Positions 1-64,000 of a stretch of 64,000 nt of DNA are shown here, piece after piece. The notes beneath the pieces were generated by a model, which saw only the letters and a program-made list of their open reading frames with translations, had not been told where the DNA came from and searched no databases. Where the stretch lies: contig NZ_BSTT01000002.1 of the NCBI RefSeq assembly GCF_030269685.1, positions 434,001-498,000 of the forward strand. Reading direction: 5' to 3'. Both the position numbers and the translations under genes were made by a program. Position 1 is the stretch's first letter, and each line of letters opens with the position of its first letter. This DNA comes from Actinomycetospora sp. NBRC 106378 (GTDB lineage Bacteria > Actinomycetota > Actinomycetes > Mycobacteriales > Pseudonocardiaceae).

Positions 1-160
1 CGGTGCGGTCGATGAGGTCCTGCAGGTCGCTGCGGACGGCGACGCCGGAGAGGTCCCGCGACGGGTAGACCGGGCGGGGCGCGGTGGGCGCCGCCGCGGC
101 GCAGGACGTCGCCGCGAGGGCCGAGAGGATCAGCAGCCGTCGGCGGTTCAGCCTGGTCAT
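1..160 (-). CDS. Secreted or lipoprotein-type protein, N-terminal fragment
   Basis: Only the first 53 codons lie in the window; the gene runs off the left edge. The ATG follows a clear GGAGGA ribosome site. The N-terminus is basic (RLNRRRLL) and is followed by a hydrophobic stretch ending at AATSC, then an Ala/Pro-rich linker. This is an export signal; the Cys could be a lipidation site, although the -3 position is Ala rather than Leu, so a plain signal peptide is equally possible. The visible mature part (DLSGVAVRSDLQDLIDRT) is too short to identify a family. It is divergent from the O-antigen-ligase-like gene, which hints at a polysaccharide role by context only. Confidence 0.6.
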   Translation of the reverse strand, partial: MTRLNRRRLLILSALAATSCAAAAPTAPRPVYPSRDLSGVAVRSDLQDLIDRT

Positions 161-261
161 CGAGTCCTCCGGGCGTGGCACGGGGGCACCCCAGAAACCG
201 ACCCGCCCCCCGCGAGTGATCGCATCATGCCCCACCCGGGGTCGTCCAGGGAGTCGATCGC

Positions 262-1617
262 ATGACCGTCGGCGTACTCGTCGTGATCGGGCTCCTCCTG
301 GGGTGCGGTTGGATCGCCCTGTGCTGGCGGGCGGCGCACGCGGCGCTGCTGGTGATCCTCGTGGTGCTGATCGTCGGCAGTCACGTGCTCGCCCTGCTGC
401 ACACGGCCGGGGTCGAGTCGGGGCCGCTGCGGGCGGCGCTGGCGCTCAAGGACGTGCTGGCCTGGTCGATGCTGCTCGTGCTGGTGCTGCGGGCCGTCGT
501 GACCAAGACCCGGATCGGGCCGGCTCTCCTGGTCGTCGCCGCGGTGGCGGTGATCGTCGGCTTCCTGGTCTTCGGCACGTCCCCGGCTCCGATGAGCCCG
601 CGCCTGGAGTCGATCCGCGGGGCCCTCGTCCCGTTCGTCTCGCTGGGCTGCGCGGCTTTCCTGACGGCGGGTGAGCGTGCCCGTGCCGCGGTCGGGTTCG
701 TCGCGGTGACGGTGCCCGCGGCGGTGTACGCGCTGGTGGAGATGACGCTGCCGTCGTCGTTCCTGCTCAACACGATCGGCGTGGGCCGGTTCTGGGTCGA
801 CGTGAAGGGCGTGCCGCTGTTCCTCGATCCCGCGACCGGGCTGCCCGGGAACTTCTTCGTGACGTCGGGCTTCCCCCGGCTGACGGGCACCTTCGGCGAC
901 CCGCTCTCCGCGGGGACGATCCTCGCGGCGGCCCTCGTGGTCGCGCTGGTGCACCGGGCGCGCCTGCGGGCGCCGACGCTCTGCGCGGTGATCCTGACCG
1001 TCGCGCTGCTGCTGACGTTCACCCGCGGCGGCTGGGTCGTCGCCGCGTTCGGGGTGGTGGCCCTGCTCGTCGTGCGGCTGGGGCCGACGCGGGCGGCCGT
1101 GGTGGGGACCGCCGGCGCGGTCGTGGCCGGCGTCGTCGCGCTGGTGGTGACCCCGATCCGCACCTACCTGGCGACGATCCTCGCCGGCCGCGACTCCTCG
1201 ACCCTCGCCCACCAGGAGGCGCTCTCGGCGGCGGGTCGGCTGCGCTTCACGCTGTGGGGGCAGGGGTGGGGGACCGGCGGGACCGTGGCGCAGAGCAGCT
1301 TCGCCGAGGCGGTCACGGCGGAGAGCACGTATGTCGCGCTGTTGACCCAGATCGGCTACGTCGGGACGATCCTGCTCGGGCTGCTCGTGGTGGCCCTCGC
1401 GGCGTCCGGTCTGCGGCGCTCGCCGGTCGCGCCCGTCGGGGCGGCGATGCTCGTCGCCCTCGCCGTCGGCGGGATCGTCAGCGAGAATATGCTGACCTTC
1501 ACCGGCGCGTTCCCGGTGTTCGTGGGGGCGCTCCTGCTGACCGGCGTTCCTGACGAGGGACCGGTGCCGGATCCGGAGCCGGTTCCTGCCGCGGCGCGGG
1601 AGGCCGTTCCGGCCTGA
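262..1617 (+). CDS. O-antigen ligase-like polytopic membrane protein
   Basis: This 451-residue protein is almost entirely hydrophobic, with roughly ten to twelve predicted membrane helices. The LTFTRGGW segment near residue 250 matches the conserved region of the Wzy/O-antigen ligase superfamily, and a larger soluble loop (about residues 290-360) lies between late helices, where these enzymes carry their catalytic loop. Family members join or polymerise lipid-linked glycans at the outer face of the membrane. The C-terminus is a short Pro/Glu/Ala tail. AGGGAG lies about 10 nt before the ATG. It is not adjacent to the main polysaccharide locus at 22-32 kb, which has its own polymerase, so its substrate is unknown. 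Confidence 0.7.
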   Translation: MTVGVLVVIGLLLGCGWIALCWRAAHAALLVILVVLIVGSHVLALLHTAGVESGPLRAALALKDVLAWSMLLVLVLRAVVTKTRIGPALLVVAAVAVIVGFLVFGTSPAPMSPRLESIRGALVPFVSLGCAAFLTAGERARAAVGFVAVTVPAAVYALVEMTLPSSFLLNTIGVGRFWVDVKGVPLFLDPATGLPGNFFVTSGFPRLTGTFGDPLSAGTILAAALVVALVHRARLRAPTLCAVILTVALLLTFTRGGWVVAAFGVVALLVVRLGPTRAAVVGTAGAVVAGVVALVVTPIRTYLATILAGRDSSTLAHQEALSAAGRLRFTLWGQGWGTGGTVAQSSFAEAVTAESTYVALLTQIGYVGTILLGLLVVALAASGLRRSPVAPVGAAMLVALAVGGIVSENMLTFTGAFPVFVGALLLTGVPDEGPVPDPEPVPAAAREAVPA

Positions 1618-1777
1618 CGTCGTCGGGCGCCTTCCGCGGAGCCGGGAGCACCGGCTCGCGCATCGCCTCGAGCGCCTGCTCGTCGAGCGTGCCGTGCCGT
1701 GCCATCGAGATCCACGGCGCGGCGACCCAGGCAATTCCGGCAGCAATCGCCGCGGCCCCCACAATCACCTTCACCAT
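1499..1777 (-). CDS. Small single-pass membrane protein with a Pro/Arg-rich tail
   Basis: This 92-residue protein starts with MVKVIVGAAAIAAGIAW, a single membrane helix, followed by a short amphipathic stretch (MARHGTLDEQALEAMREP) and a long Pro/Arg/Glu-rich tail. I chose the ATG at 1777 because a G-rich ribosome site lies just upstream; an upstream ATG at 1810 is possible. Its last 119 bases overlap the 3' end of the oppositely oriented O-antigen-ligase-like gene, so the tail is encoded antisense to another coding sequence. That makes the C-terminal part less certain than the helix. I do not recognise the family. Confidence 0.45.
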   Translation of the reverse strand: MVKVIVGAAAIAAGIAWVAAPWISMARHGTLDEQALEAMREPVLPAPRKAPDDVRPERPPAPRQEPAPDPAPVPRQERRSAGAPPRTPGTRR

Positions 1778-1907
1778 GCCCCCCGGCAGTTCCCCTTGGC
1801 TGAACACCATAGGAGGAACGGTGGAGCCCGACTCGCACGATTTGATGACGATTCGTGAGATCGCCGAAGGAACTCGGTCGAGAGATCCGAAATCCGGCCA
1901 CCTGACG

Positions 1908-3194
1908 TCACGGAGAGCAAGAACGTTCGTCAGGGCAGACGGCTCCGGCCCGAAAGATGTTGTCCCGGTGCCAGGCGAAATATCCGTTGCTGGGCGGGCG
2001 GAACGCCAGGCAACGCCCTCCGACCACGGGGTCGAGATAGCTTGCGATCGCGGCGTCGGTCATCGCACCCCCCGAGGCGACCACCGTGCCGGTGTCATCG
2101 ACGCCGAGGAAGCCGACCTCGAACAGCGCGTCACACCCGAAGACGCAGGCAGCCATCGCGATGTTGGTGAGATCGCGCTTCTCGTCCTCGGAGCAGACCG
2201 ATCGCGGCTTGATGTGCGCAGCTCGGAGGAACTGCACCGGGTACGTCCGTCGGCAGAGTGCGCAGCGGCCGTGGCTGCGGGTGGAGAAGAGCCCGGCGCG
2301 CAGTGCGGCCTGCTCTCCCCGTTGCAGGGCGACCGCGGCACGGTCCAGTGGACGGGTGACGTCGAAGAACTCGTTGTAGCCAACGGTGCGCCCGTCGACG
2401 TCGGCGTCCGCGCGCGGCCGCCCCAACACGATCTGCCCGCCCACCACCCTGACACCCGGGACGGTCAGGAGCGCTGCCCGGAGTAGCGCGGCCTGCCAGC
2501 CTCGACCTGCGGCGACGTCGATGCTCTCTCCCTCACCGAGCTGTGCTAGGGCCTCCTCGAACGGCGTGAGTCCCATCGAGCGGAGCTCCCTGTCGTTCAC
2601 CGAGACCTGGACCATCGCCGGGCTGACGGCCTGGATACGGAGGAGGAGGCGGCCGTCCCGGTCCCGCAGTTCGAGACCGAGCAGGCGGCGGAGGAGGTCG
2701 ACAGCGTCCTCGGAGGCTTCGGCCGCCATCGTCGAGTGCCCCCCGCCGAGTGGCTCCCCCCGCTGCACGAGCGCCTCGACGGCCGCGGCCTGCTCGTCGG
2801 TGAGCGACGTACCTCCACCCTGCGGATGCCAGTGCACCGAGCCCACTTCTGCTTCGAGCTCGGCGGTGGGGACACGGTCGTCGATGTCGAGCACGCGGTC
2901 CCACACCACGTCGACGAAGTGTGCGGTCTCGCCCGCTGCGGCTCGTTCCGCATCCCAGTGCGGCTCGAGCCGGGCGTCGGAGTTGACCCGCCCCATGGCG
3001 ACGACCCCGGGTCGATCAGCTCCCTGCCGCAGCAGGAACACCCGCTCTCCGAGCTCCACCTTGGTGCGGGAGCCGGTCGACCAGTGGTCCTCGACCGGTT
3101 TCGGGTGGGGGCCCGAGGTCTGCTGGACGTGGCGCTTGTACTCATCCCCCTCGTACGCCCACTTCGCCGGATTCCACGTCAGCAGGAAGGTCAC
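1908..3194 (-). CDS. EVE-like/HNH endonuclease, probable modification-dependent restriction enzyme
   Basis: The 428-residue protein has two recognisable ends. The N-terminus (MTFLLTWNPAKW, then WSTGSRTKVELGERVFLLRQG, later HFVDVVWDRVLDID) has the layout of EVE/PUA-fold domains, which read modified bases. The C-terminus from about residue 310 is an HNH nuclease of the restriction type: CALC, then AAHIKPRS with the metal-binding His near 324, then TNIAMAA, then CDALFEVGFLGVDDTG. The middle part (about 150-300) is not assigned. EVE-HNH fusions are known modification-dependent nucleases, so a role in restricting phage DNA with modified bases is likely. It appears to be a stand-alone gene. The start is GTG with GAGAAG upstream. 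Confidence 0.75.
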   Translation of the reverse strand: MTFLLTWNPAKWAYEGDEYKRHVQQTSGPHPKPVEDHWSTGSRTKVELGERVFLLRQGADRPGVVAMGRVNSDARLEPHWDAERAAAGETAHFVDVVWDRVLDIDDRVPTAELEAEVGSVHWHPQGGGTSLTDEQAAAVEALVQRGEPLGGGHSTMAAEASEDAVDLLRRLLGLELRDRDGRLLLRIQAVSPAMVQVSVNDRELRSMGLTPFEEALAQLGEGESIDVAAGRGWQAALLRAALLTVPGVRVVGGQIVLGRPRADADVDGRTVGYNEFFDVTRPLDRAAVALQRGEQAALRAGLFSTRSHGRCALCRRTYPVQFLRAAHIKPRSVCSEDEKRDLTNIAMAACVFGCDALFEVGFLGVDDTGTVVASGGAMTDAAIASYLDPVVGGRCLAFRPPSNGYFAWHRDNIFRAGAVCPDERSCSP

Positions 3195-3260
3195 GACCGT
3201 CTTCTCGTGCCCACGAGCAGGATCGTTAGTCGGCCTGGATAAAAGGGCGCCGAGCGTCCG

Positions 3261-3518
3261 TCAGTCCTCGAACCGCCGCGGTACCGACCTGTCGACCCCG
3301 TGCACGGCGGCCAGGTGGTCGTTCAGCTCCTCGATGGCGGTCTCCTTCGACCGACTCCGGCCGAGGAACGACGAGCCGGCGCGAGGGGACGGCGCGTCAG
3401 GACACTGCGGCCAGCTGAAGGGACACTTCGCGTGGTGTTCGCGGTCCATGTAGATGACGCGGATGCGCAGGACGTCGTCGTGCGACCCGACCGGGGACTG
3501 CTTCTTCCTGCCGAACAC
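3261..3518 (-). CDS. Small hypothetical protein, third gene of the Cys-rich mini-protein cassette
   Basis: This 85-residue protein has a basic start (FGRKKQ), a core DVLRIRVIYMDREHHAKCPF, and a helical C-terminal half (SRSKETAIEELNDHLAAVHG). An isolated CPFSWPQC segment could bind metal or form a disulfide. I chose GTG 3518 because GGAGAGAA lies 3-10 nt upstream; a longer form would overlap the mini-protein gene. It lies 14 nt downstream of the 49-residue Cys-rich protein and is surely co-transcribed with it. I do not recognise the family. Confidence 0.55.
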   Translation of the reverse strand: MFGRKKQSPVGSHDDVLRIRVIYMDREHHAKCPFSWPQCPDAPSPRAGSSFLGRSRSKETAIEELNDHLAAVHGVDRSVPRRFED

Positions 3519-3532
3519 GGTTCTCTCCGCTC

Positions 3533-3682
3533 TCAGTTGCGCCAGCCCTGGCCGCGGCACGCGGGGCATTCCCGCTTTCCCCGGCAGGTCGGGCAGTTGA
3601 CGGGGATGACGCCGCCCTTGGTGCCGACACCGTTGCAGTTCGGACAGATTCCCTTGCCGGTACAGACACGGCAGGTGGCCAT
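3533..3682 (-). CDS. 49-residue DnaJ-like Cys-rich mini-protein (copy 1)
   Basis: This tiny protein consists of four CxxC-type knuckles: CRVC, CPNC, CPTC, CPAC, with CxxCxGxG spacing as in the zinc-binding domain of DnaJ, and it ends in GWRN. It has no J-domain and no substrate domain, so it is a free-standing zinc module, possibly a redox or unfolded-protein binding adaptor. ATG 3682 is preceded by GAAGGA. A paralogue of identical length with the same start (MATCRVC) and end (GWRN) is encoded at 10258-10407. Both are embedded in small operons of unknown genes, and both operons have a shared leader element. Confidence 0.75.
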   Translation of the reverse strand: MATCRVCTGKGICPNCNGVGTKGGVIPVNCPTCRGKRECPACRGQGWRN

Positions 3683-3726
3683 CGACAGTCCTTCGAGGTC
3701 GTGGGAGTGAGGTCGGAATCCGCGTC

Positions 3727-4725
3727 TCAACGGGGCGCGGGAAGCGGGCGTGCGTCAGGCTGGGCGATGCCCTTCATGTTCCATTCGCCCGCGGTCGCGA
3801 GCGGCGTGCCCGGAGATCCGCCGAGGAACCCGCCGGACTCGAGGAGGATCGCGGAATAGCGCTCGTAGAAGTCCTGGATGTGGGGCACGGAGTCGCGGTC
3901 CCACTGGGCGATCGCGTTGAGGACGTTCTGGGGCCAGGCGTGCATGTCGGCGGTCGGGTATCCGGCGCGCCGCACGAACGTCACCCAGTCCCGGTGGGTG
4001 CCCATCCCCTCGATGAATTGACGGGCCTTCGCCGAGAAGAGGATGCCGAGCCTCTCCTGGGTGGCGAACACGTTGTGCGGGGTCGCGGGGAAGCCGGCCT
4101 GCTGGAGGACACGGACCGCGTAGTCGGTGTCGAGCTGCGGGGCCCCGAACTCGGCCCGGGGGACCGGCAGCACCGGCGACGGCGTTGTCGGCGGCGCCGG
4201 GGGAGCGGACGGCGTCGGCACGTACGCGGAGTTCGACGGACCGGGCTTCGTGTTCGACGAGGGGAAGGGAGCCTTCGCCGTCGGGCCCACCTGCACCGCC
4301 GGGCCGGTCGGGAACGTCGGAGCGCTCGCCGGTGCCGGCATGGGGTCGATCCGGGCGTGGCGGCCGGACGGCGTCGGGTCGACGAGCGGCGCCGACTTCT
4401 GCTGGGTCGCGGTACGCGGACTCGTCGGGACGATCGGCGCGGCCGGGGCCCTGGACGCAGCCGCGGTCGTCGGCACGGCCGGACGTCGGTAGGTCCCCGG
4501 CTCGGGGCGGCCCAGCCAGAGCCAGAGGCCGAGGTTGATGGGCCAGAGCATGGACTTGATCAGGCACCAGCCCAGGCGCGCCCACAGCTCGGGCCCTTCG
4601 ATGGGGCGCCCGCCGCGGGCTTCGACGCGTCGACGGACAGCGCGCATCCCACGACTGAACGTGACGATGCAGGACACGATGTACCCCGCGAGGTACAGCA
4701 GCCCGAGAAAACCGAGGAACTCCAC
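3727..4725 (-). CDS. Membrane-anchored protein with a Pro/Ala-rich linker and a C-terminal helical domain
   Basis: This 332-residue protein starts with a membrane helix (FLGFLGLLYLAGYIVSCIV), has a second hydrophobic stretch near residues 60-75 (MLWPINLGLWLWLG), then about 130 residues of Pro/Ala/Thr-rich linker. It ends in a folded domain of about 130 residues (VLQQAGFPATPHNVFATQER, later YERYSAILLESGGF). GTG 4725 is chosen because GGAG is placed 5 nt upstream; GTG 4731 would overlap that site. It is the first gene of the operon that continues with the Cys-rich mini-protein 44 nt downstream. The family is not recognised. Confidence 0.6.
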   Translation of the reverse strand: MEFLGFLGLLYLAGYIVSCIVTFSRGMRAVRRRVEARGGRPIEGPELWARLGWCLIKSMLWPINLGLWLWLGRPEPGTYRRPAVPTTAAASRAPAAPIVPTSPRTATQQKSAPLVDPTPSGRHARIDPMPAPASAPTFPTGPAVQVGPTAKAPFPSSNTKPGPSNSAYVPTPSAPPAPPTTPSPVLPVPRAEFGAPQLDTDYAVRVLQQAGFPATPHNVFATQERLGILFSAKARQFIEGMGTHRDWVTFVRRAGYPTADMHAWPQNVLNAIAQWDRDSVPHIQDFYERYSAILLESGGFLGGSPGTPLATAGEWNMKGIAQPDARPLPAPR

Positions 4726-4818
4726 GAACACTCCAGGAAAGAGAACGGCTGAGGTCGGCGCGACCCGTCGTGCGGCCGCGAACAGTGATATCGGATCGAG
4801 ATCCGAAGACCAGTGATT

Positions 4819-4905
4819 CCGGTCTATGGGGGTTCCGACCTGCGACGACGGGTTACGGCCGCCGTCGCAGGCCGGTCTACGGGACTCGTCCGCCGCGTAA
4901 CGCGG
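4819..4905 (-). promoter_or_regulatory. Leader element shared with the 10.5 kb operon
   Basis: This stretch lies between the stop of the secreted NlpC-like gene and the start of the 3727-4725 operon. Positions 4872-4905 match 10518-10551 at 32 of 34 bases. The element has a 13-nt dyad, CCGCGTTACGCGG (gene strand), at its upstream end and CCGTAGACCGG at its downstream end; a further copy, CCATAGACCGG, lies at 4819-4829. Both elements keep the same orientation relative to the operon they precede. It could be a promoter or operator, or an RNA element; the sequence alone does not decide. Confidence 0.5.
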
Positions 4906-4909
4906 TCGG

Positions 4910-5803
4910 TCAGCAGGCTGGGACGCCCGGGACGACCGCGTTGGCGTTCTGGCGGTCGTCGACGAAGTGGGCGTTCAGCCAGCCGACGTTCGGTCGGCCT
5001 GGAGCGTTCGGGCGGGTGAGATTCGCGCTGTAGTACCAGAGTCGGTTCCCGAACCGACCGATCGATTCGCCCCAGCCGTAGCAGCGGAGCTGGACCCGGT
5101 CGTTCTGGTAGACGCCGTAGCCGCCCAGGCGCGGCCCGGAGGCGGCGGGGTTGTCGCGGAACCAGACGCCGTCCGGCGGGGTCTCCGAGGTGTTCATGAC
5201 CGTGAAGACCGGCTGGTTCGACACCGGAGGAGTGGGCGGCGGCGGGGTGGAGGCCGCGATCCCGGGCGGCATCATCCAGCCGAGATAGTTGTATGCGCCG
5301 GCGCGGTCCGCGAGGCCGAAGGTGTGCACCCCAGGGACCGTGCGCTCGTAGCTCGAGATGACCTGTCGGTTGCCCAGCGACAGTGCGACGTGGCCCGCGC
5401 CGTTCCAGCGGGTCGGGCCCCAGAAGACGAACGCTCCACGCGGCGGGTTGGCATCACCTCGGTGCTGGAACTGCGGGAAGTGGTTCCAGAAGTCGACGGC
5501 GGTGGTGTTGCCATTGGTGGACATCCCGCCGCGGGTGTCGGTGCCGGCCCCGAGCCGGTAGGCGTCGTAGACGAACTTCAGGCACAGCCCGTCATAGGCC
5601 CGCGAGCCGGCCTGGCTCTGCGCCCACCTGACGGCCCGGTTCACGGCGTCGGCGGGTGCGGCCTGCGCCGGTGCCGTCTGCGAGGTGGCGGTGAGGAACA
5701 GGAGCGGCCCGCCGACGAGGACGAGAACGGTGGCCACGAGGGCGGCGAGCCGGCGGCGACAGGACCCGCGCACACCGCATCGACCGGCGAATTCTGAGGA
5801 CAC
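4910..5803 (-). CDS. Secreted NlpC/CHAP-like cell-wall hydrolase with SH3-like C-terminal domain
   Basis: The 297-residue product has an N-terminal signal (RRRLAALVATVLVLVGGPLLFL, ending near AQA). A cysteine-hydrolase-like domain follows, with the candidate nucleophile in YDGLCLKFVYDAY and the His in GAGHVALSLG, then a Pro-rich linker and a C-terminal SH3-like domain (VMNTSETPPDGVWFRDNP to HFVDDRQNAN). Such proteins cut or bind peptidoglycan outside the cell. GTG 5803 is the most upstream plausible start; GTG 5773 would also keep the signal. Its promoter (palindrome at 5888-5909 and TAACGT at 5862-5867) lies inside the end of the upstream gene, giving a leader of about 50 nt. Confidence 0.7.
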   Translation of the reverse strand: MSSEFAGRCGVRGSCRRRLAALVATVLVLVGGPLLFLTATSQTAPAQAAPADAVNRAVRWAQSQAGSRAYDGLCLKFVYDAYRLGAGTDTRGGMSTNGNTTAVDFWNHFPQFQHRGDANPPRGAFVFWGPTRWNGAGHVALSLGNRQVISSYERTVPGVHTFGLADRAGAYNYLGWMMPPGIAASTPPPPTPPVSNQPVFTVMNTSETPPDGVWFRDNPAASGPRLGGYGVYQNDRVQLRCYGWGESIGRFGNRLWYYSANLTRPNAPGRPNVGWLNAHFVDDRQNANAVVPGVPAC

Positions 5804-5861
5804 GGAGAATCCCGATTCTCGAGGGGCGGAAGGCCCAATGCCATTCCGCCGTCGAGAAGGA

Positions 5862-5909
5862 ACGTTAGGAAGACCGGACGCGCCGACCCATCCCCGAGCT
5901 CGGGGGTGG
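5862..5909 (-). promoter_or_regulatory. Palindrome promoter P1 upstream of the NlpC-like gene
   Basis: The palindrome at 5888-5909 has arms CCATCCCCG and CGGGGGTGG around an AGCT centre (one arm mismatch). On the gene strand it is followed after exactly 19 bp by CTAACG, giving a TANNNT-type -10 (TAACGT). The first three bases of this -10 are the TAA stop codon of the upstream gene. The same palindrome with the same 19-bp spacing occurs at 10604 and 47470, and with 28 bp at 7958. It places an operator over or just upstream of the -35 region, typical of an activator or repressor site; the regulator is unknown. Confidence 0.65.
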
Positions 5910-6587
5910 CGACGCGGATCGTGAGGACCCGCGGGCGAGTGCGAGCCGCACGGTGGGCGCGTCGAGCCCGGAGCTTGGGGCGATTCCCGACGACGGGTCC
6001 GCGAACCAGCGCCGGGACCCCTCCGGCCCCCAGAGCAGGACCAGGAGGACCGCCTTGGCCGGCAGGGCGACCACGACCAGGCCGATGGCGTCGAGACCGA
6101 AGGCACCGGCCAGGGCGACCGCGCCCGCGAGGTCCAGCACGTGCAGCGTCGTGAGCGTCGAACGGACCGACCGTCGTCCGGCTCCGATGCCGCGGAAGGC
6201 CCAGATGCCGACGGCGGCGCTCACGAGCAGCAACACCGAGAAGAGCACCAGCCACCGCGACAGGGCGGTGATCGTCGCCCCGGCGCCGTCGTCGTCGCCC
6301 GCGCGGGAGATGGCGTCCCCGAAGCGCGACCCGACGAAGGCGAACGCGAAGCCGCCGAGCGCCCACGCAGCGTCTCCGATGCCCCCGAGCACGATCAGGA
6401 CCCGCGCGGCGGTGATGGCCCCGGGTCGATGCAGCGGGGTCGGAGTAGGAAGGACCGCGCCCGGAGGAAGCCCGGCCGGAGCCGGATGAGGAGCAGCGGG
6501 GACGCGCTCCGACGGGCGGAGACCGCACTGGCCGCACCAGCCGTCTCCCGGTGCGGCGACGACCCGGCACCGCGGGCAGGCCGACAT
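5865..6587 (-). CDS. Zinc-ribbon membrane protein, four helices
   Basis: The 240-residue protein begins with a zinc ribbon, CPRC then CGQCG, followed by a Pro-rich linker and about four membrane helices (for example ITAARVLIVLGGIGDAAWAL and WLVLFSVLLLVSAAVGIWAF). The C-terminal 40 residues are Ser/Pro/Arg-rich. It starts 3 nt after the stop of the larger zinc-ribbon membrane protein, in the arrangement TGA-TCG-ATG, so the two are translationally coupled and may form one complex. The function is unknown; zinc ribbon plus membrane domains are common in actinobacterial proteins near Ser/Thr kinases. The last 15 codons overlap promoter P1 of the downstream gene. Confidence 0.65.
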   Translation of the reverse strand: MSACPRCRVVAAPGDGWCGQCGLRPSERVPAAPHPAPAGLPPGAVLPTPTPLHRPGAITAARVLIVLGGIGDAAWALGGFAFAFVGSRFGDAISRAGDDDGAGATITALSRWLVLFSVLLLVSAAVGIWAFRGIGAGRRSVRSTLTTLHVLDLAGAVALAGAFGLDAIGLVVVALPAKAVLLVLLWGPEGSRRWFADPSSGIAPSSGLDAPTVRLALARGSSRSASPPPSSGMGRRVRSS

Positions 6588-6590
6588 CGA

Positions 6591-7856
6591 TCAGGCCGGC
6601 TGGCCGTCGCGGCGGGTGTGCCGCCCGAGTGCGATCGGTGCGGTGATGGGATCGTCGGAGGCCGGGGCGGCCGCGACCGTGTCCTCCGGAGCCGCCTGTC
6701 GGCGGGTGTCCGGAGCCGGCAGCGGGCCCGACCGCGGGCCGGGTGTCATGGGCCGCGCGTTCGACAGGGGTGCGCCCCAGGCCGCCGACGAGAACGAGGA
6801 CGGTGCACCCGGGGCAGGCCCCCACGGTGCTGCCGGAGGCGAGAACGGTGGGGCCGCGGGAGCCGACTGCCTCGGGACAGGTGTCCCGGTGGCGGGGACC
6901 AGGGCGATCGCCTTCCGGTGCCACTCGTCCACGGCGGGGAGGGGGACGTCGCCGAAGTGGAGACGGGCGTCGGTCGGCACCCACAGCGGTGCGACGACCG
7001 CCGCGTGCACCACGAGCCCCACCAGCAGGGCACCCGCGCTGCCCGAGCCCGCGGCGGAGATGAGCAGGAGGAACGCGTCGATGCCCGCGACGACCGACAC
7101 GGCCAACCGCGCACCGCGATTCCCCGAGCCCAGGGCCCGGACCGTCCAGAACCAGAAGGCCGCGATCCCGAGGGTCGGCACGGCCAGCGCGATCATCGCG
7201 CCGCCGAAGGCCCCGAACAGCCCACCGACCAGCATCGTCGCCGAAGAACCGCCGGAGGAGGCGGCGCTCGAGCCGAGCGCGACGGTCCCGCCGACGAGCA
7301 TGGACAGTCCGATCAGGGCAGCGATCGATCCGAGCACCCCGGCGACGATCCGCACCAGCGCGACCGACACCGGTCCGCTGCCGGTGTGCCCGAAGGGACC
7401 GGTGAAGAAGGCCCGGGCCGACGGGCTGAGGACCAGCGTGCCGGCGGCGGCCACGCACGCCAGTGCGATGAGCACCCAGCCCGCCGTGGTCGCGAAGCCC
7501 ATCGCGAGGGCGAGCAGACCGACGGCGGTGACGACCGCGAGGGCCCGGGCGACGCGGCTACCGCGGTAGAGCCGGTGGGCGAGCAGGCCGAGGCCGACCG
7601 CGATCAGCATGGGTGGCAGGAGGAGGAAGAGCCCGGCTCCCTGCACGACGGCGACGAGCAACGTCAACACGGCCGAGCCGGCGAAGGTGCCGATGACGGC
7701 CCACAGCGGACCGGGGACGGCCTTGGCGCGGGCGCTCTCCGTGCCGATGCCGAGCACGGTGCCGGCCTGTCCACCCTGCACCCGGGCCCGGTGGCGGCAC
7801 TCGCTGCACCACTGACCCAGGGCCGGGCCCCGCCCGCACTCTCGACACCGCTCCAT
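6591..7856 (-). CDS. Zinc-ribbon polytopic membrane protein
   Basis: This 421-residue protein has an N-terminal zinc ribbon (CREC, then CSEC within the first 20 residues), about eight to ten membrane helices between residues 50 and 310, and a cytoplasmic Pro/Ala-rich C-terminal tail of about 100 residues. A short conserved stretch, WVPTDARLHFGDVPLPAVDEWH, follows the last helix. The gene is divergent from the Ser/Thr kinase at 8085. The intervening region carries the 22-bp palindrome and a second dyad, so the kinase and this membrane protein may be co-regulated. No enzymatic motif is visible. It is first in a coupled pair with the 240-residue zinc-ribbon protein. Confidence 0.65.
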   Translation of the reverse strand: MERCRECGRGPALGQWCSECRHRARVQGGQAGTVLGIGTESARAKAVPGPLWAVIGTFAGSAVLTLLVAVVQGAGLFLLLPPMLIAVGLGLLAHRLYRGSRVARALAVVTAVGLLALAMGFATTAGWVLIALACVAAAGTLVLSPSARAFFTGPFGHTGSGPVSVALVRIVAGVLGSIAALIGLSMLVGGTVALGSSAASSGGSSATMLVGGLFGAFGGAMIALAVPTLGIAAFWFWTVRALGSGNRGARLAVSVVAGIDAFLLLISAAGSGSAGALLVGLVVHAAVVAPLWVPTDARLHFGDVPLPAVDEWHRKAIALVPATGTPVPRQSAPAAPPFSPPAAPWGPAPGAPSSFSSAAWGAPLSNARPMTPGPRSGPLPAPDTRRQAAPEDTVAAAPASDDPITAPIALGRHTRRDGQPA

Positions 7857-7922
7857 CTCGTCCCCCTCGTCCGCACCGCATCCCCCGTGCGGTCGGCTAT
7901 CCGATCGCCCTGTCGGGTCCGG

Positions 7923-7979
7923 GCGTTAGCACCTTCGGTGCACGAAGGTCAGTTCAGCCATCCCCGAGCCCGGGGATGG
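7923..7979 (-). promoter_or_regulatory. Palindrome promoter P2 in the divergent kinase/membrane-protein region
   Basis: The palindrome at 7958-7979 has perfect arms CCATCCCCG and CGGGGATGG around a 4-base centre. On the minus strand CTAACG follows after 28 bp rather than 19. The extra space holds a second dyad at 7931-7949, ACCTTCG-5 nt-CGAAGGT. The site is about 60-100 nt upstream of the minus-strand gene and about 105 nt upstream of the kinase on the plus strand, so it could serve both. Confidence 0.55.
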
Positions 7980-8013
7980 CGGGCTCCTCCGGACCGGATT
8001 CCGGAGGTGCAAC

Positions 8014-8040
8014 ATCCGGCGTCCTCGCGGCGATGACGAC
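8014..8040 (+). promoter_or_regulatory. Start-proximal element shared with the gene at 11621
   Basis: The segment TCCGGCG, then CTCG, then CGGCGATGA recurs at 11552-11578. The conserved GATGA begins 53 nt before the start codon here and 51 nt before it at 11621. Such fixed spacing suggests a shared core promoter or transcription start. A separate dyad, ACGACGG/CCGTCGT (8041-8065), lies just before the ribosome site of the kinase gene and could mask it in RNA. Confidence 0.35.
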
Positions 8041-8084
8041 ACGACGGTGCGGGACGCGCCGTCGTGGGCGGGGGGAGAACGAAC

Positions 8085-9803
8085 GTGACCACTGCGCTGG
8101 GGGCGCCGGACGCGCCGCAGGCGATGCCGCCGGGATTCGTCGTCGGGCGGCTCCTGGGGCGCGGCGGGTCGGGCACGGTGTACGAGGCACGGCAGGTGTC
8201 CACCGGACGCACGATCGCGCTCAAGATTCTCGACCTCGACGCGGTGGGACCTGAGGTCCTGCGACGCTTCGGGCGCGAGCGCGCGGCGATGGGGGAGCTC
8301 GCCGGCCACCCGCACATCGTGTCGATCATCGACGCCGGGATGCACGCGGGACGCCCGTGGCTCGCGATGGACCTGTACCAGGGAGGCTCGCTCGCCCAGG
8401 TCGAGCGCCCGATCGATCCGTCGCAGGCGCTCTCGCTGCTGCACACGATCGGCGCGGCCCTGACCGCGGCGCACCACCGCGGGGTGCTGCACTGCGACGT
8501 CAAGCCGGGCAACGTGCTGATCAGTGCGTACGGGCAGCCTGCTCTGTCCGACTTCGGGATCGCGCGGATCGCGCTCGAGAGCCAGGGCTCGCGCATCGGC
8601 GGTTACACGCTCGACCACGTGCCGCCGGAGATCCTCCGCGGCGACCGGCCCACCGACCGCGGCGACGTGTACTCCCTCGCCACGACGCTCTTCCAGCTCC
8701 TCGAGGGCCGACCGCCCTTCCGGACCGCTGACGACGTGTCTGCCGTCAGCGTCATGCGTCGCATCGAGTCCGAGTCGCTCCCGGCCTTCACCCGCCGCGA
8801 CCTGCCGCGGGGGATGGCCGAGCTCATCGTCGGGATGACGGCCAAGGACCCGACGGTCCGGCCCACCGCGGCCGACGTCTCGACGCGGGCTGCGGACATC
8901 GCGGGTCACGCGAACCTGCCGTTGACCTCGGCGCTCCCGGTTCCGGCGCGCCCCCAGGCACAGGTGGCCACGGTCGGGCCCGCGGTCTCCAACCCGCCAC
9001 CCCCGCGGTACGGCCGGACCGGCCCGCCGTCGACCGCACCTCGGACCACCTCGTCCGACGCCGATGACGCCCCGACCAACGCGTTGCGTCAGGAGTCGCT
9101 GCACCGCGCGACGGCGGCAGCCGCACCACAGGGCGCCGCACCACCGCGGCGTCGGCGGTGGGGACGCATCCTCGGCGGTCTCGCCGCGCTGGTCGTCCTC
9201 GCGATGATCGGGGGCGGCATCGTGACGTGGAAGCTCATGCCGACCATCCAGTCGATGACCGGGACCGCGCCGACGGCGGCACCGACCACGACTGTTGCTG
9301 CGGCTCCGACGCCGGCCGCGCCCACCGTCGCCCCCGCAGCGCCGACGGCCGCACCGGCTGCGAGCGGGGTGCCGCCGCTCTACCTCGCGCAGGTGGAGGA
9401 GAACAGCTCCTCGTACAACCTGACCAAGCAGGGCTACGGCATCAGCGGCCAGTTCTACCCGCTGAGCATCAATGTCAGCAGCCCCATCACCAGCGACTCC
9501 TACGCCATCGACTACCTGCTCAACCGGCAGTACCGGTCGTTCAGCACGGTCTTCGGTGTGGCCGACGAGTACAGCGAGCTCAAGGAGTCCGGCGCCGTGC
9601 CGGCGACCTGCAGCGTGCAGGTGCTGCTCGACGATCGGCCGGTGGTCCCCCTCCGGAGCGCCAGGCGCAACGCGCCCATCACCTTGACCAACGTCGACGT
9701 CAGTGGCGGCACACGGCTGAGGTTGGTCGTGAGTCAGACCGGATCCGGTGGCGGGGCGAGCCCGTACCCCTGCACCTTCGGCAACCCCATGGTCAGCGGC
9801 TGA
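8085..9803 (+). CDS. Transmembrane Ser/Thr protein kinase with an extracellular NPCBM-like sensor
   Basis: The 572-residue protein has a kinase domain (about residues 17-280) with a glycine loop (GRGGSGTVY), catalytic Lys in IALKIL (K47), a catalytic loop reading HCDVKPGN (Asp near 138; the usual HRD Arg is Cys) and DFG near 156. APE is replaced by PPE. A Pro/Thr-rich linker leads to one membrane helix (about 363-385). The outside part is Thr/Ala-rich, then ends in about 130 residues resembling the NPCBM/NEW2 carbohydrate-binding fold (YAIDYLLNRQYRSFSTVFGV, later LRLVVSQTG). Lack of the HRD Arg suggests a kinase not controlled by activation-loop phosphorylation. It probably senses wall glycan. 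GTG 8085 is preferred because of the GGGGGGAGA site. Confidence 0.85.
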   Translation: MTTALGAPDAPQAMPPGFVVGRLLGRGGSGTVYEARQVSTGRTIALKILDLDAVGPEVLRRFGRERAAMGELAGHPHIVSIIDAGMHAGRPWLAMDLYQGGSLAQVERPIDPSQALSLLHTIGAALTAAHHRGVLHCDVKPGNVLISAYGQPALSDFGIARIALESQGSRIGGYTLDHVPPEILRGDRPTDRGDVYSLATTLFQLLEGRPPFRTADDVSAVSVMRRIESESLPAFTRRDLPRGMAELIVGMTAKDPTVRPTAADVSTRAADIAGHANLPLTSALPVPARPQAQVATVGPAVSNPPPPRYGRTGPPSTAPRTTSSDADDAPTNALRQESLHRATAAAAPQGAAPPRRRRWGRILGGLAALVVLAMIGGGIVTWKLMPTIQSMTGTAPTAAPTTTVAAAPTPAAPTVAPAAPTAAPAASGVPPLYLAQVEENSSSYNLTKQGYGISGQFYPLSINVSSPITSDSYAIDYLLNRQYRSFSTVFGVADEYSELKESGAVPATCSVQVLLDDRPVVPLRSARRNAPITLTNVDVSGGTRLRLVVSQTGSGGGASPYPCTFGNPMVSG

Positions 9804-9814
9804 GCCCGCGAAGC

Positions 9815-9858
9815 ACGACGAAGGCCCCGCGCCCGGGTGGACGCGGGGCCTTCGTCGT
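9815..9858. terminator. Bidirectional terminator between kinase and YbjN-like gene
   Basis: A perfect 17-bp stem (ACGACGAAGGCCCCGCG, 9815-9831, and its complement, 9842-9858) encloses a 10-nt loop. It lies between the convergent ends at 9803 and 9867, so it can stop transcription from both sides. There is no long U tract, as is usual in high-GC actinobacteria. Confidence 0.8.
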
Positions 9859-9866
9859 CGTGCTCG

Positions 9867-10256
9867 TCAGTGCGCGTCGACGAAGCTGACGCGGCGCTCG
9901 AGTTCGTCGGCCGATCCCGCGATGGCGTGCAGCGGGTACTCGAACTCCTCCACGCTCATGTCCTCGAGCGGGACGGCGTGGCGGAGGGTCACCATCCCGC
10001 CGACCAGGGACAGGCCGCCGCACACGAGCTTCTCGACCTCACGGAGCAGGACGACCAGGTCGACCTTGCGGAGCTCGCCGATCGGCGACTCGACGGTCGC
10101 GAAGCCCGCGCCCCCGTTGTTCTCTGCATAGCGCACGTAGATGAACTGACTGCGCCCGTCCTGGAAGTGGAAGAGCATCTTCACGAAGTCACCGTTGTCG
10201 GTGTCGACGCGGTAGTTGCCGTGCAGGTAGTTCCGCACATCGGTCCAGGTGGCCAT
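9867..10256 (-). CDS. YbjN/type III chaperone-fold-like hypothetical protein
   Basis: The 129-residue soluble protein (MATWTDVRNYLHGNYRV, then FHFQDGRSQFIYVRYAEN, then ESPIGELRKVDLVVLLREVE) alternates beta strands and helices as in the YbjN / type III secretion chaperone-like fold; this is a fold-level guess, not a clear motif match. The start is 1 nt after the stop of the Cys-rich mini-protein (TGA-C-ATG), so translation is coupled. No enzyme motif or signal is seen. A role as partner or adaptor of the mini-protein is inferred from this tight coupling. Confidence 0.6.
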   Translation of the reverse strand: MATWTDVRNYLHGNYRVDTDNGDFVKMLFHFQDGRSQFIYVRYAENNGGAGFATVESPIGELRKVDLVVLLREVEKLVCGGLSLVGGMVTLRHAVPLEDMSVEEFEYPLHAIAGSADELERRVSFVDAH

Positions 10257-10257
10257 G

Positions 10258-10407
10258 TCAGTTCCGCCATCCCTTGCCGTCGCAGGCCGCGCAGTGGCCC
10301 TTGCCGCGGCAGGAGCTACAGCTCGACGAGATGACACCGCCGTGCTTGCCGCTGCCGTGACAGATCGCGCAGACGCGGTGCCCGTTGCAGACGCGACAGG
10401 TCGCCAT
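10258..10407 (-). CDS. 49-residue DnaJ-like Cys-rich mini-protein (copy 2)
   Basis: This is the paralogue of the protein at 3533-3682: same length, same first residues (MATCRVC) and same last residues (GWRN). It has four CxxC knuckles (CRVC, CAIC, CSSC, CAAC) with the CxxCxGxG layout of DnaJ zinc modules. The ATG has a strong GGGAGGA site. It is the first gene of a pair with the 129-residue YbjN-like protein. The transcript probably starts near 10571, giving a leader of about 165 nt that contains the 34-nt element shared with the other cassette. Confidence 0.75.
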   Translation of the reverse strand: MATCRVCNGHRVCAICHGSGKHGGVISSSCSSCRGKGHCAACDGKGWRN

Positions 10408-10479
10408 GAATTCCTCCCGGGGTGAATGGTCGATCGACGGCGAGCGTGACCGACCCGTGATCCGGCGGGCAGGCCTTTT

Positions 10480-10551
10480 GGTCTACGGGCGAGAACGGTT
10501 CCCCGGAACCGGAGGAACCGGTCTACGGAACCCGTCCGCCGCGTAACGCGG
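10480..10551 (-). promoter_or_regulatory. Leader element shared with the 4.8 kb operon
   Basis: Positions 10518-10551 match 4872-4905 at 32 of 34 bases, including the CCGCGTTACGCGG dyad and CCGTAGACCGG (gene strand). A second TAGACC copy (CCGTAGACC) lies at 10480-10488. It sits between the palindrome promoter at 10578-10625 and the mini-protein gene, so here it is probably transcribed as part of the leader. Confidence 0.5.
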
Positions 10552-10577
10552 AGGCCCGGACCCGCCGTCGGGAAGGA

Positions 10578-10625
10578 ACGCTAGGAGGAAGGGCGTGGCG
10601 GTCCCATCCCCGAGCTCGGGGATGG
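10578..10625 (-). promoter_or_regulatory. Palindrome promoter P3 upstream of mini-protein copy 2
   Basis: The palindrome at 10604-10625 is perfect over 22 bp: arms CCATCCCCG and CGGGGATGG around AGCT. On the gene strand CTAGCG follows after exactly 19 bp, giving a -10-like TAGCGT. The 19-bp spacer resembles that of the 47.5 kb promoter (both begin GACC and keep CACGCC). It drives the 10407-9867 pair. Confidence 0.65.
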
Positions 10626-10634
10626 GATTCGGGC

Positions 10635-11474
10635 TCAGAGGTAGGTGCGGGGATCTGCCCGTACGTCGACCATCGCCTCGGCCGCCGCGGCCTCGATCAT
10701 GCGGACGCCGAGCCACCGACCGTCGCGGAGCCGGGCCAGGTAGTCGGTCGCCCCACCGTCCCGCCGGACCTGGTCGTCGGCGATCTCGGAGTAGGCGTAG
10801 CGCCATACCTGGGGTCGGCTGTCGCGCGGCGACCAGCCGGCGAGCCACAGGCGGTCGTGGGTCATCGCGAACACGACGCTGCCCAGCACGTCGTTCGACG
10901 GGCTCAACCAGGCTCCTTCGGCCGCGCCCATGATCGCGGTGCGGTTGCTGTGCGCGTCGGTGAGGGCACGGTCGAGGACGTCGGAGACCGCCGAGTTCCG
11001 CCGCAGCGCCTCCTCGGCGAACAGGCGGCGCTTCGCCGCGCCCGAGGGGTACGGCACCCGCCCGCCGAAGCGGGGCTGCAGGTCGGCGGCCTGTTCCTGC
11101 GCGGTGTTCCCGACGATCGGCAGGATGTCCGGCACGTCTTCCGGCGGCACCCAATGGTCGAACGTCCGGGTCTCGAAGTCGAGGTCGAAGCCGTCGCCCT
11201 CGGCATAGAGGTAGAGGGAGCCGAGCTTGAACATGGTCGCCTCTAGGGCGACGTGCCGGAACAGCGCGGGACCCTCGGCGAGGTCCTGGAGGATCGGCGC
11301 GCGCATCGTGACCAGCGTGAGGTCGCCGACCGGCTCCGACGTCACGGCCACGTGCGTGGTGCCGAACGGCACGATGATCACGCCGACGGGGTTGACGTAG
11401 ACGCCCTCGAACCGGCCGCGGAGCGCAGACGCGACCGCCGCGCCGAAGGGGCCGTTGGCCGGGGGAGTGGTCAC
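10635..11474 (-). CDS. Hypothetical two-domain protein (YbjN-like plus AAEGAWLSP domain)
   Basis: The 279-residue protein has an N-terminal alpha/beta part (VGVIIVPFGTTHVAV, later ATMFKLGSLYLYAEG) that may have a YbjN/chaperone-like fold. Its C-terminal part of about 85 residues (GAAEGAWLSPSNDVLG, FAMTHDRLWLAGW, ADDQVRRDGGATDYLARL, DGRWLGVRM) is clearly related to the C-terminus of the 423-residue protein at 42907-44178. The shared part has the strand pattern of a small beta domain such as a bacterial PH-like fold; this is inference. The GTG start follows GGAGG. It is divergent from the zinc-ribbon gene at 11621. The function is unknown. Confidence 0.6.
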   Translation of the reverse strand: MTTPPANGPFGAAVASALRGRFEGVYVNPVGVIIVPFGTTHVAVTSEPVGDLTLVTMRAPILQDLAEGPALFRHVALEATMFKLGSLYLYAEGDGFDLDFETRTFDHWVPPEDVPDILPIVGNTAQEQAADLQPRFGGRVPYPSGAAKRRLFAEEALRRNSAVSDVLDRALTDAHSNRTAIMGAAEGAWLSPSNDVLGSVVFAMTHDRLWLAGWSPRDSRPQVWRYAYSEIADDQVRRDGGATDYLARLRDGRWLGVRMIEAAAAEAMVDVRADPRTYL

Positions 11475-11551
11475 AGGGCCTCCGCACGCTCGGGGATCGG
11501 GTCGGTCAGCCCGTCGGGCCGGACGGTCTATTCGTTAGCGGCCGGTGTCAC

Positions 11552-11578
11552 GTCCGGCGCTCGTCCGGCGATGAGCAC
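11552..11578 (+). promoter_or_regulatory. Start-proximal element shared with the kinase gene at 8085
   Basis: This matches 8014-8040 (TCCGGCG, CTCG, CGGCGATGA) at nearly the same distance from the start codon. Just upstream, at 11524-11540, GGTCTATTCGTTAG combines the GGTCTA and CGTTAG words seen in the other regulatory regions, but no palindrome follows. Confidence 0.35.
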
Positions 11579-11620
11579 CCCGAGCGGACCGTGCGGTTCG
11601 TTCCTCGGGGGGAGACGGGA

Positions 11621-12646
11621 ATGGCGAGCGACGCGACAGGGATGAGCTGTCGGACCTGCGGAGAGACAGCACAGGCCGGTCGGAGATTCTGCACGCGATG
11701 CGGCTCGGCCCTCCCCGCTGCGGCCCCGAGCCCACCTCCGGTCACCCGTGCCGCCCCACCATCTGCGATGGCCGCGCCTCCCAGGCCGCCGTCGGGCAGC
11801 TTCCCGACCGGCCCGTCGTCCGGCAGCTTCCCGGCCGGCCCGCCACCCGGTGCGTTCCCGGCCGGGCCGCCTGCGGGACGCTTCCCGAGCGGTCCGGCCG
11901 CATCGTCGCCGTTCCCCGCCGCTCCCGGGCCCGGTACGCCCTTCCCGACGACGGCCGCCCCGGCGCCTGCCCGGCCCACGCAGGAGTGGCCCGGGTTCGC
12001 GCCGTCGCCGCAGCGCCGGACGCTGCAGGAGGCCACGCCGTCGACCCCCGGGGTCGCCGCGGCAACCGGAGGGTTCGGCGCCGGCGCCATCATCACGGCC
12101 GTCGTCGCAGTGGTGGCGATCGTCGTCGTCATCCTGGTCGTCATGTCACGCTCGGGCTCGACCTCCGCACCGGTCGCCTCCGGCACGGCCGGGACCGCAG
12201 CCGGGTCAGAGGCCTCCTCGGCGGTGTCCGCCGCGGCCGCGCCCTCTACCGAGCTGCCGGCCGACCCGGCCGCGCAGCTGCAGGCCCTCGCCGCGCAGGA
12301 CTCCTCGACGGTCGAGGGGATGGTCGGTTCGTGGATCCCGCAGCTGTCGTCCAAGCGACCGGGGCTCGTTGCTGAGGGGAAGACCTGGGACGAGTCCGAC
12401 ATCCTCGCCGAGTACCGCTCCCTCCAGGCGACCTATCCGAGCGCGCGCCTCCTCTGGACCGGCGACTTCGCGAACTACCGGGGCCGGAACTTCTGGGCGA
12501 CCGTGGTGGGCCAGCCGATGCCGACCGCTGCGGCCGCCAACGCCTGGTGCGACTCGCAGGGACTCGACGCCGACCACTGCTACGCGGTGCGGCTGACGCA
12601 CACCGGGGGTCCGGACGGCAACTCCGTCCAGCGGCCGCACCGATGA
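11621..12646 (+). CDS. Zinc-ribbon single-pass membrane protein with extracytoplasmic SPOR-like domain
   Basis: The 341-residue protein has an N-terminal zinc ribbon (CRTCGETAQAGRRFCTRCG), a Pro/Gly/Ser-rich linker with repeated SGSFPTGP/AGPP units, one membrane helix (about residues 160-185, IITAVVAVVAIVVVILVVM), an Ala/Ser/Thr linker, and an outside domain of about 110 residues. That domain (VGSWIPQLSSKRPGLVAEG, TWDESDILAEYRSLQ, later VVGQPMPTAAAANAWC) resembles domains found at the ends of actinobacterial kinases and may be SPOR-like, binding cell wall. ATG 11621 has a GGGGGGAGA site. It overlaps the next, frameshifted, gene by ATGA. Confidence 0.7.
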   Translation: MASDATGMSCRTCGETAQAGRRFCTRCGSALPAAAPSPPPVTRAAPPSAMAAPPRPPSGSFPTGPSSGSFPAGPPPGAFPAGPPAGRFPSGPAASSPFPAAPGPGTPFPTTAAPAPARPTQEWPGFAPSPQRRTLQEATPSTPGVAAATGGFGAGAIITAVVAVVAIVVVILVVMSRSGSTSAPVASGTAGTAAGSEASSAVSAAAAPSTELPADPAAQLQALAAQDSSTVEGMVGSWIPQLSSKRPGLVAEGKTWDESDILAEYRSLQATYPSARLLWTGDFANYRGRNFWATVVGQPMPTAAAANAWCDSQGLDADHCYAVRLTHTGGPDGNSVQRPHR

Positions 12647-13321
12647 CGCCGCGCCCGAGCGCGCTCCGTGTTGCGCGGCCTGCGGGGCGTCCGACGACCG
12701 TCGCTCGTCGTTCTGCGTCCAATGCGGATCGCCGCTCGCTTCTCTCCCGCCCGCAGGTCCGCGGTCCTTCCCCTCCGGTCCCGCGGCGACCTTTCCGACG
12801 ACGGGTCGATCCACCCCGTTCCCGACGGCGGGCCCGCAGATCGGGGAACCGAGGACGGAGCCGTCCGGCGGCGGGCCGCGGACGGCCGTGCTGGTCGGCT
12901 CGATCGCCGTCGCGCTCGCGCGCTCGCCGTCGTGGCCTTCGTCCTGCTCCGCCCGTCGAGCTCATCACCGCCGACCACGTCCTCGGCCGCTCCCTCGTCG
13001 GCCACCACGACCCGGACCGGTGTCGTCTGCCCGACGGAGGCGTCGGCGACGTTGCCGGAGACGGTCGGGAGCGGGCTGCTCGTCGCGTCGAACCAGCGCA
13101 TCCACATCGCCGTGTGCTCGGGTGCGTCCGGGACGCTCTACTACTACGGCGCCGACGACCGCACCAATCTCACGATCACGCTGCCCGCCACACGTTCCGC
13201 CGACGGGTTCACGGCCACGAACAACGGCGTCACCTACACGATCTCGGCGGACCACCTCCTGGTCGCGAAGGCGGGCCGGACGCTGGAGGACGAGGATCTG
13301 ACGTCGGGTTGGGTCGGCTGA
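12643..13321 (+). pseudogene. Zinc-ribbon membrane protein interrupted by two frameshifts
   Basis: Three reading frames together spell one protein. The ATG at 12643 overlaps the upstream TGA. About 8 nt on, another frame encodes a zinc ribbon (CCAACGASDDRRSSFCVQCG), a Pro-rich linker and half a membrane helix (VLVGSIAVALA). A third frame supplies the rest of the helix (ALAVVAFVLL) and an outside domain (SNQRIHIAVCSGASGTLYYYG, VTYTISADHLLVAKAG) to the stop at 13321. This layout matches the preceding gene. Either the gene is decayed or the assembly has indels at about 12646 and at the GCGCTCGCGCGCTCGCC tract near 12910. If frames are ignored, the downstream frame alone opens at GTG 12668. Confidence 0.55.
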
Positions 13322-13335
13322 GGCCGACACTGACG

Positions 13336-13352
13336 GCGTGGGAGGCCCACGC
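13336..13352. terminator. Short hairpin between convergent genes
   Basis: GCGTGGG (13336-13342) and CCCACGC (13346-13352) form a perfect 7-bp stem with a 3-nt loop, in the 46-nt gap between the ends of the frameshifted zinc-ribbon gene and the DUF262 gene. A terminator role is inferred from position. Confidence 0.45.
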
Positions 13353-13367
13353 AGGACCTCGTTCCCC

Positions 13368-15446
13368 TCAGTCGACGTCGACAGTCGCGTGCTCGATGAG
13401 CTCGGCGAGCATGGCGGAGTCGATGTGCCGGTTGCCCGCCGCGCGACCCTTGTCGTCGAACGTGACCCCCTCGGCCTCCAGCATCGTGCGTGGTGACGCA
13501 TCGTTCGACGGGTCGAGCCAGACGAAGTCGGGGGAGACCATGCCGCCGGCGCGGAGGACCCGGTGAGGGTTCGGGGTGGCCACGGTGGCGAGGCGCGTCC
13601 CGACGACCCGCGCGATGACGCCGAGCAGGGCCGCGAGATCGCCGTAGGTCGTCCAGTGACCCGCGGGGACATGCGCCAGCGCTTCATTGAGCAGGTCCCA
13701 CCGGACGCCGTCGTCGGAGGGCCCCGGCGCGGGGGTGGAGGAGGGTCCGGGCCAGGTCGCCGCGACCAGGTCCGCGAGGGCGAGCGAGCGCTGGGTGATC
13801 TCCTCGCGTCCCCAGGTCTCGTGCTTCGCGATGTCCTGGTTCATCCGCACGCCGCTCTGCGCGAGCAACTGTCGCTTCGCGGGGAACGGGTTGTTGCTCA
13901 GAGTGGCGTTGTAGCCGGTCAGCGTCAGGTTGCCGAGGGTGTGGACGAGGCTCTGGTGGAGCTGCCCGATCGACTCGTCGTCGTGCCCCTCGTCGCGGGC
14001 GAGTTCGGCGCTCCACGCCGGTGTCAGCGTCTGCGGGAGGACGTGCTCGATCGTGAGCTTGGCGGTGTCGACCGGCTCCTTGCTCCCGTACGTCTCCTCG
14101 ATCCAGGCCAGCACCAGGAACTTCTGCCGCGGTCGGCCGTGGAGATAGAAGGGGATGGCGGGGAGTCCGGCGCGGAGGTCCTCGTCCGTCGCGAAGTGCT
14201 TCCTCCCCGTCGACAGGTACTCGAGCACCGCGACGTCCACGGCGGCGTCCTGGTCCATCTCCTTCGCGGCGTCGAGGAGGATCCGGTTGAGACCGGCCGT
14301 CGCCCGGCCGACCAGGAGCCGGCGGACCAGAAAGCTCTCGATGGTGAGGAGCGCACGGGCCACCTCGTCGGAGGTCGCCGTGCCCGCGTCGCGCTGCGAG
14401 AGCAGGTGCAGCTGGAGGGGCCGCACAGTCGTCGTGCCCCACTCGTTCAGGCGGGCGAGCCGCTGCCTGACGTCGGGATGGGGTTCCGACGTCGGGTCGA
14501 GCATCGTCCTGAGCAGGGTGCCGAGCACGGACCATCGCGTCACCTCGGCCTCGATGGCCTCCTCGGTCTTCAGACCGTCGAGCCGGGCCTGCTGGCGTGA
14601 GTAGGTGTCGCTCTGCTTGATGCGGGGATCGATCTGGACGAGGTCGAGCCAGAACAGCAACTCGAGGTCGTCCGGGCTCAGCGAGTCCTGGAGGGGCTTC
14701 CAGAGGCTCGTGTAGACCGACGGGCCGCGGTCCGGCATCCGCATGAAGACGTAGTTCCGCAGCAGGTCGCCCTGCGTGAGCTTCAGACCGGTGTTGTTCA
14801 GTGACTCGAAGATGCGGTGGGCATTGTCGCCGGGTTGCGCGGTGACCGACACCAGCGCGAGACCGGAGGTGAGGGCCTCCTCGACGTCCTCGGCCGAGAG
14901 TTCGGGGGCTTCCGCCGCGAGATTGAGCAACTTCCCCTGGAAGAAGCGGAAGGCGCTGCCGATCCGGTCCACGCCGCCGGCGTTCGGGGTGGAGTAGAGG
15001 ATCGCTTCGTAGGACGGGCGGTCCGCCTGCGTCGGCGCCAGCTTGGCCTTCTGTTCGTGCTTCTTCGCCCACTTGTTGACGAGGAAGTGGTCGGAGATCC
15101 GCTCCGCGTGCTCGGGTGACTCGTGAGCACCCCGGTGGTCGCGGACGGCGCAGAGCAGCACCGAGAGGGTCGTCAGACGCTGCTGCCCGTCGACGACCAG
15201 GAATTCCTGCACTCCCGTCGGGCCGTTGCTCGGACTCGGAGCCAGCACGAGGGAGCCGATGAAGTGATCCGCCTTGGCATCCTTGAGCCGATCGATCGCG
15301 ACCTTGACGATGTCCTTCCACAGGCGGTCCAACTGAGCGTCCGTCCAGGAGTACGTCCGCTGGTACAGCGGAATCTGGTACTGGATCGAGGCCTGTAGCA
15401 GTTCCTGGATCGTCGTCTCCCTGGCAGCGACCACTTCTACCCCCAT
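13368..15446 (-). CDS. DUF262-DUF1524 (GmrSD-type) nuclease fused to an alkyltransferase-like domain
   Basis: The 692-residue protein has the DUF262 motifs in order: LYQRTYSW near residue 28, VVDGQQRLTTL near 85, and IFESLNNTGLKLTQGDLLRN near 230. These form the NTP-binding/hydrolysing part in GmrS/SspE-like proteins. The DUF1524 HNH-like nuclease follows (IEHVLPQ near 465, then LGNLTLTGYNATLSN). An unusual C-terminal domain (about 600-690) resembles O6-alkylguanine transferase-like proteins: PAGHWTTYGDLAALLG, then NPHRVLRAGG. The active-site PCHR Cys of true methyltransferases is replaced (NPHR), so it would bind rather than repair DNA. A modified-DNA restriction role is likely. ATG 15446 removes an unrelated-looking extension. 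Confidence 0.8.
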   Translation of the reverse strand: MGVEVVAARETTIQELLQASIQYQIPLYQRTYSWTDAQLDRLWKDIVKVAIDRLKDAKADHFIGSLVLAPSPSNGPTGVQEFLVVDGQQRLTTLSVLLCAVRDHRGAHESPEHAERISDHFLVNKWAKKHEQKAKLAPTQADRPSYEAILYSTPNAGGVDRIGSAFRFFQGKLLNLAAEAPELSAEDVEEALTSGLALVSVTAQPGDNAHRIFESLNNTGLKLTQGDLLRNYVFMRMPDRGPSVYTSLWKPLQDSLSPDDLELLFWLDLVQIDPRIKQSDTYSRQQARLDGLKTEEAIEAEVTRWSVLGTLLRTMLDPTSEPHPDVRQRLARLNEWGTTTVRPLQLHLLSQRDAGTATSDEVARALLTIESFLVRRLLVGRATAGLNRILLDAAKEMDQDAAVDVAVLEYLSTGRKHFATDEDLRAGLPAIPFYLHGRPRQKFLVLAWIEETYGSKEPVDTAKLTIEHVLPQTLTPAWSAELARDEGHDDESIGQLHQSLVHTLGNLTLTGYNATLSNNPFPAKRQLLAQSGVRMNQDIAKHETWGREEITQRSLALADLVAATWPGPSSTPAPGPSDDGVRWDLLNEALAHVPAGHWTTYGDLAALLGVIARVVGTRLATVATPNPHRVLRAGGMVSPDFVWLDPSNDASPRTMLEAEGVTFDDKGRAAGNRHIDSAMLAELIEHATVDVD

Positions 15447-15555
15447 CGGTGTCCGAGTGCCGCGGCGATCGCTCGCCGCCGCTGCGGGCCGAAGGGTACG
15501 GAGCCTTGCCGAGAGTGGACCGAGGGGTGTCACCTCTCTCCACCCCGAAGAGGCG

Positions 15556-15592
15556 CACGTCGGGGCGGCCTGGTGCCGACCGCCTCGACGTG
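15556..15592 (-). terminator. Hairpin downstream of the first GH16 gene
   Basis: An imperfect stem runs from CACGTCGGGGCGG (15556 on) to CCGCCTCGACGTG (ending 15592), with two mismatches and a short loop. It lies about 30-65 nt past the GH16 stop codon and upstream of the DUF262 gene on the same strand, so it probably separates the two transcripts. Confidence 0.5.
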
Positions 15593-15621
15593 CCCGTCTT
15601 CTCGTGGTCAGCGCGCGACCG

Positions 15622-17157
15622 TCACCTCATCGCGTTCTTGTAGACGCGGATGTAGTCGACCTTCATCTGCTTCGACATGGCTCCGGACGGCGGCGGGCCG
15701 GCCCAGCCACCGACGGCGAGGTCGACGATGATGCTCTGCGGGTGGCTCTGGATCGCGCTCCAGAGACCGGCCTGCTTCGCGTTGGCCTGGGCGGCCGTGA
15801 TGGTGCGCACCGGCTGGTCGTCGATCGACCACGTGATGTGGCCGTTCGTGCTGTTGTCCCAGTCGATCGCGTAGGTGTGCCAGCCGGACACGTCGCCGGA
15901 GGGCACGGTCGCCGAGGTCCCCCAGTTCACATCCGGCGAGCCGTAGTGGATGGTCTGGTGGACGACGTTGGCGGCGTCCTTCGTGCCGATGTTCTCCATG
16001 ATGTCGATCTCGCCGATGGTGGGCCATTCCTGACCCGTGCTCGGGTTGCCGATCGTCCAGAACGCCGGCCACAGGCCCTGGCCCAGCGGGAGCTGCATCC
16101 GGGCCTCCCAGTGGCCACCCGCCTGCTCGAACGTCGGAGCCCCCTGCTTCGACCAGTCGCGCATCGTCAACCGTGCGCTCGCGTGGGTGCAGACGTTCGG
16201 TCCGCACTTCTGGCTGGTGTCCGGCTTGGTGTCGGCGGTGATGACGAGGTTGCTGCCGTCCTGGACGGCGTGGTCGTCGCGGTACTGCACGGTGGTGTTG
16301 TTGCAGCTGTCGGCGTTCTTCCAGCAGGGGTCGGTGAACCAGACGGTCCTGCCCAGACCGGAGTTGGCGTTCCCGCCGGCGTTGCCGTTGAACTCCTGCG
16401 AGAAGGTGACCGGGTTCGAGGCGGTGGTCGTGAGGATCCGGTGGGGGTCGAGGTTGAACCACGTGCCGTTCACCTGGACCGCGACGAACACGTCGTAGGA
16501 CCCGGCGTCGAAGGTGCGGGCGGCCGAGGTGAAGGTGTAGCCCGACGTCGGGATGGAGGCGGACTTCGCCCCGGGGAAGTCGAAGGCCGCGCCGGAGCCG
16601 TTGCGTGCGGCGATGGTGACGGCCTGGACGGCGACGGTGGTGCTGGTGGCGTGGAGCTTGGCGGAGGCGGTCACGCTCTGCCCGGGCGCGGCGGTCGGCA
16701 GCGTCAGGCTGTCCACGACGACCCCGGACGACGCCCCGCCCACCGTGAAGGATCGATGCGGATCGAGGTTGTACCAGGTGCCGGAGATCTGGACGGCGAC
16801 GAATGCGTCATAGGTCCCGGCCGCGAAGGTGCGGGAGCCTGCGGTGAAGGTGTAGCCCGTCGTCGGGACGGCGGCGCTGGTGGCGCCGGGGAAGTCGAAC
16901 TGGGCTCCCGAGGTGTTCCGGACAGCGATCGTCACGGCCTGGACGTTCACCGTGCCGCTGGTCGACCGGACCCGCGCCGACGCGCCGACCGACTGTCCCG
17001 GCTGCGCCGACGTCGGCACCGTCAGGAGGTCGACGACGATGCCGGGTGCGGCCGAGGCCGTCGGTGCGAGGGCGAGGGAGGTGCCGAGCGGGACGAGGAG
17101 AAGGGCCAGCCCCGCGAGGAGGCTCAGAAGCCGGCGAGAGAGCGCCTGCCTGGTCAT
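15622..17157 (-). CDS. Secreted GH16 family glycoside hydrolase with two N-terminal beta modules
   Basis: The 511-residue protein has a signal peptide (RRLLSLLAGLALLLVPLGTS, cleavage near ASA). Two tandem repeats of about 100 residues each follow; each has a VVDLLTVPTSAQPGQSV-like start, AVTIAVRN, TSGYTFTSAARTF, and a WYNLDPHR end. The C-terminal GH16 domain carries the catalytic EIDIMEN motif near residue 382. GH16 enzymes cut beta-1,3/1,4-glucans or galactans, so it may digest fungal or plant glucan or remodel the cell's own glycan. A paralogue with identical architecture is at 39488-41050. The upstream region holds a three-unit 10-bp array and a hairpin shared with the CHAP gene at 18660-19958. 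Confidence 0.9.
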   Translation of the reverse strand: MTRQALSRRLLSLLAGLALLLVPLGTSLALAPTASAAPGIVVDLLTVPTSAQPGQSVGASARVRSTSGTVNVQAVTIAVRNTSGAQFDFPGATSAAVPTTGYTFTAGSRTFAAGTYDAFVAVQISGTWYNLDPHRSFTVGGASSGVVVDSLTLPTAAPGQSVTASAKLHATSTTVAVQAVTIAARNGSGAAFDFPGAKSASIPTSGYTFTSAARTFDAGSYDVFVAVQVNGTWFNLDPHRILTTTASNPVTFSQEFNGNAGGNANSGLGRTVWFTDPCWKNADSCNNTTVQYRDDHAVQDGSNLVITADTKPDTSQKCGPNVCTHASARLTMRDWSKQGAPTFEQAGGHWEARMQLPLGQGLWPAFWTIGNPSTGQEWPTIGEIDIMENIGTKDAANVVHQTIHYGSPDVNWGTSATVPSGDVSGWHTYAIDWDNSTNGHITWSIDDQPVRTITAAQANAKQAGLWSAIQSHPQSIIVDLAVGGWAGPPPSGAMSKQMKVDYIRVYKNAMR

Positions 17158-17232
17158 GGTCGTGAGATTCCGATCCGGGAGAGCCGGTCCCCGCGCCGGC
17201 GGTGGAGCCCGACCGAACGGCGCGGGCGGCGT

Positions 17233-17260
17233 CGCGAGGGCGCCCCCCGATGCCCTCGCG
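17233..17260 (-). promoter_or_regulatory. Leader hairpin of the GH16 gene (shared module)
   Basis: CGCGAGGGC (17233-17241) and GCCCTCGCG (17252-17260) form a perfect 9-bp stem. The loop reads ATCGGGGGGC on the gene strand. A related hairpin with the same G-run loop lies at 20032-20065. The distance from the start codon is 75 nt here and 73 nt there. Confidence 0.55.
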
Positions 17261-17298
17261 CCAGCACTTTCTGCCAGCGCGGTCACCGTCGGTGGAGC

Positions 17299-17328
17299 GG
17301 TCCTGGACGGTCCTGGACGGTCCTGGAC
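17299..17328 (-). repeat. Three tandem 10-bp palindromic units upstream of the GH16 gene
   Basis: GGTCCTGGAC occurs three times head to tail with no spacer. Each unit contains the 9-bp dyad GTCCTGGAC. The 10-bp period puts all units on the same helical face, as expected for cooperative protein binding. A degenerate version (CCTCCGGGAC, GATCCGGGAC, GGTCCCGGAC) lies at 20103-20132, at almost the same distance from the shared hairpin (38 nt here, 37 nt there). Confidence 0.65.
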
Positions 17329-17420
17329 GGAACGCGACACGATCGGGGACCCACGGATGCCCGCTGTTCCGGAGCGTCGTCGTACGGCAAGATCGTCACC
17401 CGACCAGGGGGGCGTGGTCC

Positions 17421-18605
17421 GTGCCGTCGCCCCTGCCCGGCTCGAGCCGCCAGGAGCTTGCGTTGGTCTCTCCCGACGAGATCCGCGACCGTGAGACGTT
17501 CGGCGCCGCCATCCGATCACTCATGGGTCGGGGGCCGCTGTCGCGTGAGGAGTCCCTCCGGGTGACACGGGAGGCTCAGCAGCGGCACTTCGTGGTCGAG
17601 GAGCATCGCCGCGCGACGGTCTATGCCTGGCGCAACGGGAGCCTGCCGCAGAAGAGCGAGGGGCCCTACCTCGGTTTCCTGCTCGCCCACCGCGTTCCGG
17701 TCGACGAGCTCGGCTCCTGGATCCGGGCGCTCGAGCGGGCCCGCACGCAGGCAACGCCACCGGCGTCCGCACCATCGGACCCCGAACCGGTGCCTGAGGC
17801 AGAGGAAGCACGATGGCCCGACGGCGAAGGCGGGGCGCCGGCCGCGCCCGCGCAACCGTCCGACGAGGACAATGCCCGGCACCCGGGCCGTCGTCGCTGG
17901 CCGCTCGTCGCAGCGGGTGTCGGGCTGGTCGTTGTGCTGATCGGTGTCACGCTGGTCGTGCGGACCGCGGGGAGCGGTGCCGCTCCCCAGCTCGGCTCCC
18001 CGCTCCCGTCCACGGTCGAAGAGCCCTTCCTGCGGGAGGACTTCGACGAGCTGTCCGGTGTCCTCTGGCGGCCGCCGTCCGAGCCTGCACACATGTTCGC
18101 CGCCGATCGGGTCCTCAATCTCGTCGGGGCCACCGACGCCGACCCGCGTGAGATCGACGTCGACCTCGAGCCCCGCTCTCCACAGGACTTCCGCGAGATC
18201 GATTTCACCGTGAGCATCCGGGATGCGCGGGTGCCGGGGGCGGGCGGCGGGAGCCTGGTGCTGACCGAGCAGGACGGCCGGACCCACAAGCTCGTCTTCG
18301 GTCCCACGCCCAGCACGCCGCCCACGGAGGTGGCGGGAGCCCTGATCTGCAGCCGCCCGTCGTGTCGTAGTTATGACGACTACGACCCACCACCGCCCAC
18401 CCGTCCGTTCGAGTTCCTGAGCGGCGACGAGGTCGTGCCGTTCCGCGTCGTACAGAACGACGGCACGCTGACCTTCCTCATGCGCGGCCAGGTCATGGGA
18501 CAGGCGCCGCTGGCCACGCCGTTGCGGTCGTTCCGCTTCAACGCCTATTCCGGGCCCGAGGAGCGGTGGCGCATCACGGTGGACGCCCTGCGCGTCTACC
18601 GCTGA
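17421..18605 (+). CDS. HTH-like, single-pass membrane protein with an extracellular jelly-roll domain
   Basis: The 394-residue protein has an N-terminal helical domain (TFGAAIRSLMGRGPLSREES, later RRATVYAWRNGSLPQKSEG) resembling the XRE-type helix-turn-helix found at the start of many actinobacterial sensor proteins. An acidic Pro/Glu linker and one membrane helix follow (about residues 155-177), then an outside domain of about 190 residues with a concanavalin-like jelly-roll pattern (LREDFDELSGVLWRPPSE, FREIDFTVSIRDARV, RWRITVDALRVYR). Related LamG/DUF1080-type folds bind or cut sugars. GTG 17421 is chosen because AGGGGGG lies upstream; longer forms read through the repeat array. It is divergent from the GH16 gene, so it may sense its products. 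Confidence 0.65.
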   Translation: MPSPLPGSSRQELALVSPDEIRDRETFGAAIRSLMGRGPLSREESLRVTREAQQRHFVVEEHRRATVYAWRNGSLPQKSEGPYLGFLLAHRVPVDELGSWIRALERARTQATPPASAPSDPEPVPEAEEARWPDGEGGAPAAPAQPSDEDNARHPGRRRWPLVAAGVGLVVVLIGVTLVVRTAGSGAAPQLGSPLPSTVEEPFLREDFDELSGVLWRPPSEPAHMFAADRVLNLVGATDADPREIDVDLEPRSPQDFREIDFTVSIRDARVPGAGGGSLVLTEQDGRTHKLVFGPTPSTPPTEVAGALICSRPSCRSYDDYDPPPPTRPFEFLSGDEVVPFRVVQNDGTLTFLMRGQVMGQAPLATPLRSFRFNAYSGPEERWRITVDALRVYR

Positions 18606-18607
18606 CG

Positions 18608-18646
18608 CCGCCCGGGCACCGACCCACGAGGGGCGGTGCCCGGCGG
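18608..18646. terminator. Bidirectional terminator
   Basis: CCGGGCACCG (18612-18621) and CGGTGCCCGG (18634-18643) form a perfect 10-bp stem that extends with one bulge. It lies in the 54-nt gap between the convergent HTH/jelly-roll and CHAP genes. Confidence 0.75.
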
Positions 18647-18659
18647 TCGTGCCTCGGGG

Positions 18660-19958
18660 TCAGCCGGCCGCGGGGCTCACGTAGCCGTAGATGCCCGACT
18701 TCTGGCTCGATCGCGCGGTGACCGCGTCGCTGACGTTGCCGCCGATCGTGCGGACCGACCCGTCACTGTTCACCGCCACCACGAGGTCGACGTGCGAGGT
18801 GCTCGACGTGCTGCCGTAGAGGACGGCGTCACCGGGACGCACACCGGCGAGACCGGAGTGCGCGAGTCCCTTGCCCTTGCCCCAGTTCCAGATGCTCACG
18901 GCGCCGGGGTACCGCGGGATGTCGACGCCCGCCTTCTGCCAGACCCACGTGGCGAACAGCGCGCACCACTGGACGCACGGCCCGTAGGGGTTGCAGTTGT
19001 TCCCAGTCTCCTTCACGCCCAGCTGCGACTGCGCGAGCTGCACGATCTTGCCCCGCTGGTCGCTCGCGGTCGGGGCCGGAGGCGGCGGCGGGGTGTAGGA
19101 GATCCGGCCGCTGTACTTGGCGTCACCGAAGGCGAACACCCCACCGTCTCCGCCGGCGAGGAAGTACCCGGCCTTGGTCGCGGCGATGGTGAAGACGCCC
19201 GCGTTGAGCGGCTGGTCGGCCATCGACCCACGGAAGGTCGCGTCGCCGAAAGCGAACACCCCTCCGTCCGACGCGCCGAGCAGGTAACCCTTGCCCGACG
19301 GCGACGCGGCGATCCCGGTGATCGGGGAGTTGAGCGTCGTGCCGTTCATCCCGCCCGCGAACCCGGCGCTGCCGAAGGCGAAGACCCCGCCGTCCCCGGC
19401 GGTGAGCCAGTAGCCGGCGCCGTCCGGGGTCCCGGCGATGCCCACCACGGGCTGGTTGAGCGCCTTGCCCGCCATGGAGCCCGCGAACTTCGCGTCGCCG
19501 AAGGCGAAGACGCCGCCGTCGGCGCCGACGAGCCAGTATCCCTTGCCGGTGGGCGACGACGCGATCCCGACGACGGGTGCCGAGAGCGCCTTCCCGCCCA
19601 TCGACCCGAAGAAGCCGGCGTTGCCGAAGGCGAAGATGCCGCCGTCCTTGCCGGTGAGCCAGTAGCCGCCGCCGTCGGGGGTCGCTGCCATCGCCACGAT
19701 CGGTGCAGACAGGGTCTTGCCGCCCATCGAGCCGTAGAACGGCGCGTTACCGAAGCTGAACACCCCACCGTCGGCCGCGGCGATCCAGTATCCGCCGGTG
19801 GGGCCGTGCACGGCGAAGCCGGTCGCCGGCGTCGAGCTCGTGGGGGTGGCGGCGGTGGCGTAGGGGGCGAGGAGCGCCGATCCGATCGCCGAGCCGAGGA
19901 GGAGCGTGAGGCCCACGAGGAGGCCCACGAGCCTTCGGGGGAGCACGTGCCTGTTCAT
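18660..19958 (-). CDS. Secreted CHAP-domain amidase with a GG-repeat propeller-like N-terminal region
   Basis: The 432-residue protein has a signal peptide (RRLVGLLVGLTLLLGSAIGS). About six repeats of around 42 residues follow, each reading like GYWLVGADGGVFAFGDAKF followed by GSMGGKALSAPVVGIA; such repeats are frequent in secreted actinobacterial hydrolases and probably form a propeller. The C-terminal CHAP domain (from about residue 300) has the nucleophile Cys in CVQWCALFATWVW and His in SHVDLVV, so it should cut peptidoglycan peptides. ATG 19958 is used; an in-frame ATG 12 nt upstream is possible. It shares an upstream hairpin and 10-bp array with the GH16 gene. Confidence 0.85.
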   Translation of the reverse strand: MNRHVLPRRLVGLLVGLTLLLGSAIGSALLAPYATAATPTSSTPATGFAVHGPTGGYWIAAADGGVFSFGNAPFYGSMGGKTLSAPIVAMAATPDGGGYWLTGKDGGIFAFGNAGFFGSMGGKALSAPVVGIASSPTGKGYWLVGADGGVFAFGDAKFAGSMAGKALNQPVVGIAGTPDGAGYWLTAGDGGVFAFGSAGFAGGMNGTTLNSPITGIAASPSGKGYLLGASDGGVFAFGDATFRGSMADQPLNAGVFTIAATKAGYFLAGGDGGVFAFGDAKYSGRISYTPPPPPAPTASDQRGKIVQLAQSQLGVKETGNNCNPYGPCVQWCALFATWVWQKAGVDIPRYPGAVSIWNWGKGKGLAHSGLAGVRPGDAVLYGSTSSTSHVDLVVAVNSDGSVRTIGGNVSDAVTARSSQKSGIYGYVSPAAG

Positions 19959-20031
19959 GATCCGTTCCATCCGATGAGGGCCGGCCGCGCCGGCCGAGGA
20001 GCTCCGCCCGGCTCGGGACGAGGGGCGGGTT

Positions 20032-20065
20032 GTCGCGAGGACGCCCCCCGAGCGGCCCTCGCGAC
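20032..20065 (-). promoter_or_regulatory. Leader hairpin of the CHAP gene (shared module)
   Basis: GTCGCGAGG (20032-20040) and CCTCGCGAC (20057-20065) form a perfect 9-bp stem with a loop containing CGGGGGGCG on the gene strand. This is the counterpart of 17233-17260. Between start codon and hairpin both genes also carry a GC-rich GCCGGCGCGG dyad. Confidence 0.55.
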
Positions 20066-20102
20066 GGAACCCATCCATGCAGGTCATCGCCGTCGGAGAT
20101 CA

Positions 20103-20132
20103 CCTCCGGGACGATCCGGGACGGTCCCGGAC
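20103..20132 (-). repeat. Three degenerate 10-bp units upstream of the CHAP gene
   Basis: CCTCCGGGAC, GATCCGGGAC and GGTCCCGGAC follow each other with a 10-bp period. They match the GGTCCNGGAC unit of the exact array at 17299-17328. The segment between array and hairpin also conserves CCGACGG and TGAC words in both copies. Confidence 0.6.
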
Positions 20133-20258
20133 CGCGCTCACCCGGCCGGTCCGCGAACGGAGCCGACGATCACCCTCAGGGTCGTCTCGAAGTCAGCGGT
20201 CGGCCCTGCGCGCAGGTCTGCGTTCTGCCGCACACTCTCCGCTTTCGTCACTCTGACG

Positions 20259-21180
20259 ATGATTCACCGGCCTGCGGGCGGGGCCTGGGTCGTCGGCGCC
20301 CTGGGCGTCGTGACGCGAGCCGTCGCCTCCCGCACCCCGCGCTCGGTGCGCTGGCGGCAGGCCTCGTCCTGCTCGGGGTGGCCGAGGCCGGCGGGGCCTT
20401 CATGCCGCCGTCGCTCGCCGCGCTGAGCCCGCTCTTCTCCGGCGCGGGTCTCGTCGCCGTGGTCGTCGTGCTGTGGGGAAGTCTCGGGCTGGCCCGCCGG
20501 GCCCTGTTCGTGCTCGACGACGAGCAGGCGTCCCAGGAGGAGGAGCTGCGCCGCGCGGAGCAGCAATTGGCCCGGGCCGAGGCCCGCGACCACGACCTCC
20601 GCAACGGCCTCGCCGGGCTCGCCTCGGCGGCCGCCGTCATGGGTGGCGGCCGCCGAGGCGAGCCCGGCTGAGCCACGTGGTCGCCGACGAGCTCCGCCGT
20701 CTCGACGACCTCCCCCAGGGGCACACGGGCGACGATTCGCCGGACGCGCGGGGCCGCTACGCGGTGGCCCCCGCGCTCGAGGGCCTGGTGATGCTGCGGC
20801 GCAGCGCGGGACTGGACGTCCGGGCCGACGTGGAGCCCGACCTCCATGCCGTCGGATCGCCCCGCACCCTCGCCCAGGTCGTCACCAACCTGCTCTCGAA
20901 CGCCGCTCGGCACGCTCCGGGCAGCCCGGTCCGCATCACGGCCGTCACCCGCGACGGCTCGGCGGAGATCCGCGTCCGCGACTTCGGGCCCGGGATCCCG
21001 CCCGGGCAGGAGCGGGCCGTGCTCGAGCGGGGTGTCCACGACGCGAGCGCGGGCGGGCTGGGGCTCGGTCTGCACCTCTGCCAGACCCTGCTCGCCGCGG
21101 AGGACGCCGCCATCGAGGTCAGCGCGACCCGACACCAGGTGCCGGGCTGCGAGGTGCGCCTGGTCCTCCCGGCGTCGTGA
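20259..21180 (+). pseudogene. Sensor histidine kinase, frameshifted
   Basis: Two or three frames must be joined. From ATG 20259 one frame gives a hydrophobic start (GGAWVVGALGVVTRAV); a second gives a membrane segment (LGALAAGLVLLGVAEA, LVAVVVVLWGSLGLA), a coiled coil and a HDLRNGLAGL region with the likely phospho-His. After about 20660 a third frame gives RLSHVVADELRRLDDL and the ATPase: NLLSNAARHAPG (N box), VRDFGPGIP (G1) and GGLGLGLHLC (G2). The frame that contains the phospho-His stops at TGA 20669-20671. A one-base indel at about 20640-20670 would restore it. The stop overlaps the start of the response regulator (GTGA), so the pair forms a two-component system. It may be decayed or mis-assembled. 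Confidence 0.65.
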
Positions 21181-21872
21181 CGACGGCGAGCGGCGCGACC
21201 GAGGCCGGCCCTCCCTATCCCATCGCCGTGATCGACGATCACGAGCTCTTCAGCACCGCCCTCATCATGGCACTGCGCGGCGAGGGACTGCACACGTTCG
21301 CCGTGTCCGTCTCGGACGTGGGCCGGTTCCTCGGCGACGCCGACGCCGACACCGGGCTGGTCGTGCTCGATCTCGACCTCGGACAGGACGCCGAGGGGAC
21401 CTACCGCCACGGCGCCGACCTCGTCGGGCGCCTCCGGGAGCGGGGCTGGGCGGTGCTCGTGGTCAGCGGAAGCGTCGACGAGCCGGGAACCGCAGGGGCC
21501 ATAGCCGGTGGAGCCATCGGCTCGGTGCCCAAGTCGAGCTCCTTCGACGTGCTGCTCCCGGCAGCCCGCGGCGTGCCCTTGATGACGGAGGCCGAACGCC
21601 GGGAGTGGGTCGACCTCCACCGCCACTACCTGGCGCGCGAACGAGAACTCTCCCGTCGGCTCGCCCGATTGAGCCGCCGCGAGCGTGAGGTGCTCGAGCT
21701 CCTCGCCGAGGGCCGCCGCGCGGCGGCCGTAGCGGAGCGCCTCGTCGTCAGCATGCCGACCGTCCGCACCCAGATCCGGTCGATTCTCACCAAGCTCGAG
21801 GTCAGCTCCCAGCTCGAGGCCGTCGCCCTCTTCCGCCAGCAGCCCGACACAGGCCGAGGCCGCCGCGCCTGA
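21177..21872 (+). CDS. NarL/LuxR-family response regulator
   Basis: The 231-residue protein has a receiver domain with the acidic pair in IAVIDDHELF and the phospho-acceptor Asp in LVVLDLDLGQD; VLVVSGS and a Lys in VPKSSSFDVL complete the active site. The C-terminal LuxR-type helix-turn-helix is typical (LSRREREVLELLAEGRRAAAVAERLVVS, VRTQIRSILTKL). GTG 21177 overlaps the histidine kinase stop codon. Regulators of this class often bind palindromes of about 20 bp, so it is one candidate for the 22-bp palindrome seen at four promoters here; this is only a suggestion. Confidence 0.85.
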   Translation: MTTASGATEAGPPYPIAVIDDHELFSTALIMALRGEGLHTFAVSVSDVGRFLGDADADTGLVVLDLDLGQDAEGTYRHGADLVGRLRERGWAVLVVSGSVDEPGTAGAIAGGAIGSVPKSSSFDVLLPAARGVPLMTEAERREWVDLHRHYLARERELSRRLARLSRREREVLELLAEGRRAAAVAERLVVSMPTVRTQIRSILTKLEVSSQLEAVALFRQQPDTGRGRRA

Positions 21873-22316
21873 TCCTCATCACGCCGAGAGCCCGCGGCCC
21901 GAGTCGGGCTCGACCCCCGACCCCTCCAGCGTCCACGCCCGATCGGCTCCGCTCAGTCACCGAACGCTCGTGGGACGACACGCGTTCACTCGACCGTGAC
22001 ACGGCGGAAAGGTCAACGAAAGGCCAGGGCCGGAGAGTCTGGCCGTCGGGGGACACCACGCTCCGTGGCGATCATCCGCCTTGGTACAGACCCAAACAGG
22101 TCTGATCGGGGCAACTCGCGTCAGAGGTGCTGGGCGTGTCGGCCGGAAACGCCGCGCAAAGTATCTGAACCGAGTAACAGGGCGAGCGGTCTGGAGCGAT
22201 AGCCGGGTGAGGGGCACACGAACAGGGGCCGGCAGCGAACGGGCGACCCGGGTGGGCAGTGATCGCCGACCCATGTACGCTCTTGCACCGTCCGTGATCA
22301 GGGGGGGTCACCGGAA
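21873..22316 (+). other. Intergenic region upstream of the polysaccharide locus
   Basis: I see no gene in these 444 bases. A dyad CAGACC-6 nt-GGTCTG lies at 22087-22104. TACGCT at 22276-22281 is a plausible -10, followed by the GGGGGGG ribosome site (22301-22307) and the GTG start of the priming transferase at 22317. This would give a leader of about 30 nt. Confidence 0.4.
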
Positions 22317-23804
22317 GTGACACAGCAGCAGGAACTTGAGGCGACGGCGTCGTCTCAGGCGCCTACGCAGGGAGCACCCGCGCAGCGGGATCGCTCTGGC
22401 GCGGAGCGCCTCGACACGCCGTCCCTCGCCCAGACCGTCTATGTGACGAGCCGGCCGATCCTCGGGATCGGCTCAGCGCGCGGCATCGCAGCCTGGATGA
22501 TCGTTCCTCCGGTCGATGCGGTGATGCTGCTCCTGCCGCTCCTCTGGGCGCCCGAGCACTTCAAGGCCATCGTCCTCATGGCGGCCGTCTCGATCGCTCT
22601 GCTCTTCGGCGCCGGTCGTTACCGCGCACGTCTGCACCTGAGCGTCCTCGACGAGATTCCGACGCTCTTGGGGCGCCTGCTCACGGCCGCCGCCGTGGTC
22701 GCGACCCTCTTCGCGCTCGTGAACCAGACCGCAGAGGTTGGTCCCTTCCTAGGATTGCTGCTGGGCACCATCGGGCTAGTCCTCGCGGGGCGGTTCCTCA
22801 CGACGACGCTGATCCTCACTGCTCGCCGCCGCCGCATCGTGGCGCACAAGACCATCATTGTCGGTGGAGGCGTGCGGGCGGCCGAGATGGCAACGCTCCT
22901 CAACCGCTACCCCCAGTACGGGCTCGTGCCGCTCGGCTTTGTCGACGACGACGGCGACGGCGCCGAGGCCGGACGAGTCATCGGTCATCTGGGCGAGGTC
23001 CAAGACCTTGAGTTGCTCGTTCCGGCCACCGGTGCCGACGTTCTGCTTGTCGCAGACGGCAACCTCGCCGAGACCGAGCTCCTCGACATCGTGCGCAGCC
23101 CCGAGTGCGAGGACTGCGATCTCCTCGTCATCCCGAGGCTCCCGCAGTTCCACACGCAGGTTGGTCATGTCGACCACATTGGGTCCGTCCCTGTCATGCG
23201 CATCAGGAACCCCTCCCTCGAGGGTCCCTCTTGGGCTGTCAAGCGTGCCTTCGATGTCGTGATTAGCGGTCTGGCGCTCCTTGTCCTGGCACCGATCATG
23301 GCGATGTGTGCGCTGGCCGTGCGCCTCGAAGGAGGGCCTGGTGTGCTCTTCCGGCAAGACCGAGTCGGGCGTGATGGTCAGCTCTTCTCATGCCTCAAGT
23401 TTCGCTCGATGAAGCCGGCGACCTTCTCCGAATCAGCTACGCAGTGGAACATTGCAAATGACAAACGTGTGGGGCCAGTCGGGAAGGTACTCCGTCGGTC
23501 CTCTCTGGACGAATTGCCGCAGCTTTGGAGCATTCTGCGTGGGGATATGACGCTTGTCGGCCCGCGACCGGAGCGTCCGCACTTCGTCGACAAGTTCTCG
23601 ATTGAGGTGGACCGTTATGCTCATCGCCACCGTGTTCGGGCGGGATTAACGGGCCTGGCGCAGGTGAGCGGGCTCCGCGGCGACACCCCTATCAGCGATC
23701 GCGCGCGATTCGATAACTACTACATCGAGAACTGGTCGCTTTGGCTGGACGCGAAGGTTATCCTCAGGACCTTCGGGGAGGTAATCTTCGCTCGGGGCCG
23801 CTAG
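22317..23804 (+). CDS. Polyprenyl glycosylphosphotransferase (WbaP/CpsE-type priming enzyme)
   Basis: The 495-residue protein starts the glycan on undecaprenyl phosphate. It has a cluster of about four to five membrane helices (residues 60-180), a nucleotide-fold middle domain (HKTIIVGGGVRAAEMATLL, about 185-310), one further helix (FDVVISGLALLVLAPIMAMC), and the bacterial sugar transferase domain. That domain has VLFRQDRVGRDGQLFSCLKF, LRRSSLDELPQLWSIL, MTLVGPRPERP and AGLTGLAQVSG. It is the first gene of the locus and is still high in GC; the next gene begins the AT-richer part. The start is GTG 22317 with a G-run site. Confidence 0.9.
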   Translation: MTQQQELEATASSQAPTQGAPAQRDRSGAERLDTPSLAQTVYVTSRPILGIGSARGIAAWMIVPPVDAVMLLLPLLWAPEHFKAIVLMAAVSIALLFGAGRYRARLHLSVLDEIPTLLGRLLTAAAVVATLFALVNQTAEVGPFLGLLLGTIGLVLAGRFLTTTLILTARRRRIVAHKTIIVGGGVRAAEMATLLNRYPQYGLVPLGFVDDDGDGAEAGRVIGHLGEVQDLELLVPATGADVLLVADGNLAETELLDIVRSPECEDCDLLVIPRLPQFHTQVGHVDHIGSVPVMRIRNPSLEGPSWAVKRAFDVVISGLALLVLAPIMAMCALAVRLEGGPGVLFRQDRVGRDGQLFSCLKFRSMKPATFSESATQWNIANDKRVGPVGKVLRRSSLDELPQLWSILRGDMTLVGPRPERPHFVDKFSIEVDRYAHRHRVRAGLTGLAQVSGLRGDTPISDRARFDNYYIENWSLWLDAKVILRTFGEVIFARGR

Positions 23805-23850
23805 ATGTCAGTGGAAAGTCAGTACGCGAAAGCATTCTGCGGGGATCGTC

Positions 23851-25398
23851 TTGACATTAAATGAGTACGGGCGGGTTTTAAAGGATCGCTGGACTTGGAT
23901 CCTAGCTGTTCTGCTTGTCGTAACGCTAGGAGCAGTTGCTTACTCGATTCTGCGTGCTCCAAAATTTACGGCGGTCACCACTCTGTACGTAGCGGCGCAG
24001 AGCGACACAAACAGTGCTCAGGCCGCGTACCAAGGCAGCCTGTTATCAGAGCAGCGTATTACGTCCTATGTGGAACTAGCTACGAGTCCGCGAGTACTTC
24101 AGCAAGTCATCAATGAGCTGCAACTACCCGTCACTCCTGATCTGCTCGCAAAGCAAATCAGTGCAAGTAATAAGGTAGATTCTGTATTGCTTGACGTGTC
24201 CGTGACCTGGGATGATCCACAAGACGCAGCAAACATTGCGAATGCAGTTGGACAAATCCTCCCTCAGGTTATCAACGAACTCGAAAGGCCCGCTGACCCT
24301 CGTTTGCCAGCTGCGATTGCAGTTCGGCAGGTAGCGCCAGTCGGTGCGCCCCTTGAGCCGTCAGGAACGAGTCCGCTCAGCTTAGTGGCTGCAGGCTTGG
24401 TTGGAGGCCTGTTACTAGGCTGTGGAGTTGCTCTCCTAGTCAATGTTCTAGACACGCGGGTGAAGAATCGCGAGGACCTCCGGAAAGCGGCTAACGCCCC
24501 TGTCCTCGCAACAATCGGAGCCAACAGCGCGGCGGAGGCAGCGACCCTCGACTTGTCGGTGGCACTTCGAGGATCAGCCGCTGACGACTATAAATCTCTA
24601 CGGACAAACCTAACCTTCTCGAACGTCGACGATCCAGCGACCACAATAGCTGTAACCAGCTCTCTTCCGGGAGAAGGGAAAACGACCACTTCCTGCCTGC
24701 TTGGCGCCGCTCTTGCCGCAGCAGGTTCAAAGGTGCTCTTGGTAGACGCCGACTTACGACGACCAGCGCTTGCTAATCGACTATCGATAGAGCCACGTGT
24801 AGGTCTGACTACAGTGCTCAGCAATCGCGTCGATCTCGCTGAAGCTGTCCAACCCTCTCGGATTACCAATCTTGATGTTTTAGCTAGCGGCGAGGTGCCA
24901 GCGAACCCAAGCGAGATACTTGCATCGGCCTCAATGAGTAACCTGCTCCGAGAGGCTAGGCGAAGTTACGACTATGTGGTCGTTGACACGGCGCCAGTGC
25001 TGCCAGTGCCAGACACCCTCGCCCTTACGAATTTCGTTGACGGAACAATCCTACTTTGCCGGACCGACCGAACAAGGAAAGTTGATACTCGGGAAGCTTG
25101 CGACCGCATCAGCAGTGTTTCAGGGCGCCTGCTTGGCACTGTGCTCACGATGAGCAAGGGTCTCTCGCGGTCCGCATACAACAAGTACGGTTACTACTCT
25201 TCATTGAACGAGGAGGAAAGCCACTTGGCACCAAGCGTAGTTGCACCCGCTCGCTTCCCCAGCACCTCCGCAGTGCGTTCGACTCGGTCGTCGGACGCGA
25301 TCGATACAAGGGCCGACACGATCAACATGGATCGTCGCTCTCAACCCACTCCTGCTCCGCGAGCGTCTCCGCCGGTTCGGGGACCGCACGGGCCTTGA
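23851..25398 (+). CDS. Wzz-type chain-length determinant fused to a BY-kinase
   Basis: The 515-residue protein has an N-terminal Wzz domain with helices at about residues 15-35 and 175-200. A cytoplasmic tyrosine autokinase follows with Walker A (SSLPGEGKTTTS near residue 270), Walker A' (VLLVDADLRRPAL) and Walker B (YDYVVVDTAPVL). A Tyr cluster (YNKYGYYSS) near the C-terminus is the likely autophosphorylation site. It sets polymer length together with the polymerase. The TTG start has GGGGAT upstream. GC content falls sharply at this gene and codon use includes many A/T third positions, unlike the flanks. It overlaps the flippase gene (TGATG). Confidence 0.9.
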   Translation: MTLNEYGRVLKDRWTWILAVLLVVTLGAVAYSILRAPKFTAVTTLYVAAQSDTNSAQAAYQGSLLSEQRITSYVELATSPRVLQQVINELQLPVTPDLLAKQISASNKVDSVLLDVSVTWDDPQDAANIANAVGQILPQVINELERPADPRLPAAIAVRQVAPVGAPLEPSGTSPLSLVAAGLVGGLLLGCGVALLVNVLDTRVKNREDLRKAANAPVLATIGANSAAEAATLDLSVALRGSAADDYKSLRTNLTFSNVDDPATTIAVTSSLPGEGKTTTSCLLGAALAAAGSKVLLVDADLRRPALANRLSIEPRVGLTTVLSNRVDLAEAVQPSRITNLDVLASGEVPANPSEILASASMSNLLREARRSYDYVVVDTAPVLPVPDTLALTNFVDGTILLCRTDRTRKVDTREACDRISSVSGRLLGTVLTMSKGLSRSAYNKYGYYSSLNEEESHLAPSVVAPARFPSTSAVRSTRSSDAIDTRADTINMDRRSQPTPAPRASPPVRGPHGP

Positions 25399-26684
25399 TG
25401 AACGCCTCGATGCGAAATAAAATCAAATCCCGGCTTGGCCGCAACACGTTGGCTAGCTTCGCTGGCCAACTTGCCAAGACCGGCCTTCAAGGTGCTTACT
25501 TCGTGATCGTAGCCCGAGCTCTTGATGTCGATGGGTTTGGTGCGTTTTCAGCAGTTGTAGCACTCGCAGCGATTCTCTCGCCTTTTGCTTCATTAGGCAC
25601 GATGAGTCTCGTAATCCGCAATGTTGTTCGAGATCCATCTTCGGCTTCTGAACAAATTTCAACGGCTTTATGTGTGACTATTGCTGCTTCGTCTCTTTGT
25701 GTGTGTGCGATAGCAGTAGTCGGTCCGATGCTGCTTCCTGCATCCGTTGGGCTGACTCCCATCGTTTTGGTTGCGCTGGGAGACATTCTTGGGATTCGAG
25801 TGGCCGAGCTCTGTTACGGCCTGTTTGCTTCTAGCCTGCGGATGACGGCATCCGCCGTTTTCCAGCTCCTCATGTTCGGTGCCAGGCTGCTCGGGGCGGT
25901 GGCCCTATTCGTCTTTGGGTTTTTCACGCTAGAAGCCTGGTCAGTCGTGTACGTGTCCGTCACAGGGATGATCGTGGCTGTGATTGTCCTCTATACTCGC
26001 CGACAGTACTCTTTCTCGCGACCGGATTTCAACCGTTATCGAAGTGAATACAAAGATGGTCTTCTGTTTGCAGTTGGGCTAGCTTCACAATCCATCTATA
26101 ACGACGTTGACAAAGCAATGCTAGCTAGATTCTCCACCCTGGATGCCGTAGGCGTGTACACAGCCGCGTACCGCGTCATAGATATGGCATTTACTCCGGT
26201 GCGTGCGCTCCTATCTGCCTCCTTTCCCCGGTTCTTCCAGCATGGCGCTACAGGGGCAGAAGGCGCAATGAGGTTCGCGGGTAAGGTCTTACGTCCCAGT
26301 TTATTGTATTGTGCACTGTCCTGCGTTGGTCTTTTACTCTTCGCCGACGTGGTTCCTCTCGTTCTCGGGGAGGGATATATAAATTCCGTCGATGTGCTCC
26401 GCGCCTTGAGCGTTCTGCTTCTGCTGAAGGCGTTCCACTACTTTGCTGCGGACGCACTCAGCGGCGCCGGCTACCAGGTTCAGCGCAGCGTCACGCAAAT
26501 TTCCATGGCTGTGATCAACGTTGCTATCAATATCCCGTTGATTACTTCCTATGGCTATTGGGGAGCAGTTTATTCGAGCCTCATCACAGATGGCATGCTC
26601 GCGGCAATTCTTTGGCTTCTACTTCTAAATTCCAGAAGACGAGAAACAAATGCACTCCAACACTCGGCAAGGGTCCTGTCCTAA
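25398..26684 (+). CDS. Wzx-type polysaccharide flippase
   Basis: The 428-residue protein has about 12 membrane helices and the pattern of the MVF/PST superfamily: an N-terminal NTLASFAGQLAKTGLQGAYF helix, ARALDVDGFGAFSAVVALA, and GLASQSIYNDVDKAMLARF with VGVYTAAYRVID in the second half, a region well conserved in Wzx proteins. It moves the lipid-linked repeat unit to the outer face of the membrane. ATG 25398 overlaps the previous stop, and the gene overlaps the next by TAATG. AT-rich relative to the rest of the window. Confidence 0.85.
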   Translation: MNASMRNKIKSRLGRNTLASFAGQLAKTGLQGAYFVIVARALDVDGFGAFSAVVALAAILSPFASLGTMSLVIRNVVRDPSSASEQISTALCVTIAASSLCVCAIAVVGPMLLPASVGLTPIVLVALGDILGIRVAELCYGLFASSLRMTASAVFQLLMFGARLLGAVALFVFGFFTLEAWSVVYVSVTGMIVAVIVLYTRRQYSFSRPDFNRYRSEYKDGLLFAVGLASQSIYNDVDKAMLARFSTLDAVGVYTAAYRVIDMAFTPVRALLSASFPRFFQHGATGAEGAMRFAGKVLRPSLLYCALSCVGLLLFADVVPLVLGEGYINSVDVLRALSVLLLLKAFHYFAADALSGAGYQVQRSVTQISMAVINVAINIPLITSYGYWGAVYSSLITDGMLAAILWLLLLNSRRRETNALQHSARVLS

Positions 26685-27844
26685 TGCGAATAGGAATATC
26701 AACGGCCTCTGGTCCGCCATCGGACGTTATGACTTGGTCGGGAACGCCCGCTCATCTTCTCCGGCATCTCCGCGCACGGGGGACCGATGTGATTGAGATC
26801 CACCCGAAGCGCCGAACCGGGTACTTTGTCGCCAACAACCTTTCAAATCTAACGGCGAGATTCAATCTCAAGGTCAATTGGGAAGTCGAGCGCAAATATG
26901 TCGCGAATTTGACGCGAACCGCCGTAGCGAGCGCGAAGTCCGCAAACTGTGACGTGCTCGTCGCTATGGGCTGGATTCCATATTGCCGGTTGAAGGAAGA
27001 ACTGCCCGTACTCTATTGGGGCGATGCAACGATCGGGCAGCGCTTGGATAAGGCTCCTCACTGGTCGAATTTGTCCAGAAGAACCAGAGACCGAGCAGAA
27101 TCATTCGAGCGACAGGCTTTTGGTCGACTCGATGCCGTTGTCATGGCTTCACATTGGGCGGTTGTTGATGTCCAGGAGCGATACGGAATCTCTCCCGAGA
27201 AAGTAAAAAGAATTCCGTTCGGTGCCAACATCACAGACCCCGGTTTGTCGAGTCGGCGCTGGAACGGCGCTACATTGCGTATTCTAACCGTTGGCGTCAA
27301 ATGGCACCGGAAGGGAATCGATACAGCCGTTCTGGCAGTAGACGCTTTGAAGCGTTCTGGGCTTGATGTACGACTAGACGTGGTTGGCGTCCGGCCGCCC
27401 GACTCGACCTGGGAACGGCCTTACGTGCGATATTGGGGATTTCTGTCGAAAGAGGACGAAGACGATGCCGCAGTCCTAAGCAACCTTTATGCTACACGTG
27501 ATATCTTTCTACTACCTACACGTAACGATCCTTTCTGCCTAGTCGTTGCAGAGGCAGCCGCATTTGGGATGCCAGTAATCTCGACGGACACCGGTGGTGT
27601 TCCCGAGCGCATCGACCGGGGCGGAATTCTCGTACCCGTTGAGAGTCCCCCGTCCGTTTTCGCCGAAGCGATCCGCAAAGTTGTCACGGACGAGGTTGAG
27701 TACGAGCGGTTTAGCTTAGGTGCGGTTCAGGATTTCCATGATCGCACAAGTTGGCCAACCTCATCGGAACAACTGTTAGAACTCTGCAGGTCTATGGTTG
27801 ATTTCTCGCGCGGGGTTAACGGCGATTCGATGGAGGGGGCATGA
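26684..27844 (+). CDS. GT4-type glycosyltransferase
   Basis: The 386-residue protein has a GT-B layout. The C-terminal half carries RIPFGANI, ILTVGVKWHRKGIDTAVLAV, and the GT4 signature DIFLLPTRNDPFCLVVAEAAAFGMPVIS (given here across residues 290-330), with the sugar-nucleotide-binding Glu in VVAEAAA followed by TDTGGVPE. The N-terminal acceptor half is less conserved. It should add one sugar of the repeat unit. ATG 26684 overlaps the flippase stop; the end overlaps the next gene by ATGA. Confidence 0.85.
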   Translation: MRIGISTASGPPSDVMTWSGTPAHLLRHLRARGTDVIEIHPKRRTGYFVANNLSNLTARFNLKVNWEVERKYVANLTRTAVASAKSANCDVLVAMGWIPYCRLKEELPVLYWGDATIGQRLDKAPHWSNLSRRTRDRAESFERQAFGRLDAVVMASHWAVVDVQERYGISPEKVKRIPFGANITDPGLSSRRWNGATLRILTVGVKWHRKGIDTAVLAVDALKRSGLDVRLDVVGVRPPDSTWERPYVRYWGFLSKEDEDDAAVLSNLYATRDIFLLPTRNDPFCLVVAEAAAFGMPVISTDTGGVPERIDRGGILVPVESPPSVFAEAIRKVVTDEVEYERFSLGAVQDFHDRTSWPTSSEQLLELCRSMVDFSRGVNGDSMEGA

Positions 27845-28767
27845 CTCATGTTAGCGTGATCATTCCGACGGTTGGCCGACGCTCATTGCCTGCTGCCGTG
27901 AACTCTGCACTCGACCAGGTCGACGTCGAGGTGGAGGTGATAATCGTGTGTGACTTGGAAGATGTGCCTTTCTCCGTACAGAGTTTGAGTGGACCGCGAG
28001 TCACAACCCTTTGTACGGGCGGCGCAAGAGGCGGTTCGTACGCTCGCAACCTCGGAGTGCGAGCGGCGACAGGCGAGTATGTTGCATTTCTCGACGATGA
28101 CGACGAGTGGGTTTCGGAAAAACTTGTTTTGCAAATCGCAGCCGCGAAAGAAATTGAGCGAAGCGGACAGCAGCCGGTCGTGTCATCTCGAGTTCGACAG
28201 CGCTACGCCAGTCAGGGACGGTTGTCTGTTCCCAGCCCGCGACGCCTGATCTCATCCGCAGAAAGTCCTGAGCATTTTCTATTCAATCGGCGGTCTATCG
28301 GTGTCGGCAGGCCGCTGATGCCGACCTCCACACTTCTGACTACGAGAAGTGTCTCCGAGTCGGTTACGTGGGACGAGACGCTCCGTCGCCACCAAGATTG
28401 GGAGTGGCTGATAAGGGTTGCACGTGTCCCCGGTGTGACGGTCCTCCAGATCGAGGAGCCGACCACTGTCTACAACGTAGGAAGTCCCTCCTCCATCTCC
28501 GCACGTCCAGAATGGACACCATCCTACGAGTGGGTGCAGCGGTATAGAGATGACTGGCCAGGGCAACTATACGCGAGCTTTATCTTCTCGCACGTGCTTC
28601 GTTTCTGCCTACATTCACGGAACTGGTACGATACATTTCGTATCGCTGTAGAAACCCTACGTGTTGGTCGGCCAAACTTCATGTGTGTCGTCGCTGCTCT
28701 CGGTGGAATTATTCCTCGTGGAGTGCTCGAAAGGCTCGCGTTTAGCTCTGAACTTCGGGGGAAATGA
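27841..28767 (+). CDS. GT2-family glycosyltransferase
   Basis: The 308-residue protein has a GT-A fold: VSVIIPTVGRRSLPAAVNSAL at the start, ARGGSYARNLGVRAATGEYVAF, and the DXD-type motif LDDDDEWV near residue 80, which binds metal and nucleotide sugar. WDETLRRHQDWEWLIRVA contains the acceptor-side acidic residue. The C-terminal tail has two hydrophobic stretches. Its start and end overlap the neighbouring genes, so translation across the operon is coupled. AT-rich composition. Confidence 0.88.
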   Translation: MTHVSVIIPTVGRRSLPAAVNSALDQVDVEVEVIIVCDLEDVPFSVQSLSGPRVTTLCTGGARGGSYARNLGVRAATGEYVAFLDDDDEWVSEKLVLQIAAAKEIERSGQQPVVSSRVRQRYASQGRLSVPSPRRLISSAESPEHFLFNRRSIGVGRPLMPTSTLLTTRSVSESVTWDETLRRHQDWEWLIRVARVPGVTVLQIEEPTTVYNVGSPSSISARPEWTPSYEWVQRYRDDWPGQLYASFIFSHVLRFCLHSRNWYDTFRIAVETLRVGRPNFMCVVAALGGIIPRGVLERLAFSSELRGK

Positions 28768-29873
28768 TGGTTGACCAGCCCCAGAAGATTCACTTTGTTT
28801 TCCCCCAGCTAGTCCCTTTCTATGGGATGGAACGAGCTGCTTATTATGTGTTGAGTGCATTGCGTGATCAAGGTGTTCTCGTCTCGGCGACAGTGCTGTC
28901 TGGGGGAGTGCCTTCAGAATTTGAGCCGTTTGACGTAGACCTTCTTGATGGGGGCGAGCGATTGACTCGGCTTATCGAGATTATCCCCAAGCTGCGCTCG
29001 TCCCTCTCACGTAGAGCGCCCGACGTCGTCGTGGGGAGCGGCCTTTGGGCATCAGTCCCCTTGGGCGTGGCACTGATCGGGTTGGGACCGCGGTTTGTTC
29101 ATTGGGAGCATTCGCTGCTAGAACCACGTCTACAGCTCGACCCTCGATTGCGACTCCTGGCAAATTGCTTGAAACTAGTACCTAAGTCCCCGGAATTGGT
29201 AGTAGCGGTTTCGAATGCGGTTCTAGAGGCCGCCAGGCTGATGTACAGCCGCGTGGGAGAGTTTGAAGTTATACCTAATGTTGTGATTGAACCAAACCGT
29301 CGGAGCACTGGCGAGGAATTGAGGACATTGCCGCCCGAGACAGGGGTGCGCCTTCTGACGACAGGCGCCTTTCGGCAATACAAGAACTACCGCACAGCAG
29401 TTACTGCGATGCTCTTTCTGCCGCAGAGATTTACGCTTACGATGGTGGGTGACGGGCCTCAGAGGGAGATGCTGGAGGCCCTTGTTGCGAAATACGGACT
29501 GGGCGACCGCGTGTCATTTAGGGGCCGAGTGCCCAACGTTCGAGATTTTCTGCTCGATGCCGATCTTCTGGTGCATCCGTCGTTAGCGGAAACTTTCGGG
29601 TTTAGTCTCGTTGAAGCCGCTCATTACCGTGTTCCCGTTGTTAATCTACCTGCGCCGGCTATGAGCGAGCTTGTCCCTGTACTTGTTCCTGGTGCGACTG
29701 CAGCGGGGTTCTCGCCGGAACAGCTTGCGTACGCAATCAACATTGTTGCAAGCAATCCGCCCAGTTCGGAAGACTTCGATACGGCTCGTGACCGGCGTTC
29801 GGTGAAGTTCTCACCGGACACAGTTGGGAGACAATGGTGTAACGTGCTGGATCGATTTGCAGCGGTGATTTAG
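28764..29873 (+). CDS. GT4-family glycosyltransferase
   Basis: The 369-residue protein starts with a typical GT-B acceptor domain (FVFPQLVPFYGMERAAYYVL). Its C-terminal half has the GT4 features: LLTTGAFRQYKNYRTAVTAM, MVGDGPQREML, VSFRGRVPNVRDFL, and VHPSLAETFGFSLVEAA, with the Glu pair that binds the donor. It is the third glycosyltransferase of the locus; with the priming enzyme this suggests a repeat unit of about four sugars. It lies 2 nt before the polymerase gene. Confidence 0.88.
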   Translation: MMVDQPQKIHFVFPQLVPFYGMERAAYYVLSALRDQGVLVSATVLSGGVPSEFEPFDVDLLDGGERLTRLIEIIPKLRSSLSRRAPDVVVGSGLWASVPLGVALIGLGPRFVHWEHSLLEPRLQLDPRLRLLANCLKLVPKSPELVVAVSNAVLEAARLMYSRVGEFEVIPNVVIEPNRRSTGEELRTLPPETGVRLLTTGAFRQYKNYRTAVTAMLFLPQRFTLTMVGDGPQREMLEALVAKYGLGDRVSFRGRVPNVRDFLLDADLLVHPSLAETFGFSLVEAAHYRVPVVNLPAPAMSELVPVLVPGATAAGFSPEQLAYAINIVASNPPSSEDFDTARDRRSVKFSPDTVGRQWCNVLDRFAAVI

Positions 29874-29875
29874 CG

Positions 29876-31177
29876 GTGTCCCTTCCAATAGAAGTTGAGT
29901 ACTTCGCAGCTCTTCTGTCACTCTTGGGTGTGGCGGGCTTGGCGTGCGTGTTCCGCAATAGGTCCGCATTTCTCAGGAATGGGCCGCTCGTGCTAGTTGC
30001 CCTATATACAATAGGCACGACTGCGGTCGTACTCTTGTTGCCAGGCTACACTGCATACCCGCTAGGCGGGCTAGCGGTCGCACTTCTCTCTCTTTCGTTC
30101 TGCTTCTTCTCCTCGCGACAACAGGTCTTGGGATCGCAGGATGAGTTCGTCAGGCTTGCGTGGGTATGCTTCGGCCTGTTGGTGGTTTGGTGTTCTTTCG
30201 TTGATTTCCTAACTGTTCCAGGGATTTATGGTGGTCGATGGGTCGGATATGGAGTTGCGGCGCTCCAATGGTTAGCTGTCGGTCATCTCTTGTCGTACGC
30301 GCGTGTTTCTATGAGAGATCTCGCTACGATTACCCTGTTGATTGTGTCTTTATTAATAGCGCCATCCTTCTTCATGGGCGCCAGTTTTTGGCTCCCGTGC
30401 AAGACGGGAGACCTTGAGAAATGTTCAATAGCAGGCGCCTTATTCACGAGTTTCGCTACGTCGGAGAATGTTGTTGGGATCATCGCCGCGTTCGGCTTGA
30501 TCTTGAGCTTGCAGGGTTTCTCTGGACGGGTCAGAATAGCCAGCGTCCTAATTTTCGGGATGGTTGTACTGCTGTCCGGCTCGCGTACCGCATATGTTAC
30601 TTTGATTATTGCTCTGTCCTGGCATGCTGTATCGTCGCTGATCGAACGTCAAAGAAAAGTTTTCCGCATTCCTTTTCCTGTCGGTCTGACATTGGGAGTT
30701 GCGGCTGCATCGGCTGCCATGTTTTTGATCTATACGGCGGAACCTGAGAGTTTCAGCAGGCGTGGTCGCATCTGGATCGCGGTTTCTTCACAGGTGGACG
30801 ATCAGATAGTTACGGGGATCGGTCTATCAAAGTGGGTCTATTTCCAGACCTTGGGTGAGGCTCCCGATCATTTCTTTCACTCCGGGTACGCGTTGCTGTA
30901 CTTTTCGGGTGGGTTAGTGGCGTTGCTCCTTTCGGCTGTCGTCTTAGCTGGGTTGCTTGCCGCAGAATCACCGCTTGGGCGTGGTTTAACAGAGAAATCC
31001 CTTGTAGTTCTCTTCGCAACATATTCATTCACGGAGACAATTTGGAATCCATTAGCGGTCGACACTTACTCGTGGATTGTCATCGGAATCTTTTTAACTG
31101 CTGCGGCGACTCCAAGCGATAGACTGTTTGACGCAAGAAAACTGTTGAGTGCGCAATCAAAGACGCAAAATATCTGA
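29876..31177 (+). CDS. Wzy-type polysaccharide polymerase
   Basis: The 433-residue protein has about ten to eleven membrane helices. It contains LLSGSRTAYVTLIIALSW, the region of O-antigen polymerases and ligases with a conserved SR pair, and a large outside loop with GIGLSKWVYFQTLGEAPDHF and FHSGYALLYFSGG, where the catalytic His and Arg lie in this superfamily. It joins flipped repeat units. It is the last of the AT-rich genes; GC jumps at the following gene. The start is GTG 29876. Confidence 0.8.
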   Translation: MSLPIEVEYFAALLSLLGVAGLACVFRNRSAFLRNGPLVLVALYTIGTTAVVLLLPGYTAYPLGGLAVALLSLSFCFFSSRQQVLGSQDEFVRLAWVCFGLLVVWCSFVDFLTVPGIYGGRWVGYGVAALQWLAVGHLLSYARVSMRDLATITLLIVSLLIAPSFFMGASFWLPCKTGDLEKCSIAGALFTSFATSENVVGIIAAFGLILSLQGFSGRVRIASVLIFGMVVLLSGSRTAYVTLIIALSWHAVSSLIERQRKVFRIPFPVGLTLGVAAASAAMFLIYTAEPESFSRRGRIWIAVSSQVDDQIVTGIGLSKWVYFQTLGEAPDHFFHSGYALLYFSGGLVALLLSAVVLAGLLAAESPLGRGLTEKSLVVLFATYSFTETIWNPLAVDTYSWIVIGIFLTAAATPSDRLFDARKLLSAQSKTQNI

Positions 31178-31191
31178 GTTTCCAGAGAGGG

Positions 31192-32535
31192 GTGTCAGGG
31201 GTGTTCGGGCGTCGGGTGATGGTGGTGGGGACGGGCTACGTCGGGCTCACGACGGGGGCCTGTCTGGCGTCGTTGGGTCACGAGGTGGTGTGCGCGGACA
31301 TCGACGCGGGCAAGGTGGAGCGCCTGCGTCGGGGTGTGGTGGACATCGTGGAGCCGGATCTGGCGGAGCTGGTCTCCGAGCAGACCTCGGCCGGGCGGTT
31401 GTCGTTCGTGGTCGGCGCGGGGGCGGCGCTGGGTGCGTTCGAGGACTCCCGGCCCGCGGAGGTGCTGTTCCTCTGCGTGCCGACGCCGATGGGCGCGGGC
31501 GGGGTGGCCGACCTGCGCGCGGTGGAGTCGGTCATCGAGGAGGTCGGCGCCGAGCTGGCGGCGGGCACCGTGGTGGTCAACAAGTCGACGGTGCCGGTGG
31601 GCACGGCGGCGCGGACCGCGGAGCTGCTCGAGCGCACCGACGTCGCGGTGGTGTCGAACCCGGAGTTCCTGCGGGAGGGGTCGGCGGTCAAGGACTTCCT
31701 GGGCCCGGACCGGATCGTGGTCGGCTCGGACAACCAGGACGCCGCGGAGCGGGTGGCGGCGCTGTATGCGCGCCTCGGTGCTCCGACGGTGCTCACCGAC
31801 GCGGCGTCGGCGGAGCTGATGAAGTACGCCGCGAACTGCTTCCTGGCGATGAAGCTGTCGTACGTGAACGCGATGGCCGAGCTGTGCGAGCGGGTCGGCG
31901 CCGACATCGGGGACGTGACCGAGGGGATCGGCTACGACCGGCGGATCGGGCAGGCCTTCCTCTCGCCCGGCCCGGGGTGGGGCGGGTCGTGCCTGCCGAA
32001 GGACACGCACGCGTTGTTGCAGGTGGCGGACTCGGCGGACTTCGAGTTCCGGTTGCTGCGGGCGACGATCGACACGAACACCCGGCAGCGGCAGCGGATC
32101 GTGGACAAGGTGCGCCTGGCGGTGACCGGGAAGCGCACGGGGTCGCTGTCGCGGGTGCGCCTGGCGCTGCTGGGGCTGACGTTCAAGGCGGGCACCGACG
32201 ACCTGCGTGACTCCCCGGCGTTGGCGATCGCGGCGCTGCTGCGCCAGGCCGGCGCGGACCTCGTCGGGTTCGACCCGATGCTGCGCGGTCCGGGTGAGCT
32301 CGACGGCATCACGCTGGCGTCCGACGCCGTGGAGGCCGCCCAGGGCGCCGAGGCCGTCGTCGTCCTCACCGAGTGGGCGGAGTTCCGCACCCTGGACTGG
32401 GCCGAGATCGCCGGGGTGACGAAGCAGCCGATCGTCGTCGACACCCGCAACATCGTCGACCCGGCCACCCCGCGCCGGGCCGGCCTCACCGCCGTCGGCC
32501 TCGGCCGCCAGCAAGACACTGTTCACCAAACATGA
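31192..32535 (+). CDS. ugd: UDP-glucose 6-dehydrogenase
   Basis: The 447-residue enzyme oxidises UDP-glucose to UDP-glucuronate with two NAD. It has the N-terminal Rossmann motif VVGTGYVGLTTGACLA, the VPTPM and NKSTVPVGT segments, SNPEFLREGSAV, the central helix SAELMKYAANCFLAMKLSY, and the active-site Cys in GGSCLPKDTHAL (near residue 266). The C-terminal half carries LLGLTFKAGTDDLRDSP. It supplies glucuronic acid, so the polysaccharide is probably acidic. In contrast to the seven upstream genes it is very GC-rich, so it may be resident while the genes before it were imported. The GTG start follows AGAGAGG. Confidence 0.95.
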   Translation: MSGVFGRRVMVVGTGYVGLTTGACLASLGHEVVCADIDAGKVERLRRGVVDIVEPDLAELVSEQTSAGRLSFVVGAGAALGAFEDSRPAEVLFLCVPTPMGAGGVADLRAVESVIEEVGAELAAGTVVVNKSTVPVGTAARTAELLERTDVAVVSNPEFLREGSAVKDFLGPDRIVVGSDNQDAAERVAALYARLGAPTVLTDAASAELMKYAANCFLAMKLSYVNAMAELCERVGADIGDVTEGIGYDRRIGQAFLSPGPGWGGSCLPKDTHALLQVADSADFEFRLLRATIDTNTRQRQRIVDKVRLAVTGKRTGSLSRVRLALLGLTFKAGTDDLRDSPALAIAALLRQAGADLVGFDPMLRGPGELDGITLASDAVEAAQGAEAVVVLTEWAEFRTLDWAEIAGVTKQPIVVDTRNIVDPATPRRAGLTAVGLGRQQDTVHQT

Positions 32536-33308
32536 TCAAGAACGAAAGCGCCCGCTGATCTTCGCGCTGTGTCGGCCGCTCCAGTGAGACCCACGCGCCG
32601 CCGCGTTTCGAGCGCTGACCGGCCCTAGTCCAGGCTTCGGCGTCTAGTTCAGGTGGTAAGCACCTGTCTCTATCGATCGGGCGAGGAGGACTCGGAGATG
32701 GTATTGGGCGCCTCTCTTGCAATGCGCGTGCGTGAAGGCCGTCGTGTCGGTCCAGCCTGGCGCTCTAGTCTACTTGAGCCCGATAATCGTGCGTTCAAGG
32801 TAAGGGTTCGCCCCGTGCCGGCCTTTCGTATGGCGACTTTTGAGACCGTCGGGCCACCCCTCAAACAATCCGCAGACGCCTTCGGCGAGACGTAGCCATC
32901 CCGTACGGCGGACGAGTCACCTACTTGACAACCGCCTCGCTCATGAGCGCGTTGGTCGTCAAGCGTGAAGGAAACGGAGCCGTACCTCCGCGCGGTGAAC
33001 ATGAGGTCGTCTACCGTAAACTGCGCGTATTGTTCCGCGACTGGCCCGACCGGAGCTTATCTGGCGGGCAAGGATTTAAGGCTCGGAGCTAATAGGGATC
33101 CTTATACGGTGTGTCACACCGCGAAGTACCGCCCTGCGAACGACGGCCCGTGATTTCTGCCATCGCGACCTGATGCCCGAACGGCAGTGCGGGCTTTCGA
33201 CGGCGTCGAAGCGTGTACGCGAGGAGGGCATCCATTGGCCTGGAAGAGAAGCCTACCGGTCTGAACTCGGGCGGGAGGCTTGCTAGGCGCGTTCCCATCT
33301 GAGGAGAG
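32536..33308. other. Gene-poor region at the end of the polysaccharide locus
   Basis: This stretch of about 770 bases is lower in GC than the genes around it. The best open frame (ATG 32698, 65 codons, after GAGGAGGACTCGGAG) encodes no recognisable motif, and I do not call it. No transposase, integrase, tRNA or direct repeat is evident. It may be the scar of exchange of the locus. Confidence 0.4.
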
Positions 33309-34538
33309 TCAGGCGAGGACGTTGTCGAACCGACCAGGGTGGCCGCCGACGATCTGATCGGGGGCGGCGCCGAGGACGTTCTCGGTGAGGGTCGCGTACA
33401 GGTCGCGGAAGTCGACGTGGGAGCGCAGGTCGCCGCCGTCGAGGTCGGTGAGGCTGGGGGTCTGGCCGGTGAGGCCGCCGGTGACTGGGGTGCCGGCGAG
33501 CAGGACCGGGCCGGCGGTGCCGTGGTCGGTGCCGTCGGAGCCGTTGGCCTTGACGCGGCGGCCGAACTCGGAGTGGACCATGACGACGACCTGGCGGCCG
33601 GGGTCGGTGGCTTCGAGGCGGGTTATGAAGGGGGCGAGGGCGGTGTCGAGTTGGCCGAGGAGGCGTTCCTGGGTTCGGCGTTCATCGGCGTGGGTGTCGA
33701 AGCCTCCGAGGGACGCGGAGTAGACCCGGGTCGGGACGCGGGCTTCAATCAGGGCGGCGATGAGCTGGAGCTGGCGGTCGAGGTCGCCGGTGGGGTTATC
33801 CTTCCCGGCCCGTTGCATGGCGGCGGTGGTGGTGCGGCGCAGGGTGGCGAGGTGGCCGATGGAGGCGGCGGTGCGGGCGCGCCAGTCCTCGTCGTCCAGG
33901 TCGGGCGAGGCAAGGGCGGCGACGGCGTTGCCGAGCGGCCCCTTCGGCAGCTCGAGAGCGCCGGCGGCGATGGTGGAGCCGGCGTAGCGGTCGCCGACGA
34001 GCAGGGGTGGCAGGACCGGGTCAGTGGACAGGGCGCGTAGGGGGTCGGCGGCTGAGCCGTCGCTGGTGGCGTCGAGCCAGCGGCCGAGCCAGCCGGCGCC
34101 GTTGGGGCTGGTGGGGTTGGCGGTCTGCCAGATGGCCATGGAGCGGAAGTGGCTGTGGTCGGGCTGGGGGTAGCCGACGCCCTGGACGACGGCGAGCGAC
34201 CCGTCGTCGTAGAGGCCCTTGAGGCCGCGCAGGGCGGGGTTGAAGCCGAGGCCGTCGCCGAGGTCGAGGACCTCGTCGGAGCGGTAGGCGAGCTCGGGGC
34301 GGGAGCGCTGGTAGACGTCGTCGCCCGCGGGGATGACGGTGTTGAGGCCGTCGTTGCCGCCGTAGAGGGTGACCACGACCAGGACGCCGGCGTCGGGGTC
34401 GAGGTCCCCGGCGGAGCCGGCGATCTCCTCCCACCCGATTGCCGTAGCGCCGATCGCGGCGGCCCCGGTGACAGCCGTGGCCGCCAGGAAACGTCGGCGG
34501 GTGAGGACGGGGACCGTGGTGCTCCAGGGGCTTCTCAT
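33309..34538 (-). CDS. DUF1501 family Tat-exported protein
   Basis: The 409-residue protein begins with a twin-arginine signal (TRRRFLAATAVTGAAAIGA). The body has the DUF1501 (sulfatase-like) pattern: GVLVVVTLYGGNDGLNTVIP, DHSHFRSMAIWQTA, SLGGFDTHADERRTQERLL, VVVMVHSEFGRRVKANGSDG and TDHGTAGPVLLAG, which correspond to metal-binding segments of alkaline-phosphatase-like enzymes. Its start overlaps the end of the DUF1800 gene by four bases (ATGA), and DUF1501/DUF1800 pairs are conserved in many phyla. The substrate is unknown; an extracellular phosphate or sulfate ester is possible. Confidence 0.85.
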   Translation of the reverse strand: MRSPWSTTVPVLTRRRFLAATAVTGAAAIGATAIGWEEIAGSAGDLDPDAGVLVVVTLYGGNDGLNTVIPAGDDVYQRSRPELAYRSDEVLDLGDGLGFNPALRGLKGLYDDGSLAVVQGVGYPQPDHSHFRSMAIWQTANPTSPNGAGWLGRWLDATSDGSAADPLRALSTDPVLPPLLVGDRYAGSTIAAGALELPKGPLGNAVAALASPDLDDEDWRARTAASIGHLATLRRTTTAAMQRAGKDNPTGDLDRQLQLIAALIEARVPTRVYSASLGGFDTHADERRTQERLLGQLDTALAPFITRLEATDPGRQVVVMVHSEFGRRVKANGSDGTDHGTAGPVLLAGTPVTGGLTGQTPSLTDLDGGDLRSHVDFRDLYATLTENVLGAAPDQIVGGHPGRFDNVLA

Positions 34539-35842
34539 CCGCTCACCACGTACTCCGGGCTGACCGCCGCGACGATCAGCAGCTGACGAGGATCGGCGAC
34601 CTGGCTCAGCGCGGCGCGGGTCCGGGCGCTCCAGGCGTCGACGCCCAGGGTGGCGCGGGCCCATTCGGCCCGCGCGTTGGTTCCCGACGGCGGGTCGTCC
34701 ACGCTCCCGAGCGTGCCGCCGGTCAGAAGTACGGCGGCGAAGCGGACACGGGCGACGGTCGCGGTCGGGGTGATGTACGGGGCTCCGGCGGGCCAGCCGC
34801 CGACGTTCGGCGGCCTGAACGGCGTCTGGCCGAGGGCCTTGAGCTGGTTCAGCGCCGTGGCGCGGTCCTTGTCGTCGAGCGTGCCGACCGGTCGTCCGAC
34901 CGCCCGGGCGAGGCCGACGGCCCACTCCACGGGCTGCTTGACGAGGGTCTTGGTCGGGTCGCGGAATGCTGCGGAGGTGGCGAGGGCCCGGAGGAGCCCG
35001 CGGACCGACGTCCCGGGGCCGTACGCGTCGGTGAGCTGCTCGAGCTCGGCCTCCGACGGCGAGTCGCTCGACACCAGGCGGTTCCACAGGCGGGTGGCGA
35101 TGAAGCGGGCGGAGTCGGGGCGTGCGGTGAGCAGGTCGACCAGGGAGTCGCTGTCGAGGCCGGCGATGCTGCCGAGAACCGTCTTAGGGCCGTCGTCGAA
35201 GTTCGCCTTCTTGAATGTCAGTGCCCGGTCTTTATAGCTCCACCCTGTGAGGGCGCGTGCGGCCTGGCGGACGTCGCTCTCCGAGTATTCACCGACACCG
35301 AGGGTGAACAATTCCATCAGTTCGCGGCCGAGGTTCTCGTTGGGAGCGAACTTCCGGTTGGTATGGTTGTCGAGCCAGATATTGAGGGCGGGGTCGACGA
35401 CCATGGCTTGGGCGAGCTTCGCGACCGAGTCCTGGCCCTGGGCGCGGAACGTCTGGTTCTGAGTGAGCATGAGTCCGACGTCGCGGACCTTTTCGTTGCT
35501 CGTGGCGAAGTGCCCGTGCCAGAACCACGTGAGCTTCTCGGCCCGGGGCGCCTTGACCGTGGCCATGCGGTCGAGCCACCAGAGGATCGCCTGGCGCTCC
35601 TGGTCGGATCGCTGCTGGTCCTGGGCCTTCCGAGCAGGATCGTCGGCCGGAAGGTCCCGGATCTGCGGCGGGTCCGGGACGTTCGTCGGGGCGGGCTCGT
35701 CGATCGTGAGCAGCTTCGTGAGGGTGACGTCGGGGCCCTCGAGGATGCTCTGCTCGAGGTCCTGCCGGGTGGCGCCCAGGCCGAGCCGGTCGTGCAGTCG
35801 ACGCACGACCGCCCGTTCGCTCAGAGCCCCCCGGTCCGGCAT
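34535..35842 (-). CDS. DUF1800 family protein
   Basis: The 435-residue protein has typical DUF1800 segments: VVRRLHDRLGLGATRQDLEQ, KLTWFWHGHFATS near residue 105, NRKFAPNENLGRELMELFTLG, and ARALTGWS. The PNENLGRELMELFTLG block is the family hallmark. I see no signal peptide, so export may depend on the Tat substrate DUF1501 partner, with which it is translationally coupled; hitch-hiking export is inference. It is divergent from the LCP gene across 178 bases. Confidence 0.85.
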   Translation of the reverse strand: MPDRGALSERAVVRRLHDRLGLGATRQDLEQSILEGPDVTLTKLLTIDEPAPTNVPDPPQIRDLPADDPARKAQDQQRSDQERQAILWWLDRMATVKAPRAEKLTWFWHGHFATSNEKVRDVGLMLTQNQTFRAQGQDSVAKLAQAMVVDPALNIWLDNHTNRKFAPNENLGRELMELFTLGVGEYSESDVRQAARALTGWSYKDRALTFKKANFDDGPKTVLGSIAGLDSDSLVDLLTARPDSARFIATRLWNRLVSSDSPSEAELEQLTDAYGPGTSVRGLLRALATSAAFRDPTKTLVKQPVEWAVGLARAVGRPVGTLDDKDRATALNQLKALGQTPFRPPNVGGWPAGAPYITPTATVARVRFAAVLLTGGTLGSVDDPPSGTNARAEWARATLGVDAWSARTRAALSQVADPRQLLIVAAVSPEYVVSG

Positions 35843-35945
35843 GGCGTCGAGTATGTCGGGTCCGCGGATGAGGCCGGCGTGTGGTCACGGAATCGTCATG
35901 AAGTTCTGCGTGTCGTACGGAGTGTCGTCAGTCAAAAACAGTGCG

Positions 35946-35975
35946 TTGACGCTTGCTGCGGCATTCGGGTGATGT
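35946..35975 (+). promoter_or_regulatory. Candidate promoter of the LCP gene
   Basis: TTGACG (35946-35951) and TGATGT (35970-35975) are separated by 18 bp, a housekeeping-type layout. The transcript would start near 35982, leaving about 38 nt with a GGAGA site before GTG 36021. Confidence 0.35.
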
Positions 35976-36020
35976 GTGACCGATGGGGCTAACGGACGAA
36001 TATCCACTGCGGAGACACTC

Positions 36021-37115
36021 GTGACGTCGTCCGAGTGGGGGAGTACGACAGTGCCGGCAACAGATCTTCTTCCGATGCGTCCGGAACCGGAAGCGCCTGA
36101 CGAGAACCGTCGGCGTCGTATTCTCCGGGGGCTGATGTTCCTGCTGGGGGCGGGCCTGGTCCTGGCGCTGCTCGCCGCGGGCGGGTTGTTCGCCGTCACG
36201 CAGCAGTTCAGCGACCGGATGCACCGCTACGACGGGGTCTTCGACATCGATCCGTCGACCCGGCCGGTGCAGGGGGAGGGGCAGACGTTCCTGCTCGTCG
36301 GCACCGACACCCGCTCGCCGGACCCGACCACCGGCACGGAGGCGACCGCGTCGGACTGGGTGCCCGGCGCGCAGCGCAGTGACGTGATCATGCTGGTGAA
36401 CGTGGCCGACGACGGTTCGCGCGCGTCGGTGGTGTCGATCCCGCGTGACTCGTGGGTGCCCATCCCGGGCCACGGCACGAGCAAGATCAACGCGGCGTAC
36501 TCGTGGGGTGGGCCGTCGCTGCTGGTGCAGACCGTGGAGGCGCTGACCCGCGTGCGGGTCGACCACTTCGCGGTCATCGACTTCGCCGGGTTCGCGCAGA
36601 TGACCGACGCGGCCGGGGGGATCGACGTCAACGTCGGGCAGGCGTCGAACTTCGGCGGGGTGGCGGTGCCTGCGGGTCCGCAGCACCTCGACGGTGCGCA
36701 CGCGCTGTCCTACGTCCGGGAACGCAAGAGCCTGCCGGGCGGCGACTTCGACCGGGTGCGCCGTCAGCAGAACGCGCTGCGGGCGCTGGCCACCTCGGCG
36801 ATCAGCTCGGGGACGCTCTCGAGCCCTACCCGGGCCTACGGGCTGGCGGACTCGCTGGTGACGTGGGTGGGCGTGGACGACACGTTCAGCGCGTCCGACC
36901 TGCGGTCGTTCGTGTGGGGATTGCGCGACCTCCGCGCGTCGAACATCGACTTCCTGACCGCGCCCGTGGCCGGGACGGGCATGGAGGGCGCGGCATCGGT
37001 GGTCTATCTCGACGCCGACCGGGCCACCGAGCTGTGGTTCGCGGTGAACACCGACGGCGTCCCGGCGTGGGTGGACAGCCACCCCTCGGCGGCGCTGCCG
37101 GCGGTGCCGCGGTAG
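36021..37115 (+). CDS. LytR-CpsA-Psr (LCP) family glycopolymer transferase
   Basis: The 364-residue protein attaches lipid-linked glycopolymers to peptidoglycan. One membrane helix (about residues 35-60) anchors an outside LCP domain with FLLVGTDTRS, RSDVIMLVNV, VVSIPRDSWVPIPGHG, KINAAYSWGG, and a late DGAHALSYVRERKSLPGGDF, which carry the conserved Arg/Asp residues that bind pyrophosphate and lipid. It is the likely last step for the acidic polysaccharide made at 22-32 kb. GTG 36021 is preferred because GGAGA lies 6 nt upstream; GTG 35976 would add 15 residues and overlap the putative promoter. Confidence 0.88.
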   Translation: MTSSEWGSTTVPATDLLPMRPEPEAPDENRRRRILRGLMFLLGAGLVLALLAAGGLFAVTQQFSDRMHRYDGVFDIDPSTRPVQGEGQTFLLVGTDTRSPDPTTGTEATASDWVPGAQRSDVIMLVNVADDGSRASVVSIPRDSWVPIPGHGTSKINAAYSWGGPSLLVQTVEALTRVRVDHFAVIDFAGFAQMTDAAGGIDVNVGQASNFGGVAVPAGPQHLDGAHALSYVRERKSLPGGDFDRVRRQQNALRALATSAISSGTLSSPTRAYGLADSLVTWVGVDDTFSASDLRSFVWGLRDLRASNIDFLTAPVAGTGMEGAASVVYLDADRATELWFAVNTDGVPAWVDSHPSAALPAVPR

Positions 37116-37182
37116 GCGGCCTTCGCGAGGCGCATCCGGCATCGTCCGTCAGGCTTCTCGCGTCACCTCCGATCGCGCGCCG

Positions 37183-37701
37183 TCAGCTCAGCAGCCGGAC
37201 ACGTGCGACTGATCCGCCTGGGCCCACGGCTGAGGTCTCGGTCCCAGACGGCAGGTCAGGCGCGCCCACCACTCCACGCCGAGCGCGGAGGCGCTCCTGT
37301 GCAGCAATGACCGCTGCCCGCGGTTCGATGAGATAGGCGTCGACCTCCGACAACACTCCGAGGAACACGTCGAGTTCCCCGCCCGGGAAGCCGTATCGCT
37401 GACGAAGCCCGACGGCAGGCTCGTCGCGATCCGTCGTCTCCTCGACCCGAGGTCGGTCCACCCGCACGCGAGGAGGCCGCGCGACGTCGGTGGTGAGGCC
37501 ACGTTGCGCGCGCCAGGCGTCAGCCGCCCGGGCGTTTCCCGCTGTCTCCGCCAGGTTCTCGAAGGATGCTGCCTGTACGGCAAGAACAAGGCCGTCATCG
37601 GCCGAACGGCGGCCTTCCCGGTTCGCTCCGACCTCGACGGACGCCGTGGTGATCCGAGATCCGGTGACGAGGGTGCTGACAACGAGTCCAGGCAGGTTCA
37701 T
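37183..37701 (-). CDS. Downstream part of a split PD-(D/E)XK-like protein
   Basis: This 172-codon frame starts MNLPGLVVSTLVTGSRITTA and continues with a mixed helical region (AASFENLAETAGNARAADAW, later FPGGELDVFLGVLSEVDAYL). It is probably not an independent gene. If its frame is read upstream of the ATG it gives SLASGCRQIAPAVRD running into MNLPGLVVST, which continues naturally from the VESKG motif of the overlapping upstream frame. A one-base (-1) change near the AAGAAAG at about 37745 would fuse them. Proteins of this kind carry a nuclease-like core followed by a LPGLVVST strand. The exact function is unknown. Confidence 0.55.
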   Translation of the reverse strand: MNLPGLVVSTLVTGSRITTASVEVGANREGRRSADDGLVLAVQAASFENLAETAGNARAADAWRAQRGLTTDVARPPRVRVDRPRVEETTDRDEPAVGLRQRYGFPGGELDVFLGVLSEVDAYLIEPRAAVIAAQERLRARRGVVGAPDLPSGTETSAVGPGGSVARVRLLS

Positions 37702-38321
37702 ATCTCGAACTGCGGGTGCGATCTGTCGGCACCCGCTCGCCAGGCTTTCTTCACATGGGATGGAGTTCTGGTCCCCTTCGACTCCACGAGGGCGACAGTG
37801 AAGTTCGTGTGGCCGGGCCGCCGAGCAGCCAGCACGAAGTCAGGCCGATGCTCGCTCTTCGCTGCCCAACTCACGAGGCGGGCGGGTAGTTGATCCACGT
37901 CGGCGACCCAGATCGGCGAGGCCGGGTCTGCCCGAGATGCCATCCATCTCGATCCTGTGTGCAGGCCGAACGCGATCCCGAGCTCCTCGCTCAGGACTCG
38001 ACGCTGGTTGCCGCACACGGCTTCCCCGGGTTCGGAGAGCACCAGGTGGTCTTTCTTGTGCTCGAAGGAGCCCACGTAGCGCGCGACCGCCCAGTTCGCC
38101 TGTACCTGGAGGAGGTCGGCGCTCAGCGTTGCGGCTGATGCCACCGCGAGTCCGCGGAGCGCTTCGAGTGGGACGACGGGTTGAGGCCCGTTCAGCGCAG
38201 CGCAGGCTGCGAGGCGAGCGTGGGGCAGGTCGGCGCGTATCGGCAACGCCTCATCGCTGACACCGCGCACTGCCGTCCTGGCCGTGAGCGTGTGTAGGGC
38301 GTGCTTCAACGCGCCGTTCAT
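37698..38321 (-). CDS. Upstream part of a split PD-(D/E)XK nuclease-like protein
   Basis: The 207-codon frame starts at ATG 38321 after a strong GAGGAGG site. Its C-terminal part has HRPDFVLAARRPGHTNFTVA followed by LVESKGTRT: an Asp, about 15 residues, then E-x-K, the layout of PD-(D/E)XK nucleases such as NERD-like or restriction enzymes. The last residues after HVKK (AWRAGADRSHPQFEI) look like out-of-frame sequence. The natural continuation lies in the -1 frame (37183-37701). So this is probably one gene of about 380 codons, frameshifted or mis-assembled. Neighbouring DUF6308 and the nucleases at 1.9 and 13.4 kb make a defence role conceivable. Confidence 0.55.
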   Translation of the reverse strand: MNGALKHALHTLTARTAVRGVSDEALPIRADLPHARLAACAALNGPQPVVPLEALRGLAVASAATLSADLLQVQANWAVARYVGSFEHKKDHLVLSEPGEAVCGNQRRVLSEELGIAFGLHTGSRWMASRADPASPIWVADVDQLPARLVSWAAKSEHRPDFVLAARRPGHTNFTVALVESKGTRTPSHVKKAWRAGADRSHPQFEI

Positions 38322-38509
38322 GATCCTCCTCGGTGGTTGTCGGCATCGTCCCGGGAGCGTGCGTGGTGGAGGACCATGATCACCCGAATGCCGAGGTGCC
38401 GGGCAGTTTCTTGTCGAGGGAGATCGCATCGTCGGTTCATCCAGTCGAGCTGGCACACCCCAGGGTGTCGACCCGGCCTGGGAGATAGGGAGTCCCTAAC
38501 GTTCCCGGC

Positions 38510-39184
38510 ATGAGCGACGCCCGCCTGCCCGCCCATATCTCTGTCGCGGCGAAAGGCGACCGTCGCGCGCGAGACTGGTGTGTCCGAGCAGTCGACAGCT
38601 ACACCCATGCCACGCTCGCGCACGGCGGCCCGCGTTACTCCGGCTCGCGCTTCGATGATGTCGCGGCCTCAGACCCTGATCGGATCACGCCGGGCGACCT
38701 GCTCGCGGTCACCATGCTCGACGTCGCGGTGCCCGCCGACGCGGTGATCCGCTTCCTCGGCCCGGCGGCCGACCACATCACGAGCCTTCTGACCGATGTC
38801 CGGGCGGACGTCGACCTGCACGAGGTGGACGTCAAGGAGGTCGCGAACAGCTCGAAGGCAGGCAAGTTGTGGACCTACCTCCGAGCGTGGAACCGACCGG
38901 ATCCTGGCACCGGCCCCACGACGACCTCGAAGCTCCTCGCCCGGAAACGTCCGCGATTGCTTCCCATCTGGGACCGGGTCGTCGGGGAGCAGCTCGGGCT
39001 CCGCGACCACCGCGATCACTGGCGGGAAGTTCACGAACTCCTCCAAGATCGAGGGCTCGTCGAGCTCTTGTCCACGACGCGCTCGGAGGCCCGCGTCGAC
39101 GGACTTGCACTCCTCCGGGTGCTCGACATCCTGCTGTGGATGAGCGATACGCTGCGCTACGACGGCCCGGAGTACAGCTCGTAG
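38510..39184 (+). CDS. DUF6308 family protein
   Basis: The 224-residue soluble protein has the features I associate with DUF6308: YSGSRFDDVAASDPDRITPGD near residue 45, then TTTSKLLARKRPRLLPIWDRVV in the middle, and a helical C-terminus (GLALLRVLDILLWM). The KLLARKRPRLLPIWDRVV region is reminiscent of the helical layout of HhH-GPD-like DNA-binding proteins, but no catalytic residues are evident. It is monocistronic and divergent from the split PD-(D/E)XK gene. Its role is unknown. Confidence 0.65.
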   Translation: MSDARLPAHISVAAKGDRRARDWCVRAVDSYTHATLAHGGPRYSGSRFDDVAASDPDRITPGDLLAVTMLDVAVPADAVIRFLGPAADHITSLLTDVRADVDLHEVDVKEVANSSKAGKLWTYLRAWNRPDPGTGPTTTSKLLARKRPRLLPIWDRVVGEQLGLRDHRDHWREVHELLQDRGLVELLSTTRSEARVDGLALLRVLDILLWMSDTLRYDGPEYSS

Positions 39185-39445
39185 CCGGCGTCCTGCTCAG
39201 ACGCGCCGCGTAGGGTTCCTGAGCTTGCCTGAACCTCGGCCCTCGACGGGTCGGCGGCGACGCGCAGTGGGAAGGTTGCTTGACCGCGGTACAAGGCGTT
39301 CGCCTCCGCGATCGGAGTCGGCGTGAGGGAACGCGCGAACGACCCGTGGTGGGGGGAGAGGTCCCCGACCACGGGTGGATCGGTGCTGTTTCCTGCCCGG
39401 ACGCCGTATCGGACGTCCTGGTGACGCCGGTGCGGCGGCCGACGC

Positions 39446-39473
39446 GGGCCGCGCACGATGACGTGCGCGGCCC
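39446..39473 (-). terminator. Terminator of the second GH16 gene
   Basis: GGGCCGCGCAC (39446-39456) and GTGCGCGGCCC (39463-39473) form a perfect 11-bp stem with a 6-nt loop, 14 nt past the GH16 stop. The remaining 260 bases up to the DUF6308 gene show no gene. Confidence 0.75.
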
Positions 39474-39487
39474 ACGTCGATGGGACC

Positions 39488-41050
39488 TCAGATCGCGGGC
39501 TTGTCGTAGACCCGCACGTAGTCGACGTACATCTTGGCCGGGAAGGTGGTGCCCGACGTCGAGTCGCCCGGCATGTCCCCGCCCACGGCGAGGTTGAGGA
39601 TGATCGAGTGCTTGCCCTGGAAGGACTTCCAGGCAGCCCCGGCCTCGGAGGCGGTCAGCGTCTTCAGGACCTTGCCGTCCACGCTCCACTTGATGTAGCC
39701 GGTGTTCGAGGCGTCCCAGTCCACGGCGTAGGTGTGCCAGTCGGCGATGGTGCCGGAGGGCAGCGCGTAGCCCTTGCCGGAGTTGAACGGCGTCACGGTT
39801 CCGTTCGTCGACGTGCCTCCGTGGGCGAACTCGTACGCCGTCGTGGGCGTGTTGCCGAGGGCCTCGAGGATGTCGATCTCGCCCGACACCGGCCAGGGCG
39901 CGCCCGTGGCCTTGGTCTGGTCACCGACGGTCCAGAACGCGGGCCACAGTCCGGCGCCGGTCGGGAGCTTCATCCGAGCCTCGAAGTGGCCTCCGGCGCG
40001 CGCGAACGTCGGGGTGCCTCCGCTGGCCCAGTTCTGCATCGTCAGCCGGGACGACGCGTAGGTGCACGTCTTCGAGCCACACTTCGTGTTGCTCGTGTCG
40101 AGGTTCTTGTCCGCGGTCAGGACGAGGTTGCCGGCGCCGTCCTGGCGGGCGTGGTTCTCCAGATACTGCGCAATCGTGCCGGTGCAGCCCGACTTCCAGC
40201 AGTCGTCGTTGAGCCAGTAGCTCGCCGACAGCCCCTGGTTCGGGCCGGAGCCGGCCGCGGCGTTGAACTCGGACGCGAAGACCAGGTTGCCGGGAGAGGC
40301 GCTTGCGCCGACGACGAGAATCTTGTGGGGGTCGAGGTTGTACCAGGTGCCGTTGACCTGAACCGCGACGAACACGTCGTAGGACCCGGCCGCGAAGGAG
40401 CGTGCGCCCGAGGTGAAGGTGTAACCACCGGTCGGGACGCTGGCAGCCGTCGCGCCCGGGAAGTCGAACTGCCCGCCCGAGGCGTTGCGGGCCGCGATGG
40501 TGACGGCCTGGACGTTGACGGTGGCGTTGGCTCCACGCAGGCGTGCCGACGCCGTGACGCTCTGGCCCGCAGCAGCGGTCGGGAGGGTCAGGCTGTCGAC
40601 CACGACCCCCGAACTCGCGCCACCGACGGTGAAGGACTTCGTCGGCGTCAGGTTGTACCAGGCACCGCCGACCTGGACGGCGACGAAGGCGCTGTAGGTG
40701 CCCGCCGCGAAGGTGCGGGTGCCCGACGTGAAGGTGTAGCCCGAGGCCGGGACGCCCACGTTGGTCGCAGCGCCGGGGAAGTCGAACTGCGCGCCGGAGC
40801 TGTTGCGGACGGCAATGGTGATGGCCTGGACCGTCACCGTGCCACTGGTGCTGTGCACGCGAGCGGAGGCGTTCACGCTCGAGGCGGGCCCGGCGGAGGT
40901 CGGCACCGTGAGCAGGTCGACGGTGATGTTCGGCGCGGCAGCCGAGGCGGCCGGAGCGATCAGACCGGCCGTGAGAATGGATGCGCCGGCGACGAGCATG
41001 CCGACGAGCAACGCCAGCAGGCGTCGGCGACGAGCGACAACAGATTTCAC
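39488..41050 (-). CDS. Secreted GH16 family glycoside hydrolase, second paralogue
   Basis: The 520-residue protein has the same architecture as the enzyme at 15622-17157: signal peptide (ending near PAASA), two tandem beta modules (ITVDLLTVPTSAGPASSV and VVVDSLTLPTAAAGQSV starts, WYNLDPHK ends), and a GH16 domain with the EIDILEALG catalytic motif near residue 390 and WHTYAVDWDASNTGYIKWSV. The catalytic part differs more from its paralogue than the beta modules do, suggesting different glucan specificity. The GTG start has a GGGGGGA site. It lacks the 10-bp array and hairpin seen upstream of the first copy. Confidence 0.9.
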   Translation of the reverse strand: MKSVVARRRRLLALLVGMLVAGASILTAGLIAPAASAAAPNITVDLLTVPTSAGPASSVNASARVHSTSGTVTVQAITIAVRNSSGAQFDFPGAATNVGVPASGYTFTSGTRTFAAGTYSAFVAVQVGGAWYNLTPTKSFTVGGASSGVVVDSLTLPTAAAGQSVTASARLRGANATVNVQAVTIAARNASGGQFDFPGATAASVPTGGYTFTSGARSFAAGSYDVFVAVQVNGTWYNLDPHKILVVGASASPGNLVFASEFNAAAGSGPNQGLSASYWLNDDCWKSGCTGTIAQYLENHARQDGAGNLVLTADKNLDTSNTKCGSKTCTYASSRLTMQNWASGGTPTFARAGGHFEARMKLPTGAGLWPAFWTVGDQTKATGAPWPVSGEIDILEALGNTPTTAYEFAHGGTSTNGTVTPFNSGKGYALPSGTIADWHTYAVDWDASNTGYIKWSVDGKVLKTLTASEAGAAWKSFQGKHSIILNLAVGGDMPGDSTSGTTFPAKMYVDYVRVYDKPAI

Positions 41051-41071
41051 TGGTTCCCCCCAAGGAACGGA

Positions 41072-41097
41072 AGCCGCCCGTCACCGTGACGACGGCT
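41072..41097 (-). terminator. Hairpin between lectin-CAP gene and GH16 gene
   Basis: AGCCG-CC-CGTCA and TGACG-A-CGGCT form an interrupted 10-bp stem with a 3-nt loop, located between the stop at 41151 and the start at 41050 on the same strand. It may end the lectin-CAP transcript. Confidence 0.4.
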
Positions 41098-41150
41098 CGA
41101 CGCGCGCGGCATCGGCGCCGCGAGCGGAGAATGGTGTGAGAAGGCCGGAA

Positions 41151-42020
41151 TCAGTTGGCGAACATCTGCACCCAGCGGCCCGAGTTGCGGGCGTCGTACC
41201 CGACCCCGGTCCGGGTGAAGGAGCAGGTCAGGATGTTCCGGCGATGCCCTTCGGAGTTCATCCATCCGACCACGACGCTGTCGGCGTCGCGGTAGCCCAT
41301 CGCAATATTGTCGGCCAGCGTCCGAAACGACACGCCGGCGGCTTGCGCGCGGCCCGTGGAACTCGCCGGAGTCGGCGCCCTGCCGGTGTGGCTGAAGTAG
41401 TTCCGTGCGGCCATGTCCGCGGCGTAGTTCTGCGACGCGGCCGCGAGGCCGCCATCGACGCGCAGTGGACCGCAGTGGGCGCGAGCCCGCTGCGCGTTGG
41501 TCAGCTCGACGACCCGGGCGGCCGGGGAAGAGGTCGCGGGGGCTGTCAGCGAGGTCTGCGTGGACCAGACCGGCCGGTTCCCGGGTGCGACGACGACGAG
41601 GTTGCCGTCGTCCTGGAGGACCAGCACAGCGCCGTTGTTCCCGCCCGTGCTCGTCGACCAGCGTGGGACGTTCCCACGGCTGTACACGACGAAGTTGCCG
41701 TCGCCCTGCATCCTTGCGACGGCGTCCGGCTGCCCTCCGGTGCCGCTCGACCAGACCGGACGGTTCCCGGGAAAGACGAGCACCAGATTTCCGTCGCACT
41801 GCATCCGTAGCACGGCCTGGCCATTCGGGGAGGAGATGCTGGCGCAGGTGTTGATCTGCCCGCCCGCCCCGAGAACGGTGTTCGCCGCGGACGCCGCCGG
41901 AGCGGCGTGGAAAGCGAGGGAGACTGCAAGAATGGCGACCACCGCCCACGTTGCCCAGCGAACAGATCGCCCGACCGGTTGGGTGCCGACGAATGGTCGA
42001 CGCAGCAAGATCCTGCGCAT
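41151..42020 (-). CDS. Secreted B-lectin/CAP (SCP-like) fusion protein
   Basis: The 289-residue protein has a signal peptide (WATWAVVAILAVSLAF, cleavage near ASA). A bulb-type lectin domain follows with three sugar-binding repeats of the QxDGNxVxx type: MQCDGNLVLV, MQGDGNFVVY and LQDDGNLVVV (about residues 70-155). The C-terminal CAP domain (RVVELTNAQRARAHCGPL, YAADMAARNYFSHTGR, SEGHRRNILTCSFTRTGVGY) retains the His and Glu positions of the CAP cavity. Bulb lectins bind mannose, so it may target the protein to mannose-rich glycans. ATG 42020 gives the shortest form with a proper signal and a GGGGG site. Confidence 0.85.
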   Translation of the reverse strand: MRRILLRRPFVGTQPVGRSVRWATWAVVAILAVSLAFHAAPAASAANTVLGAGGQINTCASISSPNGQAVLRMQCDGNLVLVFPGNRPVWSSGTGGQPDAVARMQGDGNFVVYSRGNVPRWSTSTGGNNGAVLVLQDDGNLVVVAPGNRPVWSTQTSLTAPATSSPAARVVELTNAQRARAHCGPLRVDGGLAAASQNYAADMAARNYFSHTGRAPTPASSTGRAQAAGVSFRTLADNIAMGYRDADSVVVGWMNSEGHRRNILTCSFTRTGVGYDARNSGRWVQMFAN

Positions 42021-42395
42021 GGAACCCCCAGGGAAGAGATGACACGGCAGTGCCCCGCGCATTCGATGTGCGGCTTTCCGCGAGACAGAGCGGGCGTGCC
42101 GTGAGATCAGTCGTCTTCCTTGAGGATGTGGTTACCGAATCAGGCGGTCTTCACCCGCTTGGAGCAGTGTGGTCGTCACGTGGAGGAACGTTCAGTCAGT
42201 CGTCTGGGCAAGGACTGCGGGTTCCCTTTCGCCCGTCCGGTCTCGCGGAGTACGTGCCCGAACTCATCGTGGTCTTGGGGACGGGGACGATGCCTCAGAA
42301 CGAGGAACTGCCCTGCTCGCGATGGTGGTGGGCGGGTGGGCCTCAGCCGCATCCGCGCGAGCACCTCACGGAGCGCGAACTCGAACGGCTTTGAC

Positions 42396-42568
42396 GCCGA
42401 GAGCGTCGTGATCTTGATCCTGCTGAGGAGCTCGAGTTCCGCGACTGCCGAATTCCTTGAGCCGCGCGGGCCGGGCCGCCGGGGTCCCGCATGCGCTGCA
42501 GAGGGCGTCACCGACATCGGCCTGGCGGAGCAGGAGCCGCAGGCCGTGCCGGTCGCCGGGACCGTCAT
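42396..42568 (-). pseudogene. Possible remnant of a small zinc-ribbon protein
   Basis: From ATG 42568 one frame gives TACGSCSA; after a frame change the next gives RQADVGDALCSACGTPAARPARLKE. Joined, they read as a CxxC-15-CxxC zinc ribbon like those of the membrane proteins at 6.6, 7.9, 11.6 and 12.6 kb, without a membrane segment. The evidence is short and could be chance; I keep it because the same ribbon family is abundant in this window. Confidence 0.3.
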
Positions 42569-42757
42569 CGCGCCGTTACCGAATCCGTGGTCGCAGTCCG
42601 CCGGAAGCATGGAGCAACTGAGATGGCCCTCTGTGTCGTCGTCCTTGGCGAGGAGGAGTGGCGAAGGGTCAATTGGTCGTCCTGGGGGGACGTTCCGTGA
42701 TCGTGAACGGGCGAAGTCTCGTACGGCCGGTGGGCCGCGCCGAGGCGCACCGGGCGG

Positions 42758-42801
42758 ACATAGACCGACGCGGGTCCCGGATCTCCGAAACCGGTCTATG
42801 T
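42758..42801. promoter_or_regulatory. Perfect inverted repeat with TAGACCG arms
   Basis: ACATAGACCG (42758-42767) and CGGTCTATGT (42792-42801) are exact complements separated by 24 nt. The arm contains the same TAGACCG word found twice each in the leaders at 4.8 and 10.5 kb. It lies about 105-150 nt upstream of the gene at 42907 and could be an operator or an RNA hairpin. Confidence 0.5.
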
Positions 42802-42906
42802 GCCGACCGATCGGTCGACACACGGTCCAAACCGGGCCCCGGTCCATGTCGTTCTCTGTTCGGATGCCGGGAGCCGTGGGCGTTGTCGGCGGAGGGTGGG
42901 GGACGG

Positions 42907-44178
42907 ATGAGTCGGTCGATGTCGGACGCACAGGTGGCGGTCGGGATCCGGGCGGTCGCGCTGGCGTCCGCCTTCCTCGTCCGCAAGCTCCGGGACCCGG
43001 AGTTCCTGGCGACCGCGGCCGGCGAGGAGGAGGACGCCCCGGTCATGGTGTCCGGGCCCCCAGCGACCGAGCCCGCGGTGGACGCCGACCGGGGCGGACG
43101 GTTCCGGTCCATCGTGAAGCGAGGCGGCGAACTCGCGAGGCAGGGCGGCGGTTACGCGCGGCAGGGCTTCGAACGCTGGGCCGCGGCTCGTCCGGGCACG
43201 CCCGCGTGGGAGGCCGCCGGACTCGATCAGCGCTGCGACTGGTGGTTCGCCAACCTGGGCCGGGCGACCTCCGTGCTCGCCGCACTCCCCGGACTGACCG
43301 GCGCCGCGGGGGACCGGATTCCCGTCCGTGACCTGGTCTCCGCAGCGGGACAGGGGCTGTTGCTCGTGGCGATCGCGCTCGAGTACGGGATCGAGGACAC
43401 CGATGACCACGTCGCGCTGATCGGAGAGATCCTCTTCGGACGCCAGTTGGATGCCGCCGGGCAGGTCTCGGCCGCTCGGGACGAGGCCGACGAACTCGCC
43501 GTCGGCGCGACCCGTCGGGACGCCGGCCGCCGGGCGCAGGCGGCGGCACTCGTCCGGATCGGTCGGACGCTCAGCCAGCTCGAAGCGGAGCTCGGCAAAC
43601 GGCCCCAGGGGCACCCCGGGCAGCGGTTGGTCGGTGCCCTGCCCGGGGTGGGTGTGATCGGGCACTACCGGGGTGAGCGGCGCGGACTGGAGGTCGTGTC
43701 CGAGCAGGGCCGGGCGTGGTGTGCGGCGCGACGCGCATCCCGCGGTGCCATCGAGGTCCCCGGACTCCCGTCACGGTCGGCCGTGGTCAGCCCCCGCGTG
43801 ATCGCGGCGCCGCTGTTCGAGCACCGCGGGATCGCACGGCGCGCGCTCGACGGCGTCCCCGGCGCCGATGGTGCGCTCGTCGTCGGGGCCGCCGAAGCGG
43901 CCTGGCTCTCCCCGGGAGACGCCGTCCTGACCGAGATCGTTCTCGCGGTGACCCCGACCGACCTGCGCATCGCCGGACGGTCCGGGATGCGGCCCGACCC
44001 GATGGTCTGGACCTTCCTCCACCCCCATCTGGCGGACGATCACGTGCGCCGGGACCGCGGGGTTCTCGACTTCGTCGCACGCATTCCCGACGGCCGTTGG
44101 CTCGGGATCCGCCTGCTCGATCCCGAGAGCGGCGAGGCGATCCGCGAGGCCCGGGCTTCCGCGGTGGCCGCCCGCTGA
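42907..44178 (+). CDS. EcsC-like hypothetical protein with AAEGAWLSP-type C-terminal domain
   Basis: The 423-residue protein has a middle part (CDWWFANLGRATSVLAALPG, IPVRDLVSAAGQGLLLVAIALEYGI, about residues 95-180) resembling EcsC-type amphipathic helical domains. The C-terminal part of about 85 residues (GAAEAAWLSPGDAVLT, LAVTPTDLRIAG, ADDHVRRDRGVLDFVARI, DGRWLGIRL) is clearly related to the end of the protein at 10635-11474. No signal or catalytic motif is visible. The ATG follows GGTGGGGGACGG. The shared C-terminal domain ties the two signalling blocks together; the function is unknown. Confidence 0.6.
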   Translation: MSRSMSDAQVAVGIRAVALASAFLVRKLRDPEFLATAAGEEEDAPVMVSGPPATEPAVDADRGGRFRSIVKRGGELARQGGGYARQGFERWAAARPGTPAWEAAGLDQRCDWWFANLGRATSVLAALPGLTGAAGDRIPVRDLVSAAGQGLLLVAIALEYGIEDTDDHVALIGEILFGRQLDAAGQVSAARDEADELAVGATRRDAGRRAQAAALVRIGRTLSQLEAELGKRPQGHPGQRLVGALPGVGVIGHYRGERRGLEVVSEQGRAWCAARRASRGAIEVPGLPSRSAVVSPRVIAAPLFEHRGIARRALDGVPGADGALVVGAAEAAWLSPGDAVLTEIVLAVTPTDLRIAGRSGMRPDPMVWTFLHPHLADDHVRRDRGVLDFVARIPDGRWLGIRLLDPESGEAIREARASAVAAR

Positions 44179-44187
44179 CTTCCGCCT

Positions 44188-44343
44188 TCACACGGGCAGG
44201 ATCGCGTGACGGTCCATGAGGTGGGCGGTCATGGCGATGGCCGCGTCCGACGGCGAGGACGAGGAGCCGCCACTCGACCGGAAGGCGACGACGAGCCCGA
44301 TCCCGAGCACGACGAGCAGCAGGACCATGACGAGGACGAGCAC
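44188..44343 (-). CDS. 51-residue single-pass membrane protein
   Basis: The small protein consists of one membrane helix (VLVLVMVLLLVVLGIGLVVAF), a Ser/Gly-rich stretch and a short tail (AAIAMTAHLMDRHAILPV). GTG 44343 is preceded by GGGAG at good spacing. It is convergent with the gene ending at 44178 and divergent from the HTH membrane protein at 44560. I do not recognise a family; a role as a membrane anchor or regulator of a neighbour is conceivable. Confidence 0.5.
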   Translation of the reverse strand: MLVLVMVLLLVVLGIGLVVAFRSSGGSSSSPSDAAIAMTAHLMDRHAILPV

Positions 44344-44559
44344 GGGGACTCCCGGAGGATCGGTTCGCGGGCATTCATGGAATTGCAGCTGTGCGTGGGG
44401 TCGCCGACAAAGGCGACGAGAATCGACACTTCGTGGACGTACCGGACATAGTCGCTGGTTAGGCGCCGTCGGGACGGATTCCGGCCTACTGGCTGCAAGA
44501 TCGAGAAGGCGTCGGTCTATCGTCGTCCCCGTCGGACAACGTCCTGGGGGGGACACTTC

Positions 44560-45564
44560 GTGCCACGACCGCAGCGCCCGCTCGACCCTGATGGCGGCGT
44601 ACTCGCACAGTTCGCCACAGAACTGCGAACATTACGAGAACGTGCGGGCTCACCGAAATTCGTCACCATGGCGCGCCGCGTCGGACGTTCGAAGAGCACG
44701 CTCGCGGAGGCCGTCGGCGGACGGCACCTCCCGCGATGGGACACGGTCGTCGACTTCGTGCGCGCCTGCGACGGCGACCCGGCCGAGTGGCGCCCGCTGT
44801 GGGAGCGCGTGCGGACCGAACTCGCCGAGATGGCACCGCAGGCGGTCGACCCGGACCCCGACGCAGGGGCCGAGGTCGAGACGCCGCCCGAGCCGCTCGT
44901 GGAGCCCGTTGTCGAGCCGGAGCCCGTTGTTGTCGAGCCCGAGTCTGCGGTCGAGCCGGTGGCCCCAATGGCCCCGGAGGCCGAGAGCGAGGCCGATGTC
45001 GAGCCCGAGGTCGAGGCTGCGCCGGCTCCGGCCGAGCCGGTCGTCCTCCCGCAGCCACGCCGCCGCCGAGCGATGCTGCTCGCGGCCGTCGTCGTGCTGT
45101 GCGCGCTCGTCGGCGTCGCGGGCTTCGTGCTCGGGCGCTGGAGTGATCTCGGGCCGCAAGGCCCCGCGGTCCGCGCGATCGAGGTGCAGAACAAGGTGGC
45201 GCTGGGACCGGACCGACTCGTCGAGGACCGCACGCCCGCCTACCTGTCCACCATCCCGATCTCCTACTGCGCGGTGACCGACCGCAGCTGCAAGGTGCCG
45301 GGCACGGAGATGCAATCGGGGGCCGGCCTCGTCGCGCACTGCGTGGTGCACGGGCAGGAACTGCACAACTACAACCTCGACGAGGTCGCCGCCTGGTCGA
45401 ACCCGGACCGCTCGGACTCGGACCTGTGGTACCGGGCATCCTTTCCCGACGGACGGATCGGGTATATCTCGGAGGTCTACCTGACGTCCTCGAGCCGAGG
45501 GGGACTCGGCCTCGCGGACTGTGCTCCTGGCGCGTCCGTCGACCGCGCCGGCGGCGCCGGGTGA
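44560..45564 (+). CDS. HTH-like single-pass membrane protein with extracellular SH3-like domain
   Basis: The 334-residue protein has the actinobacterial N-terminal XRE-like domain (FATELRTLRERAGSPKFVTM, RVGRSKSTLAEAVGGRHLP, DTVVDFVRACDGDPAEW; residues 15-85). An acidic Glu/Pro/Val-rich linker, one membrane helix (about 170-193, AMLLAAVVVLCALVGVAGFV) and an outside SH3-like domain follow (ISYCAVTDRSCKVPG, VAAWSNPDRSDSDLWYRA, DGRIGYISEVYL). It has the same plan as the protein at 17421 with a different sensor. A possible promoter reads GCAAG-15 nt-GGTCTA ending near 44519. The GTG start follows a G7 run. Confidence 0.7.
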   Translation: MPRPQRPLDPDGGVLAQFATELRTLRERAGSPKFVTMARRVGRSKSTLAEAVGGRHLPRWDTVVDFVRACDGDPAEWRPLWERVRTELAEMAPQAVDPDPDAGAEVETPPEPLVEPVVEPEPVVVEPESAVEPVAPMAPEAESEADVEPEVEAAPAPAEPVVLPQPRRRRAMLLAAVVVLCALVGVAGFVLGRWSDLGPQGPAVRAIEVQNKVALGPDRLVEDRTPAYLSTIPISYCAVTDRSCKVPGTEMQSGAGLVAHCVVHGQELHNYNLDEVAAWSNPDRSDSDLWYRASFPDGRIGYISEVYLTSSSRGGLGLADCAPGASVDRAGGAG

Positions 45565-45574
45565 TCAGGTGGGG

Positions 45575-46396
45575 TCAGGGCCGAGAGCTCCTTGCCATCT
45601 CCGTGATCCGCGGATCGGACACTTCCCACCATGACTTCAAGGCCATGAGGCCGCCCAGCCCGGTCGCGGTGAAGGGGACACCCCCGTCGTCGGTAGCGCG
45701 CAGCGCGGTGGACATCGTGACCGCGGCCTCGCCGATCAGATCGATCGTCGCCTCGATCATCGTCCGGGCGCCCGGGCCGTCGACGAACTGGCAGGGATCG
45801 AAGAGACGCTCGCACATGATGGCGGCCTCACCGTCGCACTCGATGACGTAGGGGGCGCCGATCCCCGCGGTCGTCCGCCACCGACTGACGAAGCGGTAGA
45901 GCTCGAGTGAGGGGCGGCTGCGGATGCGAGCAGCAGAGAAGATGCTGAACGACCACCGCGTCTCCCCGCCGCCCCACACGCAGATGCCCACGCGTGCGTC
46001 GCCGGTGCTGTAGAGGAAGGAACCCGGGAGTTCGTCGTCCTCGAACAGGTCATCGCCTTCCCGTGCGCGTCTGTCGCCGAAGCTGCGGATCATCCTGAGG
46101 ACCTCGCTCTTCAGGAGCGGAGCATCGACGCGGGTGCGGGCCGGCGGCTGTGGCGCCTGAATCGGAGGTGGCTCGGGCGCGAGAATGGCGTCGACGGTGG
46201 TGCCCAGTTGCCCGGCCAGAGTTCTCAGGGCGGCGGAGCTCATCCGCTCCTTCATGCGGGCCGACTCCAGGGCGGACTCCGCGTCGCGGACCTCACGCCG
46301 CCCTTGGGCCGCCTGCCATGCGCGTTCGGCGTCGCGCACGGCTTGCTGCACGAGTTCGTGACCTGCTTTCGCTTCCTCGCGTGAGAAACCCTGCAC
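45575..46396 (-). CDS. Coiled-coil plus YbjN/type III chaperone-like protein
   Basis: The 273-residue protein starts with a long charged helix (about residues 5-70, EEAKAGHELVQQAVRDAERAW), a Pro-rich hinge, and a C-terminal domain with the YbjN/chaperone-like pattern: RWSFSIFSAARI, LELYRFVSRWRTTAGIG, AAIMCERLFDPCQF, IEATIDLIGEAAVTMSTAL. YbjN-like domains occur in bacterial sensory and chaperone proteins. The GTG start has an AGGGGGGATC site. It is downstream of the Gly/Asn-rich membrane protein by 18 nt and probably in the same operon. Confidence 0.65.
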   Translation of the reverse strand: MQGFSREEAKAGHELVQQAVRDAERAWQAAQGRREVRDAESALESARMKERMSSAALRTLAGQLGTTVDAILAPEPPPIQAPQPPARTRVDAPLLKSEVLRMIRSFGDRRAREGDDLFEDDELPGSFLYSTGDARVGICVWGGGETRWSFSIFSAARIRSRPSLELYRFVSRWRTTAGIGAPYVIECDGEAAIMCERLFDPCQFVDGPGARTMIEATIDLIGEAAVTMSTALRATDDGGVPFTATGLGGLMALKSWWEVSDPRITEMARSSRP

Positions 46397-46414
46397 GATC
46401 CCCCCTGTTGATAC

Positions 46415-46861
46415 TCAGAATCCGTTGGGAAAGAGGTTGCCCCCGCCGCCATCCCCGTTGGGGCGATTCCCGTCGTCCCCGTTGTTCCCGCCGTCGCCGT
46501 TGTTGCCGCCGTTGTTGCCGCCCTCGCCATTGTTGCCACCACTGCCGCCGGAGGTGGGGCCGTTGCCGGGCGCCGCGGTCGTCCGAGCGGGTGCGGGCCT
46601 CGGAGCCGGAGCGACGGGACGAGCTGGGGTGGTCGGCGTAGCTCGGGAACGAGGAATCGCTACCGCGTCGAGCGCCGGACTCGCGACGGTCGTCGGCACC
46701 ACGGTGACGATCGGCGCAGGAGGTGGAGCCGGTGGAAGGGAGGCCGACGTCGCCGCCGGCAGCGGCGCGAGCTCGGCATCGATCGGCCAGAGCAGAGCCG
46801 CGAGGATCGCGAGGACGGCGACACCAGTGCCGATCCAGGTCAGCAGGACGCTACGGGTCAC
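46415..46861 (-). CDS. Single-pass membrane protein with a Gly/Asn-rich repeat tail
   Basis: The 148-residue protein has one membrane helix at the start (TRSVLLTWIGTGVAVLAILAALLW cut into residues 2-25), a Pro/Ala/Thr-rich outside linker, and a tail of about 50 residues made almost only of Gly and Asn (GGNNGEGG, GGNNGGNNGDGG) ending NLFPNGF. The start GTG 46861 overlaps the DUF2690 stop (GTGA) and has a strong GGAGG site. Such tails are typical of wall-associated or self-assembling proteins; no specific family is recognised. Confidence 0.65.
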   Translation of the reverse strand: MTRSVLLTWIGTGVAVLAILAALLWPIDAELAPLPAATSASLPPAPPPAPIVTVVPTTVASPALDAVAIPRSRATPTTPARPVAPAPRPAPARTTAAPGNGPTSGGSGGNNGEGGNNGGNNGDGGNNGDDGNRPNGDGGGGNLFPNGF

Positions 46862-47436
46862 GGAGTACCTCCAGCGGTGGAACGACTCGGCAGGACCGCG
46901 CCGTCGACCGGCACGACCACGGCGTGCACGGGTCCGTCGGCCATGATCATCGACGTCACGCCGTGGACGACCCGTCCGCTCGCCACGACCGGCAGCTCCT
47001 GACGGGTGCCGCCCTCGATCGCGACCTCCGCCACCGGCGCCGACGCGTCGAGCGTGTAGCGGGCCCAGGCGGTGCCGCACGCCCCCGAGGCGCGGACCTC
47101 GAGCATCCCGATCGGCACCTCCAGGCGCCCGCGCTGCGTCGTGACCACGCGGCTGGTCACCGTCTGCGCGTCGTCGGCGCAGCGGCTGGTCGAGGGGTCG
47201 GCCCCGACCAGCGAGTCCCGAGCCGCCGGCAACGGCGCCACCGGCGTGGCGCCCGAGCCCAGCGCCACGGCACCGATCGCTCCCACCAGGCCGAGCGCGG
47301 CCAGTCCACCCAGCCACACCCGGCGTCGGGAAGGAGCGGTGACCGCGGCGGTGAACGGTGCCGTCATCGTGGAGGGCAGCGCGGTCGTCGCGAAGGACTC
47401 CGGGGCGGAGCGGCGGGCGGGCGTGGTCAGCGTCAT
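46858..47436 (-). CDS. DUF2690 membrane protein
   Basis: The 192-residue protein has a cytoplasmic N-terminus, one membrane helix (residues 42-60, VWLGGLAALGLVGAIGAVAL) and an outside DUF2690 domain with paired Cys: DPSTSRCADDAQTV near 82, GMLEVRASGACGTAWARYTL near 112. DUF2690 domains are usually C-terminal to XRE or kinase domains in actinobacteria. The transcript is probably leaderless: the -10 TAACGT ends 7 nt before ATG 47436, and the 22-bp palindrome lies 19 bp further up. Confidence 0.75.
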   Translation of the reverse strand: MTLTTPARRSAPESFATTALPSTMTAPFTAAVTAPSRRRVWLGGLAALGLVGAIGAVALGSGATPVAPLPAARDSLVGADPSTSRCADDAQTVTSRVVTTQRGRLEVPIGMLEVRASGACGTAWARYTLDASAPVAEVAIEGGTRQELPVVASGRVVHGVTSMIMADGPVHAVVVPVDGAVLPSRSTAGGTP

Positions 47437-47443
47437 GAGGCGA

Positions 47444-47491
47444 ACGTTAGGAACATCGGCGTGCGGGTCCCATCCCCGAGCTCAGGGGTGG
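47444..47491 (-). promoter_or_regulatory. Palindrome promoter P4, leaderless, upstream of the DUF2690 gene
   Basis: The palindrome at 47470-47491 (arms CCATCCCCG and CAGGGGTGG around AGCT or its neighbour) is followed after exactly 19 bp by CTAACG. The -10 TAACGT (47444-47449) ends 7 nt from the ATG, as in classic actinobacterial leaderless promoters. This anchors the TAACGT word as a -10 in the whole group. The upstream gene stops 4 nt before the palindrome. Confidence 0.7.
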
Positions 47492-47494
47492 TCA

Positions 47495-48292
47495 TCACGC
47501 GTCCCACCACTGCGCCTCCTGGGTGCGCAACCAGGCCTCGTCATCGAGAAGCCGCAGGTGGGAGCGGGTGATCGCGCCGCAGGCGAGCAGCAGGTCGACC
47601 ATCACCGACGGGGTCAGGCGCGCGCCGCGTTCGGCCAGCCCACCCCGGACGAGCTTGACCCGCAGCGCCTTGAGGTGTTCGTGGATGCGGCCGGTCAGCC
47701 GGCGGCGGGCGGCCTCGTCGGTGTCGAGGACGTGCACGAGGTGCCAGCTGTTGGTCGCCTCGAGGACGGCGCGTGTGAGCTGCGGGACCTCCGGGGGCGG
47801 CGCCAGGTCGGTCGCGTCGAGCAACCGGTGCCGGCAGAGCATGAGGGCGGTGACGAACTCCTTGGTGTGCGTGCGCAGCCGGACCGGTTCGCGGGTCGCG
47901 GTGCCGGTCGGGTCCATCGTCAGGACGGCGGGTGCGGCGCTCGTCGCGGTGACGGTCACGACGAACGGGGAGGCGCCCCACGAGGGGCCGGTGACGGTGG
48001 CGGAGCCGCGGGTCAGGACGTAGCCGCCAGCCGCGCCGTCGTCGGAGGCCGGAGGGAGACGGGACAGCGCCCCGTCGGCGTCGACGACGAGGCCGTGGGT
48101 GCGGCTCAGGCAGGTGAGGACCGCTCCACCCCCGGTCGGGAGGACGGCGAGCGCGCGGCGCGAGAGGCGGGCCTCGGTCGGGAACGACAGTGCGCAGGTC
48201 TCGTCCCGCCCGACGACGAGACGGTCGATCACCTCGAGCGTGCGACCGTCCGCGGCACGGATGACGGGGGCGTTCACGGGCGGCGCGCTCAT
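47495..48292 (-). CDS. FHA-domain protein with C-terminal helical domain
   Basis: The 265-residue protein has an N-terminal FHA-like domain (LEVIDRLVVGRDETCALSFP, RLSRRALAVLPTGGG), though the typical phosphothreonine-binding Arg/Ser/His set is only partly kept: GRDE and SRRALAV are visible, but the SxxH His is lacking. The C-terminal half (EFVTALMLCRHRLLDAT, RLTGRIHEHLKALRVKLV, ERGARLTPSVMVDLLLACG) is helical, reminiscent of winged-helix-type modules following FHA domains. It overlaps the FHA-ABC exporter gene by ATGA and is probably its regulatory partner. Confidence 0.7.
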   Translation of the reverse strand: MSAPPVNAPVIRAADGRTLEVIDRLVVGRDETCALSFPTEARLSRRALAVLPTGGGAVLTCLSRTHGLVVDADGALSRLPPASDDGAAGGYVLTRGSATVTGPSWGASPFVVTVTATSAAPAVLTMDPTGTATREPVRLRTHTKEFVTALMLCRHRLLDATDLAPPPEVPQLTRAVLEATNSWHLVHVLDTDEAARRRLTGRIHEHLKALRVKLVRGGLAERGARLTPSVMVDLLLACGAITRSHLRLLDDEAWLRTQEAQWWDA

Positions 48293-50670
48293 CGCCGGGC
48301 CGGGTCGAGCCGGCGGAGCAGCCACCACGCGAGCGCCACGAAGAGCGCGGTCACGACGGCGAGCGCGGTCAGGTCCGCGAGCCAGGCCCCGGCGGTGTGG
48401 TCCCACAGCGGGTCGGGCTGGTCGAAGGGGCGCGCGGCGGGGCCGGTCGGGATGCCGATCGTCGACGCGCCGGCGGCGAATCCCCACCGGGCCGGGACGA
48501 GCCACGCGAGCTGACCGAGCCCCGGGCGCTCGCCGATCTGCATCAGCGCGCTGGACAGGATGAACTGCAGCATCGCGAGGAGCACGAGCAGCGGCATGCC
48601 ACGGTCGGCGTTGTCGATCAGCGCGGACACTGCGAGCCCGACCGCCATGCTCGCCGCCGTCAGCAGCGTGAGCGCCACGACGATCTCCGCGACGCCGCTG
48701 CCCAGCAGCACCGGGTCGTCCGGTGGTGGCCGACCGATGGTCCCGAGAATGCCGAGCACGATCGCCTGCACCCCGACAATGGCGCCGAGGACGACGAGCT
48801 TCGAGGTCAGGTACGCGCCGCGGGAGAGCCCGATGGCCCGTTCCCGACGATAGATCTCGCGTTCCTTCACGAGCTCCCGGATGGAGGCGGCGGAGCCCAT
48901 CAGCGCCGCGCCCACGACGAGGACCAGCCACAACAGGTGGGGTGCCCCGGCTGCACCCCGCATCTGTTCGGTCATCGACAGGCCTGCCTCCCCGGGCAGG
49001 GCGTGCGCGAGGACGCTCAGCACCAGGGGGAGCGCGGCCATGAAGATCAGGTACTGCCGGTCGGCGGCGATGACCGCGAGGTAGCGGCGCGCGAGGACGG
49101 CGAACTGCCTCCGGACCGACTGCTGCCTTCTCGCCGGCGTGCCTGCGGAGGTCTGCTGCGTCGGCTGGGGTGGGGCGCTTGGGCGTCCCACGTAGCGCGC
49201 GTGGGCGGGGGAGCGGCGGAACCGGTCGCCCCAGTCGGAGTGCTCCTGCAACAGGAGGAAGACGTCGGCGAAGTCGGTCTTCCCGAAGTAGGCGAGCGCC
49301 TCCTCGGGCGGCCCGAAGAAGGCGACCTCTCCGCCGGGTGCGAGGAGCAGGAGCCGGTCGCAGAGGTCGAGGTTGGCGACGCTGTGGGTCACGACCACGA
49401 CCGTCCGGCCATCGTCCGCGAGCCCGCGCAACGTGCGCATGACCGACTTGTCGAGCCCCGGGTCCAACCCGGACGTCGGCTCGTCGAGGAACAGCAGCGA
49501 CGGGCGGGTGAGGAGTTCGAGGGCGACGGACGTCCGCTTCCGCTGCCCACCGGAGAGCGTGTGGATGGGCTGGTCGGCCTGCCCGGTGAGCCCCAGCTCG
49601 TGGATGACCTCGGCGATGCGTCGCTGGCGTTCCTCTGGGGCGACGTCGTCGGGGAAGCGGAGTTCGGCGGCGTAGCTCAGTGCTTTCCGGACGCTCAGCT
49701 GCGGATGCAGGATGTCGTCCTGCGGGACGAGCCCGATGCGCTGCCGAAGTTCGTCGTAGTCGGCGTAGAGGTCGCGGCCCGCGTACTCGACCCGGCCCTC
49801 GTCGGCGGGTCGGAATCCGGTCAGGGCTCGGAGCAGCGTCGACTTGCCCGCGCCGGACGGCCCGACCACCGCGAGCAGGCTCTTCGACTCGAGCGCGAAC
49901 GTCACGTTGGAGAGCAGTTGCTTGCCCTTCGGCGTGCGGACGCCGATGCCCTCCGCGCGGAATCCGACGGCCCCGGTGTCGACGTACTCGACGAGCCGGT
50001 CGCCCTCGAGGTGCAGCAGGACGTGCCCGATGCCCACCACGTCCGCCGGTCCCAGTTCCTGACGGCGGGTGCGGGTCCCGTTAAGGAAGGTCCCGTTGGA
50101 GCTGTTCAGGTCCTGGATGACCCAGCGGCTGCCCTCGCGCCGGAGTTCCGCGTGGAAGCGGCTCGCGAGGAGGTCCTGTACGACGACGTCGTTGCGTTCG
50201 TCGCGGCCGATGGTCAGGGCGGCGGGTGTGGTGCGGAGGTCGTGGACGGCCTCGAACCGGCCCTGCCTCGAGCTGCGCTGTGCGGCCTCGGAGATGTAGG
50301 GCGTGCGCGGTCGCGGCGGGGTGTGCCGGGGGACCGGGGTGAGGACGAGGTGGACCTGGGGTGCTCCCGTTTTTGCTCCGAGCGCGACCGTGAGCGAGCC
50401 CCGGACGACCTCCGTCGTGACGCGTCGCTGCTGTGCGAACGTGCCGTTCCGGCTGGTGTCCTCGACGATCCAGCCCTGCGGACCGTGGGTGATGCGGACG
50501 TGGTGCCGCGACACCTCGGGGCCGATGACCTGGAGATCGGCCGACTCGTCGCGGCCGATGGTGAACGGACTGCCGGGGTGCACGTGTGCACGCCGGTCGT
50601 GGGTACGGACCTCGAGGGGGGCGATCGGGGCCGCGCGGGCGCGATCAGCCGACTCGTCGAGCTGGGTCAT
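48289..50670 (-). CDS. FHA-FHA-ABC transporter with ABC-2 membrane domain (Rv1747-like)
   Basis: The 793-residue protein has two FHA domains (about residues 15-110 with GRDESADLQV and SRHHVRI, and 135-215 with GRDERNDVV, SRFHAEL and LNSSNGTFLNG). An ABC ATPase follows with Walker A GPSGAGKST (near 272), signature LSGGQRKR (near 370) and Walker B LLFLDEPTSGLDP, and then about six ABC-2 helices (540-790). It matches the plan of mycobacterial Rv1747, an exporter controlled by kinase phosphorylation through its FHA domains. Here the kinase at 51955 is the obvious candidate partner. It may export a lipid-linked or wall component. The start has AGGGAAG upstream. Confidence 0.9.
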   Translation of the reverse strand: MTQLDESADRARAAPIAPLEVRTHDRRAHVHPGSPFTIGRDESADLQVIGPEVSRHHVRITHGPQGWIVEDTSRNGTFAQQRRVTTEVVRGSLTVALGAKTGAPQVHLVLTPVPRHTPPRPRTPYISEAAQRSSRQGRFEAVHDLRTTPAALTIGRDERNDVVVQDLLASRFHAELRREGSRWVIQDLNSSNGTFLNGTRTRRQELGPADVVGIGHVLLHLEGDRLVEYVDTGAVGFRAEGIGVRTPKGKQLLSNVTFALESKSLLAVVGPSGAGKSTLLRALTGFRPADEGRVEYAGRDLYADYDELRQRIGLVPQDDILHPQLSVRKALSYAAELRFPDDVAPEERQRRIAEVIHELGLTGQADQPIHTLSGGQRKRTSVALELLTRPSLLFLDEPTSGLDPGLDKSVMRTLRGLADDGRTVVVVTHSVANLDLCDRLLLLAPGGEVAFFGPPEEALAYFGKTDFADVFLLLQEHSDWGDRFRRSPAHARYVGRPSAPPQPTQQTSAGTPARRQQSVRRQFAVLARRYLAVIAADRQYLIFMAALPLVLSVLAHALPGEAGLSMTEQMRGAAGAPHLLWLVLVVGAALMGSAASIRELVKEREIYRRERAIGLSRGAYLTSKLVVLGAIVGVQAIVLGILGTIGRPPPDDPVLLGSGVAEIVVALTLLTAASMAVGLAVSALIDNADRGMPLLVLLAMLQFILSSALMQIGERPGLGQLAWLVPARWGFAAGASTIGIPTGPAARPFDQPDPLWDHTAGAWLADLTALAVVTALFVALAWWLLRRLDPARR

Positions 50671-50730
50671 CGACTTCCCTGTCGTGGAACCGAGTCGGGA
50701 CGACTCGGATGCGGCGAGGTAGGTGGCGGC

Positions 50731-51822
50731 TCAGCCGACTGGACCGGGCGGGGTCGCGGGTGGTTGGGTCGCGGGCGCACCCTGACCGGTGCCGACACCC
50801 GTGCCTGTGCCGGCATTCGGTGCGGGAGGCGGAGTGTTGTCCTTCGGGTGATCCTCCGTGGAGGGGGTCCCGCCGGTGTTGGCCGGATTGCTCGCCGTCG
50901 CTTGGGCGGGCGGCGCCACCACCTGACCTCGCTGGACACCCGGCGCGGCGGGAATTGCTGGCGCGGGCGCGGCGACAACGTTCGGCTTGACTGCTCCGCC
51001 CGCCGTCGCGGCACGCGAGCCGGACCGTTGGTTGTCGGACAGCGACGTTCCGGGGGGCGGCGGGAGGTCGGGATTGGCCGGGTCGGCGAGAGCGAGCAGC
51101 GGGGCGTCGACGGTGGAGTCGGCGCAGCTCGGGATGGACTGCCGGTCGGGGACGCGGACATAAAGCATGGAGACGAACAGGCCGTCCGTGGTCTTGAGCC
51201 AGGTCGCGGTGTGGATCGAGCCGTTCCGGACGTCGTCGCCGGTCTGGCCGCAGGTGACAGCCAGACGGGAACCCGGGCCCGCGCTGTCCTTGGCCGTCGC
51301 CGGGTCGACGCGCGCCTCGGAACGCAGGAAGACGCCGGCCGGCCCGGTGTCGTGGACGACTCCGGTCCAGGTCATCGGGGCGATCGACGACGAGGCGATG
51401 GCGGTCGAGGTCCCGCCCACCAGCCACATCGCGGTGCCGAACAGGAGGAAGACCTGCACGACAGCGATCGCGCTGATCAGGGACCGGCGGCCGGCCGGGG
51501 TCTTCGCGGCCTCGACGGCGCGGCGCCACCAGGCAGCGAGGCGGACGGCCACCGGGGCTGAGCCGTCGTCGGACAGGGGCGTCTGCTCGCCGGAGGGGTG
51601 CTGCGGCGTGGGGCGACCCTGCGGGGTGATCAGCGGAGAGCGCATGGCGGGTCCGCTGGGCGGACCGAGGACGCGTGGCCCGACAGGGAACGGGCCGGAG
51701 CGGGGCGGGAGGGGAGGACCGCCCTGGGTCGGGATGGCCGACTGCGGCGCACGAGCACGCAGGTCGGCGCCCCGCAGGTGCTCGGTGACGGGCTCGGGCG
51801 CTCCGTCGCTGGTCCTCGTCAT
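50731..51822 (-). CDS. Single-pass membrane protein with SH3-like domain and Pro-rich tail
   Basis: The 363-residue protein has a Pro-rich cytoplasmic N-terminus, one membrane helix (about 115-138, LISAIAVVQVFLLFGTAMWLV), an outside SH3-like domain (VHDTGPAGVFLRSEARVDPA, LAVTCGQTGD, TATWLKTTDGLFVSMLYVRV) and a long Pro/Ala/Asn-rich tail. The domain resembles those in the proteins at 4910 and 44560, probably binding wall or ligand. It lies between the kinase and the FHA-ABC exporter on the same strand, 60 nt from the latter. The ATG follows GGGGGAC. Confidence 0.65.
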   Translation of the reverse strand: MTRTSDGAPEPVTEHLRGADLRARAPQSAIPTQGGPPLPPRSGPFPVGPRVLGPPSGPAMRSPLITPQGRPTPQHPSGEQTPLSDDGSAPVAVRLAAWWRRAVEAAKTPAGRRSLISAIAVVQVFLLFGTAMWLVGGTSTAIASSSIAPMTWTGVVHDTGPAGVFLRSEARVDPATAKDSAGPGSRLAVTCGQTGDDVRNGSIHTATWLKTTDGLFVSMLYVRVPDRQSIPSCADSTVDAPLLALADPANPDLPPPPGTSLSDNQRSGSRAATAGGAVKPNVVAAPAPAIPAAPGVQRGQVVAPPAQATASNPANTGGTPSTEDHPKDNTPPPAPNAGTGTGVGTGQGAPATQPPATPPGPVG

Positions 51823-51954
51823 GCACGTCCCCCTTCACCACGGCTCACCCCCCGGCCGTGTGATTGGTGATCGGATCGTGCCGCGAAACAGTTACGTGTC
51901 GTTGTCGTTCTCTTTCCGAGACCGAGCGACTTTCACGAACGAGTGACGGCTCGA

Positions 51955-53403
51955 CTACTCCGCGATGATGTCGAAGGTGACCTGGCGGTCGTTCACGCTG
52001 GTCACCGACGCCCGGAGCTGCTGCGTCCGGCCGCCGTTGGAGACGGTGCACGTCACCGACGCGCCGACCTGGGCAGGCAGCGAGTCGGGACACGACACCT
52101 GACTCGCTGCCAGGCCGGACTGCGCCACGATCTGCGCCTCGACCGTCGAGGCGGGGACGGCGGGTGTGCGCAGGAACAGGATCGTGGCGATGACGGCGAC
52201 GACGGTCAGGACCGCGCCGATCCCGAGGGCCGCGGTGCCCTGCTTCGTCTGACCCCGTCGGCGGGCGAGGAAGCCGAGCACCGCGCCCACCGGAGGGACG
52301 ACGACGGCGAGGACCAGGGCGACCAGGCCGACGCGTGCGCGAGCCGGTGCTGTCTCCGGTGCGTCGGCGGCGCGCCGCTCGAGTGGCGGTGCCGGCTGCT
52401 TCGGAATGGGACCGGTGGCGTCCGCACCCGGGTCGCGGGGCCCGCCGTCGGGAAGGGGCACGGGCCGCGGAGGAGTGGCGTGGCGGGGCGGGGTGCGGAG
52501 CGGGACCCGGGGGCGTGGCGGAGCTGGCATGGAGGGCGTGGTCTCGAAGGTGCGCGCCTCGGTGAGCGACTCCGCCGCCTTCGCGTCCCGCCGCACGACC
52601 TCCGCCGCGGCGGAGGCGAGAGCACCCGTCGTCGGGAAGCGGCCCGAGGGGGACTTGGCGAGGGCGGAGAGGACGACGTCGTCGAGCCCGGTCGGGATCG
52701 GAGCGAGGGAGGAGGGGCGGGGCGGGGCGTCGTTGAGGTGGCTGAGCATCACGGCCATGCGCTCGCCGACGAACGGTGGGCGGCCGGTGAGGGCCTCGAA
52801 GAGCACGCAGCCCAGGGCGTAGACGTCGAGGCGCTGGTCGAAGGGGTCGGCACGCAGCTGCTCGGGGGCCATGTAGGCGGGGGTGCCGAGGGTGGAACCG
52901 GTGGCGGTGAGGCGGGGCTGCTCCGTGGCCTCGCGGACGTGGACGATGCCGAAGTCGGCGAGGTAGACGAAGTCGCGGGCGGCGAGCAGGACGTTGGACG
53001 GCTTGACGTCGCGGTGGACGATTCCGGCCTGGTGCGCGGCGTCGAGCGCGTCGGCGACCTGCTCGACGATGTGCACGGCCCGGTCCGGTCGGAGCGCACC
53101 TTCGGCGTGGATCAGCGCGCCGAGGTCGCGGCCCCGGACCAGGCGCATGTCGATGAACATGCGGCCGTCGATGACGCCGAAGTCGTGGATCGGGACCACG
53201 TGCGGGGAGTCCAGGCGCGCGGCGATGCGGGACTCGCGGCGGAAGCGTTCGCGGACGTCGGGGTCGTCCTGGTCGTCGGCGTGCAGGCGCTTGAGCGCGA
53301 CGGTGCGTTCCTTCACGGTGTCCACGGCCTCGTGGACCTCGCCCATCCCGCCCTTGCCGAGCCGGGCGCCCACCCGGTACGGCCCGAACAGATCCCCCGT
53401 CAT
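51955..53403 (-). CDS. Ser/Thr protein kinase with C-terminal DUF4333 domain
   Basis: The 482-residue protein has a canonical kinase domain: GKGGMGEV loop, catalytic Lys in TVALKRL (K38), HRDVKPSN catalytic loop (near residue 130), DFG, and MAPEQ. A Pro-rich juxtamembrane region is followed by two hydrophobic stretches (about 355-380 and 390-410), so the C-terminus may be outside or inside, depending on whether the first helix crosses. The final DUF4333 domain has VSCPDSLPAQVGASVTCTV with its Cys pair. It is likely to phosphorylate the FHA exporter or the Hsp70 neighbour. ATG 53403 is preferred; GTG 53424 would add seven residues. Confidence 0.88.
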   Translation of the reverse strand: MTGDLFGPYRVGARLGKGGMGEVHEAVDTVKERTVALKRLHADDQDDPDVRERFRRESRIAARLDSPHVVPIHDFGVIDGRMFIDMRLVRGRDLGALIHAEGALRPDRAVHIVEQVADALDAAHQAGIVHRDVKPSNVLLAARDFVYLADFGIVHVREATEQPRLTATGSTLGTPAYMAPEQLRADPFDQRLDVYALGCVLFEALTGRPPFVGERMAVMLSHLNDAPPRPSSLAPIPTGLDDVVLSALAKSPSGRFPTTGALASAAAEVVRRDAKAAESLTEARTFETTPSMPAPPRPRVPLRTPPRHATPPRPVPLPDGGPRDPGADATGPIPKQPAPPLERRAADAPETAPARARVGLVALVLAVVVPPVGAVLGFLARRRGQTKQGTAALGIGAVLTVVAVIATILFLRTPAVPASTVEAQIVAQSGLAASQVSCPDSLPAQVGASVTCTVSNGGRTQQLRASVTSVNDRQVTFDIIAE

Positions 53404-53505
53404 CCACGCCCCATGCCGATCCACGCCCCCGCGCCGGGAGGGAGCATAGATCGGACGGAGCGCGTCGGCGCCGGTGGAGCAGCGGTGCGACAGTCGAACT
53501 CACGG

Positions 53506-56500
53506 TCACCAGTTCCACGGGTCCTGCTGGGCACTGAGAACGAGCTGCGGGACCTCGCCCCAGGTGTCGATGACTGCCGCGATCCGTTCGTCGCGGGTGG
53601 GCAGCAACGTGCTCACCACCTCGCCGGCCGGGGTGAGGACCAGCGCGGCCTCGGGCGTTGCTCGGGAGAAGGTCAGGGCGGCTGTCGTGCGGCCCTCGCG
53701 CTCGTCCAGGTTCTGCACGACGGCCTCCACGGTCGGTCCGCCGCTCACGGGGACGACCACGAGGCGGTCGCCGACCCTGAGCAGGGCCGGGTAGGCGATC
53801 CGGGCCGGAGGGACGGAAGTCGCCGCGTGCAGCGACAGCGCGGCGAGTCCGGCGCGGACACGCACCGGCCGCTCCAACCGGAATCGTCGCTCGGCCAGCC
53901 GCAGCGTCGTGCCCGCGCCCGGCACGCCCCCGACGACGAGCAGGCCCGGCAGGACCGGCACACCGAGCGCCACCACGTCCCCCTCGGCGTCGTCGAGAAC
54001 GACGACGGACTCGCGGATTCTCTCGGGGTCGCCGGCTCCGAGGTCATCGAGTGCGGCGTCGTACTCCTCGCGCAGACCGACCGCGGCCAGGCAGTCCAGG
54101 TGTCGGCGCCGGAGAGCGGCGGACCGGAGTTCCGCATCGACCCGGTCCCAGACGGCGAGCGCACGGCGGTGAGCGTCGGCGTCGTGGTGCCGGACGAACG
54201 CGGAGATCGGGTCGTCGTCCGCGATCCGGACCGCGATGAGGGCCGAGTTCCAGGCAGCGACCGTGTCCTGGAGCGCGCGGTGGCGCTCGGCGTGGGCGCG
54301 GAGCTCGGTGGCGATCCCGGCCTCGTCGTCGTCGGTCGTCTCGTCGATCGCCGTGCCGACGACGCCGCTCGCCCGGTCTGCGAGTGCCCGGAGCCGGAGA
54401 TCGAGCGACGAGAGCTCGTGCTCGACCTCGGAACCGGTGCGAAACATGTCGGCCAGCAGCGCAGCAGTGTCCCGGTCGGGATGGGCGGAGGTCGCGTGAT
54501 GCGCATCCCGCCGCAGCCGCCATTCCCGGAGCAGCGCCTCGGTGTCGCCGAGGGCCGCCTCGACGGTGACGAGTTGCTCGCGCACCTCCGACCGCCGTTG
54601 CTCTCGGGTCCGTCGTTCGACGAAGGCCTCCTGCATCCGCTGCCGTTGCTGCGGCGCCAGCAGCGTGGTGTCCCGGACCGACACCGACCTGGACTTCTTC
54701 GTCTCGAGGTCGGTGGCGGTGACGGTGAGGATGCAGTCGGCGTCGATCTCGAACGTCACCTCGATCTGCGGCACTCCCTGCGGGGCGCGCCGGATGCCGT
54801 CGAGGCGGAAGTCGGCGATCTTGGCCGCCGGGGTGAGGCTGCCGCCCTGGAACACCTCGATGTCGACCGCCTGCTGGTCGTCCTCGGCGGTCGTGAAGGT
54901 CTCCGAGCGCTTCGTCGGGATCGTGGTCGCAGCCGGGATGAGGTCCTTGAACTCCCCGTCCCGCTCCTCGCCCTTCACCCGGAGCCCCAGACTGAGGGGC
55001 ACGACGTCGAGGAGCAGCATCTCCTTGAGGTCGCCGGACAGAACCGCGCCGTAGAGCGCGGCTCCCCGGGCGACCGCCAGGGTCGGGTCGCCCACCCGCA
55101 CGGTGCGCATCCCGAGTGCCTCCTCGGCGACGGCTTGGGTGGCCGGGGCGAGAAACGGGCCTCCGACGAGCACGGCCGTCGCATCCGACGGCCATGCGGC
55201 CCGGCGGAGCTCGGCGCGGAAGCGGCGACAGACCGTCGCGAGGCGTTCCAGGGGGGCAGCGAGGATGCCGTCGAGCCCGGCGCGGGTCAACGAGAGCGTG
55301 GCCTCCTGCCCCCCGGAGAATCCGGGCAGGACCTCGGTGACCTCTGCCTCGGAGGAGAGCCGGACCTTCATGCGCTCTGCCGTGACCTCGAGTCGTCGGC
55401 GACCGGCGGCCGAGATCTTCAACCCCTGTCGCTCCACCTGCGCGACGAGCGCTTCGACGACGGCGGAGTCGAGGTCGGCGCCACCGAACGAGGTGTCGCC
55501 GTCGACGAGCTGGACGTCGTAGACCCCGTCACCGATCTCGAGTGCGCTCAGGTCGAGCGTGCCCGCGCCCAGGTCGACGACGACGACGCGTTCGCCGAGG
55601 TCTCTGCGTCCCCGGTGCGCTGCGAGGCATGCGGCGGTCGGTTCGTGAATCAGACGCACGACCTCGACCTCGCCGATCGACCCGGCGTCCCGGGTGGCGT
55701 TCTTCTGGTTGTTGTGGAAGAAGGCCGGCACGGTGACGACGACTTTCTTCCGATCGACCCGGAACGGATGGTCCGTTGCCAGCTCGTCGAGCCATCCGTC
55801 GCGAACCTCGATCCCGAGCTCGGCGCGGGCCAACTCGGCGACGCGCTCGCGCACGTGGTCCGCGAGGTGCCCCTCGACGATCGTCCGCGCATGGTGGACG
55901 AAGCGAGCAGACACGTCCTCGGGGGTGAGGTGCCGGGATCGGACCTGCCATCGGCGACGGGTCCCCATGAAGCGCTTCGCCCCGCGGATCACGGCGATCA
56001 CCCGGTCGTTGAGCTCCTCCTCCCGTTCCAGGCCGATGACTTCCTCGCCTGTCCGCTCCACCGCGAGGGACGACGGGAAGCGGTCGCGACCACGCAGGCG
56101 ACACGGGACCGCCTCACCTGCCACTCGGTCGTAGACGGCCACGACGCTCGTCGACGTGCCGAGGTCGAGCGCCCAGATGTCGGAGAATCGCCGATCGACC
56201 TCACGGCGCGCACGACCGAGCAACTGGGGCAGAGCTGCGACGAGCCGGGCGCGGTCGTCGGCCTCCGCCTCCCCGAGCCGTCCCCGCGCCCGGGCCGCCG
56301 TCTCGGGGGCGAGGAGGTGCCCACGGGCGCGCACGAGATCGCGGAGGTGGCCCAACGCCGGGCTGTCCAACCCCTGGTGGTCGACCGCGATCAGACAGGC
56401 GTCGGCGAGTTCCGAGAACCGGCCCGCGTCGGTTGCGCACCGGACGAAGGCGGCCGACGCACCTGCCTCGGGGCCGAGCCGTTCGGCCCAGCAGTCCATG

Positions 56501-57930
56501 GCCGCTGCCGGATCACCGGCCCGTTCGTAGCGCTCCGCAGCACCCTCCAGGTCCCCACCCCGCCGTAGCTCGACGGCTGCTCCCAGCAGGTCGCCGCCCG
56601 CCTCGCGCGCCCTGGCTCGTGCGATGCATGCGTCGGGCGAGCTGTCGCCGTCGTAGACCGCATAAGCGTCGCCGTGACGTCCGGCGTCGATGTAGAACCG
56701 TGCTGCGCGGTAGCGATTCCCGCCCTCCTCCGCCAGGCGGGCGGCCGAGACGGGATCGCCGGCGCGCTCCTCGACCTCGCTGTACTCGAGCAGGAGGCCG
56801 GCGCGCTCCTCGAAGCCGCAGTCGCGGAGGCGCGTGCGATAGTGCTCCCGGACCCTGCCGCGAACTGCTGCGAGGGTGGACCGCGCCCGGTCCTGCAACG
56901 GCCCGTCGGAGGACGAGGCAGCGACGAGGGCGGCGGCGAGCCCGGCCCCGTCTCCGAATTGTGCGGTCGTGACCAGCGCGTCGACCCGGTCGAGGACGGG
57001 GTCGGCGAGGCGCGCGACCCACGCTGCCGATGTCGCGTCCTCGAGCCGTGCGCACCCCTGGAGGGCTTCCTCCCACCGACCGGACCGTTGGTGCAGTTCG
57101 ACGATCCGCTCCCACTCGTTCAGCGCTTCGAGGTGGGGTAGCGCCTCGTCGGCGCGGTTCCCGGCGATCAACGCGTCGACGAGTCGGCGACGAGCAGTGG
57201 CGCGACCCTCGTCGTCCTCCAGCCCGCGGGCGAGGTCGAGGGCGACGGCGAGGTCGTCGGCGTGGTCCGACGCCAGACACGACCGGAAGGCACGCCGTCG
57301 TTCCGAGGGTGTGCGGGCGAGCTCGGCCGCCCACCGTCCGCGGTCGAGGAACTCCGCGACGTCGAAGAGCCACGGCAGGGCCGCGGAGGGAACACCGTCG
57401 AAGACGGCCTGCCAGCCCTCGGCGCTCTCGGCGAGCTTGTGACGGCGCAGGTGGAGTTCGACGGCCGTTCGTAGTCGCTCGGAGGTGACGAGACCTCGGC
57501 GGGCCAGTTCGCGGAGGAAATCGGTCAACCGGTGTGGATCGCCGCTGGCGAGCTGAGGCAGGAGACGGGCGAGCACGTCGTCGCGCAGCCAGGTCAGACG
57601 ACCGTCATCGGCGACCTCGACGACGGTCACGAGGGCGTCCAGGTCCTCGCAGCCCTCCGCTGCCGCGCGCAGCGGCCCCTCCTGGTCGGGTCCGAAGGCG
57701 AGTGCGCGCTCCTCGGCGTGCAGGCGGCGGATGCCGGTCTCCCGGTGGAGGCGTACGGCCGAAGGCGGGTCGTGGCGCAACGCGTCCAGCAGCACATCCC
57801 GGTAGCAGGCCGCCACCTCGTCACGATCGCGGTCCCCCGACCCGTGGTCGAGGAGCGCGTCCAGCCGCTCCTGACGTCGCGCGGCCGCCTTCCGCTCCCG
57901 CCGACGCCCGAGCTCCTGCCACCACGTCAT
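53506..57930 (-). CDS. Giant Hsp70-family protein with a 580-residue helical N-terminal region
   Basis: The 1474-residue protein starts with about 580 residues of helical repeats (for example LLEYSEVEERAGDPVSAARL, ARAREAGGDLLGAAVELRR, AAERYERAGDPAAAMDCWAE) resembling TPR/alpha-solenoids. The Hsp70 ATPase begins near 584 (ALDLGTSTSVVAVYD) with VVDLGAGTLDLSALEI, and the substrate domain near 970-1070 (LLDVVPLSLGLRVKG, PTKRSETFTTAEDDQQAVDI, ILTVTATD). About 150 residues of coiled coil and a C-terminal beta-rich domain (LRVGDRLVVVPVSGGP, ALTFSRATPEAALVL) follow. No EEVD tail is present, so it is not classical DnaK. The ATG follows GAGGGGGG. A role in assembling the adjacent membrane complex is inferred. 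Confidence 0.88.
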   Translation of the reverse strand: MTWWQELGRRRERKAAARRQERLDALLDHGSGDRDRDEVAACYRDVLLDALRHDPPSAVRLHRETGIRRLHAEERALAFGPDQEGPLRAAAEGCEDLDALVTVVEVADDGRLTWLRDDVLARLLPQLASGDPHRLTDFLRELARRGLVTSERLRTAVELHLRRHKLAESAEGWQAVFDGVPSAALPWLFDVAEFLDRGRWAAELARTPSERRRAFRSCLASDHADDLAVALDLARGLEDDEGRATARRRLVDALIAGNRADEALPHLEALNEWERIVELHQRSGRWEEALQGCARLEDATSAAWVARLADPVLDRVDALVTTAQFGDGAGLAAALVAASSSDGPLQDRARSTLAAVRGRVREHYRTRLRDCGFEERAGLLLEYSEVEERAGDPVSAARLAEEGGNRYRAARFYIDAGRHGDAYAVYDGDSSPDACIARARAREAGGDLLGAAVELRRGGDLEGAAERYERAGDPAAAMDCWAERLGPEAGASAAFVRCATDAGRFSELADACLIAVDHQGLDSPALGHLRDLVRARGHLLAPETAARARGRLGEAEADDRARLVAALPQLLGRARREVDRRFSDIWALDLGTSTSVVAVYDRVAGEAVPCRLRGRDRFPSSLAVERTGEEVIGLEREEELNDRVIAVIRGAKRFMGTRRRWQVRSRHLTPEDVSARFVHHARTIVEGHLADHVRERVAELARAELGIEVRDGWLDELATDHPFRVDRKKVVVTVPAFFHNNQKNATRDAGSIGEVEVVRLIHEPTAACLAAHRGRRDLGERVVVVDLGAGTLDLSALEIGDGVYDVQLVDGDTSFGGADLDSAVVEALVAQVERQGLKISAAGRRRLEVTAERMKVRLSSEAEVTEVLPGFSGGQEATLSLTRAGLDGILAAPLERLATVCRRFRAELRRAAWPSDATAVLVGGPFLAPATQAVAEEALGMRTVRVGDPTLAVARGAALYGAVLSGDLKEMLLLDVVPLSLGLRVKGEERDGEFKDLIPAATTIPTKRSETFTTAEDDQQAVDIEVFQGGSLTPAAKIADFRLDGIRRAPQGVPQIEVTFEIDADCILTVTATDLETKKSRSVSVRDTTLLAPQQRQRMQEAFVERRTREQRRSEVREQLVTVEAALGDTEALLREWRLRRDAHHATSAHPDRDTAALLADMFRTGSEVEHELSSLDLRLRALADRASGVVGTAIDETTDDDEAGIATELRAHAERHRALQDTVAAWNSALIAVRIADDDPISAFVRHHDADAHRRALAVWDRVDAELRSAALRRRHLDCLAAVGLREEYDAALDDLGAGDPERIRESVVVLDDAEGDVVALGVPVLPGLLVVGGVPGAGTTLRLAERRFRLERPVRVRAGLAALSLHAATSVPPARIAYPALLRVGDRLVVVPVSGGPTVEAVVQNLDEREGRTTAALTFSRATPEAALVLTPAGEVVSTLLPTRDERIAAVIDTWGEVPQLVLSAQQDPWNW

Positions 57931-58104
57931 CGCGGCCCCCCTCGCTCCCCTGATGAGACTCAAGCGGGACACGGCCGGTGGCGGAAGGGCCCGGTCCAGC
58001 CGTGGGGCGTCGTTCCGACAACGAGTCGGGGCCGCTGGGCCGTCGGTAGGCAGCGATTACGCCGGACGAGCGAAGAGGTCGTGGTCGGGAGATATCGGGC
58101 AATC

Positions 58105-58149
58105 GGCGTCGAAGGCGTCGGAGGCGTCGGAGGCGTCGGAGGCGTCGGT
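58105..58149 (+). repeat. Five tandem 9-bp repeats before the toxin-antitoxin operon
   Basis: GGCGTCGGA repeats five times (first unit GGCGTCGAA, last GGCGTCGGT). It lies in the 268-bp gap between the Hsp70 start and the AbrB antitoxin, 50 nt before the antitoxin start. It may be a slippage-prone spacer or part of the operator. Confidence 0.6.
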
Positions 58150-58198
58150 CAGGCCCGTCGGTCGATGTGGGAGGAGCACCTCGCAGTGGTACCTTGAC

Positions 58199-58444
58199 AT
58201 GGTGGGTGGGACGCACGCCGTGTCGATGGGCGACCGCGGTCGGATCGTGGTTCCGGTCGAGTTGCGGGAGCGTCTCGGGCTCACGGCGGGCTCGCCGCTG
58301 CTCCTGGTGGAGACGGCGATGGGGATCGTCGTGACCACGCGCGAGCGGGCCCGCGACCTGGTGCGCCGGCAGTTGCAGGGCGACGATCTGGTCGACGAAC
58401 TGCTCGACGAGCGCCGCGCCTCGGCGGCGGAGGACGACCGGTGA
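58199..58444 (+). CDS. vapB: AbrB-type antitoxin
   Basis: The 81-residue protein has a SpoVT-AbrB DNA-binding domain (THAVSMGDRGRIVVPVELRE, RLGLTAGSPLLLVETAMGIV) and a helical C-terminus (DDLVDELLDERRASAAEDDR) that would wrap the toxin. TACCTT (58190-58195) ends 6 nt before an in-frame GTG at 58202, so the mRNA may be leaderless with GTG 58202 as start; ATG 58199 is one codon longer. It overlaps the toxin gene by GTGA. Confidence 0.85.
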   Translation: MVGGTHAVSMGDRGRIVVPVELRERLGLTAGSPLLLVETAMGIVVTTRERARDLVRRQLQGDDLVDELLDERRASAAEDDR

Positions 58445-58806
58445 ACCTCTTCGATTCCTCGGCGTTGCTGTGCTTCCTGCAGGGGGAGAGCGGCGCCGAC
58501 CTGGTCGAAGGGGCTTTGACCGACGGCGGGCGGTGCAGTGCCGCCAACTGGTCGGAGACCGCCCAGAAGGTGCGGTCTCGATCGGCCGACTGGTCCTTGG
58601 CGCGCGGGGTGCTCGACAGCTACGGGGTGATCGTGGAGCCGGTGACGGTCGACGACGCCGAACTCGCGGCTCGGTTCTGGCGTGCAGGGAGCGGGCTGTC
58701 CCTCGCCGATCGTCTCTGCCTCGCCACCGCGGAGCGCCTGAACGCGACGGTATGGACCGCCGACGCCGCGTGGGGTGACAGCGGACGAGTCCGTCAGGTG
58801 CGCTGA
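58441..58806 (+). CDS. vapC: PIN-domain toxin, VapC-like
   Basis: The 121-residue protein is a PIN-fold RNase. It has the first Asp in NLFDSSALLCFL, a Glu in NWSETAQKV, the SLADRLCLATAERL segment with the third acidic residue, and VWTADAAW with the fourth. All the expected acidic positions are present, so it should be active. It cuts RNA unless bound by the AbrB-type partner encoded just upstream. GTG 58441 overlaps the antitoxin stop codon. Confidence 0.88.
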   Translation: MNLFDSSALLCFLQGESGADLVEGALTDGGRCSAANWSETAQKVRSRSADWSLARGVLDSYGVIVEPVTVDDAELAARFWRAGSGLSLADRLCLATAERLNATVWTADAAWGDSGRVRQVR

Positions 58807-58889
58807 CGCCGCTCGAGACAACGACGCGCGCAAGCAGGCCGCGCTTCTCGCCGGGGTCCGACTGCAGCTACCGCATGGACAATGCAGGC

Positions 58890-59126
58890 ATGGCGACGTC
58901 GATCACCGTGCGGGACGTTCCGGACGAGGTGCGGGTCGAGTTGGCGTCCTGCGCCGCTCGTGCGGGACGTTCCCTGCAGGAGCACCTCAGGCGGGAGCTC
59001 ATTGAGATGGCGCGCCGCCCGAGCGGCGAGGCGCTGCTGGAGCGGGTGAGGACGCGGGTCGAGACCACGGGGACCCTGCTGGACGTGGAGACGATCCTGA
59101 ATCACCGCGACGCGGACCGGCGGTGA
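58890..59126 (+). CDS. Ribbon-helix-helix antitoxin (FitA-like)
   Basis: The 78-residue protein begins MATSITVRDVPDEVRVELAS with an N-terminal RHH domain (ARAGRSLQEHLRRELIEMA) and a C-terminal tail with ALLERVRTRV. It is of the FitA/VapB type. ATG 58890 gives the usual start of the family; ATG 58875 adds five residues. It overlaps a broken VapC gene, so it is now an antitoxin without an intact cognate toxin. Confidence 0.8.
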   Translation: MATSITVRDVPDEVRVELASCAARAGRSLQEHLRRELIEMARRPSGEALLERVRTRVETTGTLLDVETILNHRDADRR

Positions 59127-59529
59127 CGCTCGTCCTCGACGCGTCGGTCGTCGTCGCCGCACCGATCGACAACGGCGAGGTCGGTCGGTGGGCCCGGCCC
59201 GTCGTCGCGTCGGGACCTCATCGTTCCGCACCTGATGGCGTTCGAGGCCGCCGACATCCTGCGGCGCGTCGCACTTCGGGCGGGCGTCTCCGATGACGTG
59301 GTGCGACTGGCGCACGCGGACCTGCTGGACGCCGCGATCGAGTACGTGGGTCACGAGGTCGTGGCGACCCGCGCCTGGGAGCTGCATGGTTCGGTGACCC
59401 TGTACGAACCTGCCTGCGCTTGCCCTGGCCGAGGTCTCGGGCTGCTCGCTCCTCACGCTCGGTCTGCGTCTGGTCCGATCCTCGTCCGCGTCCAGGCGAG
59501 ATCGGGTCGAGGACGACGGGCGGGGTTGA
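59123..59529 (+). pseudogene. VapC PIN toxin with two frameshifts
   Basis: GTG 59123 opens VTLVLDASVVVAAPID, the PIN start with its Asp. After VVASG the frame must change to read DLIVPHLMAFEAADILRRVA and AGVSDDVVRLAHADLLDAA; after VTLYEP it must change again to read ALALAEVSGCSLLTLGLRLV, to a stop at 59529. The YD Asp expected after VTLY is lost. The toxin is inactive unless the indels are assembly errors. Confidence 0.7.
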
Positions 59530-59603
59530 CGCCGCCGGCGTGGGGCCGACGGTGCCCGCGCGATCGGCTGCGGCTCTCGCGCGGGATGCGCGGGCCACGG
59601 GGT

Positions 59604-59837
59604 GCGTCGGAGGGTTGGGGGCCGCCGTCCGACAACGGCCATGCGGTTCGTCTCCTGGGACGTCACGGCGTCCTCGAGCAGCCCCTCGCGGACCGTCTCG
59701 GAGCGGCGGCCGGCCGCAACGTGCTGGTCCACGAGTACGTCGACGTGGACGACGGGATCGTGGTCGAGCGACTGGGTGACCTCACCGATCTCCACGAGTT
59801 CCTGCGGGCGGCCGCGGGGTGGCTGGCGCGGTCCTGA
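59604..59837 (+). pseudogene. hepT: HepT-like HEPN toxin, 5' truncated
   Basis: The frame ending at 59837 reads HAVRLLGRHGVLEQPLADRL, then GRNVLVHEYVDVDDGIVVERL and LTDLHEFLRAAAGWL. This is the C-terminal half of a HepT protein, including the HEPN motif R-N-x4-H (RNVLVH). The N-terminal helices are absent and no MntA nucleotidyltransferase partner is nearby. It lies directly after the broken VapC gene. Confidence 0.55.
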
Positions 59838-59879
59838 CCGCGCGGACGAGCAGACCCCACCCGCCGTCGGGAAGCACGA

Positions 59880-60626
59880 TCAGGCGAACGCGCTCGACCA
59901 GGTCGGTGGCCCGCCGCGGGTGAGTCGGCGGACCAGGACCCACACCGTGGCGAGCACCGCGACGAGAACGGGCGTCACGATCCACTCGGGTCCGCCGGGG
60001 AGGATCCAGACCAGGCCCCACACCAGCGCTGCCGCGAAGGGCGCCGGGGCCCGCACGCGCTCGACGACCCAGGTGCCGGAGATCGCGAGCGCGAACACCG
60101 CCGCCCACGCGAGGAGCACCGACGCCTCGCCGCCGCCCGGCCCCAGGCCCGCTCCGAGCAGCTCCCCGGCGGCCGGAGTCAGGGCGGCGGTCCACCCGAG
60201 GGCCAGGGACACCGGGCCGTGCAACGTGAGGCGCAGGCGGAGGGTGCGCGCAGGTTCGAGGCGGACCAGTCGGGCCGCTGCGACGGCGAGGGCGACGACG
60301 CCGACGACGATCGCGGCACCGGCGACGAGCGGCTGCGCCCCGAGCAGGACGAGGGCGATCTGAGCGAGGAGCGCGAGGGTCAGCGGGAGACGGACCGCGC
60401 GCCGCCGAGGCCAGGCGAGCTGCTCGGCCCGCAGCGACTCGACCGCGAGCACGAGGAGGCCGACCAGGACGAGCAGGCCGATGGTGGTGGCGGCCGCCGC
60501 GGGATGGACGACATCGGCGACCGGGACCGGCTGCCCGTGCAGGGCGAAGGTAGCGAGCGCGACGACGGCGAGGCCGAGCAGCAGCCACGCCCCGACGCGG
60601 TCACGGAGCTCCGGCATCGGGTGCAT
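59880..60626 (-). CDS. Polytopic membrane protein
   Basis: The 248-residue protein has about seven membrane helices (for example AWLLLGLAVVALATFAL, TTIGLLVLVGLLVLAVESL, FAAALVWGLVWILPG) and a short charged N-terminus. Several close starts are possible (60647, 60635, 60626, 60617); I use 60626. No conserved catalytic motif is visible. It is on the same strand as the two IclR regulators, 60 nt downstream of the second, and may be controlled by them. Family unknown. Confidence 0.55.
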   Translation of the reverse strand: MHPMPELRDRVGAWLLLGLAVVALATFALHGQPVPVADVVHPAAAATTIGLLVLVGLLVLAVESLRAEQLAWPRRRAVRLPLTLALLAQIALVLLGAQPLVAGAAIVVGVVALAVAAARLVRLEPARTLRLRLTLHGPVSLALGWTAALTPAAGELLGAGLGPGGGEASVLLAWAAVFALAISGTWVVERVRAPAPFAAALVWGLVWILPGGPEWIVTPVLVAVLATVWVLVRRLTRGGPPTWSSAFA

Positions 60627-60685
60627 CTCGGACACGGGGCGCAGCATGCCGTGCCCGGTCTGTGCCGGCGCCCACGACGGCGAGG

Positions 60686-61486
60686 TCAGCCCCCGGTGGC
60701 CGCCGGGATCGCCTCGACCACCGCGGCCACGGCCGTGCGCAGCGCCGCGACGTGTTCCCGCTCGAGCGCGGTGCTCCAGCGCGCCTCGGGGGTCGCGACG
60801 CTGAGTCCGCCGAGGAGACCGCGGTCCGGGTGCACGATCGCCACCCCGACCGAGCAGACGCCGGGCTCCACCTCTCCCCGGTTGCGGGCGTAGCCCCGGG
60901 AGCGGACCCGCCGGAGCTCCGCGAGGAGCGCGTCGACGTCGGTCAGGGTGCGCGGGGTCCGGGCCGGGAGGACGCCGCCGGGGTAGGCCGCGCGGACGGC
61001 GTCGTCGTCGCGGGTCGCGAGCATGGCCTTGCCGACGCTGGTGGCGTGGGCGTCGCGGGTCTGGCCGACCCGGCTCGCCACCCGCAGCGTCGACGCGCTC
61101 TCGATCACGTCGACGTAGCGGACGTCGGTGCGGACGAGTTCCCCGAGGTGCACGGTCTCCGCGGTCTCCGCGGCGAGCGACACGAGCACCGGGCGGACGA
61201 CGCCCGCGAGGTCGAGATCGGCGCCGGCGGCCCGGCCCAGGTCGGCGAACGCGGGTCCCGGCCGGTAGCGCCGCGAGACCGGGTCCTGCACCGCGAACCC
61301 GCGGTAGACGAACATCGCGAGCAGTCGGTGGGCCGTCGACTGCCCGACGCCGAGGTGCTCGCGGACCTCGGCGAGGGAGACCTCGCGCCGGTCGGCGAGC
61401 AGGCGCAGGAGCAGCAGCGTCCGGTCCACGGACTCCAGCGGGTAGCGGGGCGCGACCTGGTCCTCGGCCCCCGGCTGCACGGCCAC
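60686..61486 (-). CDS. IclR-family transcriptional regulator
   Basis: The 266-residue protein has the N-terminal winged helix (LESVDRTLLLLRLLADRREV, LAEVREHLGVGQSTAHRLLAMF) and the C-terminal effector domain (AETAETVHLGELVRTDVRYVD, DAHATSVGKAMLA, GYARNRGEVEPGVCSVGVAI) typical of IclR. It lies 3 nt after the other IclR gene and surely shares its mRNA. The tandem pair is divergent from the MFS transporter, a likely target. The start is GTG 61486. Confidence 0.9.
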   Translation of the reverse strand: MAVQPGAEDQVAPRYPLESVDRTLLLLRLLADRREVSLAEVREHLGVGQSTAHRLLAMFVYRGFAVQDPVSRRYRPGPAFADLGRAAGADLDLAGVVRPVLVSLAAETAETVHLGELVRTDVRYVDVIESASTLRVASRVGQTRDAHATSVGKAMLATRDDDAVRAAYPGGVLPARTPRTLTDVDALLAELRRVRSRGYARNRGEVEPGVCSVGVAIVHPDRGLLGGLSVATPEARWSTALEREHVAALRTAVAAVVEAIPAATGG

Positions 61487-61489
61487 AAC

Positions 61490-62254
61490 CTAACCGAGCT
61501 GCTCGACGCGGGTGCGGTCCTCGCCGATGCGCGCGGCGGTCACGGTCAGCTGGCGCACCCACTCGGTGAGCTGGTGCCGGTCGTAGCGCACGGTGGGCAT
61601 CGCCAGCGAGATCGCCAGGGCGGGGGAGCCGGGGGGACCCTCCACCCGGCGGCCGATGGCGGTCACGCCCGTCTCGGTCCGCTGGTCGTTGAGCGCGAAC
61701 CCCTGCCGCCGGACCCGCGCGAGGTCGCGCAGCAGGGCCTCGACGTCGACGTCGACGTCGACGTCGACGTCGGTGTCGGCGTAGAGCGCGCGGACCTCCT
61801 CGGGGTCCCGGGCGGCCAGGGCCGCGCGGCCGCCCGACACGAGGTGGGCGGGCAGTGCGCGCCCCTCCCGGTCCCCGACGCGCAGCGTGTGGCCGCACTC
61901 CACGGTCGCCGCGAAGCGGGCCTCGTCCGCGACGACCACCATGAGGTTGCTGGTCTCCCCGGTGCGGGCGGTGAGCGCCTCGAGATGCGGGAGCGCGATG
62001 CCCCGCAGGACGGCGGCCGGTTCCGACGGCGCCGAGCGCCGCAGCACCGGCCCGGCCACGTACCGGCGGTCGGGCTGCTGCTCGGCGAAGTCCCGGTAGA
62101 CGAGCATCGCGAGCAGCCGGTGCGCGGTGGACCGGGCGACGTCGAGCCGCTGCGCCGCGTCGGTCACGCGCAGCGCCCCCTCCTGCTGCAACAGGAGCGC
62201 GAGGCGGAGCGCATGGTCCACCGACTCGATCCCGTAGCCCGGCTTGTTCTTCAC
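61490..62254 (-). CDS. IclR-family transcriptional regulator with an Asp-Val microsatellite
   Basis: The 254-residue protein has the IclR winged helix (IESVDHALRLALLLQQEGAL, DAAQRLDVARSTAHRLLAML) and effector domain (GETSNLMVVVADEARFAATV, RALPAHLVSGGRAALAA, GFALNDQRTETGVTAIGR). In the effector domain a run of Asp-Val dipeptides (about residues 162-171) is encoded by a perfect 6-bp microsatellite. The transcript is probably leaderless: TACAGT ends 6 nt before GTG 62254. It is divergent from the MFS gene 79 bases away, the classic arrangement for a regulator and its target. Confidence 0.9.
   Translation of the reverse strand: MKNKPGYGIESVDHALRLALLLQQEGALRVTDAAQRLDVARSTAHRLLAMLVYRDFAEQQPDRRYVAGPVLRRSAPSEPAAVLRGIALPHLEALTARTGETSNLMVVVADEARFAATVECGHTLRVGDREGRALPAHLVSGGRAALAARDPEEVRALYADTDVDVDVDVDVEALLRDLARVRRQGFALNDQRTETGVTAIGRRVEGPPGSPALAISLAMPTVRYDRHQLTEWVRQLTVTAARIGEDRTRVEQLG
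61741..61770 (+). repeat. Hexanucleotide microsatellite CGACGT x5 inside the IclR gene
   Basis: Five perfect CGACGT units encode the (Asp-Val) run of the IclR protein. The unit length is a multiple of three, so slippage changes the number of dipeptides without shifting the frame. Confidence 0.85.
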
Positions 62255-62260
62255 ATCAGA

Positions 62261-62266
62261 ACTGTA
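62261..62266 (-). promoter_or_regulatory. Leaderless -10 of the IclR tandem
   Basis: TACAGT on the minus strand fits the TANNNT consensus and ends 6 nt before GTG 62254. It lies in the 78-bp divergent region shared with the MFS gene. Confidence 0.5.
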
Positions 62267-62332
62267 TCGGGCGTCGAGCGGAACGCTCGTACCGTTCGTC
62301 CTGGCTTTCCCCGACGATGCAGGAGACCCGCG

Positions 62333-63628
62333 ATGACGACGCGTACGGCGCCCCCCTCCACCTCCCGGCCCGCGGCGGGCCGCACGCGTTCGGCCGTCCT
62401 CGGCACGCTCGGCAACGTCATGGAGTGGTACGACTTCACCGTCTACGGCTTCCTCGCCGCCTCGATCGGTGCCGCGTTCTTCCCGGGCACCGACCCGGTC
62501 GCCGCGCTGCTGGCCTCGTTCGCCGTGTTCGCGGTCGGCTTCGTCGCGCGCCCGATCGGCGCGCTCGTCCTCGGCCCGGTCTCCGACCGCCGCGGGCGCC
62601 GGTTCGTGATGCTGCTGTCGATGCTGCTCATGGCCGCGGGCTCGCTCGTCATCGGACTCAGCCCCACCTACGCGAGCATCGGCGCCGTCGCGCCCGCCCT
62701 GATCGTCCTCGGGCGGCTCATGCAGGGGTTCTCCGCGGGCGGCGAGTTCGGCAGCGCCGCGGTCTTCCTCACCGAGTGGGCCAGCCGGGGCCGGCGCGGG
62801 CTCTACGGCAGCTTCCACCAGGTCGGCACCTACGGTGGCCTGCTGCTCGGCATCCTCGTGGTGTCGCTGCTGACCTCCGTCGTCGGGCCGGACGCGGTGC
62901 GGGAGTGGGCGTGGCGGATCCCGTTCCTGCTCGGGGCGCTGCTCGCGCTCGTCGTGCTGGTGCTGCGGCGCACCGTCGGGGAGACCCCGGAGTTCGAGGA
63001 CCTGGAGCGGGCCCGCGCGACCGGTGCGGAGACGCGGACGGAGTCCTCGGTCCCGGTCGGTCGGGCCTTCGTCCTGGCCCTGGGGGTCGTGGCGCTGTGG
63101 GCCGTCACGTCGTTCGTGACGATCAACTACATGCCGACCTTCGCCGCCACGTTCGCGAAGGTCCCGGCGACCTCGGCCCTGTGGGCGACCGCGATCGGCT
63201 GCGTCCTCGCGGTGGCCCTCATCCCGGTCTTCGGGCACCTGTCCGACCGGGTCGGGCGCCGTCCGCTCATCGTCGGCTCGGCCGTCGCCTTCGTCGTGCT
63301 CCCGGTGCCGCTGTTCGCGCTCCTGGTCGCGCTGCCCTCGTTCGGCACGCTGGTCCTGGTCCAGGTCGTCTTCGCGGTCCCGACGAGCATGATCGCGGGT
63401 GCCGGCACCGCCACCATCAGCGAACTGTTCGGCACGCAGCGCCGGGGAGCGCTGGTCTCGATCGCGTCGGCGATCTCGGTCGCGGTGTTCGGCGGCGCCG
63501 GCGGGTACGTCGCGACGCTGCTGGTGAGCACCACCGGGCTCGCGATCTCGCCGTCGTTCTACATCGTCGCCGTCGCGCTGATCACCCTGGTCGCCGGTCT
63601 CGCGCTGCCGCGCACGGCGGGCCGGTGA
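62333..63628 (+). CDS. MFS transporter, metabolite:H+ symporter (MHS) type
   Basis: The 431-residue protein has 12 membrane helices and the MHS signatures: GTLGNVMEWYDFTVYGFLA in helix 1, SDRRGRRFVMLLSMLLMAAG after helix 2, GRLMQGFSAGGEFGSAAVFL in helix 4, WAWRIPFLLGALLALVVL and RRTVGETPEF at the domain linker, and HLSDRVGRRPLIVGS in the second half. Relatives take up shikimate, proline/betaine or dicarboxylates. Two IclR regulators, which often control aromatic or organic acid catabolism, are divergent from it. ATG 62333 has AGGAGA upstream. It overlaps the next gene by GTGA. Confidence 0.92.
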   Translation: MTTRTAPPSTSRPAAGRTRSAVLGTLGNVMEWYDFTVYGFLAASIGAAFFPGTDPVAALLASFAVFAVGFVARPIGALVLGPVSDRRGRRFVMLLSMLLMAAGSLVIGLSPTYASIGAVAPALIVLGRLMQGFSAGGEFGSAAVFLTEWASRGRRGLYGSFHQVGTYGGLLLGILVVSLLTSVVGPDAVREWAWRIPFLLGALLALVVLVLRRTVGETPEFEDLERARATGAETRTESSVPVGRAFVLALGVVALWAVTSFVTINYMPTFAATFAKVPATSALWATAIGCVLAVALIPVFGHLSDRVGRRPLIVGSAVAFVVLPVPLFALLVALPSFGTLVLVQVVFAVPTSMIAGAGTATISELFGTQRRGALVSIASAISVAVFGGAGGYVATLLVSTTGLAISPSFYIVAVALITLVAGLALPRTAGR

Positions 63629-64000
63629 GGACGTCCTCCGTCCTGGTCACGGGCGGCACCGGATCCCTCGGTGCCGCCCTGTGCCGTCGGTTCCGGGCGG
63701 ACGGCCACGTGGTGGTCGCGGCCGACCGGTCCGGCGCGGCCACCGTGCCGGACGTGGTGCACCACCACCCGCTCGACGTCACCGACCCGGCGAGCGTCGA
63801 GGCCTGCCTCGACGCGGCCGAGCGGCTCGCCCCGCTCTCGACGGTGGTCCTGGCGCACGGGGTGCTCCTGCCCGCGCCGGGGCGCGAGGCGGCCGGGGAA
63901 CGGATGGCCCGCACGCTCGAGGTGAACCTGGCCGGCGCGGCGCGGGTCGCCGCGCTGGCCGCCGACCGGATGCCCTCGGGGAGCATCGTGTTCCTGAGCA
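63625..64000 (+). CDS. Short-chain dehydrogenase/reductase, N-terminal part
   Basis: The gene runs off the right edge; 125 codons are visible. It has the SDR nucleotide-binding motif VLVTGGTGSLGAAL, an Asp after the second strand (VVAADRSG) suggesting NAD preference, LDVTDPASV, and VVLAHG in place of NNAG. EVNLAGAARVAAL matches helix 4/5. GTG 63625 overlaps the transporter stop, so enzyme and transporter act in one pathway, probably oxidation of the imported compound. Confidence 0.85.
   Translation, partial: MRTSSVLVTGGTGSLGAALCRRFRADGHVVVAADRSGAATVPDVVHHHPLDVTDPASVEACLDAAERLAPLSTVVLAHGVLLPAPGREAAGERMARTLEVNLAGAARVAALAADRMPSGSIVFLS

Follow-up and report, generated by a model that had tools for sequence, protein, structure and literature searches.

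Which protein would act on a 22-bp palindrome that recurs upstream of four genes in Actinomycetospora sp. NBRC 106378, and with what effect on transcription? The copies lie in a stretch of 64 000 nucleotides (contig NZ_BSTT01000002.1, positions 434 001 to 498 000), the whole of which we call the window. An earlier note on this DNA had placed them at 5888, 7958, 10604 and 47470, where all four were found (Table 1), each deviating from CCATCCCCGAGCTCGGGGATGG at 0-2 positions; no match arose in 100 dinucleotide shuffles. The core reads CCCCYGN4CRGGGG, and the arms enclose AGCT, as described, in sites 1, 3 and 4, whereas site 2 has AGCC. Spacing to CTARCG was measured as 19, 28, 19 and 19 nt for sites 1 to 4, also as described, and all four -10 boxes lie on the minus strand. 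The longer spacer of site 2 holds an extra dyad (by eye); its nine extra bases come close to one helical turn, and its box, TAACGC, does not fit TANNNT. The upstream open reading frame (ORF) 5865-6587 contains site 1 at its 3' end. At site 4 the box is separated by seven bases from the ATG at 47434-47436, the distance given in the note, and the DUF2690 transcript is probably leaderless.

Table 1. Features of the window considered in this analysis (positions from the first letter of the window).
Feature	Position	Strand	Remarks
-10 box, site 1 (TAACGT)	5862-5867	-	CTAACG, 19 bp from palindrome
Palindrome site 1	5888-5909	-	10 of 11 dyad pairs
-10 box, site 2 (TAACGC)	7923-7928	-	CTAACG, 28 bp from palindrome
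Palindrome site 2	7958-7979	-	Between diverging genes for membrane protein (-) and Ser/Thr kinase (+)
-10 box, site 3 (TAGCGT)	10578-10583	-	19 nt from palindrome
Palindrome site 3	10604-10625	-	Perfect 22-bp dyad
-10 box, site 4 (TAACGT)	47444-47449	-	19 nt from palindrome
Palindrome site 4	47470-47491	-	3 bp past stop codon of proposed regulator gene
Target 1, CHAP-like protein, signal-peptide-like start	4910-5803	-	Pfam CHAP, E 1.8e-4, under gathering score
Target 2, zinc-ribbon (by eye) membrane protein	6591-7856	-	Followed by ORF 5865-6587
Ser/Thr kinase with NPCBM domain	8085-9803	+	Divergent from site 2; Pfam Pkinase 3e-42, NPCBM 2e-8
Target 3, 49-aa CxxCxGxG-type mini-protein	10258-10407	-	DnaJ zinc-finger-like (by eye)
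Target 4, DUF2690 protein	46858-47436	-	One apparent membrane span (by eye); Pfam DUF2690 5e-9
Proposed regulator, 265 aa	47495-48292	-	FHA (residues ~7-118), helical HTH-like C-terminal domain (~138-265)
FHA-FHA-ABC transporter	48289-50670	-	Pfam; overlaps regulator gene
Protein with one apparent membrane span (by eye)	50731-51822	-	Same gene block; no Pfam family
Ser/Thr kinase with DUF4333 domain	51955-53403	-	Pfam Pkinase 3e-46, DUF4333 5e-10

The spacing recurs beyond the window. Of 15 matches to a search that allowed any gap from 16 to 32, 13 had a gap of 19, and in 14 aligned 19-bp sites mean identity was 94% for the palindromes, 91% for the -10 octamers and 45% for the spacers, a contrast that arises partly by construction. 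This alignment left out site 2, G016:C65:191803 (which is without CTARCG) and G009:C12 (3 mismatches). The DUF2690 ATG lies 33-34 nt past the palindrome in five genomes; because the -10 box stands just ahead of that ATG in all five, the palindrome would be placed near -44, as for an activator, and its centre would fall at -44.5 if transcription begins at the ATG of 47436. With the transcription starts so inferred, the promoters would have the class II-type activator layout, in which a symmetric operator near -41 to -45 takes the place of the -35 element at fixed spacing.

A search of the host genome (6.3 Mb, 98% complete) at up to 3 mismatches returned the four window sites and no others; many random copies, the outcome that would have spoken against the note's proposal, were absent. 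Of 18 Actinomycetospora genomes, 8 contain exact copies of the promoter-proximal half with a 19-bp-spaced -10 box, 13 in total; the combination is absent from the matches listed for 279 other genomes of the family. Composite matches with mismatches stay at the level of the reversed control, both in the genus (6 versus 13) and in the rest of the family (about 116 versus about 109, counted by hand). With the palindrome alone as query, 17 genus sites were found at up to 3 mismatches; the matches in G012 (gap 16) and G023 (3 mismatches) look like chance. Spacing and non-random distribution agree with the view that the palindrome would be a promoter element, and the confinement of the exact composite site to the genus among the matches listed, with only four copies of the palindrome in this genome, suggests a small regulon joining two gene blocks ~37 kb apart.

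Among the 15 good genus genomes, the gene for FHA protein 47495-48292 is present in exactly the seven that carry the site (p 1.6e-4, uncorrected for kinship); one further genome, which is 59% complete, has the site and gave no match to the gene. As the gene block is linked and the genomes may share one ancestry, co-occurrence alone cannot single out the regulator gene, and the palindrome might be the operator of another protein, either one encoded outside the window or one of two within it, the NarL regulator at 21177 and the HTH_31 protein at 44668, with the FHA gene merely travelling along. Both named proteins have recognised HTH domains. However, the NarL gene, whose product the note had proposed testing for binding, does not track the site: it is present in three of eight genomes with sites and four of ten without (7 of 18 in all), and we rejected it. 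Nor was an HTH_31 homologue found (tblastn, E 1e-6) in 13 loci (L037-L049) around the sites of seven other genomes, and three outgroup genomes still have the palindrome family next to the FHA gene. We consider this explanation distinctly unlikely and the FHA protein, which the note had not named, a better candidate for the binder than the NarL regulator. The FHA-ABC transporter likewise does not track the site, occurring also in genomes that lack it.

The three outgroup relatives of the regulator (two from Pseudonocardia, one from a genome of another family) are 37-43% identical to it. Their loci (57.7 kb) contain four core palindromes (at most 1 mismatch, three exact), none more than 570 bp from the gene; a background of 275 kb from other loci yielded eight, all of them inexact. 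The core pattern was set after the sites of one of these outgroup loci (L068) had been seen, and the two background sets partly overlap. One of the four sites has a TANNNT word at the expected distance (TATCGT, at the window's exact spacing), and another has TAACAA one base nearer. A Ser/Thr kinase gene is nearby in all three, and relatives of kinase 51955-53403 lie near the regulator in the outgroups. More distant full-length relatives, in G593 and G774, have no exact core palindrome in their loci; these hold four single-mismatch cores, one of which, without a -10 box, is 581 bp from the G774 gene and may be due to chance. Genes for an FHA-ABC protein and a Ser/Thr kinase lie 1.3-4.4 kb from the relative in G774, and no kinase of the window type was found within 33 kb around that of G593. 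A palindrome at L069:1189 was set aside because, by eye, it belongs to a longer stem where a gene ends, and repeat searches of L068 and L069 gave nothing useful.

The predicted model of the regulator has an N-terminal FHA fold (top structural row VIA, Z 11.9, 1.8 Å, 93 residues; 50 FHA-type rows displayed), with a Foldseek E of 7.8e-5 and a profile match to FhaA at E 0.0013; the Pfam FHA cut-off is reached only by the relative in L068. Phosphothreonine-binding FHA domains use the Arg of GR, the Ser and Arg of SRxH and the Asn of NG. R29, S44 and R45 are invariant in ten homologues, but the usual Asn is His66 and SRxH reads SRxA, so that phosphopeptide binding is not certain. For the C-terminal domain the top structural row is the VqmA HTH (Z 6.1, rmsd 2.4 Å over 62 residues), tied with MukE rows (Z 5.8). 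This Z score lies below the tool's trust level, Foldseek returned nothing under E 1 (best E 1.6) and there was no significant profile match, and 'HTH' is therefore a reading of the fold. That row, tied and under the trust level as it is, and a symmetric operator near -44 are what the protein would share with LuxR/NarL-type regulators, and we take GGGGATGG to resemble the MalT box. It differs from them in having an FHA domain instead of a receiver, PAS or ATPase part and in lacking a Pfam GerE match (none at E up to 1 in seven homologues, where HMMER filters may drop weak ones).

The reading we favour, at a probability of roughly two-thirds, is that a kinase-coupled FHA-HTH activator with a small local regulon, protein 47495-48292, uses the palindrome as its operator. 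A dimer would bind the 22-bp site through its C-terminal HTH-like domain and, positioned near -44, would substitute for the -35 element and recruit RNA polymerase to promoters whose sole recognisable core element is a TARCGT-type -10 box. The genes switched on would be those for the DUF2690 membrane protein, the CHAP-like protein, and the membrane proteins and mini-proteins with zinc ribbons; in related species the regulon would extend to genes that encode or adjoin Ser/Thr kinases. Control of the activator would most likely come from a Ser/Thr kinase of the locus (51955-53403 and/or 8085-9803), acting through the putatively phosphothreonine-binding FHA domain; kinase 51955-53403 is likely the kinase of the circuit.

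The same protein could instead be a repressor that blocks RNA polymerase, as its site would overlap the -35 region and such regulators can act both ways. By eye, however, the promoters offer no good -35 hexamer for polymerase alone, and exact spacing, with site 2 differing by 9 bp or about one helical turn, suits an activator better; repression seems quite improbable. Promoters of an alternative (ECF-type) sigma factor, with GGGGATGG as -35 and CTARCGT as -10, would account for the fixed spacing and for the proximal half and the -10 box being the most constant parts of the element, a constancy owed partly to the search pattern used. Yet a sigma factor would not require a second arm in inverted orientation, whereas each of the 14 aligned sites retains 8-11 of its 11 dyad pairs; the factor would also have to function at a gap of 28 in one case, no sigma factor gene was found among 30 ORFs scanned with Pfam, and most of the boxes match TANNNT, the -10 of housekeeping promoters. 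This makes a dedicated sigma factor highly improbable. RNA hairpins at the ends of genes, acting as terminators or attenuators, are barely tenable and were rejected, since, although sites 1, 3 and 4 overlap or closely trail the stop codon of a co-directional gene, six sites (site 2 and one each in L037, L038, L042, L044 and L046) lie between diverging genes and the fixed distance to the -10 box would be left unexplained.

The targets named in the note were recovered as a CHAP-like protein, zinc-ribbon membrane proteins, a Cys-rich mini-protein and the DUF2690 protein, and its description of them is right in part: Ser/Thr kinase genes also adjoin sites in G000, G014 and G016 (homologues of kinase 8085-9803 in the latter two), which points to kinase signalling and not to the envelope alone. 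The start of target 1 is an in-frame GTG at 5803 of our choosing, the Pfam scan having covered the in-frame stretch 4910-5839. Target 2 had no Pfam match at E 0.01, nor did a Pfam scan match the 129-aa ORF 9867-10256 that follows target 3. The N-terminal tail of the DUF2690 protein has a conserved Thr/Pro motif, with R9, S10, P12, T17, P21 and T23 invariant in six orthologues.

Actinobacteria have many Ser/Thr kinases and FHA proteins, but few pathways are known in them, to our knowledge, that lead directly from a kinase to a promoter. One relevant precedent is mycobacterial PknH-EmbR, in which a Ser/Thr kinase phosphorylates an FHA-domain regulator with involvement of the FHA domain and stimulates its binding to an envelope-gene promoter (PMC4601284). 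The pairing of a kinase with a putative FHA-domain regulator is alike, but EmbR binds DNA with an OmpR-type domain at its N-terminus and also has a BTA domain and, at its C-terminus, the FHA domain, whereas here the FHA domain is N-terminal, the presumed DNA-binding domain is helical and C-terminal, and Pfam gave no match to an OmpR-type wHTH or BTA domain of the EmbR/SARP family. The pair of kinase and FHA-ABC transporter in block 53403-48289 is that of the PknF-Rv1747 operon (PMC3908365); here, in contrast, a putative regulator gene and operator follow directly, and some genomes that lack these still have the transporter.

On these sequence comparisons, the locus looks like an undescribed kinase-linked gene switch of some Actinomycetospora soil bacteria, encoded beside one of its own candidate sites; no paper on the palindrome or the FHA protein was found among open-licence papers. 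An unannotated FHA protein family thereby gains a candidate operator, a promoter geometry and a list of targets, which make a kinase-to-gene pathway testable by one gel-shift. A more elaborate phosphothreonine circuit would run from a membrane kinase through an activator that combines FHA with a new type of DNA binding to the membrane protein DUF2690, whose phosphorylated Thr/Pro tail would dock on the FHA domain and sequester the activator at the membrane as feedback, with related actinobacterial FHA proteins forming parallel circuits with operators of their own; we regard this as unlikely. No described regulon was found for those wider proteins in the literature searched. Searching for recurrent palindromes next to such genes may help to locate the operators of related regulators. 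Like protein 47495-48292, the wider proteins have an N-terminal FHA domain, an 'LCEPRLRDP'-type stretch and a helical C-terminal part, but their matches to the regulator profile stop at position 106-203 of 268; 18 of the 21 genomes matching that profile have only such partial matches. Four of eight wider proteins scanned gave weak HTH_36 or Sigma70_r4 matches in the C-terminal part.

The four palindromes described in the earlier note were recovered at their positions with 0–2 mismatches each, and none arose in 100 shuffles. The gaps separating them from CTARCG also stand as first described, and all four −10 boxes are oriented on the minus strand. As to random copies, the 6.3-Mb genome of the strain holds only these four palindromes at ≤3 mismatches. 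Among the predicted targets, the zinc-ribbon membrane proteins, the 49-aa Cys-rich protein and the DUF2690 protein were upheld, and in place of the hydrolase a CHAP-like protein was found.

Positions in the window of the palindromes, their predicted target genes and other genes discussed
Feature	Position	Strand	Gap to CTARCG (bp)
Site 1	5888	−	19
Site 2	7958	−	28
Spacer of site 2 (contains second dyad)	7930-7957		
Site 3	10604	−	19
Site 4	47470	−	19
Target, site 1	4910-5803		
Target, site 2	6591-7856		
Target, site 3	10258-10407		
Target, site 4 (DUF2690)	46858-47436		
NPCBM-type Ser/Thr kinase	8085-9803	+	
GmrSD-type protein	13368-15434	−	
NarL regulator	21177		
Proposed regulator (FHA, 265 aa)	47495-48292	−	
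FHA-ABC transporter	48289-50670	−	
DUF4333-type Ser/Thr kinase	51955-53403	−	
HSP70-domain protein (1474 aa)	53506-57930	−	
Two small ORFs	58199-58806	+	

Searches at ≤3 mismatches covered 100 relatives, 18 of them Actinomycetospora (own genome counted). The palindrome is present in 8 of the 18 genus genomes and in 10 of the 82 others, where every match has exactly 3 mismatches; 3 of the 100 genomes matched the reversed control. With the gap free between 16 and 32, CGGGGATGG...CTARCG gave 15 matches in 9/18 genus genomes, 13 of them with a gap of exactly 19, and 8 matches in the reversed control. The exact composite CTCGGGGATGG-N19-CTARCGT occurs 13 times in 8/18 genus genomes and is absent from the matches listed for 279 other family genomes. 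When mismatches were allowed, counts were 6 versus 13 in the control for the genus and, by hand count, ~116 versus ~109 for the rest of the family. Mismatched composites are thus at control level, and further degenerate members therefore cannot be claimed. Genome G005 carries an additional site with CTAGTG at 19.

Fourteen of the 17 genus sites from the palindrome search have the 19-bp gap and were aligned. Mean identity is 94% for palindromes, 91% for −10 octamers and 45% for spacers, and the −10-proximal palindrome half is invariant while the distal half varies, a pattern that is partly a product of site selection. At the DUF2690 genes of five genomes (G000, the strain itself, and G002, G009, G013 and G016) the palindrome lies 33–34 nt upstream of the ATG, so that transcription probably starts at the ATG, with the palindrome centred near −44.5; judged from sequence, this is the position of a −35-overlapping activator. 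No clear −35 hexamer was seen by eye at these promoters. At site 2 the palindrome lies 9 bp, or about one helical turn, farther from the −10 box (TAACGC, whose final base is not T), and the extra dyad reported there was found as a second, imperfect dyad within the spacer, possibly a second operator.

The LuxR-type (NarL) regulator first put forward as a candidate does not track the sites, being present in 3/8 genomes with sites and 4/10 without; the FHA-ABC gene is found in 7/8 and 8/10, respectively. The proposed regulator, an FHA protein with a helical C-terminal part, is encoded in 7/18 genus genomes. Among the 15 of good quality, its gene occurs exactly in the seven with an exact composite site (one-sided p 1.6e-4, kinship not corrected for). 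G013, 59% complete, has the site, and the regulator gene was not found there.

Under the proposed mechanism, this kinase-controlled FHA activator would bind the palindrome as a dimer. The mode of action would resemble that of PknH-EmbR (PMC4601284); domain order and DNA-binding domain differ, and the regulator is therefore not an EmbR/SARP protein. The kinase and FHA-ABC pair of the window is reminiscent of PknF-Rv1747 (PMC3908365). Among the open-licence papers searched, we found no description of the regulator protein or the palindrome. In the full-length model (pLDDT 81.5) the FHA domain is clear (top Z 11.9). Modelled alone, the C-terminal domain is predicted with confidence (pLDDT 93.2) and is all helical; Foldseek returned nothing below E 1 for it, and the top VIA rows, the VqmA HTH (Z 6.1, 62–63 residues) tied with MukE (Z 5.8), are below trust level. 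Four of eight distant FHA proteins have weak HTH_36 or Sigma70_r4 matches in this part. A DNA-binding role is likely, the fold alone being no proof.

Outgroup relatives of the regulator occur in Pseudonocardia sp. TRM90224 (42% identity), P. spinosispora (40%) and G080, from another family (37%), each with a Ser/Thr kinase gene nearby (3/3). Their loci (L068, L069 and G080; 57.7 kb) contain four cores CCCCYGN4CRGGGG at ≤1 mismatch, three exact, all ≤570 bp from the regulator relative; comparison loci of 132 kb and 143 kb, which overlap in part, contain 4 and 4, none exact. In TRM90224 two palindromes flank the relative, the first with TACCAT at 27 nt and the second, upstream of a kinase gene, with TATCGT at 20 nt, a spacing exactly that of the window; no further exact copy of the two-site pattern, which was built from these two, was found in its 9.4 Mb. 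The P. spinosispora site has TAACAA at 19 nt. In G080 a perfect palindrome precedes the regulator-gene match by 119 bp; CCAYCCCCGN4CGGGGRTGG is matched exactly nowhere else in this genome, and the 60 bases flanking the palindrome on each side hold no TANNNT. A search of 394 class genomes yielded two further, more distant relatives (G593 and G774). The exact core is absent from their fetched loci (33 kb and 32 kb); G774 has a core with a single mismatch 581 bp from its relative, and groups the relative within 5 kb with genes for an FHA-ABC protein and a Ser/Thr kinase (G774:C7:41296-46514). Across actinobacteria, FHA proteins with a helical C-terminal part, mostly without Pfam match there, form a broad family (L077-L097) that matches the regulator only partially.

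DUF2690 targets recur in G002, G009, G013, G014 and G016, and apparent membrane proteins are site targets in G014 and G016. A further G016 target is a small secreted-looking protein with a DUF4333-type kinase gene next downstream, and sites in G000, G014 and G016 have NPCBM-type kinase genes as neighbours. The DUF2690 protein has an N-terminal tail with an R-S-x-P...T pattern invariant in six orthologues, which may be a motif for docking of a kinase or FHA domain.

Elsewhere in the window, the GmrSD-type protein (type IV restriction) shows a match in its C-terminal part to the O6-methylguanine methyltransferase DNA-binding domain, and the HSP70-domain protein (domain at residues 588–1149) adjoins a Ser/Thr kinase. 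The two small ORFs resemble, by eye, a toxin–antitoxin pair with an antitoxin of AbrB type and a toxin of PIN type, and their homologues in G014 lie ~2.2–2.8 kb from a site.
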